Below are positions 1 through 54,584 of a stretch of DNA of 54,584 nt, piece after piece; the stretch's first letter is position 1; each line of letters begins with the position of its first letter. Below the pieces are notes generated by a model. That model was not told the origin of the DNA. It did not search any database and was given only the letters and a program-made list of their open reading frames with translations. The stretch lies in NCBI RefSeq assembly GCF_000003605.2, contig NW_003149765.1, positions 314,117 through 368,700 of the forward strand. Reading direction: 5' to 3'. Position numbers and translations under genes: made by a program. Source of the DNA: Saccoglossus kowalevskii (lineage: Eukaryota > Hemichordata > Enteropneusta > Harrimaniidae).

Positions 1-281
1 ACAACAATAAAAATAAATGAAGACCTCTATGTATGGTCCAATACATTGATTTCTGCCAACATTGATTTATATCCAATTACCAGCGCGATGCGCAACGACG
101 TCAGATGAACGCGTCCCACTGTTAGTCCAATAGAAACTTTGCTTGGGATCTCGAAGTTTTACGCAGATATGTGTCTAGATTGATTCCTTTAAGTCAGGTC
201 AACTCACTTACCAGCAGAGGTACGGTGATCATTGTTGTTCATCCATTCACAGTAGTCATGCAAGCTATTTTTGTTCAAAGT

Positions 282-1259
282 CACTGACGAGGATCACGAA
301 CCTGGACGCTTAGTAATCAGGTAAGTGCTCACCTCTAGTAACGGACAGTACTCTGTCATTCAGTAGTACGACTATGCATAAAACAGCGGATAATTACAGG
401 AGTGCAATGCATGTGACAGCTTGTATAGTGATACAATGGTCAACGTTTTTAACGAATTAACGCATTGATTGGTTAAAATTCTTTTTTTTTGTTCAACCTC
501 AGTTGAACATTTAGCAATTTCTAATTATAATACTAATTTCTTTATTTTCATCTGTTTATTAAGTTCTGTTTCATTGGCTAATAGTAGTTTATTTATATGT
601 GTATTACGTTTTGAGCTAACGTGATTTTTATTATTTCTGATATGTTCGACCTTTTTGTGCCACGAATGAATTCATTTTGCAAGCTAAGTTGTCCATAATT
701 AACAGCTCCCTTCGAGTTGAGAACATTTTCATTTCACAAAGAAAAGACCACAAAGCATTTTTCGGGTTCCCTGTGAACACAAATAAAGAGAGTTATGTTT
801 AATTCAATAGTATTTTTCACCGATCTAATTGTACTTACTGCTACACAATATATTATACTTGTTGCTAAGCAATCGTTGACAATTGTATTACTAAACAAGC
901 TGCTACATGCATCTGCATTCCACAAATAAACGTGAAAAGTGTAATAACCATCTGCTATTTTGTAAAGCTGGACTACTAAATAATGATATATATGCGTATT
1001 TCAACTTTAACTATTTAACCGTTTTAATTTCACTCATTGCTTCACTATATATCATACTTGTTTGAAGCCTTCACAATTGCAAAAATATACAAGCTGTAAC
1101 ATGCATTTTCACTTCATAAATAAACAGGGAACTGTAATGACCCTTTGTATTTAATGCAAAACCCGACTTCTAAAAATAGACAACTTACCATTGTTATATG
1201 TATGAGCATGCCTGATTAGTAAGCGTCAAACTCTCAAGTTCGTGATCCTCGCAGTGCAA
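282..1259. mobile_element. Terminal-inverted-repeat element, non-coding (MITE-like)
   Basis: The left end (about 282-335) and the reverse complement of the right end (about 1205-1259) match over roughly 50 bases with small gaps. They share the block CGAGGATCACGAAC and then ACGCTTASTAATCAGG. The interior is AT-rich, has no transposase frame, and contains two diverged direct copies of a sequence about 190 bp long (near 836-1000 and 1037-1170). No clear target-site duplication is visible. Confidence 0.6.
836..1170. repeat. Two diverged direct copies, period about 200 bp
   Basis: The copy near 836-1000 and the copy near 1037-1170 share, in order, the elements TATACTTGTT, ACAATTG, ACAAGCTG, ACATGCAT and AAATAAAC. 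They sit inside the inverted-repeat element at 282-1259 and probably duplicated within it. Confidence 0.5.
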
Positions 1260-2981
1260 TCATCAGCCACTCACAACAGCATTCAACTGCCACATTCATA
1301 CATTCCTCCCAAGGCAATAAACGCCACGAGATGATGAAGGCTTTATCAATATTAGATGCAATACATACAACGTTTTGGTACTGACATTCTATATCATAAT
1401 AGTTAGTATCAGCATCATATTAACCTGGGCTCTTCAATCAGTCTATCAACTAGATTCAGTATTGTCATCAGTAAACAAATTGATCATCCCAATTTTAAGG
1501 TAAGACGCAAGTGACTAGGTGCTCCCAACGCAACAACCCTGAATTTGCTACGGTAGCCAGCACAAGGCCAAATCACAATATACATTTATTCACCGCACAA
1601 TGCACTTGAAAAAAGTACACAAATTGTATTAGTTAAAAGTTACAATTAGTTGTAAGTTTGAACTTGCGGATACGTCTGAGCATTTTCATTGCCCTGTTGA
1701 TAAGGATTTCAAAATATATTACCAGAAATTGATGGCATCATCGGTCTTTTAAGCTACGGAATTTTCCATGGAAGCCAACACAATATAGAATATAATTCCA
1801 AGTTTCCAATTGACGATGTATGAACTTGTAATTTGATGTAGCATGTTATCAGAGAGAGTTCATCACTGCACAAATACTTCCATTGACGTCATTCAATTAT
1901 TACTATTTGTGACATTGGCACAAAAGATCAGTTCAGAGTTTAAGCAGAGTTTTGGTTGCACCTCATCGGGGATGCTGCGACAGTTTTTATTGCGACATTC
2001 ATGATATCATGTTACGACTTTTCCCACATATGCGTAGTATTCCTTGTTACTAACCATTTTTTTCTTATTTACCGTTCAGACAAAACATGAGTCTAAACAT
2101 GAGATCCAACATTTCACATGGGACTCGAATTTCCCATTCTATTGAGATTGCGACTACTCAGAAAAAAACACACAATTAAATACAAAAATGAATCCAGAAG
2201 TCTTGAATAACAATTATATCAATATTATACACAATATACTACTAATACATCCACTTTTCGCAAAAACGCACACATAGTTCGATTTTCCATCACAAAATGA
2301 CTAAAAGTAATATGCTCCACGGATTCGCCTCTTGTGAAATATCTTTTTTGATGAATACGGAATGTCATTTGATAAATACGCAGAAGTTTCTCAGACATGT
2401 ATTTCTTATAAGGTTTATTTTTAATAATATTTCTAATCCATTCTAATACATTAATTAAAAGTAAAACAGTAAAGATTATACTTCTCTTGTCATTTGCTCG
2501 TTATCCCAAGATATTTTTTTTGTTGAAAACCCTGGAATCATACTGTTGACGTGTGTGTCGGAGTGGGTGGGATATGACCTAAGCGTAACGAGTTCACATA
2601 AAAGAATAACAGCTTAGGGGTGCAGTCGCTAAATCGCATTTTCTATATATTCAAATTGTTGGTCGGTTAATTTTCTATAAAACGTATGACTAAAATTTTG
2701 AAAATGTTCCGAAGTCATGAGATGGCGAGGTTTGAACGTGACCTCATTGTAACTATTGCTTATTAATACAAATGCTGTCGGTTATGTTGCGATGGCAATC
2801 TATACATATTATTGTGAGCTTATAAAAGCTACCACGTCTATTTACTATAAGAGTAAATGATAGTGAATGTGAATGATTAGTAAAAACTGCACACACAAAA
2901 TAATAACGTTTTTTGTGATGATACGTAATGAGTGTTTAGGGCTAATTGTGGCCTTGTATATCTAGTAGGATGAATGCTTAC

Positions 2982-3188
2982 CTTGAGGAATATTTTAGTT
3001 TTAGCGACATCATCGCTTTCAATCATTGAAAATAATTTATCATCGTTGGGCGCCAACATTTCAGTTAACAATGAGCCATTGTTGTAAACAATGACGAGTT
3101 TATTATTTTTGTAACATTGTAATACATATTTCAGCTGTATTATTTGTGTGCTTTCAAATAAGCGGGTTACTGGTACCATATTTGCCAT
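2982..3188 (-). CDS. Orphan first exon of a fifth TRPC-like gene (gene 0), partial
   Basis: This is a 69-codon minus-strand exon from ATG at 3188 to a strong AAG|GTAAGC donor at 2982. Its last 25 or so residues, with DDKLFSMIESDDVAKTK then IFLK, align with the ends of first exons in the neighbouring TRPC-like genes (for example HELLAAVESGD then KVLLK in gene B), and the donor is in the same phase 0. Its N-terminus is longer and unlike that of the others (rich in hydrophobic and Asn residues), so the true start may be one of the internal Mets. No second exon is visible in the 2.98 kb to the window edge. Either the gene continues to the left after a long first intron, or this is a relic. Gene D also has a 3.4-kb first intron, so the first option is reasonable. 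Confidence 0.6.
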
Positions 3189-5259
3189 GCACCCTGCAAA
3201 GATGATTTATTATTCTATTTTCATAAAACATGGAACGTATGATTCCTTTTGTGCTACACTAATTATAGCTCGTTAAATACGGAAAAATATGTATTTATGT
3301 GACTTGAACTATGTATTTGTTATCACCACATATGGTTCAAACTCGAGTGTCTGGATGTTTTAATTACAACTGATTAAATGCAATATTACTTTAAATGTGT
3401 ACTTACTTATCTTTTTATTGTTATATCATTTTGTCATTGAACATTTGTGTGTGTTTTTTTTTATTTTTTTTATTGTGAAAATAAATGTGAATAATAATTG
3501 AATAATGAATTAGTTTTAAAATGGGTGGCATTATAGTATTGGTATTGTATACTGCAATATCCACAAATACATTGTTTTTTATCATATATGTGTATTTACA
3601 GTTTGTGGTATTGGAATTATGCTCTCCGTGTATGCCGTTATTATTCATCCCTTCACATGCGTCATCCAAACAGTTTTTGGACAGATGATGTGACAGTAGC
3701 TCATCTCATAATTCGACAAGCTACAATTTGTTTATGATCTATTATCTACGATTCGATTATTATTTTCAATAAAATATCTCCTGTGTCAAAGTTGTCATTT
3801 TGTATCGGCCATTGCCAATATATGGACACTGAAAACATGGCATATACGTTATATATCGATTAAATCACTTAATACTATAGCCGGGGATGCGTCCGGGTCT
3901 CCAGGGAGTGCTATCTATTGATATCCAGCTTTGTCAAACAAACCTTAGATATTACGGTACTGTATGACACATTTATCGTAGTTTTCACATCGCCTTTCAT
4001 GGGATATTAATGTCAGGTAATAATGCCGAATACAAAACAATTTGATTTGTAAGATTAATGTGGTTAAATTTGAACAAAAATATGTTCAATATCTTAGCTA
4101 TTGCTGCAAAATATATTTAATCTTATGTAGTCATAAAGACGGGCTCGCCATTGAGAAATACAAATCAACCCTAGAGACGCCATTATTTTTATCATTTCGA
4201 TAATATTGAATTAAAGTGTACAAGAAAATAGTATATGATTGATGTAATGGCACGTCAAACATGCTGAATCATTACCAACTTTAGAGGGCGGAGTTTATGT
4301 CAGAATAAGCTAAATGATTGTATAAAGTCATAAGCTTTTGCTGAAAGGTAAATAAAACGAGGGTGCTGGTTATGGAAGTAGCATGGAGTTCCGGTTCTTA
4401 GCCCTGACTTGAGCAGGTACTTAACCGAACCTATTAAGTCACGTATAGCTATTGGAATTATTATTATACGCCCTCTTTCCGTAGTGCTTTTGTTTATAAC
4501 GGGGTTCAAATAACCTTATAGTGGACGAAGAACGAGTTTGTCTAACTGGAACTGGAATAGTAATGAAGTCGGGTAGATAAGATGGCGCTTCATTGTGTAA
4601 AATCTTATAAACTAACCTGAACTTGCCTTATCTATTCCATTCTCTAAACGGCTTCAACGTCTGAGCAAATATAATGAGCTAGAATCATTGAAGTTGAAAC
4701 TAGGTGTATCATTGTTAGAAATGGAATATGACATCATATTGACAAAAGCTGTCTCTCGCTGTATTTCATTGGTCAGATATACATGTCATAATGCAAGAAA
4801 GTAGTCCATAGTTTTAGAAGATTATTGCAGTGGCTAATGGCTGAAACATTGAGTGTCGACAAATTCTGAGAGAGAACTATAATTTCACTGTATGCTCATA
4901 ATCATTTAATAATCAAGCATTAAGCTAGCATTTTGCCTATAATTATGCCTAGATATATTAGATGTAATCTAGTGTACTAAATTGTAATAATCTTAACACT
5001 GTAAGGAGTATAGAAAATATTATTTGATTTGATGTTAGACATCCTAACCCTTGTGTCAAAAAAACAAAAATGCCCATTTACGCTATCATATTTCATGTCA
5101 ATTCAAATATCATCTTTCTAAATAAGTATTGTAACTAGCAAAACTTGTTTGTAAACAACACAAATTGAGATTGTTCAAACAACATAGCGAAAATTCAGTT
5201 TCAAATTGGTATTTCACTTGACGGGGACCCATTGTTGTCTATAGCTGATGTGTTTTGAG
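3189..5259. other. Spacer between gene 0 and the 3' end of gene A
   Basis: AT-rich, with no supported gene. A 195-bp segment at 4283-4478 is bounded by short inverted ends (AGAGGGCG and CGCCCTCT) and may be a small MITE-like insertion. No clean AATAAA signal on the minus strand was seen just downstream of the gene A stop. Confidence 0.5.
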
Positions 5260-8200
5260 TCAGTGAATCACCGACTCATTCTCCGTCGTAGTTACGAGAT
5301 CTTCCAGCTTAATTACGGATCGTGCAATCATGTATCGACTTACCAACACCCTCACCAACTGCAATTAAAACAATAGAAAATGGCTAGTATATGAATAACA
5401 ATAATGGTTTTTATGGTTCTGAACATTCTTTATTTCTTTGAGGGATTATATATCTTAATCACCACTTGACCACATACACAGCATATTTAGGCAGAAAATT
5501 ATGAGGTGTCGTTTGTGCATTTATTTATATAAATAATCATATACAATACTTACACGATTCTTCATTATATGTAAATAATACAATTGTGGTACACTTTGTT
5601 TGTGTATAATGAAGTGAATTATTGAACTTATTTGTATATAGTAAAAGGTATCTCATTAGATATGTTTATACAATTGTGCTTCAAATATATTATAAATAAA
5701 TGTACAATTACCAATTATACATATAATAAATGTTATTACAAATTATTAGTATTACATATTGAGTAACCATAAATGTATATAATAAAAGTGCATAACTAAT
5801 ATTTTTACAATTTTGCTTCCAATATATTTTATATAAATGAATTGTATTCTCAACATTATGTTTCAGTAATTTCATTTGTTCAATTATATGACGTGAGATA
5901 GCGCGTCCTGTGGCGACACAGCGTGTTAGAGATAAACCCGACTGTGCCGCGTCATGCAAATTTTAAGCTCAAATAACGTGAAATACAGTAATTAATTCTT
6001 AAAAGATACAAAACAAAAATAGCTACTGGTGTCCTGGACAGTGAGCAAAATAGTTTGTAAATAAAATGTTTGACGAATATGTATAATATACTTATAATAC
6101 AAGTCTGCGTGAAAATGGCATGCATATAATATTGTTTTCTGTGATAATTATATGTATATTATTATACACATATAATAAATGTGAGCGTGACAATTAATTG
6201 CATATAGCATAAGTGTAGTGACAATTATTTATATACACATTGAGTATGCTGTTTGCATGATTTACAAATAATATTTAAATATTTACCATATATTTATACA
6301 TAATGTTGGCAATGTAATTTATTCATATATAAGCGGAATTGTTTATACATGCGTAATGCAGTCTCTGATTACATAGAAACTATTTCAATAATTCACTACT
6401 TTATATACAAATATTTTGTACAACAATTGCACTATGTACATATAATGAAAAACGGTGTAATTAGTATATATAATTTGCTTGTATCAATAAATGCACAAAC
6501 GGCACCCCATAGTAAAGTAACGTTCAACTCTGGTTACAATAAATAAATCATCGCCTCGCTGAGAGGCAGTAGCGACGGAAAAACAACTTAGACACGCCAG
6601 TTGACGTGAAGTTTGCCTTCCAGAAATATGTCGTGAAAAACATAAGCTTACGTTTATATATATTTGATTTTAACTTGTTTTGCATTTCAGCTCTTTTTTT
6701 GCTTGTATATAATACTATTTAAGGATGCTCTTACCGTTTCATAAGACAGATCAAATTCATCCGCTGGCAAACCCAGTTCTGCATTGTTGGTGAACTGAAA
6801 AACAAAACTAGATCACTTGTATAATGTTCAATATAATATAACAACATAAAAAAAAATTGTGAGAATGACTCGTCTCGATCGGCCTAAATTTGTATTATAA
6901 TATAATTAAAGAGGCGATACAAACCTCTATTTCTTGTGAATTTCCCGACACATTTTTTCGACAGAATTTTCGATGAATACGTTCGATACATAGTACTATT
7001 GGAGCAAATATATTGAATGGTGGACATAAGGCCGGGAGATCGAAATGATCTAACCATATACGCGTGCGCTGAAATTTCCATTCCATGTCAATGTTACCCT
7101 GTAGAAATGAAACGGAGTATTCAAGTACTTCTGAATATAATGAGACACCATCTTCGTAGCTGCAATTCATGTGATGCGGAAAGTAGACGGGTGTTCAATG
7201 AGAACTGAAATGCTTTAAAATATTGAATCACTGCTCAAAACAAAGTGTAAGGACGAAATTTCTTTGCTGTACGTCTTAAGATCAGTAATTCGTTTTATTA
7301 TTACAACTATTACTTACAAATTAACAACGCGAATTAAGTTTTAGTAGCCGTCAAACGTTGGTGTTATTGTTACAACGAAGGATTTGAATATACATAAATA
7401 CATGGGCTGGTGTGCCCTAATTGCAGGTTGGAAATGGGCAAATATTTAAAGGAATAGAGTCATTTTGAAGTAAAAAAAAAGAGATAGCAACAAGTGCTCA
7501 TCCAGGGCGAGGTCGCTAGTACTAATGTGATACTAATGCATTTAAGCCTCACCTTTAACCTTGAGTATGTGTCTGACATCATAGCTATACAAATGTTCAC
7601 CAGTACAATGATGGAAATAATACCAAAAGATGCATATAGTGTGTGCCCTGCTGTTCTGTATACAGCAGTTGCATCCTGGGTATTACCAGAAGAATCGTTG
7701 AATGCTATTGTTATCTCCAACTCGTCAGCGGAGTCCGATCCAAAGATGGTGGTAAGTAGCGCAGTGATTGCTCTATCAATTCTGAAAATGCAAATGCATG
7801 CAATTAAAAGAATTCAATTCATCTCACCGACGGTCTTAGCGATATCTTAGCGTTATTCATTTTACCGACACCACAACGCATCTGTTATGATTACACCAAT
7901 ATTGAAATGCCATACAAGATTATGACTGGCTGACACTATAATTATACTATAAGACCTACGACTGAAAATATAATGATTGACAGGAATGGCACATGTTTAT
8001 AATTATATATTTCATAGTTGGTAAATGTATTGTAGCAACATACAGCATGGGGAAAAACAGATCAGATGAAATGTGTAGGAGTACATGACATGTTACTTGA
8101 TATTCTATACATTACAAAGCGTTCTTCACTTTTCGATAACCCAAAAATATCATTTTAATTAATACTTACCTACTAAAAACGTTGATGTACGTGCTGCCGT

Positions 8201-10990
8201 GGTAGAGGTTGTAAAAGCCAAGTGAGAATGAGCCGACTACAAATGCAAAGATGATCAAGAACCTTATAACATCACCGCTCATTGCAACGAACTGAAATAA
8301 TATTGGCCCAATAAATGTACTGAGATATAGATAGTGAAGGAATCGTAGGCATGCGACAACCAGAGCCACCGATGTCCAAGAGTCCCAAACAAAACGAGCA
8401 GTAAGGTCGATGTTCAGTGTTTGGTCTAAAATATTCAGGGCAATGTCTACTGAAAAGGATAAGAAGATGAGGATGTCCACATAGTTCCAGATGTTAGTGA
8501 AATATCGTTCGGCCCCGAAGTGGTAAAGCTGTACAGCTTCTTGGCATAGCATTGTGGAAGCGTAGATCATAAGAAACCACAGCAGCACAATATAACTTAC
8601 TGGAAGCAGATCTTGCAGTTTCCACGGGTTCCTATTGATCACGATAATTTCGATCAAGACCAACAACAGGAACAACAAGTAAAAAGCCATATAAGAAACG
8701 AATTTCGACTTGGGATTGTCAATTATTTTACTGAAGGGCGCACAAGGTGCAATGACATACAATAGAGCAAACATTGGATACAGACAAAGGTGCACTAAGA
8801 AACAGTATAGAGCATACAGAAGGTTCCAACCAATGCCGTTTCTGGTGTGCCAGTGTGGTTCATCGCGTAGCCATTCTCTCTTTACAACTTTCTGGCATTT
8901 ATGATGAGCAACAAACTGAAAAAAAATTAATATAGTTACCATTCAAAAGAGAAACGTAGAAGGCACATTTTTAATAGCGTGCAATCTCAATTGATGTAGT
9001 GAGTATTATAACGAAGTTTTACACAAAAACATACGCTCACATGTCACTACCATCTATGAATGAATGATTACAGAGGCGAGTAACACAACGCTATCTATAA
9101 TATGTGATTCGAACAATAGGTTGGTCTGGCCTTTCAAGGTCGACACGTTCGCCACTGGGGGCATGGAGCCGGGAACAGCCACTGGTGGTGCTGTATACAA
9201 TCAAAACTTAGTAATGCTTCTCTACGCTCATTCAGATGTGCAGGCCGGAAAAAGTTGTTAAATTTGGTGACCATTTTAAAAAGCGTGTACAATTTTCAAT
9301 TTACCACAATTAATAGACAGAGTAGGGGTCATAATAAATGATTGTCTACGCCATACCCTCATTAAAGATTAATAGCATATTGTATACGCAGTGCGCATGC
9401 TTCTTCTTCTTTTTCTGTATTCCACAACATATGCGTCATCACAGTTAGGTCATTTGCAATTTAAGTTACATGCAACGTCACGTTCAGCACCATCAATGGG
9501 TTTCATCACATTGATGGTTCTGAACGTTGACTTCGTATTCGACGCCCACACATAAGCGACGCTATCGGATATATACAACAGCTAACAAACACACCAACCC
9601 AGCGACAGCTGAGGAATTGTACACACTCCCACCATGTCATACACTGTAATATGCAATGACAATCCTGGTTTCCCATAATTCTGAATTACATTGCAGTAGG
9701 CTAAACATACTGTTAGTTGGGCATAGTTTTACCTCTTTTTGAACAGTTGTCATAGCACTCCTCAGTATTTTCAAAGGAGGTAGCTCATTGTGGACATATT
9801 TGCCACCCTTGCATTGTCGACCATTAAGTAACGTCAGTACTTCGCCCGAGTTGTTGCAATGGTCAAGAAGCTCGACAGCAAATTTCTGGGTTCGTTGTAA
9901 TACATCAAGGTATGCAAGCTGTAAATATAATCAGATATTCTCTTAGTTGTGTAACTAGCGGATGTAATTAGAGTAAATTGTGACGTGAAATGTGGGGAAA
10001 GCATTTTACATGAATGCACTCAGTACCATTAGAATAGATAAATTTCAATGTATAATTTTATTATAGCAAATAAAGTTCACAAATGAATAAAGCGCAATCA
10101 AATGGTACATATTTCACACACCTTTGAAGTATCCTGAATTTCTCTATGTTGTGTTAAATTCTTTATGTCTTCAGACAATGTGAATATTGCCATCACTGGG
10201 TCATCATAGGTCAAACCAATATAAGACGGGCTCGAGAGGGCGCGGTACATTGCTAGTCTAATCTCGTCATCGATCACGTCTTCGTTAGCTGCAATGAGAG
10301 ATAATGGGTTATCTAGAAGTATTTGCTTACTTATTCGACTAAGAATGTAAAAGTTTTCATTTGCTTGTTCCATGTACCCGATCTAAAATTCAGATAAAAG
10401 CAAACAATGTGTACCCATTCACATAGCCAACTTAAGTAAATGAAATAGTCGCGCATGCGTATCGTGCCACTATGTTTCAGAATACAGTGGAATATTTAAA
10501 AGCCCTCTAACTATACTATTTGTGGTCAACGAACCATTTGGGGACAGTGGTTTTTGTAGTCTCTCCGCCCCACACTCCAACAGCAGCTTCACCATGTGAA
10601 AGTCGTCTTTCTCCGCAGCAAGTTGCAGAGCAGATATCGACTGGTTACTCCGTCTACCAACACAGTTCACGTTCACATTTTCGTGCTAATGAGACACAAC
10701 GTACACTTAATAATAATAATAATAGTAGCGATTAAGCAGTTTTCGGTTCATCGAAATTCAGATACTGACAGTATTATCGGAAATACAGGATAACATCATG
10801 ATAAAAAGTCGTACTGAGGAATGTTATCATTTCTTCATACCTGTAAAATGTTTTTTACTTGTTCCAAATCCCCACTCTCCACTGAACCGAGAAATTTCCC
10901 TTCCTGCTCGCGTAACAGGGGATTTGTTTGTGATTCAATTATATACTTCTTCTCGTCGACACTGAGTTGGAAAACCGTAGAGTCGGACAT
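5260..10990 (-). CDS. TRPC-like cation channel, compact form (gene A), complete, nine exons
   Basis: Exons, in transcript order: 10841-10990, 10535-10685, 10122-10288, 9733-9918, 8170-8915, 7553-7781, 6925-7098, 6735-6794 and 5260-5358. They join in frame to 653 aa, all with GT-AG introns. It is predicted to be a plasma-membrane non-selective or Ca-permeable cation channel subunit acting as a tetramer. An ankyrin remnant lies at about residues 30-98. The Trp_II linker (about 115-220) includes the MYRALSSPSYIGL and YDDPV motifs. Next come a pre-S1 hydrophobic segment (248-275), S1 (292-312), S2 (324-345), S3 (364-383), S4 (399-417), S5 (433-455), pore helix TALLTTIFG (473-481) and S6 (515-535). 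The TRP box EWKFQR starts at 549 and is followed by PPFNI. Glu344, Gln347, Asn362 and Asp365 match the TRPC4/5 calcium site in identity and spacing. The last exon (SRYMI) is short and ends without a coiled coil. The two smallest exons are the least certain. Confidence 0.88.
5501..6510. mobile_element. Long-inverted-repeat (foldback) element in intron 8 of gene A
   Basis: The left arm starts ATGAGGTGTCGTTTGTGCAT and the reverse complement of the right arm starts ATGGGGTGCCGTTTGTGCAT. Similarity continues inward for about 100 bp (shared TTCATTATATGTA, then CAATTG, then GTAC). The interior is extremely AT-rich with repeated TATATAAT-like words and no transposase frame. It lies wholly inside the last intron of gene A (5359-6734). 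Confidence 0.6.
9480..9527. repeat. Imperfect hairpin in intron 4 of gene A
   Basis: The arm ACGTTCAGCACCATCAATG (9480-9498) pairs with CATTGATGGTTCTGAACGT (9509-9527) with one mismatch across a 10-base loop. The stem is 19 bp. Function unknown; it could be the core of a small foldback repeat. Confidence 0.6.
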
Positions 10991-12724
10991 ACCTCCGTCA
11001 ATGGTTGCAACGTCGATGACGGCAGCGATTGGTTTAGCGTCAAAACGGACTATGATAGTTACAATATATCCGTATCGTCTGTCGACCCACTGTAATCGCA
11101 GTGCATTTGCATAACAAAATAGTCTTGAAGGTCACATACTTTCTTATTCACTGGTTTCAACTGAGGGTGTGCCACAGTTTATAAATCAAATCGCATGGTA
11201 TAAAAAAACGAAAGAAAATAAAAGATCGACTGGGGAGTGCTATGGGAAAGTTCGTTGTGTACCGCCTCCCCTGACACTGACTCTCATTAGCAAAGCTGCG
11301 CAGGCTCTGGGGTAAAAATGATACGTTTCGTTTTGTTGTGGACGGATAAAGTCCAGCACAGGTCCTTTCCCTTATTAACACACAGCAAGACAATCTCAGT
11401 ATGCGAAGTCAGTCAAAATGAAGGACTACTCCGTTTATTAAGAAACTGGATGAACGTTGTGTACAAGACAAAACTAACAAGACTAACAAGTGAAACGTGC
11501 TTTCGGTCGGACGCGTGTTTTGCGTGTGATCGTTGAGATTACTTCTCCTACGTTCGCAATGGGTCCGACTTTTAAAATGGTCAATCTGGTAAGATTGTGT
11601 TTGTTTCTAAACTTGTAATGCTTATAACTCAGCGACTAAAGGCCGGATCGCAATCAGAGAAACATGTATAAGTAACTATAAACACGAACTAGAACATGAA
11701 AACATTTGTATAAACATCGATCAATAATTGCACAATAAATGGGAATTTTCGATCTCCGCGCGACACGTTTGTTGAGATGGCTAATTTTCTCTTGATCGAG
11801 TTTGAAGGATTGTGCATAATAAAACGAAGGACGCCCCCTCCTGAAACGCATATACTACTATACGAACGACTCCTTCAAATATATTCCATTCTCGCTTACT
11901 GCCTTTTTAACAAACAGACTAGAAAAACCCTTGACATGAACATGTTGCATCTTTAAATAGTGGAAATCAATCCGTCCGTTTTTGAATTTAACTACACATT
12001 TATACAATATGTTTAACCAAGATGAGTTGTTCAAATATAATACAATGTAAGCGTGGTCAACTAATAACAGTACACATCAAATAATGTTGTGACCATGCAC
12101 AAATTACACGTGATATACAAAAAAGAAAAAAAATTATGACGTTTAACATGTTGAAACAAAGTAAAATCGTCAAATAATATGTAAATATAATACGGAGAAA
12201 TAATGATTAAAAAGTGAGCAAATAATTGATTACTGGAAACAGACATGTGAATATGTGTATGAAATTGTCATATATTGACGTAACAATTCGATAAAGGAAG
12301 TAAACTAAACACAATACTAACCGAATATTTGTAGAGTATTGTGGGTAAAAAATAATAGTAACAAAGAGTCATAAATTACGTTCAAAAAACAAGATAATTT
12401 AAAAAATACAAAATAATTACGATATAACAATTTATACATTTTTGATAATCTATTATATACGTGATCAAACATTGATAAAATTATGATTTTTTGGTAATAA
12501 TTTCACCCCATGGTACTAGCAAGGACAACCTGTGTGCAGGCAAGGTACACATTACTATATAAACTCAAAACGTAAATTTGTCGTCAAGAAATTTGTTAAA
12601 AATCGGTGTTCAGAAAAACAAAATATTGTCGAAGTGAAAAAGCAAAATTCAAATATAATTTATTTACAGGCAAACAAAGTACAAAGCACTCGAAATACAT
12701 AAAATTTTAATTAAATAAAAAAAT

Positions 12725-13650
12725 GACCGTGAAATTAACTTTTTAGACAGAATTAACATGCATATGGTTAGTTTGTAAAAATAAATAGAATGGAACTAAC
12801 CAAAGGACAAGTGCCTAAATTTGTAAATATGAATGTGCGGGTAGCACTATTCAACATTGTTTTGCGCGAGTATAACCTCGAAGATCTGCGGCCTGGTCAA
12901 CCTTAGTCATTTGACGGCATAAGCTTAATAGTTCTGACACTGTGTGTTGAAAGACTGTTGTGGGGAGTACCGTAAACTTATTTTTATTCAGGGACACCGT
13001 ATCCTTGCCCCAGGTGTTGTATACAATTTAATTGCAAAGAATATTCGCTTGTTACGATTATGCATCATATGCAAATATTGAGATATCAATTAGATGGTAT
13101 CATTAGTGAAGAATGTGTATTAATTATATATTATATAATATTCCAGGACAATTTTGATACAAAATAACCAGTTCAATAAGTGAGAAATTTAAAAGTGGTC
13201 ATGATCAATAATATATTCGAAAATATCTAAGTTATCTATTTAACGATCAGAGGGCGGTGAAATTGACCTTTTGAACGGAAAGGAACTTGATTCGTTGGTA
13301 AAAAATAGATAGAATGCAGGTAAGCAAGGACAAATCTATAAATGTATAAATAAAGTGAGCGAAAAGTACTCTTCAGCTTTGGTTTGGAATATTTTGCGCG
13401 AGTAAAACCTCGAAGATCTGCAGCCTAATTATTCCTTATCCTTGACATAAAGTGTATTGGTTAAAAAATTGGTGCGTTTAAAGACGGTTGTGGTGAGTAC
13501 CATTTAATCAGTGATGCCATATTGTATACACTTTAATTGAAAATAATGCTAATATTGTTTGTTTCGCACATGCCAGTATCAATATGTTAATTAGGTATGA
13601 TCGTTGATGCCGATGTATTTAGTCCCGTATTATTCAGTGTTTATAATTAA
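12725..13650. repeat. Tandem duplication, two diverged units, offset about 532 bp
   Basis: The unit near 12725-13150 and the unit near 13255-13650 share ordered blocks. The best conserved is the pair at 12861-12893 and 13393-13426, TTTGCGCGAGTAWAACCTCG followed by AAGATCTGCRGCCT. Other shared blocks are GTGAAATTRAC, ATAGAATG, GTTGTGGKGAGTACC and TTGTATACA. Neither unit has a long reading frame. Confidence 0.65.
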
Positions 13651-13659
13651 ATCATGGAC

Positions 13660-14480
13660 CTATCAGGGGGAAATACTTCTCTCTGGGGTTCTCCACACTT
13701 GTCAGGGTGAAATCTCGTCTCGTCTCTCTATCGCGTCCCCTTGAGGTACGGGATCGGGAAAGCCAGTTAAGCTTTACAGTCAAATAAGACACACACAACG
13801 AAATACGTTTCAGCTCTCGTCTTAGTCGGTCAATCGAGCACTCTATCAGACACAGCGCCCTGGGGAAAAGTCCCCAAGACTATCGCAAGGCTGAACCAAG
13901 ACTAGCCCAAGACTGCGTCAAGGGTCGCCCCAAGTCTCTCCAGGACCGGACTCTCGACTCGTCTATCGTGCTGTGCTCCCCAAGACCAACTCAAACTCTC
14001 TTTCTTCATTTTCAAAACTCTAACCAATTACAATGCAGTAAAAATACTCCAGGGCGTAACCTTCAATCATAAAGCCAATCACACTAAGTACTGAATACGT
14101 CATATCTTTTGATTAATCGTTCACTACATTAATAACTACGGATACCAACTGTCAGAATAGCGACGGTTATCTGGTAATTAGTTCCAAATCACTGAGCCAA
14201 GTTCCGTCCAAAACTTCGAATAGGCCTAAACGATGACAGACATAACACAGCAATTCAGCTAATAATCAGCTAATTAAGTCGGTCAACAAATACGCAAAAA
14301 CAAATTCATGACAGACCTACCAGGTAGGTATTAAAGTATTGAGTTTTATTCTACGGTCTGGATTAGCATTGCTCCACTAATGTGTAGAGCGACGTTAGTC
14401 GAAGTTTTGGAATACACACTTTTTGATATTAGACAATAATATCGGAGATTGTCAAGCCCCTTTTAATTTGGGAAACATTT
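13660..14480. repeat. Interspersed repeat, copy 1 (related to 24440-24720)
   Basis: The block at 14021-14084 (TAACCAATTACAA, ACTCCARGGC, then CCAATCACA) recurs at 24608-24670 with the same order and spacing, and both are preceded by an AGACACACACAA word. No coding frame is seen. The repeat is less AT-rich than its surroundings. The class is unknown and the boundaries are approximate. Confidence 0.45.
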
Positions 14481-16489
14481 CCCGACATGTATAGTTAAAT
14501 GATAATATTGGATACTATTAAAAACTGCAAGCCCGCTAAATGCGAAAGTTCCCCGATATTTAGTCACTTGCTTTCCACAATGTGTTTCCGTCAATGTGTC
14601 AAATTGTAAGGCCGTAAACTCGAAAACAAATCTAGAGATAAGCTTTAAGTTCCGAAATGTTTATATATTTGTATGTTATTATTATGTCATTGTTATATGG
14701 CCTAGAATTATTAATGTCATTGCTGAAATAAAATGAAAATTTAAAGGTCAGTGTCATTGTGCGCATTATTTGGTAGCCGCCATATTTACTCTTCTTCTAA
14801 GAATTGCCGATGTGGTAAAATGATTACGTAATGGGATTGCACGCTTATATCTAAATGAACTTTATACTAATGAACAGCAAAAAGCAGAATATGCGGGTAG
14901 GAAATATACAAAGAATAACGGGAGAGCCTAGCATGGTACATTTCGAATAGCGCCGTTGCAACATTGTTTAGACCATGGAGGTATCTCTTTTAATTCTACC
15001 TCTATGCCCGGTAACTTCCTAAATGCAATTACAATTGCTTACACAGGGTGCTGTGTCAGGGCTGGAAATCAGCCACCCTGAATACCAGATTAGATAGCGA
15101 ATCGTTGTCAGTGTCAGAGAAGAGACGCTCGTGGTTGGGTATGCGGAAAAACTACACAAGTCTTAGTGCGTATTAAATATACAAATAAATAAATTTAATA
15201 AATACAATATCAATACAACACTACTAATATAACACTGTTCAAATCTAATCGTATGCGTACGGTCTCTACGCTACACTCAGCAACGGTGGATCTAGAGGCC
15301 GGCTCTACTGAACCCGCGCCTAATAAAGTTATCCACACCGCCCGTATCAAATTTGCACAATGCTGGAAGTACGTTCCGTACTCGAATTGCAAAAAAAAAA
15401 TGCCCAGAGAGCACTAAAGCGCAATACACCGAATACATGGATACAGTCACTACCTGGACAAGCTATGATGTGCAATTGCATCTAACACACTCAGTAGGGC
15501 AATCTGACTTGTTGTTTTTTCAAGATCCAAATCGAAGTGTGCCGTTAAAAGCACCACACTGTACTGGCTAAACATTATCATGAAAATGTCTAATACAGCT
15601 TCACCTCAACTATGTAGCCACCTAGGCCTGGGATTCTAATGATTCTAGAGCCACCTATAATATGACAATCTGTTGAATACTTAGGCGTATGTTATCCACC
15701 AACAATTGTGGGCCATTGACGTATTACGTAGTTTCTAGGTCACGGCTTTAACGGGTTAATATACTTGTAACGGCTTACTACATTATATTTATAAAAATAT
15801 ATGCGTGTTAAGCTTTCAGTTCAAATTTAATGTAAACAAACAAGGTATTTTAAGGACATCAGTGCATATTTACCGCCTGGCAACTTCAAGGTGAAAAGGC
15901 CAAAAACATTCAGAAACGTGGGGTATTTCTCCTGAACAGTATAACAAGATTACTCATGTTGTCACCGGCCCTTCGACTGACATTTCACAGCAGCTTGCTT
16001 AGAGACGTAGAGATACATGGTACAGAGCTGCGCGTCTTAGCAACGTAGAATGTTCGGTGACGACACAAGTACGTGATTCTCTATCAATTTGGTAACGAGT
16101 TGTAGGCAGAGTAGGCACTTATTTATCTTCAAATAGAAAAGCTAAAACAAAGAAACCATGTCTCTTACATCTCATTTTATACCTAACTCTGTAATCTCTG
16201 TAATAATGAATTAGAAGACAGCTCAAAATGTGTTAGGGAGGTAATGTGTAAATGTTGTGTTGCCTCAGAAAATAAAGCGTTATGAGGGTTGAGGTGGTTG
16301 GACACCAAATGATGACAGAGTGCATTGACACAGACAGTTAATAACCGTCCACATTCAAACATATGATTTTGTACCAAATAAGTTGTATATATCCGCTGTG
16401 ATTCCAGTAACATAATTACAATTTATAACTGAAAATGTATAAAAAGAATAAAATAAATCCACGTCAATGAGGGACAATAATACTTATAA

Positions 16490-16605
16490 ACACATTGTTA
16501 CATGTTTGTTATAACTGTTCTGATTCCAGCAAGGAATCAATTCACTGTGTTTCTCATGTTCATATATTTTCAGTGTTCACACGATTTCATCTCCAGAACC
16601 ACGCT
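16490..16605 (+). promoter_or_regulatory. 5' flank of gene B conserved with gene C
   Basis: This stretch matches 29452-29571 upstream of gene C. Shared words include ATTGTTACATG, TTCCAGCAAG, AATCAATTCACT and TTTTCAGTG. It may be 5' UTR or promoter. It is also open in frame with the gene from an ATG at 16495, so the N-terminus could be 37 residues longer. Both copies contain AG-ending pyrimidine tracts that could be splice acceptors of a 5' UTR intron. Confidence 0.4.
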
Positions 16606-17931
16606 ATGACAGATCCTAGTAATATTGTCCCACTGTCTACCCGAGAGTGGGACTATGTTGCCAACAGTCAGTACGCCCCATCACATGGTGACAAGGAACA
16701 CGAGCTATTGGCAGCGGTGGAATCAGGAGACATTATAAAAACAAAGGTCTTGTTAAAGGTAATACTATTAAACAGGTATAGTTTCTATTGATCATTTCTT
16801 CACGTAACTTAATAATTCACTGTGCGCAACTATTGTTATAGACAAACTTTGTATCATTAATAAATGTCAACAGTTTTAAAAGCCCATAAAGTAATTCTTC
16901 AAACAAACTATAAGGACTTTATTTGGAAAGACACGCGTGGTCTAATTGTGAATGTTGGGTAGCACGTCGATGGAGTTTATAAAGTCAGCATTGTCACATT
17001 GAAGTAATAAGCGCTCGAAACGTTTCTTGGATAATAACAATGACCTAAAGTAGGGTCGGCATAGTTAGTCAGTCACCGGTACATTCGCCTGCCACTCATA
17101 TAATAACACAGGGCAGGAAAGCGTTGACACCATGACATCGAAATTGTACGATAATAAGAAGAGACCCGAACATGCGTAGTTCCAAAACATGTACGCGCAT
17201 ACTGCGTCATCAAAAACCAATGCAGATGTATTTTTATATTGCGAACTATTAGCCCAATTTTCATTTTTCGGGAAAATTCAATTTAAAAATACAACATATA
17301 ATGATACAACATACAACAATACAATATTTAAATGTTGAGACTACCGAGTAAGTAACATTATTGCCTTCTCTCTACATAGAATGGTGACGTAAACATCAAC
17401 TATGCAGGCAGACGCAGGAATCTACCGAAAACAGCACTTCAGCTAGCTGCTGAAAAGAACGACTTTCTCATGATTAAGTTATTGCTGAATCATGGTGCTA
17501 AGAAATTGCCAAGACCGCCCTCTTGTCAGAGTTAGTCGAATCTATTGTTCATAAATACTTGTTCAATTGTATGTTGATATAACAACATCCAACTCGTGTA
17601 CCGATACTGGAGTCACAACATAATATTGTTTACCCTGAATTTCTTGTTACTGCTATACCTTGCTCCTCACAGAACCTGAGAATATATTAGAAGATGACAT
17701 GAGGTACGACTTGTACAGTGCCATTTGTTCCCCGGCATACCTAAGCCTAGATAACGACGACCCTATTACGACGGCAAACGAATTACTTTATGAGTTGTAT
17801 ATGACATCAGTTGCCAAGGAAATAGTCGAAACTTCAAAGGTCAGTAACTAATCATACAACGCAAAATGACAATATGTGAATGTATATGTTATAGTGATGC
17901 ACTAATGTAATCGGGCATAAACTACAGTGGT

Positions 17932-18095
17932 GTTCACGTTAGAGATCTCGACACGTGCCGAGACTCGGGACCGAGTCTCGGCACGTGTCGAAAAAAAAAT
18001 CGATCGCCGTCCCGATAGATGCTCGGAACCGAAATTTGGCACGTGCCGAGATTTGCTGTCAGAACGCTCGGCAGGAGCCGAAATCACACCCTCGG
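17932..18095. mobile_element. MITE copy 1 with a perfect 21-bp-arm palindrome
   Basis: It starts GTTCACGTTAG and ends near ATCACACCCTC, in intron 3 of gene B. Inside, 17948-17968 and 17971-17991 are perfect inverted arms separated by GA, each with the CACGTG core and GCCGAG words. The GTTCAC start and the CGCCCTC-like end are shared with four other copies in the window. Confidence 0.6.
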
Positions 18096-18227
18096 TGGTG
18101 AATTTAAGAGAACATATACTGATTCATACTAGTATTACGTGATGATGGAGGGAAATGCAAATACATATTGTCGGATGCCCTAGTAATGAATGAAATGAAT
18201 GTAGAACGCATATTTATGTGCTGCTGT

Positions 18228-18271
18228 TGTTTTTTTGTTTTTTTTGTTTTTTTGTTTTTTTGTTTTTTTTG
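18228..18271. repeat. (T)7G low-complexity tract
   Basis: About five units of seven or eight T followed by G, in intron 3 of gene B. It is a simple repeat with no gene. Confidence 0.9.
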
Positions 18272-18446
18272 CAATTCTACATTGACGTGAACAAAATAAT
18301 TGTTTTCGAATCTTCCTTGCCGTTCATGTGCACGATAACCCGTGTTAAATAAAACAGAAAATGGATATAATTTCAAGAAAACAATTATGATTATCATCAT
18401 ATGCGTATCATTTTCCATGTTTGGGTCAAATAATAGATCAAAGAAT

Positions 18447-18505
18447 GAGGGCGTGATTTTAGCACGAGTGCAGTCGGTCTCAAGTGGGACCCGACTAACG
18501 TGAAC
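18447..18505. mobile_element. MITE copy 2, short, reverse orientation
   Basis: It runs from GAGGGCGTGATTT to CTAACGTGAAC. In reverse it begins GTTCACGTTAG like copy 1, but it is only about 59 bp long. It could also be the right-hand end of a larger composite whose left end is copy 1. Confidence 0.5.
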
Positions 18506-19787
18506 GCAACTGCTGTAATCCCTCTGCAAAGACAAAGGATTAAAAAATTGGCACGTGCCGAGATCCCTTCAGGTGAACGTAGCATATATACGTAAACATA
18601 ATCTGATTAACATGTCAGCAAATAACATACATACATGTCAGTTAATTTTAAGCACAACCCACACGCCGACGACCTTCTCCACCTAATTACGAATAGAATG
18701 ATCCGTTTACCAATGCCCTTCATAAACAATTAAACAACACCAGTACACTTTTCCGCGTGCACAGTAAAAGTAAAGCAATGGGTAGAAGCTCTCGGCCAGC
18801 ATAGTTGGACGTCCGCCGTCAAACCGGACGTCGCTTATTTTAATATATAGCTCTTTAAACTTCAGTTTCCGCATTACAACCTTGACTAAGATAAAATAAT
18901 ATACAAAACATGTAAACATCAATGTGTACTCAAAAGTGACTTGGCTGAGAAGGAATTGCACAGCACACAATCACTTATCTTAAAAAAAAATGAATTATGT
19001 TTTTAACAACCTTGGAATAAATAAATAATTTTTTGTAGGTTGGAAATGATTCGTTTAGGGAATATGTTCAATGTTCTTTCGATGGATTTGGTATTTTGGA
19101 ATATTTTGAAAATATTGTTGAATGAGTCTCCCTCTTAAATGGTTAAATTGCTATTTTAAATCTGGTTACAGAAATTATTTGTTTTCTGTTCATCACGTTC
19201 AAGCAATCTTAAAATCTGAAGTTTTCAAACGAAAGTCACTGCAAATCAAATTGAACACGGACAGCGGAAACAGCTAGTGCCAGCTAGTCTGGAATTGTCA
19301 ATGCATGAAACAATGAGAACAAGAAGTAGACCATCACGGTCGGTCACGTCGTGGGCGCAACTATGTATATGATTTATCAAGTTCTATAAGCTTAACTTCT
19401 GAAAAAAAAAGAAAAAGAAAAAACATCTCCACGGTAGAATAATCGAATCAAACTAACCTGAATATGTTTATAAAATCTCTGTTATTCCATGTACGTATAA
19501 CTATCTCGTCCCACCAATAATTACTACGCGTGTGTAACTATGTAGCCACATAGTGCGGAAACCGTAGATGAACGAATGTTAGCACCCTTGATTGCAAAAA
19601 AATAAGAGCTGGTCGACGGTGGCGTTGGGCAATAATAGCTCGCTGCATCCTTGCTCGTCTTCTTTGAGCGTATCTGTTTCTCGAGGAGAGTACATTCTTC
19701 ATTGCCCTTCTCTGTCGCTCTGACATACGTGGTACAATGTAAAGAAATAGCAACACTAGCACGACACCAAAATTGTTTTCATACTAG

Positions 19788-19953
19788 GTATTTGAGGGCG
19801 CTGTTTCGTTTGACTCTAATCAAACTGAATTGGACTCCGGTAGATGTCGGTTCTCGTTCGGATCCCGACCGTGTGAACGCATTGGCAATTTCCCCCTCGT
19901 TAATCTGTCGGAAGATCTGTAATTCGGCTCCGATAGAATTCTGCCGTGTGAAC
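19788..19953. mobile_element. MITE copy 3, reverse orientation
   Basis: Its reverse complement begins GTTCACACGGCAGAATTCTA and continues TCGGAGCCGAA. It matches the copy at 47341-47490 along its whole length, including GCTGTT near the GTATTTG end. It lies in intron 3 of gene B and is non-coding. Confidence 0.7.
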
Positions 19954-20112
19954 ATATCAACTGTCACTCTTTTTAAGTTTTGAAATTAATGACTTTACAA
20001 ACATTCATTGTGTGTTTTAATCTCAGGTTAATGAACAGTATGTTTACATAAGTTAAATTACCTCAGAAAAAATACTAGTATTATAATCCTCATGGCAACT
20101 GAGAACACTGCA

Positions 20113-20201
<89 letters not shown>
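20113..20201. repeat. (ATT)n microsatellite, about 29 copies
   Basis: An uninterrupted trinucleotide run in intron 3 of gene B. It produces a spurious poly-Asn frame on the minus strand. Confidence 0.97.
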
Positions 20202-20202
<1 letters not shown>

Positions 20203-23200
20203 ACGGAACACTCCATTCTGTAATTTGATGGTCGAAGGTCATTGAGCAGGGAGAACAGAGGGCCGGGGAGATAAATAACATGTTTTGTAATGTTTTTAAT
20301 ATAAATATAATTACTTCCTGTGCTTTAACTACCACCGGTACGTCCAAAGAGCTAATACAGTAACCATCGTACACCTGCAATGCAAGCTCTGATGGCAACA
20401 GTCATATTCAGTCATATTTACACATGAATAAAAAAAGGGAACGTATTCACCATTGCACATTAAATATTATATATTTCTGACGTCACATTTGTGCTGGTTT
20501 GTTCAGGATAGGTATGAACAACTATGGCGACAAGTTCAAGAGTACACTCTGGATATGTTAACATGCTGCGACTCCACAGAGGAAGTCCATACTTTGCTCC
20601 TGGGAAAGGGTATGGAGCACGCCATCGACGATTACACTATTACAGGCAATGTGTTGATGAGATTATTTGCAAGCCAAAATAAACAGGTGACAATAATTCT
20701 CAATAATAAGCAATTTTTAAGGAGTGAATGCAAGAAAGAATGAAGCGAAAGATTAATGATTTTCTTTTCAATATCAATCAGTTTTTATCCGCTAAGACGA
20801 TATGTTTGTCTAACATTATACGCCTCGTGTGATGCCACCTATATCTAGCATAATGTACATGATGCGTCTGAGAAATAGCGTGGTTTCTGATAAACATTGT
20901 CAAATATTGCACACTTTACAACTCATGTAGTTTTGTTAATATTGTGTCGATTGTTTCTGCATATTTTTTGTTCTTTGTTTGCAGTTCATTTCAAACTACA
21001 AGTGTCAAAATATCCTCCGTAAAATATGGTTTCATGGTCAGCCCGAATGGTCTTTTCGCAACGGGTTGAGGTGGACACTCCTACATTACGCTTACACGGT
21101 CATGGTCTATATAGCCTTACTTCCCGTTCTGTTGCTTATTTACACCATATTCCCGTGCTCTCCGGTAGCCAAAATTGTAGACACACCGAAGGGCAAGTTC
21201 ATGTCCAAAATGATGTCGCATCTATTGTTTCTCATACTAATTATCGTCCTCAACGTAATAGTGGACAACGACCCAAGCAAAAATTTGACCTTCTCTAGTT
21301 TTGTTTTCGTTTTCTTCGTTCTAATCTACGTCATCGCCATGATATGGTCAAAAATCACGCAAATCATACGTTTGGGCATTACAAACTATATCAGTGATTA
21401 CTGGCACTACCTTGACTGGTTGATCCTACTATCATTTCTGTTCGAAGTGTCAATGTGTGTATTGAATAATTTCGACACCATTACGTTAGATGTTCGGGTG
21501 CAAACCTTCTCGATAACGTGGACAGCCCTGACCCTCTCTTGTGCTTGTCTACGCTTTATGGATTACTTCTACTTCTCTTCTTACGTGGGGCCCCTCATGT
21601 TGTTATTTACTGCCATGGGTAATGACGTTCTTAAGTTCCTTGTCATCTTCGCATTCGCGGTTTTATCGTTCACAGTTGGATTTTACTACCTGTTCGAGGA
21701 AGTTACCGGGAACGTATTCAGCATGTAAGTACACCAAATCCAATGTACCGAAAAGTCAATAAAAGTAGCGTGTCTCACGTGACGAGATTATGCAAATAAT
21801 GTTCAAATATTCATAATGATGATAGAAGAGATGTATGTAAACATGTGAAGTGTGGTATCTCGTAGAACCAGTTTCAATTCAGACATTCAACAAAAAGTGA
21901 ACAATGTGGATGATTTTGATAATATCTTTACCGTGCTATTCAAGTTGTTGTCCCCTGTGTTATTCTTTGACCCGTTGCATCCTGAGCGTAACTCCGAATC
22001 ATAGATAAAATCACTTGTCTACTGTCTTGTCTGAATAAATAATGTATGTGATTATCAACAACGTAACACATGTCCCGACATTTCGTTCGTTTCCGGCAAA
22101 GAACCAACACTAAATATGTTCTGTTTATTCGGAACGTTCTTTGGCAACTGTCTAGAGCAAATCGATTCACTAATTTCGATATTTTATTTGTGTGCATTCA
22201 AACAAAAATGTTTAATTTAAGATCTGTTTTGAGTTAGTAATTCGACAAATCTTATGATGCTCTACAGTAAACCCAGGTAAAATTTGTGTATTCCTTGAAA
22301 ATAATGAGTGCACGTCAAAGTACGCGTAGAATGGTCTTTACTGTTGTCATAGGTCTAAGCACTATATTTTACATTTATAAAATCATTATTTGTTCACAGT
22401 GTCAGTGTTTCAGTGATATCCCTAACTTCCACTATATTTGGCGGGGACGTGTCCGGGGACCTTTAAGTGAGTGGCATTGTCTACAACGTGACATCACAAG
22501 CTTACGATGTGTCACGTTTATACCAAGGTGTGGGATATATATTATACATATTCTTTGGTACATGCGTCATTCTCGTTCTCCTGAATTTATGTATTGCTAT
22601 GATGTCCGATACATATGCCAGACTCAGATAGAGTAAGTGTAATTGATTTATGATGATTTAATTACTATGTAACTGTGGTTGGGTTAACAGATCAGCTCTG
22701 AACAATCGACGCAAAATTCCTTTATACTTCTTGAGATTGAGTTTTCTTTTATTCACTAAGACAGCTGAGAAAGTGGAAAGGGGTGTTCAACCGGGAGTGA
22801 TGTAAAACTTCAAAAGCCGTTGTTTTATAAACAAACTCACAAGATAATTACTGGCATTGATATTGATAAATGCATCCCGTATTGTTAGGATGTAGTACAT
22901 TTTAGACCAAACATGATATGTACATGTTGACCGAAAACACACATCTTTCATAGAAGTACGTTGCATCATTGTGACTTGAGAGTTATTCCAGAGAGTACAT
23001 CATTCGCAACTACACAATCCTAAATACTCGTGTGATCGATTTCCAGGAAAATATTGATTGCGAGTGGAAGTTTAAGAGAACAAGAATGTGGATGGATTAT
23101 ATCGATGTTCTTGTTCTACCCGCTCCCTTTAACGTCATACCATCCTTTGCTTGTTGTATGCACCTTTGTCCCAATAAATATCAATGTTTCAATTCAAGAA

Positions 23201-24439
23201 AGTGAGTACAAGAAGATTCGGAGGTGGGTTTGAATACGGAGTCTGCTAATGAATCTGAATGTCAATGGAATGTGTTTTCAGTGGTCGTTATGCCTATATT
23301 TTAATTACCTATTTTGTTGATTCCTACAAGCTGTATTTATTTCTGTATGTTCAATTATAATAAAAAAATGCCTTGTTATGAGTCATGCTTTAGGATTTCG
23401 TTTAACCATTCAATTATTTTCTGCAGCGTCCACTCCATCGTATTGTCATGGATGACCGCCGCATTTTTTAAATGTTTGACATTTTCAACAGGTGAATAAT
23501 GCCTTCAGCAAAATGTATAGCGTTGTGAAATTTCAGATGAATTTGTCCTACGACGAGGCGAGTTGAAATACACTCTCTTCTAACAGCTTACGTATTTTAT
23601 TTTGTGGCACTATATTACATCACACTACACTGCTGGTAATAGTATTATTACAAACATAGTTATAATACAATAACTCTAGTCTGTTCTATTTTCTAAATGT
23701 ATATGTGAGAAATCAAATAGCTGGAAAAATAACACTTATTCCAATTTATGGAGAGGTGGACGATCCTACTACTTGTTTCAAGCTTACTCGTGGAATATGC
23801 GTTTGGGTCTGAATAGTTTGTTCAAATTTGCCTTTCAGCTGATCAATGTTTTGTTGACTCGTTACCTGATCCTGAAGAGCATCGTGGATGAGAAAGAACT
23901 GATGAAGATCAGACCGACAACGGATTCTCCTAATGGTGTAAATTGCGTTGGTAGACGAGATAGTGATACATTGTGCACTAATGGAAATGGTCTTGTTAAT
24001 TGTGTTACGACTCTATAGCACGCGGATGGTTTTAGAATATTCAATTAAGAGTCAACAATATGCAATTGACGACTTGACTAGAACTGAAATTCAAATTTAT
24101 ATACCGCCAGGCAATGAGTGTATGTACTGTTGCTTCCTGGCTGCACTTCAATGACAAAACTAGTCTTAAACTTGTTATGAATCATTCAAAGTGGCGGTAT
24201 TATGTCATTGTTGTTATATTATATGTGTGAAGTGGTGGTTAAATACTGCGTGTGCTAATTGCATCTATATAACGAAACAAAATCATTTATATGCATCACA
24301 CTGTTATTAACCATTCATGGTGGCGGGATTGCGTTATTGTTGTTGTTTTCTATGTGTGATAGGGTTTAAAGATTCGTTTAAATTAACTGATTTTTTTCTA
24401 GATGTTATGCCTATTTTATCGTAATGTGATAGGTATTTT

Positions 24440-24720
24440 TGATGGTTAAAAACCTTTCACTTAGGTAACCGGGATTCGGTCGTTTCCACGCTAGGCTGAC
24501 AAAAGACACACACAAGCTTCGTTCATGTTCCCAAAACGATTCTCTGCCAAGTCCCTGGTTTTTCACCCGAGACAGCATTAAATCCATCTTTATTTCTTTT
24601 CACCCCTTAACCAATTACAATCAGTATAAGAGACTCCAAGGCCTTGCCTTCCAACAAACAACCAATCACATGAAAGTTTTACACATCATAATCAATTAAT
24701 TACTCGTCAAGCTGTCTAGA
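24440..24720. repeat. Interspersed repeat, copy 2 (related to 13660-14480)
   Basis: The block at 24608-24670 matches 14021-14084 in order and spacing. It is non-coding and its boundaries are approximate. Confidence 0.45.
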
Positions 24721-25926
24721 GAAAACATTTCTATACATTGTCAACACTAACTAATATTGATGGGATAATAATCTCGCACTAACATTCCACCAAGATACTA
24801 CCTTTTTTAAACTCGCAAACAACATTGGTTTAGAATTACAGCTACTGTCTTGTATCTTAAAAACTGCAGAGTCATAAGATGTTTTTGGTTGATTTCGACC
24901 AGCTCGCCATCTGGTCTTGTCATTAACCTTTATCAGTATATGTCATGACAACCACTGTCAAACTGACTGAAATATAAATCATGATAGTAATACTGAGGCA
25001 TTTTTTTAGGTTGAGTGCTGCTTCACGAATAATATAAAATACACATATACTGCGTTAAGGGCCGGGTATGTCACTTTTTCGATTATATATAAATAAGATG
25101 CCCTCTGTTTTTCACGCGAGACGTAGAGCAAATAATGTTTTTCGGGTGACATTTGCTACAGGTTAACATCAGGAAACCGCTTTATTAACAAAATATGCGT
25201 ATAATACTGTCATTGTAAATGGAATAAACTTATATATAATAAGTCTTCTTCAATTATATACAAATAAAATAGGTTCATATCATCAATTGTGTAATATATA
25301 TATAAATATTACAAAATACAAATATTTATACATGTAATAGTTTAATAGTTATATGAATATAGTGTTAACAGTTACAATTTATTTATGCATTATGGTTATT
25401 TATTAATAAATTATTATATGTCAAGGTAATTAGCACCATTATTTATAAAGAATTCGATTGTGAAAGATTTAAATGTGTGTAATTATAATCATAACTGATG
25501 ATCATTATTAAATATAGTATGAATAAATCATAGAAATTCTGACTTGTAAATAAAATCACACAATCAACCTCTCATGTACAGCGTGTGTGTCTCAACGCTA
25601 GATTTTTGAAATGTTAAGTTTGAACCCACGTACGGCAGTTTTTTAAGTGAACTGTCAATATTGGACGTGGCATTTAATCATTCACAAAACTGGAACGTTA
25701 TCTTATTAATAATAGTCTATAATAATATAGTATAGACTGTACGTCCGTCGATGCAGGTGATGGTAATTAAATACGAATATAATATTTCAACAACACATTA
25801 CTGAGTAGGATCAGTACAGCAGTATGGTCTCAAGAATAACATAACTGAGTTAAAAAAAAACTAACATTTAGAATTTTATTTGAAACATTAAGCAAATAAA
25901 TCAATTTACAGTTATTATTTAATTGT

Positions 25927-26580
25927 TCAAACTTTGAGAAAATTAATATTTTTTTCCATATATTTCTTTATTTCTGGTTCTATACAATTCATTATATAAT
26001 AAGTTTCATCACCAATTTTACTTGTATTACAAAAATGACAGGTAAGATGATCATTTGATGTTATGTAACGACCTTTGGCAATTGGTAATAAATGTTGGGA
26101 AATTCTTATTTTTGTTATAGTGCCTCGTAATTTGTTATTTATAACTTCTGTTGAAATAGTTTTGAAACTTGTATAACTATTTATTTACGTTTACAATTTA
26201 TTCTTTATTTGGGAGTTGTCTTCTTTATTAAGTTTGTCCATCTATTCTTTGTTATTCGACTATTTTTTTTTAAATTACTTGTTTTGAATTAATATTTTCA
26301 GTATTCCGGATTTTGTTGCAATTAGGTGTAGATGAATGGTGTAAATATATTCTCATTCCCTGTTGCTGTAATTCAGTCTCATTTGCAAGCGCAACAATTA
26401 ATGATGTTGCACAATTACTTTTGCTATTACCCAGAATGCCTAAAAAACTTCTAATTATCTCCAGTTGTAGAGGGTAACGCCAGCCAGCCATATTGACATT
26501 TTTAATCACACAAAGGGAATTTATAAAAATATACCCTTTTTTGTTTTTAAGTGACATTACTGTATTATTAGTAATCATAT
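25927..26580 (-). mobile_element. Decayed non-LTR retrotransposon (LINE) 3' remnant
   Basis: A minus-strand frame ending at a TGA at 25927-25929 encodes TKIRISQHLLPIAKGRY, then LTCHFCNTSKIGDETYY and IMNC. This is the C-terminal pattern after the reverse transcriptase of many animal LINEs: a KxRxSxHxLPIxxGRY motif, a Cys-x2-Cys pair, then an acidic GDE segment and a final Cys. An upstream frame (26270-26578) with RSFLGILGNSKSN and ATSLIVALANE resembles the region just before it, with stops and a frame change in between. The copy is dead. The clade cannot be named from this fragment. Confidence 0.65.
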
Positions 26581-27512
26581 TTTCCGTACAGACACCACAT
26601 ACGGTGTCATTTTATGTGAAAAGCTATTCAGCCTATTGTTCATAATAATATTAAAACGGTATTTTAGTCAATCGATACTACTAAAATATTCTAGTGCTAT
26701 GCGTATCAAACATTTTCGCACATTTTAACATGCAGATTTAAATATACTTGGTACGTCGCCAGAATCAAAGAATATTTAACATACACTAAATTGAGGTTGA
26801 CTTTCAGTTAGTAATTCAACAAATGAAATCGTATGATGTTCGACTACTATTCCCATATTACATTTATGTATTCCACATCGACAACAAGTGCGCGTCTAGA
26901 AAAACGTGCACTGTTATCCCAACCCTTGTCACAGAACTTTACCGCCAATTTTCTCATGACCAGTTTCGTCTAATGCTAAACGAAAACGAAACGAAAAATA
27001 CAAAAACTTCTTCTCGCAAGACCACTCGTTCTCTTTGGTATTATCCTCGAATAACTTTTAATTGCTTATTTAATCGTATGCACAGTCTATGTACAACGTG
27101 TCGCCATTTCAAATCAACAGAATAGCGTCAATAGCGGTGGTCCCCAGTAAAGTGATGACAACGCCCGTTCGCAGATTGACATAAATAACGTGGAATACAT
27201 ATATATCATACCATCATTTTAAATGCCTAGATACTAGTACGTATTTTCGATTAGTTATTTGTTTTCAATTTTCAGGTCATGGTTAAACATCAAATATACC
27301 ACGTTCTTTTTTATTTAGATAGATATGGGTGAATCTGGTTGTGAATCCAACGTCGCTTTGAAACTATATCGAACAAGACGCGACGTGGCGATTTTGACAG
27401 TTGCGCAGACAAAGAAATACAAACTGAGTGGTTACTAAACTTTAATTAGTTATTTTGTTGGTGATTGAAAGGTATCGAATGAGTCGCCGGCGGTAATTAG
27501 TGCGAGTGGCGC

Positions 27513-27572
27513 CCAGACGTTTCGGCCGCGGGCATTTCGACCCCGGATGTTTCGGCCCGGACGTTCCGGCCA
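27513..27572. repeat. GC-rich degenerate tandem repeat (RTTTCGGCC-type)
   Basis: Four units of 13-18 bp (GACGTTTCGGCC, GCATTTCGACCCC, GATGTTTCGGCCC, GACGTTCCGGCC) in otherwise AT-rich spacer. Confidence 0.75.
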
Positions 27573-29106
27573 GATATAGTTCAATGGTAAGATGATCTTA
27601 GCCACAGAGTGACTGTATTAAGTATTTCTGTAAACATCTGAATGCGGATATCACGTAATAGACTAGGCATTAAATATTTCTGAAACCAAGTAAATATATA
27701 CAAGTAAAAAAACAATGGATATTTTAATGCCAAATGTGTTCCGTCTACTGGTAAAAAAATCGGGATTTCATTATAAAAGCGAATTTCAATATGTCGCCCT
27801 CTACATGTATGTCAACTGTGTGTAGCAATGCCAACGATATAAATGGATGTTTAAACACCAGTTACCTGTACCTGCCATACGTGCTCAGCAATCTTATTTT
27901 TTAAATTGCACAAAAAGCCAGTCAACATATGTGCATGACCGTACGTATAATGGTATATAGAAAGAGAGTGTCATTAATAAGTAAACAGACACTTAGTATT
28001 GTCGACTCCAAAGTCAGAAAGTGAAGTTCACACGGCACACTTTCAGTTAAATACACAAAAACAACGGCGTATCCTATTCTCGTTACGGTTCATATACACG
28101 TATTACGTTTCTAAGTGTGTACTTTTAATTGTGATTGCGTATATATTACATTACATTTTGCTGTCATTATAACGCGTAACTCCACGTTTGCGAGTGAGGT
28201 CTATAGACTCTACGTCATTTGGTCGTGACTTTGATCTGTATAGCTACCGTTTTTATTCGAAACAAGTTTAATTTACATCACACAGTTTCACAAAATGTCG
28301 AACGATTGGCAAGACGGGGATATGGGGGGGGGGCTACGTGTCACACCATGGCGAGTACATGATGCGATGTTTAGTTTATAATAAATATTGACACTTGGCA
28401 ACCAAGATGGCGCTTGGGCTTTTGTATACGTTCACCTTTTCTTTACACTATTATTATGCAAATCACCAACACCATTATTCCAACTCAGGCTCTCACAGTG
28501 GCGATAGAGTTTATAACTCTCGCAGTGGAGACGTTCATTGACGATAGACGGTAGGATAAGTTTAGTTGTTTATTTCTAGACCTTAGAAAACGCGTATAAC
28601 ATAACATAGCTACGGCGACTCCAACACACTCGAGGCATACGTATAAGAAGGCGAGACAACACTTAGATACCCTCTCTTTCACGTAACGTTCGATTAATAC
28701 TGCACTGAATATACTGGCTGCATTTTTTTATTAGTTCCAGAAAATATATAGAAGATGTAACTTAATCAAGTATCACAGATCTTGTTATTAAATTACATAA
28801 TAGCCGCGTTCCGTATCATCGTATACGTAATTGCTAAACTGGGGGGGGGGGGGTTGTATTACCTGTATTGGGTATACGTCTGGGCAAGGGTCACCACTCT
28901 TTTTCACTCTCTTGTCAGTCTACGATTGTGATGAATACGAGTTGAAGGGAACACAATGCGGCGCTCGTAAACAACAAAATGCTTCCACATTGCAACTAAC
29001 AAAGACACATTGGCCTCAGGTGATAACACCATATTTTCAGCTGCCTTAGCCCGATCCCTGTCAAATCCCTATCAAATGATCATTGGTAGCGTAGTCATCG
29101 ATACGC

Positions 29107-29130
29107 CGATCGGTATATATGTACCGATCG
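29107..29130. repeat. Short inverted repeat
   Basis: Arms CGATCGGTA and TACCGATCG surround a six-base TATATG loop. It lies about 440 bp upstream of the gene C start. No function is inferred. Confidence 0.6.
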
Positions 29131-29286
29131 CGTGTACATCCAACACGGGGAAAGCTGGGCTAAGGGCCGTGTGTCCTTGGATGATATCTGTAGATTGAAG
29201 TATTGAAGTGCTTTTACGTTTTGTATATTTTTATATCTACCTTTTTTCTGAAAAAAATAATAATAAATTAATTAAATTAATAAACA

Positions 29287-29396
<110 letters not shown>

Positions 29397-29451
29397 AAAA
29401 TAATAAATAAATTAATTAATCACAAGGAACTTCAAACATATCTACTCTCAC

Positions 29452-29571
29452 ATAAACATATTGTTACATGCTTATTTATAAATGTCTTGTTTCCAGCAAG
29501 AAATCAATTCACTCGATTTCACCTATTCCTATTTTTCAGTGTCTACACGGCAATATTACCCAAATCACAGG
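29452..29571 (+). promoter_or_regulatory. 5' flank of gene C conserved with gene B
   Basis: Matches 16490-16605 upstream of gene B. It probably holds the 5' UTR or proximal promoter of the duplicated pair. An in-frame upstream ATG at 29482 would add 30 residues. Confidence 0.4.
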
Positions 29572-32500
29572 ATGACAGACCCTAGTAGTATTTTTCCATT
29601 GTCGACGCGAGAATGGGATTATGTTGCCGGCCGTCAACACGCCCCAGGACTGTGCGTCAAAGAACATGAATTATTGCGAGCAGTGGAGTCAGGCGATATT
29701 GTCAAAGCAAAAGCCTTGTTAGAGGTATATTACATACAATGAACAACAGTAGATTATATTTATAGGGCGGTAGTCATCGCGCCGTGCATGTGCGACATTT
29801 GTGTTGATAAACATTGATTTTTCCCATAATCCAATGCGCTTTCCTAATGAAATCACAAGTACGAGTTTTGCTCTGGTCGCCATTTGCACCAATTACAGGC
29901 TTATACATTTACTATATTATCTCTTCATAGAGTGGTGACGTAAACGCTAACTGTATTGGCAAACGAAGAAATCAGCCAATAAGAGCACTTCAGCTAGCTG
30001 CTGAGAAGAACGATTTTCACATGATTAAATTATTGCTGAACTATGGCGCCAAACCGCTTCCAAAGCCATTGCCGTGTCTGAGTCAGTAACATTTATTATT
30101 CGTGAGCACTTGTAATAAATGTGGTATAAATATATAACAAATAAGTAATTAGTTTATTGTTGTTATGTTGGCAAGTAACTACTAAAACAGGAAATTTGCT
30201 ACCTAAATTGTCGTCCCACCTATATACCGAAAATCAGACATAATATGTATTACGTACATGGTTGATTATATTCACAGAACCTGGGAATATATTAGAAGAT
30301 GACATGAGGTACGGTTTGTACAATGCCATTTGTTCCCCGGCATATCTAAGTCTGGTAAATGACGACCCTATTATGGCGGCTAACGAAGTAAACCATGAAT
30401 TGTACAAAGTATCAATTTCAAAAGGCATTGTAGAAACCTCGAAGGTAAGTAATTAATCAATCCGATCACACGCGCGGAGAAACTGGGAGGGTCGTCTGGT
30501 ATTAACCACAGTCACCCAATTGTACCTGATAATAAATCTATCATAACAATCAAGCCCTTAGAATCAGTGCGTGCACGTGTTCCAATCAGTTCCAATTTTG
30601 AATAAGCCTGTATGATTGTTTTGTTATATTGTGTTACACACTGGAAACAAATATTACGTATTCATATACGTAAACACAAAGTTTTTAGCATGGCAGATTG
30701 ACCCAACGAGTTTATACGTTATCTATCGATCATTAGCATACAATAGTGTTGCAACATAACATACATTAACAATAGTGGCTCCATTAATTTTCGTGTAAGT
30801 TTTTTTTTTTGAAGTGGCATTATTAATATTTCAATTGATTATTGCTAATAAAATGAAAATGAAACGACAAAATGTATAAATGTATAATGGAACCATTTGT
30901 AAGCACGACGTCAAATTTTATTTTTGATTTTTTAGGATAAGTACGTTAAACTTTGGCGACAAGTTCGCGCATACAGCTTGGATATACTGACATGTTGCGA
31001 CTCCACGCAGGAGGCTCGTACTCTACTTTTGGGAAGAGGAATGGAACATGCTGTCAACGATTACACTGTCAGAGGCAAAGTATTGATGAGTGCACTTGAA
31101 AACCACAACAAACAGGTGAAGATTATTGTATTTTAAAGACGGACCAATTATTAGCGACGTGGAAGCTGTTGTTAATGTGTATTAATTATTTATATGGGCA
31201 TTGTTTTAGCTAGGTGACACAACACTTGGAACATGTTTGATGGGTCAATTGTCGAAATGCCTTATGTTACCTTGTTAGATTTCAAGATCAAAGGCGATGT
31301 CACTAAGCAAGTTGACGGCTATAACCATAAGCCCTAACTTAATGAGGAAACCTATGAATGGACGGGGGAAGAGGGTAAATCGGTGAATAAATTAGTGTTT
31401 AAATACGTAAAATTGCATCATAATTATATGATAGATGGACAATTTTAGCTAGGTGCTAGCGTCACGTCACCCAAACATATTCAAATATATATTTGATTCA
31501 GTTTTAATAACTCGTGCGTTTTTTTTTTGTTTTTTTTTTGCAGTTCATATCACACTACAAGTGTCAAAATATAGTCCATAAAATATGGTACCGTGGTCAG
31601 CCAGAATGGTATTTTCGTAACGGTTTAAAATGGACAATCCTATACTACGCGCACACGGTCATGGTCTATGTAGTCTTCCTTCCTATTCTGCTGCTTATTT
31701 ACACTATTCTCCCATGCTCCCCTGTATCACGAATTGTAGATACGCCAAAGAGCAAGTTTATGTCACAAATGATGTCGTATCTACTGTTTCTTATCCTAAT
31801 TCTTATCCTCAATGTACTATTGGACAACGATCCAAACACTACATTGACGACGTCTTACCTTGCATTCTTGATCTTCATTCTGATATACGTCATCGCCATG
31901 ATATGGGGTGAAATTACTCAAATTATTATTTTAGGGATGAAAACATATTGTCGTGATTACTGGAACTACCTCGATTGGGGGATTCTGTTGTCATTTCTGT
32001 TCGATATTATGCTACGATTGTTGGATAATTCCAACGCCATAACGATTAGTATTCAGCTACAAACCTTCTGGGTCACGTGGACAGCCATGGCCCTCACTAC
32101 CGCCTGTATTCGATTCATGGATAATTTCTACCTGTCCTCTTATCTTGGGTCACTCATGTTGTTGTTCGCCGCCATGGGTGACGACGTACTCAAGTTCCTT
32201 GTCATCTTCGCATTTGCAGTTATGTCGTTCTCTTTTGGATTTTACTACCTTTTTGAGGGGATTCCCAAGAACAATTTCAACAAGTGAGTATACAATATAT
32301 TGTACCGGAAACTAATCTAAGTATAAGCGTATGACGTATATAACAGGAAAGTTGTATTTCTGCCATTTCGTGGACATATAGTAGAAAATGACTTTGTGGG
32401 GTATTTTATTTCTTATCTGGCTAATACTAAAACTTGGTTCGTTTACAGAAAACAGTAGCTCATATGATCGTATTGAATACATCACTATGGCTTAGAAGTG

Positions 32501-35500
32501 AAAATAATATTAAGGAGACACAATATTTTGAATATGTTTAAAATGGTCAATCATCGGCATGCATCATTTAGATTTTAATATCAAAATCAATGTCACAGAG
32601 TCACTAAATATGTTGACGGCCATAGCTAACAATAAATATAACCATAAGCCCAACTTAATAGGTACACAAATGAATGAAAGGGGAAGATGCTGAATCGGTG
32701 AATAAATTAGTGTTTAAATACGTATAATTAATTAATTATTGCCTCATTTGATAGATGGGCAATTTTAGCTAGCGCCACGTCACCCAAATATGTTTACAAA
32801 CCGTAAGCAAGCCGTGGCTCTGATTGGATATCGACAACGAGTGCCGTCTAGTTTTATTATCATTCTTATTCTCGGACATTTGCCTGCATTATAAATGTAA
32901 ATTCGGGAGATAACACTAACCTCTAAGATCAAAATTATGTGCTAACTGAACTGGATTAAGAGAGGCTTATTATTTTCATTATCTGTATAAGGCATGCAAC
33001 TAGTTGTAAATATGAATAAAACCAAGTAGATGAGAAACCCAAGCATAAATGTATGTGGCACTTTGTAAATTGAGAAAACACAATCAGATTACTTAACAAA
33101 ATATAAATATTTGGGGGGATTTATTTTCTCATTATAAATATCGAGTACTATGGGTAGTATTTGTTTGTTCCACGTTATTATACATTTTTTTATTATTTAT
33201 CCGTAGAAATAGTCGATAAATGTCATTTCATAATTGCTAGTATTGTTTCTTTGTAAAAATCCGGTGCAAAATATATTCAACCTAATATGGCCTACACACA
33301 TTCAACAAGAATATATTGTGACATCCTCTTGTCAAGTAATAAAAATATTGTCACCTGTAATGTTGTAATGTTAACTTTTCATTTCAAAATAAATATATAA
33401 AATAATCTCTAATGTGTTTTTTTCTTTCTATATTTCATAGACTTAATTCTTCAGTTACGGCCCTAATTTCCACTATATTTGGCGGAGACATATCCGGTGA
33501 CCTGAAAGTGAGTGGCATCGTTTACAACGTGTCATCAGAAATTCACGATGTCTCGGGTACTTACCAAGCAGTGGGGTATATACTATACACATTTTTTGGT
33601 ACATTCGTCATGCTGATTCTCGTCAATATATGTATTGCTATGATGTCCGACACATATGCCAGACTCAAAGTAAGTGTAATTCTGATATGATTGATCGTTA
33701 GGTATAACAGTGCAACTGTGAACTAACATATGAATTTTGCCGACGAGCTGTGTATGATATATTGCCCATTATCAATTTACATTCCGTTAACTATGTAAGA
33801 ATTGGTGTGCATTGACCCTTTTTGATAAAGCGTTACATCTGAGTAACAACAACAAAATTTAGCTCAATTCCTTATTTGTTATTCTTAACTGGGGCTTGCT
33901 GTGGTCTGATTTTGTATATTGATTTGCAAGCAATAGAAAAACTTTCCGATACAACTCGTGCCTTTTTAGTTTTTTTTTTTTACTTGTTATCTGTAGTATT
34001 TGTGTGTGAAACTCCGGAAAATTAATACTAATTGAATTGGTGACATATACTTACTCAAAATCGCATTATATCTCCATGGAAAGAACAAATTCTGTTCAGT
34101 GTTTTAGACGCTGGGTGATCTCGCATCTACGACACTTAAGACATATCGCATCATTCAAAACTACACTGTACCGAGTAAACATGTTAAATTGTAGGAACAT
34201 ATCGATTGTGAATGGAAGTTCAGAAGAACAAGCATGTGGATGAATTACGTCAACGCTTCTGTTCTACCAGCTCCATATAACATCATACCGTCATTTGCTT
34301 GCTGTAAGTACTTATGTCCCGAAAAATGTAGATGTTTCAATTCACGGAAGATAGTACAGGAGGATTTTGAGGTGAGTTTTAATACCGAGACTGATGCACA
34401 TAGTCAACACATTTGTTTGAATGGATTGTTTGATACATCGATTTTGGGATTGTATTTCACTTTCAACCCTGTGAACTGTATTCACAAATACATTCTATAA
34501 TAACACCGAAGATAGTCTATGTTCCTTGATATTACACCAATATATTGATTTCTCTCAGGAATATGTTAAATTAAATTGTATACGTTTGCACAAATGAGAA
34601 ATTGAACATTTTCAAATTTTAAAAACTAAATCTTCTGATGAATTCGCATCGAATTGTCTTAAAATTGTGCGAATCTTATTCGATCTGTAAGTACTTGAAT
34701 GAAAACGAAATATTTAATTGTACTATATCCTTTAAACCCATGATCAGCGATGTATTGTGTTTTACAACACGTATTATGCGGGTGATGCGCACAGTTTATG
34801 ATCAGTTTTAAGTATTTCTTCAATGAAGTATCACCCTATCCTCTTCGACATGCTGCAAAAAATGACTATTTGCCAACCACGGTATTAAATCAATACATGG
34901 CAAATACTCAACTCTGCGTTTGAAAATCGCTACTGATTGCAATATGAAAAAACCCTATCATTTTTTTCAGCATAATGATGCGTCCATGAAAGAACTCCAT
35001 CTTGTAAGTTTTTGTTTTATCCAAATTCGAATAGTGAAATATATGTACTTGATAAATGTTTGTGAACACTCTATATATAACACAATCTAGTTCCAACTAC
35101 GTATACTCTAGCTTCAACATTCGTTTTTAAATTACGGTTTAGGCTATTTACTAACTTAAATGTGATTTTTTCCGACCTGGCCTACAACGTATGAAATAGT
35201 GATACCTGATATTGCAGTATTGAGGCCGTCGGACAGTGATGTCACATGGTGCTGCTGTGACAATATTTTTTGCACGTTATTTATAACAGAGACACATAAA
35301 TGTATATTTAATATAACACAACGAACAATGCCTTTATTTTATCTCCTGGTGTGAACTACTGGTTCTTGCAAACCAGTCACTGTGCATGCGCACAACGTAA
35401 AACATGTGCCTACTATGATGTACTCTTGCAGCTATCACTGTGCTTCATGTATTGTCACAGTCATGTATTGATTGTTGGATATATTTTACCAGGTGAACAT

Positions 35501-36659
35501 TGCCGCCAACAAAAGGGATAGCGATATGACATGTGATGTGAACTTGTCCTATGACGAGGTGAGTAAAAATGTACACTTTTCTGGCTGCATTAGTTTTTGG
35601 GTCATTGCGTTACATTACACCGCATCGCACTATACCGCACTATACGTCTCTGCACTGCGCCACACTACACTATACCGCCCTGCACCGCACTATACTGCTC
35701 TGCACTGCGCCACACTACACAACACCGCCCTGCACCGCACTATACGGCTCTGCACTGCGCCACACTACACTACACTCCGCCGAAACGCAGTGTAACGCAA
35801 CACAACGCAATATAGTACTCAGATGGTGAATTGTCCGAGTTACGGAGATGAAAAAATCAAGTTGCAAACAAATTGTTTTATAGAAACCACTCCCACTATC
35901 GCACAGCGTCGACCAATTGAGTGCTGTGTTAACAATTTCCCGAGTTACGGGCACCATGTAATTTGTTGTTTAAGTCCACGGAAAGTAATACAAATTAGGG
36001 AGTTAGGAAATTGTTGTTGTTTTGATATTTATATATAACGCAATCAAATTTTGACCACGTAATGAGCTTGTTTGTTTCAACTTTTGGTTCCAGTCGCTGA
36101 ACGTTTGTGAAGCTTAAACAACAAAAATTATCTGGGTTGTCCGAAACTCGATGTTCGGTTAACATTTAATTGAACATCGAGTATAATTTGGGCTTGATTT
36201 TGCAAAAGTATGGCTCCAAATATATGGGCGTGATTATTTTTGTCATTCGACGTTTTTGTAACTCGACAATCGCAACCCGAATAACCTTTAATATAGCTTT
36301 AGCATTTCGCTAAATTTCATTATTATTTTGCACAAATATTATGATACTGTGATAAATAATCGAAAAATATTTCTGCAATATCGAAAGATCACAACGTTTC
36401 ATGCAAACCTGTTGATTACGTTTATCGGTCTACAGCTTCTAACAGTATTCTAAATGTCTTGCAGCTTCTCAATGTATTGTTTAATCGTTATCTGATCATG
36501 AAAGGCATCGTGGATGAAGAGACGCTGATGAAGTCTAGACCGACAACAGGGCCAGAGGACAATGAATATGGGGTTAGTGGACGGGAGGGCGATACATTGG
36601 GCACTGGCGCGGCTGGTGATTATGGTGTTGGCGACAGTGATCATGGGGAATCTCTGTAA
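29572..36659 (+). CDS. TRPC-like cation channel, compact form (gene C), complete, nine exons
   Basis: Exons: 29572-29724, 29931-30081, 30278-30444, 30936-31115, 31544-32283, 33441-33669, 34195-34371, 35493-35558 and 36465-36659, giving 685 aa with all GT-AG introns. The start ATG gives MTDPSSI and matches the MTDPSNI start of gene B. An ankyrin remnant (about 32-100) is followed by the Trp_II linker with SPAYLSL and NDDPI motifs, then S1-S5 in exon 5, pore helix TALISTIFG (470-478), S6 with NICIAMMSDTYARL, and TRP box EWKFRR from 546 followed by LPAPYNIIPS. Glu340, Gln343, Asn358 and Asp361 keep the TRPC4/5 calcium site with exact spacing. The C-terminus (LFNRYLIMKGIVDEE, then a Gly-rich tail) is short and lacks a CIRB or coiled-coil region. 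It should form a Ca-permeable channel at the plasma membrane. Cofactors and gating are unknown. An AATAAA lies near 37257. Confidence 0.9.
31229..31480. repeat. Direct repeat, left copy, intron 4 of gene C
   Basis: About 250 bp that recurs at 32529-32795 in intron 5. The two share AACCATAAGCCC, then ATCGGTGAATAAATTAGTGT, then TTAAATACGTA, then AATTTTAGCTAG and CACGTCACCCAAA. The two copies flank exon 5. Confidence 0.75.
32529..32795. repeat. Direct repeat, right copy, intron 5 of gene C
   Basis: Partner of 31229-31480, in the same orientation and diverged by indels. Exon 5 (31544-32283), which encodes S1-S5, lies between the copies. Confidence 0.75.
35617..35815. repeat. Minisatellite, about 50-bp unit, about three to four copies, intron 8 of gene C
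   Basis: Units contain CCGCCCTGCACCGCACTATA followed by a variable CTGCTCTGCACTGCGCCACAC segment broken by small changes. They create open frames in all three plus frames with no codon-like pattern. Confidence 0.85.
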
Positions 36660-38100
36660 CACATAATTCAGTTAACAAGTGAGGTCTGATTCAATCGTTA
36701 CTATACTGCAGACGCTTGTGTGTGACTACCACCGGGTAATCAGTCGGTGCACTTGTAAGCAGGAAATGTACGTCAAAGACTGGCATTGACAGCCACCTAA
36801 AAACTCACTAATTGGTTGGGAAGAACATTAACTTTCGTTGTGACATATTGCCACCGTGAACGATTAGCTGTAGATTTAGACACTGAATCTTCATAATCCA
36901 ATTGATTAGCTGTAATGATTAACACGGAAATGTGGAGTGGGCGTGTGCGTATGTGGATTTCTGATCAATATGTTTACTTTTGATAAAATCGGCACGGGTT
37001 AGTAACTTCAGGATCTTTCCATGTTGTTAATACAATAACAAATCAGGCTAGGTAATTGTTATTGGTATTTTAAGGTTGGGCGTGGTTATTTATTTTTTGT
37101 AAATTATGTGTAATTGCTTTAAAGCTATTAAAATGAAATATAAACTTTTAAGCAAGTAAGGTTTCGTGTAAATATAATACATAACTATTATGTAATATGA
37201 AATACAATCTGTTAGAAATGTTCTGTATTCAAGCTATGGTAGCATACAACTGCATAATAAATAAATAAATTGTAAATCATTCGCCTGCAGGGCAAATATT
37301 GTTCACGCACAGTCATGGACTTCTACTCAGACTCTACCATGAGATAAATTAAGAGTATTCGTAAATTATGCAGGTATTATGCACGACTTGTGCATCTTGT
37401 GTACATTCATAGCAATATTAATTAAAAAAGCCAACGACACTGTACTAGTTGGTGAAGACCGAATATAATAAAACAGTTGTGACAGACTGAACATAACTTT
37501 TCCTTAAATTGCAATCGCGAACGAGGAGGTTAACGAGGAGGTTAAAACACCGGGGAAAAAAAACTGCGATTGTTTCAAACAGCTCATAAACAAGTTGACA
37601 TATTTAAATATATGTTTGTAACAACGAGTCAGATTGGGCCACCACAACCGTAACTTTGCTATGTCTTCCAATCAGATACGATTTCAAACAATATATAGAG
37701 AGACATCCGTTCATTCTTTTGTGAATAGATTTACCGAGCGGGCTCGTGGATAAACGGGTACGAAACCATAAAGAAACCCATTGCGTGCCGCTGAGGGCGC
37801 ATGCTAGGGAAAGTCATTTGTTTTTGTTTTCGCGTTCATTTCATGAAAAACAATTTTGGCTATTTTCAGGGACTTTTAATTTTTTTTCTATTTAACGAAT
37901 ACAAATTCCAAGGACATTAACATTTGTAAGCAAGTTTAACGTGCTGTATATATCGCATACATATGGGACCTATATGACGACTGTATATTCGCAACGCATC
38001 CTATGCGAAATAGATTCCATGCCATGCAAACAACGCTTGTAAAATATATTATTTGTGAGATAAATAAGAGAATGTAAATTTTATAAAAAGAATTGGATAT
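36660..38100. other. Spacer between the convergent genes C and D
   Basis: This 1.44-kb AT-rich region lies between two facing 3' ends. AATAAATAAATAAA near 37257 may serve gene C. TTTATT near 37090 could serve gene D on the other strand, which would make the 3' UTRs overlap. No gene is seen. Confidence 0.45.
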
Positions 38101-41100
38101 TTAGTTGACACTATCACGTTTTTGATGAGCTTCGTCGTTGGGTCCAACATGTATCACGACGCCTGGGCCGCCAAGTCCAAGATTATTCTTCTCTATTGCG
38201 TTCACGTTGCCATTGGTTTCAAACATTTGATCTTCTTCTGAAACTACGCCTTTTTCAATCATGTAACGATTAATCAACTCCTTGGTCAACTACGGAAAAA
38301 GTTGATTGAAATATTGATTCAATATTTTGTTTAATATTAATTTTGGTAATTATGATGCCATGTTGTATGTACATACGGCATGTATTTCAATTTTAGAGAT
38401 ACACTATGGTACCTGTTGTTGACTCTCGCTGATAATGGGGCTTGTAATGCTCTTTTTGCATTCTTTATATTTTCAACCGCGACTGTTATGATCGAGTTGG
38501 CATCCAATAAGAGCGTATCTTATTAAAACAACGCATACTTTTATGCTTGTGGAAGTCCGATTCATTTGTTGATTCCCGGTGTTAAGTGTGGTAAGTAGGC
38601 AGATACTAGTACATGTAGTTACAAAGACGAAACAAATGGAATAGTGTCTATCCCTAAACCATATTATGAACTATCCGTTGTCACACATAAGGATTTTCAA
38701 CTAACGCGTGATAGTAAGTGTACATGTTTCTTACCTTTGTGTAGCTTAATGAAAGGATATCCTTCCCCAATGTATTGTCCTACAATAAAGCAATCACTCA
38801 CTGTATCACCATCGATTTGTTTTATATGAGCACAAAACAACGCCTCTTTGTATAGCACGATCCAAGCCATCATGGTTTGTGTCGATATTTTATAGGTAGA
38901 GTTACTACCTTACATTACTTTACACGTGGTTATTATGGAGACATAGAGGTGTGGCTATGGCGTAATGAAATCAATATTTAATACTCACCTCAGTTCGTGG
39001 TGCAAGACAGCCTGTAGAGTTTTGTCTGTAGCATAACTTCCTGGCAATGTACATTAACCAAGTAACTGATGGAATGACATTGAAGAATGGAGGCAACACA
39101 GGACCGTCAAAATGCTCCAACCACATTTTAGTACGAACATATTTCCACTCGATGTCGATGTTTTCCTGAATTTGTGAACAAAAATATAATAAAAGTAGAT
39201 TTTTAAGATAACATTATGTGAATATTGTTACATAAAATGTAAATAAAGCGGGGGAGTCTTCACCTGCTCATGCGTCAGATGGCCATAGCGTGTCATTGTT
39301 TCAAAACAAGCGTTTACCCATAAGCATTTGCGTTTTTAGCGTGTGTTGTTATCATGATCGCTTGGGACTCAATTTCCGCGCGTGCGCAGGTGACGACCCG
39401 CCCGCTTTAACCTAATTCACTACACGTCGCGCCATGTCGAGTTCGATACGGATCACTTATCCAGCAAATAACGCGTGTAGACGCCGTTATGCACTGCACG
39501 ACTCGGGACACGCCCCGATCCATATCAACTGATTTCGACACGTCCAGTTGCGGCGAGTCTACGACAACAAATATACTGTTTCACTTGAGATCTACTCATA
39601 GATGCGGCGAGATTTCTATGTGTGCGATAGTTGACTCCTGCTTCCAACGAATCGCGGTATTTTTATCGGATGAACGCAAATCAACACGGAGATTATATGA
39701 TTGTGGCGATACCATATTCAGTGCCACATGTATATTCAGTGCCACATGTACATTCAGTGCCACGTGTACATTCAGTGCCACATGTACATTCAGAGATGAC
39801 ATATTCACGATTGTCATTTTTTACAATTTTTATCTGTTTGCAAGTTGTTTATGTTTGGGTTATTTATTTAATAATTTAACTCATCTACTTGCGCTATCCA
39901 CGTTTCAGCGGCATATGGTTTACATCATGATATCTATATAAACATAATTGTTATTGACATTGTACATTGCTGTAACTTGCTGTAGTGTGTAACCTAGATC
40001 AGGGTTGCTATACGCAAAGATCAGATTGATACTTGAGTTCAAAATCAATTTATTCGATCTGTTTTGTCTGGGCCTTTATGTAATGTGCAAAATCTCGTAG
40101 CGAACGGAAACTCGCCTACTGCCGACACAAGCATTCCATTTAAAAAAAAAAAAAAAAGCATGCCACAGGGGGCGCCCTATACCGATTTGCTAATGCATTT
40201 CTAAATATTGAGAGTTGAAAGGAGTATTGGCCACTTTTTCAACACTTTTTCGAAATTTGTTTTTCATCAAGCAAAAATACGTGTTTCTTCAAATTTGGAT
40301 ATTCATCGCATAGCACCCAGAAATTTTTTTTATGTTCTCTTGTTGGCTTTTTCAGACATCGCGTTTGCAACGGAATTTAAAACATAAAAAATGTTTACTG
40401 CCGGAGCACGTAGTCGTAACAGTAATTTATATCGTTTATCGTATTGTTTGAATTCATTAGATCGTGCGTAAATACACAATTCAAATTAAGTATTTCCAAA
40501 ACATACCATTTTTGTTTAAGTCAGACTCGATACGTACCCTTAATCTGGCATATGTATCTGACATCATGGCGATGCATACATTGACCAATATAATGATGAG
40601 CGAAACTCCAAAGAATAAATACATGACCACGCCAATGCCAGCAATCATAATGGAGGCATCGTGTACGTCATAGCTATCGCCATCTGAGTCAGTTACATTG
40701 TAAATAACGTTGACGTACAAGCTACTTGTTGGGTCCGATGTGAACAGTGTGTTCAGTAATGCGGAAATGGCCGTGAAGAACCTGTGATAAAATTAAACAC
40801 AGACAATTTATTAATTACATTATATTTGACACATAAGCCACAGTAAATATACAAGTAAACTAAACAAAATTAGAGTTAAAAGGGATTCCAGAATAAAGGC
40901 GTTTATACTCACGCATTAAAATCGCCAGTACCATCAAGTTCAGCATAGAGGTAGTAAAATCCGAATGCAAACGACACCACCGTGAAAAAACAGATACACA
41001 GAAAGCGAATGACGTCACCATTCATGGCTACAACCAACAGCAATAAAGGTCCGAGAAATGTACTCAGGTAGAAAAATCTTATGAATCGAAGGCATGCTAG

Positions 41101-44100
41101 AACTAGAGAAATTGCCGCGATCGAATCAAAGAAGATCCTGACCATGACGTTGACGTGCACGAAATTGTCCGTTATATGCAGTGTATTGTCCACTAGAAAC
41201 GGGACAAATATGGATAGATCCATCCAGTTTCTCACGTCGCTAAAATAGTCTCTTGGGCCGAGCCTGTACAACTGGCTGAGTCCGGCCATTAAAAAAGCAC
41301 AAGCGAAAATCAGCAGCCAAACTATCAATGTTTTGTCGGCCGCAGTCAACTCGACGGTAGGATCGTGCGCCATTGTTATGTCCACTATTAACACAATCAG
41401 CAGAAACATCATGTAGGAGTACAGGTGGGACAGGAATTTTCCTTTGGGGTTGTCTAATATCCGGGATAGTGGGGCGCATGGTGCTATTATGTAGACAAGG
41501 ACTAACAAAGGCATCAGTATCATATAGACTATGAAAGAGTAAACGGCGTACAGCAGAGTCCAAAACAGCCCGTTGCGTGTATGCCATTTTGGTTGTCCAT
41601 GCAGCCAGTCTTTCTTTACCTCCTTTTGACACTTCCAATTAGCAACAAACTGCAAAAAACAAACACATAGACAAACACAATATTTCATACGTTTGTTGTA
41701 CATACTAATGGGAACCATAACCTCGACGTAAAATTTGAAATTATAAAAGAATGGAATTGCGTTGAACATGCCTCTTTTTGGCGACTTTTGACTGCTCTTT
41801 TCAACTGGTGGAATCCGTGAAGGCCTCCTGGTCCTCGCTCTAAACTACCGCCCTTGCCGCTCAATATAATAAGTACTTCTTTCGATGTATCACAGCAGTT
41901 AACGAGGGCAGCAATATATTGCCGTACCTGGCGTTGTAGCTCCATGTACAAAGACTGAAAGGTGGAATACAACGAATACACTTGAATTAGTTATTTTCCA
42001 GCGCCTCGAGAAAATAAATATACAATATAATAATGATATACTCGTATAGTAGTTACTAGTATGTGTAACACCATACACACGTGACTTGCATTGTATGTGC
42101 TCGTGTTCATGCTGTCATGTAACCACGTGTAAGTAAACATGTATCACCAATGCGGTAGTTACCTGCGAAGTGTCCTCGATTTCTCTAGCATGTGTCATAG
42201 CACAGAGTTCATCTGATAGATCCATCGCAGATACAAACGGGTCATCGTGGGCAAGGCTCATGTAAGCTGGACTCGAGAGGGCGCTATAACGATGAAACCT
42301 CATGTTATCGATTTCTACACATTCAGACTCTCCTGCCAAACACAATAATGTTATGTTGGAATCGATCAGACAACTGAGATTACCCGACGTTGCATGGTTG
42401 TGTAAAGTAAATATATAGTGCGATATGAGCAATGAATAATTATTTTGTGAAAATAACAATACTCCAAATACCATCACATTACTTTGACAACAGTTTTGGG
42501 GAGACACGCTTGAAATTCATCGTAAATACATGTATATGAATTTGATATTTTGTGCCATAATGGTGTGCACATTGAAACTTGAAACGTGCTTCTTGTATAT
42601 ATCTGCCGCCAATTGGGAAGATCATTTAATATCTTTGAAACTAGTGCACATAAATGAGGATTTATATTTCATTTTCAGTTGATTCTCAGGCTGTTTAAAA
42701 CAGCCTTAATTATCATTTTTACCAATATATACGCAATAAATGATTTGTAAATAAAAACAACACATTCCCACGCAAACACAATTGTGCCTTACCATTCGGT
42801 ATATGTGGTTTATCGAGTGGTGTTGCTCCATTGTCTAACAATAACTTCACGAGTTGAAAATTGTTGTTTTCTGCCGCAAGCTGCAGTGCGGATACAACTG
42901 TTCGTTTTCGTCTACCACTGCAGTTGACGTTCACGTTTTCACTCTGTAAGATACGAACAGAAAAAGTGTTAGATATTTAAAAAAAAACGATCAAAAAATT
43001 AGCCAGGACAAATAACTGTTACTAGTGCACGGTGAAAATGAAACGGGTAATAATGGCATGGAAAGTAATTAAATTAACAATAATGGCATGGAAAGTAATT
43101 AAACTAACAATAATGGCATGGAAAATACTAGTAATGACATAGTAATAATGGCATGGAAAATAATGACATAGTAATAATGGCATGGAAAGTAATTAAATTA
43201 ACAATAATGGCATGAACAATAATGACATAGTAATAATGGCATGGAAAATAATGACATAGGTAATAATGGGATGGAAAATAAAGACATAGTAATAATGGCA
43301 TGGAAAATTATGACATAGGTAATAATGGCTTGGAAAATAATGACATGCGTAATAATGGCATGGAAAATAATGACATAGTAATAAGGGGATGGAAAATAAT
43401 TACGTAGTAATAATGGGATGGAAAATAATGACAAAAGTAATAATGGGATGGAAAATAATGACATGCGTAATAATGGGATGGAAAATAATGACATATAGGT
43501 AATAATGTCATGGAAAATAATGGCATGCGTAATAATGGCATGGAAAATAATGACATAGTAATAATGGCATGGAAAATAATGACATAGGTAATAATGGGAT
43601 GGAAAATAAAGACATAGTAATAATGGGATGGAAAATTATGACATAGGTAATAATGGCTTGGAAAATAATGACATGCGTAATAATGGCATGGAAAATAAGG
43701 ACATAGTAATAAGGGGGTGGAAAATAATTACGTAGTAATAATGGGATGGAAAATAATGACAAAGTTAATAATGGGATGGAAAATAATGGCATGCGTAATA
43801 ATGGCATGGAAAATAATGACATAGTAATAATGGCATGGAAAATAATGACATAGGTAATAATGGCATAGAAAATAATGACATGCGTAATAATGACATGGAT
43901 AATAATGACATAGTAATAATGGAATGGAAAATAATGACATAGATTATAATGGCATGGAAAATAATGACATAGGTAATAATGGCATAGATAATAATGACAT
44001 AGTAATAATGGCATGGAAAATAATGACATAGTAATAATGGCATAGAAAATAATGACATAGTTAATAATGGCATGGAAAATAATGACATAGTAATAATGGC

Positions 44101-46501
44101 ATGGGAAATAATGAAATAGTAATAATGGGATGGAAAATAATGACATAGGTAATAATGGGATGGAAAATAATGACATAGTAATAATGGCATAGAAAATAAT
44201 GACATAGGTAATAATGGCATGGAAAATAATGACATAGGTAATAATGGCATGGAAAATAATGACATAGTAATAATGGCATAGAAAATAATTACATAGGTTA
44301 TAATGGCATGGAAAATGATGACATAGATAATAATGGCATGGAAAATATTGACATAGTAATAATGGCATAGAAAATAGTGACATAGGAAATAATGGCATAG
44401 AAAATAATGACATAGTAATAATGGCATAGAAAATAGTGACATAGGAAATAATGGCATGGAAAATAATGACATAGTAATAATGGCATAGGAGTCGCAAAAT
44501 GAGCTAAAACAAATTTGTCCTTATTGTTATAATATTCCACAACCGGAAACAAATATACAACAACAAGTTGTCATTATTATATTTACATTACAAACATAAT
44601 ATAACGACGGACTTGTGATATTTTAATTTTGACCTCGGGCTGATAACAAAATGGTTCACACCAGGTTGGTTCGACGGTAGGTTCACTGCCGCTAGATGGC
44701 GCTAATTATAATTGTCGCGTTCGATAAAGGGCTTCTGCGACGTATACAAAGAGTGTAATATACAATGCTTGTTTACAGGCCCGTTAGCGCGATGCGTGAC
44801 GATAGAAATATACTTTCACGAGTTGGCATTAATATTTACGAGCGTAAGACCCCTCTGTAATAGGAGACGTTGCAGTGCTGGTGGCTGGGTGGTACATACA
44901 CAACCGTACTGAGCCCGAATCGTACAACTAAGCGAGTAGAAATTTGAACACTCTGTGCATACCTTGAATATATATGGCTACGTTCATTCAAAGCATTCTT
45001 CCATCAAATACAAACATAATAGTTGTATACAACTGTTATTCAGATGTCCATGCCAATAAACTAGTCGTGTCGTTTGCCTACAGTGGTATTGTAAATTGGT
45101 GAAAAGAAACGTGTATACAATTCAATATCCTCCTGGGATCGAGTTGTTCCTTCTTTTATTTGTTAATCGTGATGTTGACAGCGAGTGGTGGACGGCAATA
45201 ATTACTACAATCATTCTACCTAACTAGTGTAATGCTGCTCTGAGCTTGGTGACACCATTTCTTCACTTCAAAGTTTATAACAAACATTTCAGAAATCCAG
45301 TTCTCGTTTGCAGTTGCGAAGCTTCTGTTCTCGTTTGTACCTGTTCTACTCGCCACATACGCATTAGGTTACTGATTGTGTAGACACGTTCATTCGCGTG
45401 TTCACTGAATATACAATGCCTGTGAATGGTATGCATTGTTTCATAAAATCGTTGCATGTTTCAAATTCAAAGAGGAAAAATAAAAACAATTCCAATAAAA
45501 GAATCTGACACCCACTTTGAAAGAATTGGATGCATGTAAGAAATCTAGCCGTATATCATATGTTACAAACTATACACGTGATCAATGCCACAGTCGATGC
45601 CACGGACCACGCTGCGTGAATATGACGTGTTTTCTAGCAATTGAAATGTCAGGTTGTTAGCGAGTGAAGTTCCACTGGAGTCTACGTTGATACATTCATA
45701 CAATTACTCGTTCCCTTCCAATACACCTGTATGTGCAATGAATACGCTCCTGCTTGATCTATTCAACGCACGACAAAGATCGCCTTATGAGAAGTGATTG
45801 CAAACTATTGTTGTCAATACCCAAGTTATTTAATCGCCACCTTGTCGCCATGGTTACAAGAGTTACACGTGAAAATACATGTAACAACACATCATATTTA
45901 TTTTTGACTACAATGTTTACACAATAGCTCAGGGCACAGTTGGGATGGATAGAATGTGTTTGAGGCAATGTATTAATAGATTCGTACGTAATACAGTAGA
46001 CGCCATAGGTGAACTGAAGCCCACAGTCCCCCATAAAACCATGGAAGTATAAAGAGATAAACTGACCTTGGTGACGTAAAGCAAAGACACTAGTGTCTTT
46101 GCGTAAACCCCCGTCTTTACACTGACCTACCGGTTTAGACTTATGTCGAGAGAAATCACTACAACATACAGAATTTAGTATTACTGACGACACACTATGG
46201 CGAGTTTTTCAATGTACATAATAATTTAAAAGTGTTCACGAATTATGATACTTAAGTAACAAAGACAATCCTATAACCGCTATATGATTACCAATGCATG
46301 ACTGACTTTCAAGTTGTACACTAAAGTTAAACAAGCCCGTAAAGAAGTACCAACCTGTATAAGCGAACAAACCCCTTCAAAGTCCCCATCTTCCACTAGT
46401 TGTAAGAACTCGCTTTCTTGCGTCGAGTTAGTAGACTGCTCTTTAATGCTGGGGGTCTCGTCGTTGAGAGAAAACTCCGAGACTTCAATTACTCGCGACA
46501 T
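38101..46501 (-). CDS. TRPC-like cation channel, compact form (gene D), complete, nine exons
   Basis: Exons, in transcript order: 46355-46501, 42793-42943, 42163-42332, 41772-41954, 40913-41649, 40538-40781, 38989-39165, 38735-38779 and 38101-38289. They join in frame to 680 aa. Exon 4 ends GAG|GCATGT, a GC donor at the position where gene A has GAG|GTAAAA. The ankyrin remnant (ALQLAAENNNF), Trp_II segment (SALSSPAYMSL and HDDPF), S1-S6, TRP box EWKYVR from 550 and PPFFNVIPS are present. It differs from its paralogs in three ways. The pore filter region reads LFT at 475-477 instead of IFG. The calcium-site Glu is Gly340, while Gln343, Asn358 and Asp361 remain. The extracellular segment after the pore helix is five residues longer than in A and C. 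Exon 8 is only 15 codons and was placed by the LSLSYTK match to the other genes, so it is the least certain exon. Intron 1 (3.4 kb) carries a large minisatellite. Confidence 0.85.
39716..39792. repeat. 18-bp tandem repeat, four copies, intron 6 of gene D
   Basis: The unit is ATTCAGTGCCACATGTAC with one or two changes per copy. Because 18 is divisible by three it keeps frames open on both strands (FSATCT repeats), but no other coding sign is present. Confidence 0.85.
43047..44491. repeat. 1.4-kb minisatellite, unit 29-30 bp, about 50 copies, intron 1 of gene D
   Basis: The consensus unit is GTAATAATGGCATGGAAAAT followed by AATGACATA, often with an extra G. Variants (GGGATGG, GGCTTGG, CATGCG) recur in blocks, which suggests higher-order duplication: a run near 43241-43450 is repeated near 43560-43800. 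The array keeps long frames open on the minus strand (up to 329 codons of MSLFSMPLL-like repeats), which are artefacts of a unit close to a multiple of three. Confidence 0.95.
46081..46102. repeat. Perfect 22-bp palindrome in intron 1 of gene D
   Basis: GCAAAGACACTAGTGTCTTT followed by GC reads the same on both strands. It lies about 250 bp downstream of exon 1 of gene D. No known site was recognised; it may be an insertion scar or a protein-binding dyad. Confidence 0.8.
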
Positions 46502-47340
46502 ACTCACCACTCAAACGAGCGACGGCAACTAAACTTACTTCGTTTCAACGATGCAACAAAAGCAAACGTTATCACCAGTAAACAATGAGCCTCCTACTGT
46601 CGTAGTACACCCTAACGTCTAATTCAGTCTTTAGACGGCGAGGAAGTAGAATAAAGACCCCTTCAGGGCCAAACCAATTAATATATGTGGGGATATTGCT
46701 GTCAGAGGTCATTGCTATAAACTGGTGACCGTTGTTTTTCGCTAGTATGAACCTTTCGTGACAGGAATCTTTGCACCAGCTAATTCTAATATATGGATAA
46801 AAGACAGGTAAATGAAAACAAAAACAGACTGAGAAGGTGGCGGTTTATTATTTTGTCAGTCGTTTTATTCACTACCGTGTTTGTGGTTAGCCGGCATCAA
46901 ATAAACGCGACATTCGTCTTCAACTGAGACGCATTTTACCCGCTACGCCGCTACATTTAGATTAAACCGCGGCTCCTAGTATATAAAAGAAATAAGACTG
47001 CCGGATTTGAGTATACAAATGGCCGGAGCTCAAGAGTGCGTGGCACATTCGTGGTGCCCCGCAAAATCACTCTTTTTACAGAATCAAAATGAGCGGAGTA
47101 TGGTAATTTTTATTTTACACACAACCATGAATATATAAGGGATGTAAATGTGACGTTAGTTCACAATTTGCGTGAGATTTCGGCGTAATTGTCGCCTAAA
47201 AACGACAAGAAAGCATATATCAAGCAGTCGTCCATGTTTTTCCAGAAAAACTGTCAATCATGGGTCTATGCACAATCAAAAATGGTACCCGAGCTGTTTG
47301 GTCAAACTCTAGATGTAAGTAAGGTGCCAATAATTTGCTA

Positions 47341-47490
47341 GTTCACACGGCAGCATTCTATCGGAGCCGAACTTGAACTACTGCTCCTCTCATGGATTAA
47401 GATTAATGGTCGTGGGCCGAACGAGAGCCGAGATCTGCCAAAGTTCAATTCAGTTCGACCGAAGCCGATCGGAACAGCGCCGCCAAATAC
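47341..47490. mobile_element. MITE copy 4, forward orientation
   Basis: It begins GTTCACACGGCAGCATTCTA and continues TCGGAGCCGAAC. It ends GGAACAGCGCCGCCAAATAC. It aligns end to end, inverted, with 19788-19953. Confidence 0.7.
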
Positions 47491-47991
47491 TTTGTATGAA
47501 AATAGGACGAATGAAAATGATTTTGGTGTGGTGCTTGTGTTATTGTTTGTTTACATGGCACGATGCTGTTGGGCTGGGTGAAAAAGGAACAATTAGTCTG
47601 AGACAATCACTGGTGTACGCTGAAATACGCTAATTGTGTAACAGCCTATTACAGTTATTGTCAAGCAAAATTACCATCTTGTAATTGTTCAACTGTTGTC
47701 AGCCCAATCCTAGTAAGAACATGTCGCCGTACCGTTGCCGGTGTTTCTTTAAAAGGTTTCTGCAATCATTTCCTTTGGATTTTTTCAGCCGTTCTTTCAT
47801 GTTTTTGTGGCATAATTTTGCACGCCATTTTTCTGTTCCCCTTTGAGCTTTCAGTGTATCGCAGTAGTTCTTTAATCTGTCAAATAGGTATTAGGGCGCT
47901 TATCTCTTCGTCAAACCAAAGGATACGCGAAATTACAAACGATGTTGTCTCCGCCATAATTGAAATGAAAGATTACTTGAAGAAGACGACT

Positions 47992-48146
47992 GAGGGCGTG
48001 ATTCCGGCCCAATAGTTTGACCCTGATGTGTATACACGGTCGGAGCCATGTCGGGGCTCAACACTATCTGAGTTCAACCCTGAGGATTTATTGGAGCCAA
48101 ACGTCGCTCGAGCCGTAGGGTTCCAATAAAATGCTGTCGTGTAAAC
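47992..48146. mobile_element. MITE copy 5, reverse orientation
   Basis: It runs from TGAGGGCGTGATTCCGG to ATGCTGTCGTGTAAAC. The reverse complement GTTTACACGACAGCATTTTA matches the start of copy 4, and the other end matches the GAGGGCGTGATTT end of copy 2. This links the two subgroups. Confidence 0.65.
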
Positions 48147-48962
48147 GTAGCAAATGTAAGCGATCAGTTCTAAACTATGTCTGATCATAGACACTATACC
48201 TTTCTAAAGTTTATGGTCCGACAATTTAGTGGGGAATAGACAAATATGAGTTGGTCACTATGCAAATAAATCGTTGTAAAGGTTACATGTGTTGACGTTT
48301 TATTGAACATAGCTTTTATAGTATGTAAACATAAACAAAAAAAAGAAAACAAATCCGATGTTTGTGCAACAACTAGCGGTTGCAAGAATCGTACGCGCCC
48401 AGCTGAGGGCGCAACTTATATGGCATTGGTTGCATTGTCGATTAACTTTCTCACGGCATGTGTTCAAGAATTAATGTTATTTTTCTTTCTTTCTTTTTTT
48501 TTCTTTTTTTTGTGGGCATTGAACAAGCACTTTTAATAGAGAAAAGACAATTAAATGCGACGAGTATGGTTATTTCATATTTACGTTGGATTGGGTTGGA
48601 TAACATATCGTTGTACTTTAGAACATGTACTGCGTTACCTGGAGTGTGGCAACATAAATGATAGTGCTTGTATGTCGGTTGGTTTCGTTTGATGAGTTAA
48701 TTCAATTACACCAAAATATGGATCAATATGATGTTGTTGTTTTTTGTAGTTAATTACAAACTGAAATAGGGTTTCTTTAAAATGTTGACAATTTACCCAA
48801 CCAGTGCATTTGATGGCAACAACATATGGTTTGATGAAGAATCTGTATGATTTTAATTAAAGGCTCAACGTGACGTCCTCGTGGTACAGTGGTTCTCACT
48901 GTTGTTCTCAGTGTTGTGAGATTGAGAGCTGTCTCTTCCATGGTGATACGTTCTACCATGAA

Positions 48963-48981
48963 GGTATAAACTGTTTATACC
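48963..48981. repeat. 19-bp near-perfect dyad
   Basis: GGTATAAACTGTTTATACC has perfect 9-bp arms around a single base. Function unknown. Confidence 0.6.
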
Positions 48982-51900
48982 TCCACGGTAATACGTAACC
49001 TGTTTGCCATCCTTGTATCGTTGAACTACGATTCCACGGCGATGACCAGTAAAATATGCACGCATGCTTAGGGTGCTGGCATGAAGATAACCACGGTAAA
49101 CAATAAGCAAACTGCACGACGTTTCTATTTCACTCCCCGGTCCAAGTAAATGGAATGATGACATCACAGATTACTGACTAACGACTTAAAAGCTACCACT
49201 GATGCGTAGCAATAGTGAAGATACTAAATTTGAGGCGATGCATAGTTTCGTGAAATGTCCTTTCTAAACATGGTTAGAAAGCGACACATCAAAAAGTCAA
49301 GTTGAATTCATCGTTGGGCGTCTACTAACTATATATTAAAGTTTCTGCAACGGACCGTATGGCACTACGTATATTCATCGCGATACAAAACCGGAACAGA
49401 AAAAATTGAAGCTAGTTGTTGAATTGTTGACACATATTTATAGCGATGAGGACATAGATAAATATAAACCCAGTACCCAGTACAGGTGTCCGTCTCTATG
49501 ATAGTCAAACATGCCAAAAGAAATCGCCGGTGTAATGGCAATATTTTCGTTATTCCTACGTTTTACCCACGGGTAACGACTGTTTTTTTGTAAACTTTGT
49601 TACACACACACACACTCACTGAATCTCAACCGTACACATAGGACGTGATATCAGCGTTTCAGAATGATTAGTTCTATTTTACTATAAATAAGCGGGCATG
49701 TATTCGACGTAAATCAAAATCCCGTGTCATGAATTGCTGAAAGAAAAATCGTATACTACTAGTAATAGCATTGTTTGTTTTTCTCAAGACAGGAAACTAT
49801 ATTCATGACATCACACGTATAATAGGTTATGCATGACCACACCATAGCAGCCCGTATGCGGAGAAAGCAAGGCGTGAACATTTCCGAGTCGGCGAGTGCT
49901 GAAATACTCTCATTTCAGTCCTCTACGTGCCTCGTTTATCTACTCAAATTGGGAGTTGGTTGTAGATGGGAATCAGAACGAATCACCACTGGTAGAATTC
50001 AACAACAATACTCGGTTGCGTAGATCATTGTTTGTTCAAAGCGCCCTCAACGCCAATTGTTGGGGTCCAGTTTTCAACAGGCTGCACTCAGAATCCAGGC
50101 GAGTACCCCTCAGAAAGTGACACGATTATTGCAGTGTCAAACAAGCTTATAGAGAACATGTTTTGGTATGAAATAATTATTTAAGTGCTAGCGGCAATAT
50201 TTCTGTATTTCTAAAGACAAGAAAAGTTATTTGTAAATTGGATAACTTCTTTCTAATATAATATAATAAATCAACTAGATTCAACAACCAGTGAAGTGTC
50301 CCAAACAAAATATTACAAAGACGTACTTTAGATGTGATGCATTGGAGATGAGCACGTTTGGTTTGGGGTATTTATATTCTCCACTGTGTTTGTCACTGGA
50401 GGGCTTAGCATAACAGTTACTTACAAACAAGCGATTTAAAAACAAACTTTATGAGGTATCTAATGCTATTACGACTGTGTGTTTTTTCATCCACGTTTTC
50501 TCGATTGCTCCCAGAACCAGAACAATGTATACGATAGGACAACATAGATAGTAACTCGTACTCAAAGTTTAATATAACAAAAGAAAATGAAACACTAGAA
50601 CGAGCGGGAGTAAACAATGGACATGCTAACAATGCAAATTCTTTATTTAAAATCTTAAAAAAATCACCAGGTCATGTAAAGTGCTGAAATTTGTAAATAA
50701 TATTCCATCAACAAATCACAATGCGGTGGGGGTACTCACCTGGGTTTTGAGTGAAGGAGCTCCTTTTTGCTCAAAACTAGAGCTTGTCACCAATTAAAAT
50801 TGGCCTAGCATGGTTGACAATTCTCAAAACAATAGCAGTAACCCGGGAGTACTCCAGTGTGAAGTACACATAACATATCTAAAACATGAATAATACAAAA
50901 CATAACAGCTGTATCTTAATACTAGCAATGGAAAAGTGGCAGAAATACTTTTCAATGCAGCTGATGTCTACTGTCGAAATACTTACAGCTGAGTTCAGTT
51001 AGTGTTCGAAACTACAGATTTACTGATTATAAAATGAATCAATCGTCCCCCGTGCTGTTCGAATGCGCTGTTCCGTATACATTATTTCAATAACTTACCT
51101 AATCAGTCGTTGAGTCACTCGTCAGGAAGCCTCCTAATGTCATCGCTAGAGGTCGCTCTACAAGCAAATGTCATCGTAAAGTGAAATAGAATTAGTTATT
51201 ACTAGTTTTACAGGAATGTTTTAGCATACTTATTGCCCCAGGGGTCATTCGCCACATGTCACAACACTGATTCCAAAGTGCCATACAATTAATAGAGGAG
51301 CCATTAATGTAAATGTAACATTTGTAAATTTCGGAATAACCATTGTGCAAACTGGGAGGTCAACTTAGAAAATACATGAGCTGTTTATATTCACTCTGAG
51401 AAAAAGTCAAGTTAATAACAATATTATCCTATCTTTAAGTATTTCTTCTGTGATTCAATGATTTGCATGTGAATAATGTTTAAATGTTATTAGTTTCAAT
51501 GCAATTGTGTGAATTATAAACCAAATATGTCACTTCTCGAAATTGGAGCTTCATGACCACAGCTACAATTAGCAAACTATTTGACTAATTTCACCAACCT
51601 CTCAATTCTTGACGCAAGTGGTCTATATGTAATACGACCGATAAATAGTATCCGATCAATGTAAACAGTATTTCTTAGAAAGAAAAAGTTTTGTATCACC
51701 AGTGTTCTAATGATGATACAATGAAAATTACATAGCTGAATCCTCAAACGGTTGATTTTTTTTTAATCAAAAAGAATAATTTTTACATCCATTTTATAGA
51801 CATTTCAGCAATTACTTCATGATTTATTATCACTGAATCTCACAAAGACTGCAGAAGCTGCAAATTATCATGTAATCATCATTTTATCCTTGTCTGATGT

Positions 51901-52111
51901 TAATTTATTTGGTGTATTTTGTATTGTTTCATGTAACGTTTATTTATTTGATGTATTGTCGACAACTGTAGCATTGTGGACTTTCGTCTGCTCCTATCGT
52001 TGAGTTTAAGTAGGGAATCAAAAATAAAATCAACCTTTGTACTCTAAACGCTTTGGAATATTATTGTTTAAGTCATTGTTACCTTCACCACGACTACACG
52101 CATAACACAAA

Positions 52112-54026
52112 ATGGTAGCTCCCCGCTCAGTCGCATTGTTCATAGCAGTTGTGTTTGTTACAGGTAATGTTATTATTCAGAATATAACACTTTTATGCAT
52201 TTTACATCAGCTTTTTAATTTTTAGGATTTTGTGGGAGAGCATTTCACGACGACACGCTAAAGAGCTGAACCGAGGCTATGACACATGAAACCAAATCAG
52301 TTTGAAACTGGACTTCCTTGTTGAATGCCTATTTATAATCCTCATGACTCCTTCGCCACGAACTGTTAATAAGTTTGTCATCATATCTAATTTCTGAAAT
52401 GCGACTTTAAAGGCTGAATCGAATTTAGATTCGTTTATGTATTTTGGTGCAACGATGACGCATGTGCCCTGTCAAGTTTTCTACGAATCAGGCTCTGACT
52501 GTTAATACAGGTAATTAGGCTTTCAATATCCTTCCGGCTTGGAAGTCTATTACTATTGTAATGTTTATTATTCTTCCGCCATATTTTCAAACAAATGACA
52601 ATTAAGATATACATTCTATATGTCCCACACTACACAGTGCCTCTTTTAGATTGTTGATTAGTCACGTGGTTCGCCGCCATTTTTTCGGTAGCATCTAAGG
52701 AGTACGTGGATTAAGATAAATATAACACTTAGCAGTCATGTGACTTTACTCACTTTTAATTTTCGAGAAACATTCCAGCATCAGCTAGTTCCTCACTTGA
52801 ACAATCTTTTTTTAAATTCAATGGTATTCTGGCCCTTTACTTGAAAGCCGCCAATAGCTGCCATGCTATATTTAGGTTCTATGTTTGTATCATTGGGAAC
52901 TTTAAAACGTTGACCCCGTTGATGGTCTTAATTTTTGCGCACAGGCATGGATTATGACTACAAAATCTGGCGGTTAAATATATCCCAAAGTAGGAATGAA
53001 TAGCATAATTGAAGACCTATGACCAAAAAATACATTTTCATAGTTAGAAAGCTTTAAATAAAATATTCTCGTCATGTGTCATCAGCATAAACACATTCAT
53101 AATTGTTTCACTTCTTAGCATGATTGGAAGCGTATAATGAGTACAGGGTAATTCATGTTGGCATCAATACCAGTCCAACTTACTCACATGGTTGTGTCTG
53201 GGAAGGTCATCGCCAAACAATATAAATCACCTTGATAATAAATAATAATTGTATCCGAGGTCAGTTGCTCCCTGTCCAAAGTCTACCTTCTATATATTTA
53301 CTGCTACACAAAGTCACCGACTCCCCGACCTTAGTGCAATTTACGCTGCTACACAGCAAGGTTTTGTCTCCTAATATTATGAATCCTAGTGAAATGTTCA
53401 CTGTTACAAAAATCCCTGTCCCTGTCCATTAGTGACATTTCATTATTGTCATTCACAACAATTTCACGCAAATTCGTCACTCGTGAAATGAAAACTGTTC
53501 ATAACTTAAGAATGGTCACTAGTGGTTCACAGTCCTATAACAAGTTCACAACCTGCAACACCCCCCCCCCCCAGGTGAAGCCGATGCACCAGTGTCCGTC
53601 CGTACGTACTAGCAGTCCTTCGAATGCGCAAGTAACGGTATGTTTAATGAATCGGCATTGTCGTGGATAGTCCATTAACGTATGGAATACGCAACTTCAA
53701 TAGTCCAATGGTCCAATGTGTTGGCGATATTTAGTTGGCCATAGCTTAGTGTGTGAATACGAGCACATATCAAATACTTCTCATTGGCGGAAGATACCAT
53801 TTGTCTGATTTTCGGACTTCATAACGTTATGGTCTATCATCTCAAGCTACCATTTCTACCATTTTACAGTTTCTCATATAGCCGGCGATTACTGCCTTGG
53901 CTACACTGATTTGGATGGTGAGTGGCATGAAGGTTTTGACTGTGACGGATTATTGGATGGTGGAGACAATTGCTGTGGTACCTTAACAGACAAGTATTGT
54001 TGCTTCGATGAAGATAAATCTGTGAG
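52112..54026 (+). CDS. Shisa-family single-pass membrane protein, 5' part (exons 1-2)
   Basis: Exon 1 (52112-52163) encodes a signal peptide, MVAPRSVALFIAVVFVT, and ends in phase 1 at CAG|GTAATG. Exon 2 (53882-54026) follows a CATATAG acceptor and encodes GDYCLGYTDLDGEWHEGFDC, then CDGLLDGGDNCCG and DKYCCFDED. It ends in phase 2 at GAG|GTTTGT. The order Cys, GYxDxxGxWxxGFxC, CCG, YCC is the N-terminal Cys-rich Shisa domain. Shisa proteins are small type-I membrane proteins; vertebrate members retain Fzd or FGF receptors in the ER or modulate AMPA receptors. Which branch this one belongs to cannot be told, because the transmembrane and Pro-rich tail exons lie beyond the window. It is divergent from gene D and has no evident functional link to the channel genes. 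Confidence 0.8.
53561..53572. repeat. Poly-C run in intron 1 of the Shisa-like gene
   Basis: Twelve consecutive C. Together with G-runs at 28324-28333 and 28841-28853 it is a site prone to sequencing or assembly length error. Confidence 0.9.
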
Positions 54027-54584
54027 GTTTGTATTTTTTTATATTTACATTTTTTTCCAGAAACGTGACACATTTATGTATTTATGTAAACTCACATGAA
54101 ACACGTTAAATTATCTATTGTCACATGAACCACGTCATTTCATGTTGGCTCACATGTAACATGTCAATTTATGCTCGCAAAAAACAAGTATATTTACATA
54201 AACATGTTAACTTATGTATATTCATATGAAACATTATACTGACGTAACACGTTCTAATTCATACATGGAAGATGGCATTTTATGTAAGCTCACATAACAC
54301 ATTTTAATTTAGACATGCTCACTTGAAACATCAATGATCATATGAAAAACGCCGATTTACTCACATAAAAATGTCTATTCATGTATGCTCACAAGAATCA
54401 TGTCAATTTATCTTTCCTTACGTGAAACTTGTCTTTTAATTCTCAGATAAAACTTGTCAATTCATGTATGTTCAATAGAGACGTGCCAATCTATGCTTGC
54501 TCACTTGAAATTTGTCAATTCATCTATTCTCACATGAAACTTGTCAATTCATCTATTGTCACAAAAAAACTTGTCAATTCATCT
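54027..54584. repeat. Degenerate tandem repeat running off the right edge (intron 2 of the Shisa-like gene)
   Basis: From about 54085 the sequence is a diverged array with a period near 29-40 bp built on CTCACATGAAACATGTCAAT followed by TYATSTATT. The last units (54480-54584) are the most alike, so the array may grow to the right. No coding sequence. Confidence 0.75.

Follow-up and report, generated by a model that had tools for sequence, protein, structure and literature searches.

The window, that is, the whole stretch of 54,584 nucleotides analysed here (Saccoglossus kowalevskii, contig NW_003149765.1), carries three genes (A, C and D), a broken copy (B) and an orphan exon (E), with the following coordinates.

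10990-10841, 10685-10535, 10288-10122, 9918-9733, 8915-8170, 7781-7553, 7098-6925, 6794-6735, 5358-5260, minus strand: gene A (joined frame, AG/GT junctions, Pfam)
29572-29724, 29931-30081, 30278-30444, 30936-31115, 31544-32283, 33441-33669, 34195-34371, 35493-35558, 36465-36659, plus strand: gene C (joined frame, Pfam)
46501-46355, 42943-42793, 42332-42163, 41954-41772 (GC donor), 41649-40913, 40781-40538, 39165-38989, 38779-38735, 38289-38101, minus strand: gene D (joined frame; Pfam on an early 626-aa concatenation)
about 16606-16758, 17380-17530, 17673-17839, 20507-20686, 20985-21723, 22400-22629, 23047-23223, 23492-23557, 23839-24015, plus strand: copy B (exon-by-exon alignment to C)
3059-2982, minus strand: orphan exon E, similar to the last part of exon 1 (ankyrin repeat 1; tblastn, weak)
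31544-32283, plus strand: exon 5 of C, an undivided S1-S5 exon, with the same exon at 22 loci genome-wide, one of them broken

Nine exons could be joined into a single open frame in gene A (653 aa; 5260-10990, minus strand), gene C (685 aa; 29572-36659, plus strand) and gene D (680 aa; 38101-46501, minus strand). The protein lengths of 653-685 aa given in the initial annotation are thus upheld, as is the mixed orientation within 44 kb, with A and D on the minus strand and B and C on the plus strand. Intron phases (0,1,0,0,2,0,0,0) were common to the three genes, and all junctions had AG acceptors and GT donors, with the sole exception of the GC donor at exon 4 of D. Exons 8 and 9 were joined for A, C and D only; exon 8 measures just 45-66 bases and was located by hand, and intron 1 of D extends over 3.4 kb. 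We consider the genes real rather than products of chance, because exon matches between the copies in the window reached E values down to 1.6e-104, the Pfam domains scored above their cut-offs, and the best PDB match had an E value of 6.5e-64. Going by their sequences, A, C and D look like intact members of a compact TRPC-like family.

Copy B (16606-24015, plus strand) retains equivalents of all nine exons in order. Its pore exon is in frame when aligned to C and is interrupted by a TAA near 22464, which was also seen in the genome-wide pore-exon search; the donor of exon 6 has a 4-base insertion carrying an in-frame TAG, exon 7 contains a TGA stop, and exon 8 has a GC donor. With three in-frame stops, B is a young pseudogene. 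Of the four paralogs that were said to share nine exons and identical phases, A, C and D do so, while B is a broken copy and not an intact gene. The fifth, orphan exon E was found with a GTAAGC donor following it, but its match to exon 1 of B (tblastn E value of 0.002) is weak alone; possibly, E is the first exon of a copy whose remainder lies past the left edge of the window. Assignment of E to copy K11 was rejected, since exon 1 of the kin of K11 looks different (the intervening sequence was read in part).

The genes in the window form the right-hand part of a larger tandem array, with 15 copies on the contig over approximately 222 kb. To the left of the window, 11 more copies (the K copies) lie within the 190 kb examined there. 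In the search with exon 5, 16 of 28 rows fell on this contig and represented the 15 copies, and the genome-wide search with the pore exon gave 16 matches, 14 of them on the same contig. The proposal of a lineage-specific expansion was supported both by the 15 copies in one array and by the tree, in which 15 family rows (14 from the array) formed a single clade with support of 100/100. The mitochondrial COX1 of the same genome, on contig C4830, has nine ATA codons in the part that could be aligned to the chain of 1occ (bovine). Inspected by eye, none of the nine stands at a Met (five at Ile, three at Val, one at Leu), and AAA occurs at Lys sites; ATA is therefore read as Ile and AAA as Lys, a code that fits hemichordates.

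The array could be decaying, with most copies being non-functional remnants of a burst of duplication. In addition to the three stops in B and the isolated position of E, K11 yielded no pore-exon match and carries a stop plus a frame break within exon 5, and the broken state of B and K11 indicates that decay is still going on. However, exon 5 is open in 14 of the 15 array copies, and no lesion was seen in 13 of the 15 across the exons examined (for the K copies, exons other than 8 and 9). The acceptor of exon 5 and the phase-2 junction between exons 5 and 6, the splice sites tested, were kept in all ten of K01-K10. The dN/dS of exon 5 ranged from 0.12 to 0.32 (17 of the 45 pairs among K01-K10, those with dS < 1.2), and even the comparison of B with C gave 0.25. 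General decay is therefore unlikely, and the array copies appear to be under purifying selection.

Descent from TRPC was examined through domains and structural matches. The TRP_2 (Trp_II) domain scored 41.3 bits in A, 33.8 bits in C and 37.8 bits in the early concatenation of D (Pfam cut-off 27), the match covering positions 13-57 of the 63 in the model at most. The six-segment Ion_trans domain scored 46-52 bits (cut-off 25) in A, C and the 626-aa concatenation of D; the membrane segments themselves were assigned by alignment only. When the PDB was searched with this concatenation of D (171 matches), the first 33 of the 60 rows listed were TRPC or fly TRP-gamma, with E values from 6.5e-64 to 1.2e-41, followed by a TRPM2-type channel at 5.3e-15. 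Twelve fingerprint residues have been described for the TRP superfamily, at least nine of which are carried by 95% of TRPs (PMC9242649, as excerpted); each of A, C and D has 10 of the 12, with changes at the positions equivalent to 576 and 620 of TRPC5. The TRP box, given as EWKFAR in the initial annotation, reads EWKFQR, EWKFRR and EWKYVR in A, C and D, respectively, and seven of ten K copies have EY instead of EW. That the genes belong to another TRP family (TRPN, TRPM or TRPV) and resemble TRPC by convergence might be suggested by the FGGD filter, which by eye resembles the GMGD of TRPV1. Nevertheless, the TRP_2 domain in A, C and D, the ranking of TRPC far above TRPM2, NOMPC and others among the PDB matches listed, and an identity of 16-18% to TRPV1 versus 23-30% to TRPC make this most improbable. 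These sequence comparisons suggest that A, C and D derive from TRPC. No Rfam family reached the gathering threshold; stretches matching the search pattern numbered 15 in viral and 9 in prokaryote collections, and none was confirmed as a relative. No compact TRPC form was found among the literature titles and abstract openings searched.

The pore exons of the three genes are as follows.

33441-33669, plus strand: pore exon (exon 6) of C, no LFW, filter FGGDI, post-filter sequon NVS, S6 NICIAMM (alignment and genome-wide search)
7553-7781, minus strand: pore exon of A, filter FGSDS, sequon NDS (alignment and genome-wide search)
40538-40781, minus strand: pore exon of D, filter FTSDP, sequon NVT (alignment and genome-wide search)

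According to PMC5951680 and PMC6079076 (in the sections available), every TRPC member conserves the LFW motif of the pore helix, and TRPC5 channels in which it was changed to AAA fold but do not function. On inspection by eye, LFW was absent from all 16 matched pore exons. The loss of function in the TRPC5 mutant implies that the pore of this family could work differently or not at all. The filter, also read by eye, is of the FGGD type, with Asp in 12 of the 16 exons, Asn in three (K01, K09 and K10) and Thr in one, and 14 of the 16 carry a sequon for glycosylation in the loop that connects the filter to S6 (the post-filter loop). The proteins are shortened, as the initial annotation noted, but the pore is remodelled as well. 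A more distant compact gene on another contig (L030 on C4610) retains LLW, a motif similar to LFW, and lacks FGGD, so that the change in the pore is not general to every compact gene. The four copies without a filter Asp count against Ca2+ selectivity. Selectivity is also a weaker prediction in light of the statement, in the available part of PMC5951680, that across TRPs the type of filter residue is no predictor of selectivity between Na+ and Ca2+. At the cation site (located following PMC6079076, as excerpted), the Glu of S2 was found in 13 of 15 rows and the Asp of S3 in 14 of 15; D is without the S2 Glu.

Four further features attributed to TRPC channels differ in the family. The sources, in the portions available, describe four ankyrin repeats (PMC6079076, PMC5951680), an HxxxCxCxxC zinc motif stated to be completely conserved across the TRPC family (PMC7683545), an extended S3-S4 loop (PMC9242649) and a C-terminal coiled coil (PMC6079076). 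A, C and D have two repeat-like stretches, in exons 1 and 2, and not four. The zinc motif was not found in A-D by alignment or motif query, and the S3-S4 loop is shorter than that of TRPC in A-D and in all 15 aligned family rows. An EIKQDIS-type coiled-coil stretch was absent from the alignments of A, C, D and the pieces of B, and the short C-terminal tail of A, C and D aligns with the start of the rib helix. Together with LFW, five TRPC features are thus missing or altered.

The short forms could be an artefact of gene modelling, with exons for the repeats, zinc module or coiled coil overlooked; the minute, hand-found exon 8 and the long intron 1 of D would agree with this. Yet introns 1 and 2 are only 155 and 246 bases long in A and 206 and 196 bases in C, and therefore leave no room for two missing repeats. 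Queries with ankyrin repeats 2-3, the zinc motif and the coiled coil gave no match in the window below an E value of 0.01 except exon 2 of D, and no additional ankyrin or C-terminal exon was found there. The next best match (0.012, at 14141-14233) was intergenic. As positive controls in the same genome, repeats 2-3 were detected in L002, L005 and L006 and the zinc motif in L001/L029 (one gene); the coiled-coil queries had no such control, as the coiled-coil part of the canonical gene lies outside the data examined. A zinc-query match in L032 (E value of 0.013) was dismissed as chance, since it falls between two exons and on the opposite strand. We consider such an artefact very unlikely, and the reduced cytoplasmic domain proposed earlier is supported.

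Trees were rooted with TRPV1 alone. In the best rooted tree the family grouped with TRPC3/6 (92/98; grouping not starred), on a stem of 2.16 changes per column. A position as sister to all TRPC, outside all six TRPC sequences, was not rejected (AU p 0.19), and grouping with TRPC4/5 was rejected (AU p 0.007). Nesting inside a known TRPC group, which would have counted against the initial annotation, thus did not hold for TRPC4/5. Without an outgroup, the family attached between TRPC3/6 and the remaining TRPC. The term TRPC subfamily is too strong as a statement of membership, since these proteins lack features that the literature describes as conserved in TRPC.

These results bear on the possibility that the genes are ordinary, fast-evolving TRPC3/6/7 (beta-TRPC) orthologues, duplicated in tandem with minor losses and behaving like TRPC3/6. 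The rooted grouping, TRPC3/6-like residues seen by eye (for example APCS after S1) and the seven TRPC3 copies reported for oyster (PMC8004665, in part) would agree with this. The absence of a star on that grouping, the alternative position as sister to all TRPC, the unrooted attachment, the stem length, and the loss of three features (zinc motif, LFW, coiled coil) that the aligned TRPC3 and TRPC6 both possess argue against it, and we regard it as possible but doubtful. Somewhat more doubtful still is a separate TRP lineage beyond TRPC, whose members would have shed LFW, the pore lock, along with the assembly modules (ankyrin, zinc and coiled coil) and acquired an FGGD filter with a ring of aspartates beneath a glycosylated cap. 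Together they would form a tandem repertoire of Ca2+-selective, heteromeric sensory receptor channels.

We favour, as reasonably probable, tandem genes descended from TRPC and reshaped before they multiplied, encoding cation channels with a shortened N-terminus and a remodelled pore. In this scheme, a TRPC channel gene would have been reshaped first and multiplied in tandem afterwards. Four subunits, perhaps from different copies, would assemble into a plasma-membrane cation channel, whose cohesion would presumably come from the membrane domain and TRP helix in place of a coiled coil. Opening might follow receptor or lipid signals, by analogy with TRPC channels, which phospholipase C signalling activates. 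Ca2+ might tune the channel through the S2-S3 site, which most copies retain, and the ring of filter aspartates may favour Ca2+. Multiplication of copies together with purifying selection would fit a sensory or chemosensory repertoire. The family may be read as a lineage-specific, TRPC-derived group of Ca2+-permeable and probably sensory channels. With more than a dozen genes lacking LFW under purifying selection, and with joined members devoid of all four TRPC hallmarks (four ankyrin repeats, zinc motif, LFW and coiled coil), such a family would show the dispensable parts of a TRPC channel. The array would provide an independent example of TRP gene expansion of the kind seen in sensory receptor genes, and its natural filter variants offer material for testing the basis of Ca2+ selectivity.

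Among known systems, TRPC3/TRPC6 (beta-TRPC, PMC13402157) are the nearest group in the rooted tree, with 25-26% identity, and share with the family the TRP_2 linker, the TRP helix, the S4-S5 Gly and the pattern of the S2-S3 cation site. Unlike the family, they have four ankyrin repeats, the zinc motif, LFW and a coiled coil, and no post-filter insert. TRPC4, TRPC5, TRPC1 and fly TRP-gamma (alpha-TRPC) gave the best raw PDB scores, with 23-30% identity; their Glu/Gln/Asn/Asp cation site is exact in A and C, whereas the turret cysteines of TRPC1/4/5 are missing. A canonical TRPC gene of the same genome (L001/L029 on C2917) groups with TRPC1/4/5/gamma, matches TRP_2 over all 63 model positions and, in contrast to the family, keeps HxxxCxCxxC, LIW, the long S3-S4 loop and the turret; its S1-S5 region is split by introns, unlike the undivided exon 5. 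The oyster TRPC3 expansion (PMC8004665) resembles the family as an invertebrate expansion of TRP genes with tandem duplication, and scallop has four TRPC genes (PMC8539334); the available text of these two papers mentions no compact form or change in the pore, and in these respects the family described here differs from both.

The DNA of the window (54,584 bases) is of animal origin. When exon translations were used as queries in tblastn, the same set of eight large exons was found four times in the window, and a ninth, small exon was located after the TRP-helix exon and before the last one. The joined products of the three intact TRPC-like genes, A, C and D, are 653, 685 and 680 aa long, respectively, with intron phases 0,1,0,0,2,0,0,0, which bears out the range of 653-685 aa proposed in the initial annotation. 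AG/GT was present at every junction of these genes, the sole exception being a GC donor at D exon 4. The joins extend through exons 8 and 9 only in A, C and D; in the pseudogene copy B these two exons were located. B, which is 67% identical to C at the protein level, is interrupted by TAA in the pore exon (exon 6) and by TGA in exon 7; its exon 6 donor has an insertion of four bases that includes TAG, and exon 8 has a GC donor. The break in B is recent, since its dN/dS against C is still 0.25 (bootstrap 0.20-0.32, 669 codons). Taken alone, the match of the orphan exon E (3059-2982) is weak (tblastn, E 0.002). Other features in the window were as follows.

5535-5647 and 6363-6475: 113-base inverted repeat (arms 77% complementary) within A's last intron, possibly left by a mobile element
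19779-19985 and 47338-47581: similar translations (by eye, in the ORF list), absent from the repeat search output; possibly a short mobile element present twice
43046-44486: 1.4-kb minisatellite with units of ~30/59/89 bases, occupying much of D's first intron
53884-54021 (+): exon encoding a Shisa_N domain (45.7 bits in Pfam), presumably part of an adjacent Shisa-like gene continuing past the right edge

Both TRP_2 and Ion_trans exceeded their Pfam cut-offs. In a PDB search, rows 1-33 of the 60 listed were TRPC or fly TRP-gamma, and the first match beyond these, among the matches listed, was a TRPM2-type channel (5.3e-15). A, C and D retain 10 of the 12 TRP fingerprint residues given in the accessible part of PMC9242649; at TRPC5 position 576 an aliphatic residue replaces the aromatic one, and Leu 620 is Cys. 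The four-residue S2-S3 cation site of TRPC4 (PMC6079076, accessible part) is exact in A and C, lacks the Glu in D, and has Lys and His at two positions in B. Across 15 family rows, Glu is present in 13 and Asp in 14.

Long branches are involved in all the phylogenetic placements that follow. In a TRPV1-rooted tree the window genes formed a clade (100/100), which grouped with TRPC3/6 at 92/98, under star level, with a stem branch of 2.16 changes per column. Topologies placing all six known TRPC together, or the window genes with TRPC1/4/5/gamma as a whole, were not rejected (p 0.19 for each); grouping with TRPC4/5 alone was rejected (p 0.007). With TRPV1 removed, the clade joined between TRPC3/6 and the other TRPC. 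Descent from TRPC is very likely. When the genome's own canonical TRPC was analysed together with 15 family rows, the family was recovered at 100/100, and the canonical gene was placed with TRPC1/4/5/gamma (89/90). The distant compact gene L030 fell with the other compact rows at a support of only 58/26, with a long-branch warning. Seven further genes formed a separate clade (99/99, 147 columns).

L002-L008: intermediate TRPC genes, on C3160, C814, C1005 (two), C3977 and C1752 (two); a second, separate TRPC set

Joining these to the compact family gave a borderline rejection (p 0.0496). Three of the seven (L002, L005 and L006) showed ankyrin repeats 2-3, and the zinc motif was not visible in any.

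The genome searched comprises 572 Mb in 4830 contigs. It gave 35 matches to the TRP_2 profile, 13 of them on C3976, the contig whose positions 314117-368700 make up the window; all 63 model positions were spanned by one match only, on C2917. The flanks of the window, 190 kb on its left side and 10 kb on its right (56,399 bases being N), revealed at least 11 additional copies, K01-K11; all copy counts are lower bounds, owing to the N stretches and to a search that scores the best candidates only. D exon 5, which encodes S1-S5, gave 28 rows across the genome, representing 22 family loci.

C3976: 15 places (16 rows)
C4568, C346 and C4614: one each
C4610: four

The exon was undivided in 21 of the 22, the K11 exon being in two pieces with a stop. 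The C4610 loci are compact relatives that have diverged strongly (22-25% identical to D exon 5), and the one read, L030, has no FGGD filter. In the canonical gene and in four of the intermediate genes, which account for the remaining five rows, coverage was limited to the first 87-105 residues, a pattern that introns dividing the exon there would produce. The pore exon gave 16 matches: 14 on C3976 (all copies except K11), and those on C4568 and C346. All ten of K01-K10 retained the acceptor of exon 5 and the phase-2 junction between exons 5 and 6. Exon 5 dN/dS was 0.12-0.32 in the 17 of 45 K01-K10 pairs with dS < 1.2; in the others dS was saturated or over this limit. Elsewhere in the assembly, none of the nine ATA codons in the aligned part of mitochondrial COX1 (L033, C4830) falls at a Met of the 1occ chain, AAA occurs at sites of Lys, and the opposite strand carries frames resembling ND1 and COX2 (all by eye).

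In an alignment with TRPC1, 3, 4, 5, 6 and TRP-gamma, only two of the four ankyrin repeats have counterparts in A-D. Also absent from A-D are the zinc motif HxxxCxCxxC, the extended loop between S3 and S4, the turret together with its cysteines, LFW, and the coiled coil with its EIKQDIS stretch. Queries for the missing pieces gave no match in the window under E 0.01 apart from the exon 2 repeat, which is similar to ankyrin repeat 2 and also to repeat 4. As positive controls in the same genome, the queries recovered repeats 2-3 from three further TRPC genes and, from the canonical gene, the zinc motif; the coiled-coil queries had no such control.

The pore itself is remodelled. F and W of LFW are substituted in all 16 matched pore exons. 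The filter reads FGGD, FGSD, FTSD or FGAD in 12 of these, FGGN in three (K01, K09 and K10) and FGST in the C346 exon, and between filter and S6 the loop exceeds that of TRPC6 by about ten residues. This loop carries an N-x-S/T sequon, aligned to within one residue, in 14/16 (all but K04 and K05); by eye, none was seen at that place in the six reference proteins or the own canonical rows. The pore is not uniform among compact genes, as L030 retains LLW and FGIHEF. Shortening of the N-terminus may therefore, judging from this one gene, predate the pore change.

The S1-S5 exon is under purifying selection, the TRP_2 linker and TRP helix are kept, and the cation site is kept in most copies. We suggest that four subunits would form a tetrameric cation channel, gated by receptor and lipid signals as in other TRPC. 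Because the coiled coil is gone, assembly would proceed via the membrane domain. The filter Asp could confer a preference for Ca2+, by analogy with TRPV1 D646 at a similar position, which the accessible part of PMC5951680 calls important while finding no general rule for TRP selectivity. A glycan may lie above the pore mouth, and the arrangement of the family as an array would be consistent with a sensory role. Read from sequence, this chain as a whole, from channel through sensory use, is somewhat favoured; sensory use of the family is itself a tentative proposal.

Animal TRPC are split into alpha and beta clades (PMC13402157, accessible part). A compact TRPC with a changed pore is not described in the accessible parts of PMC13402157, PMC8004665 and PMC8539334, and none was found among the titles and abstract openings listed in searches of open-access literature. 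Subscription journals and gene databases may well hold similar predicted proteins as 'short transient receptor potential channel-like'. As far as these sources extend, seven TRPC3 copies are reported in oyster (PMC8004665) and four TRPC in scallop (PMC8539334). The acorn worm family is ordinary by descent and unusual by architecture.
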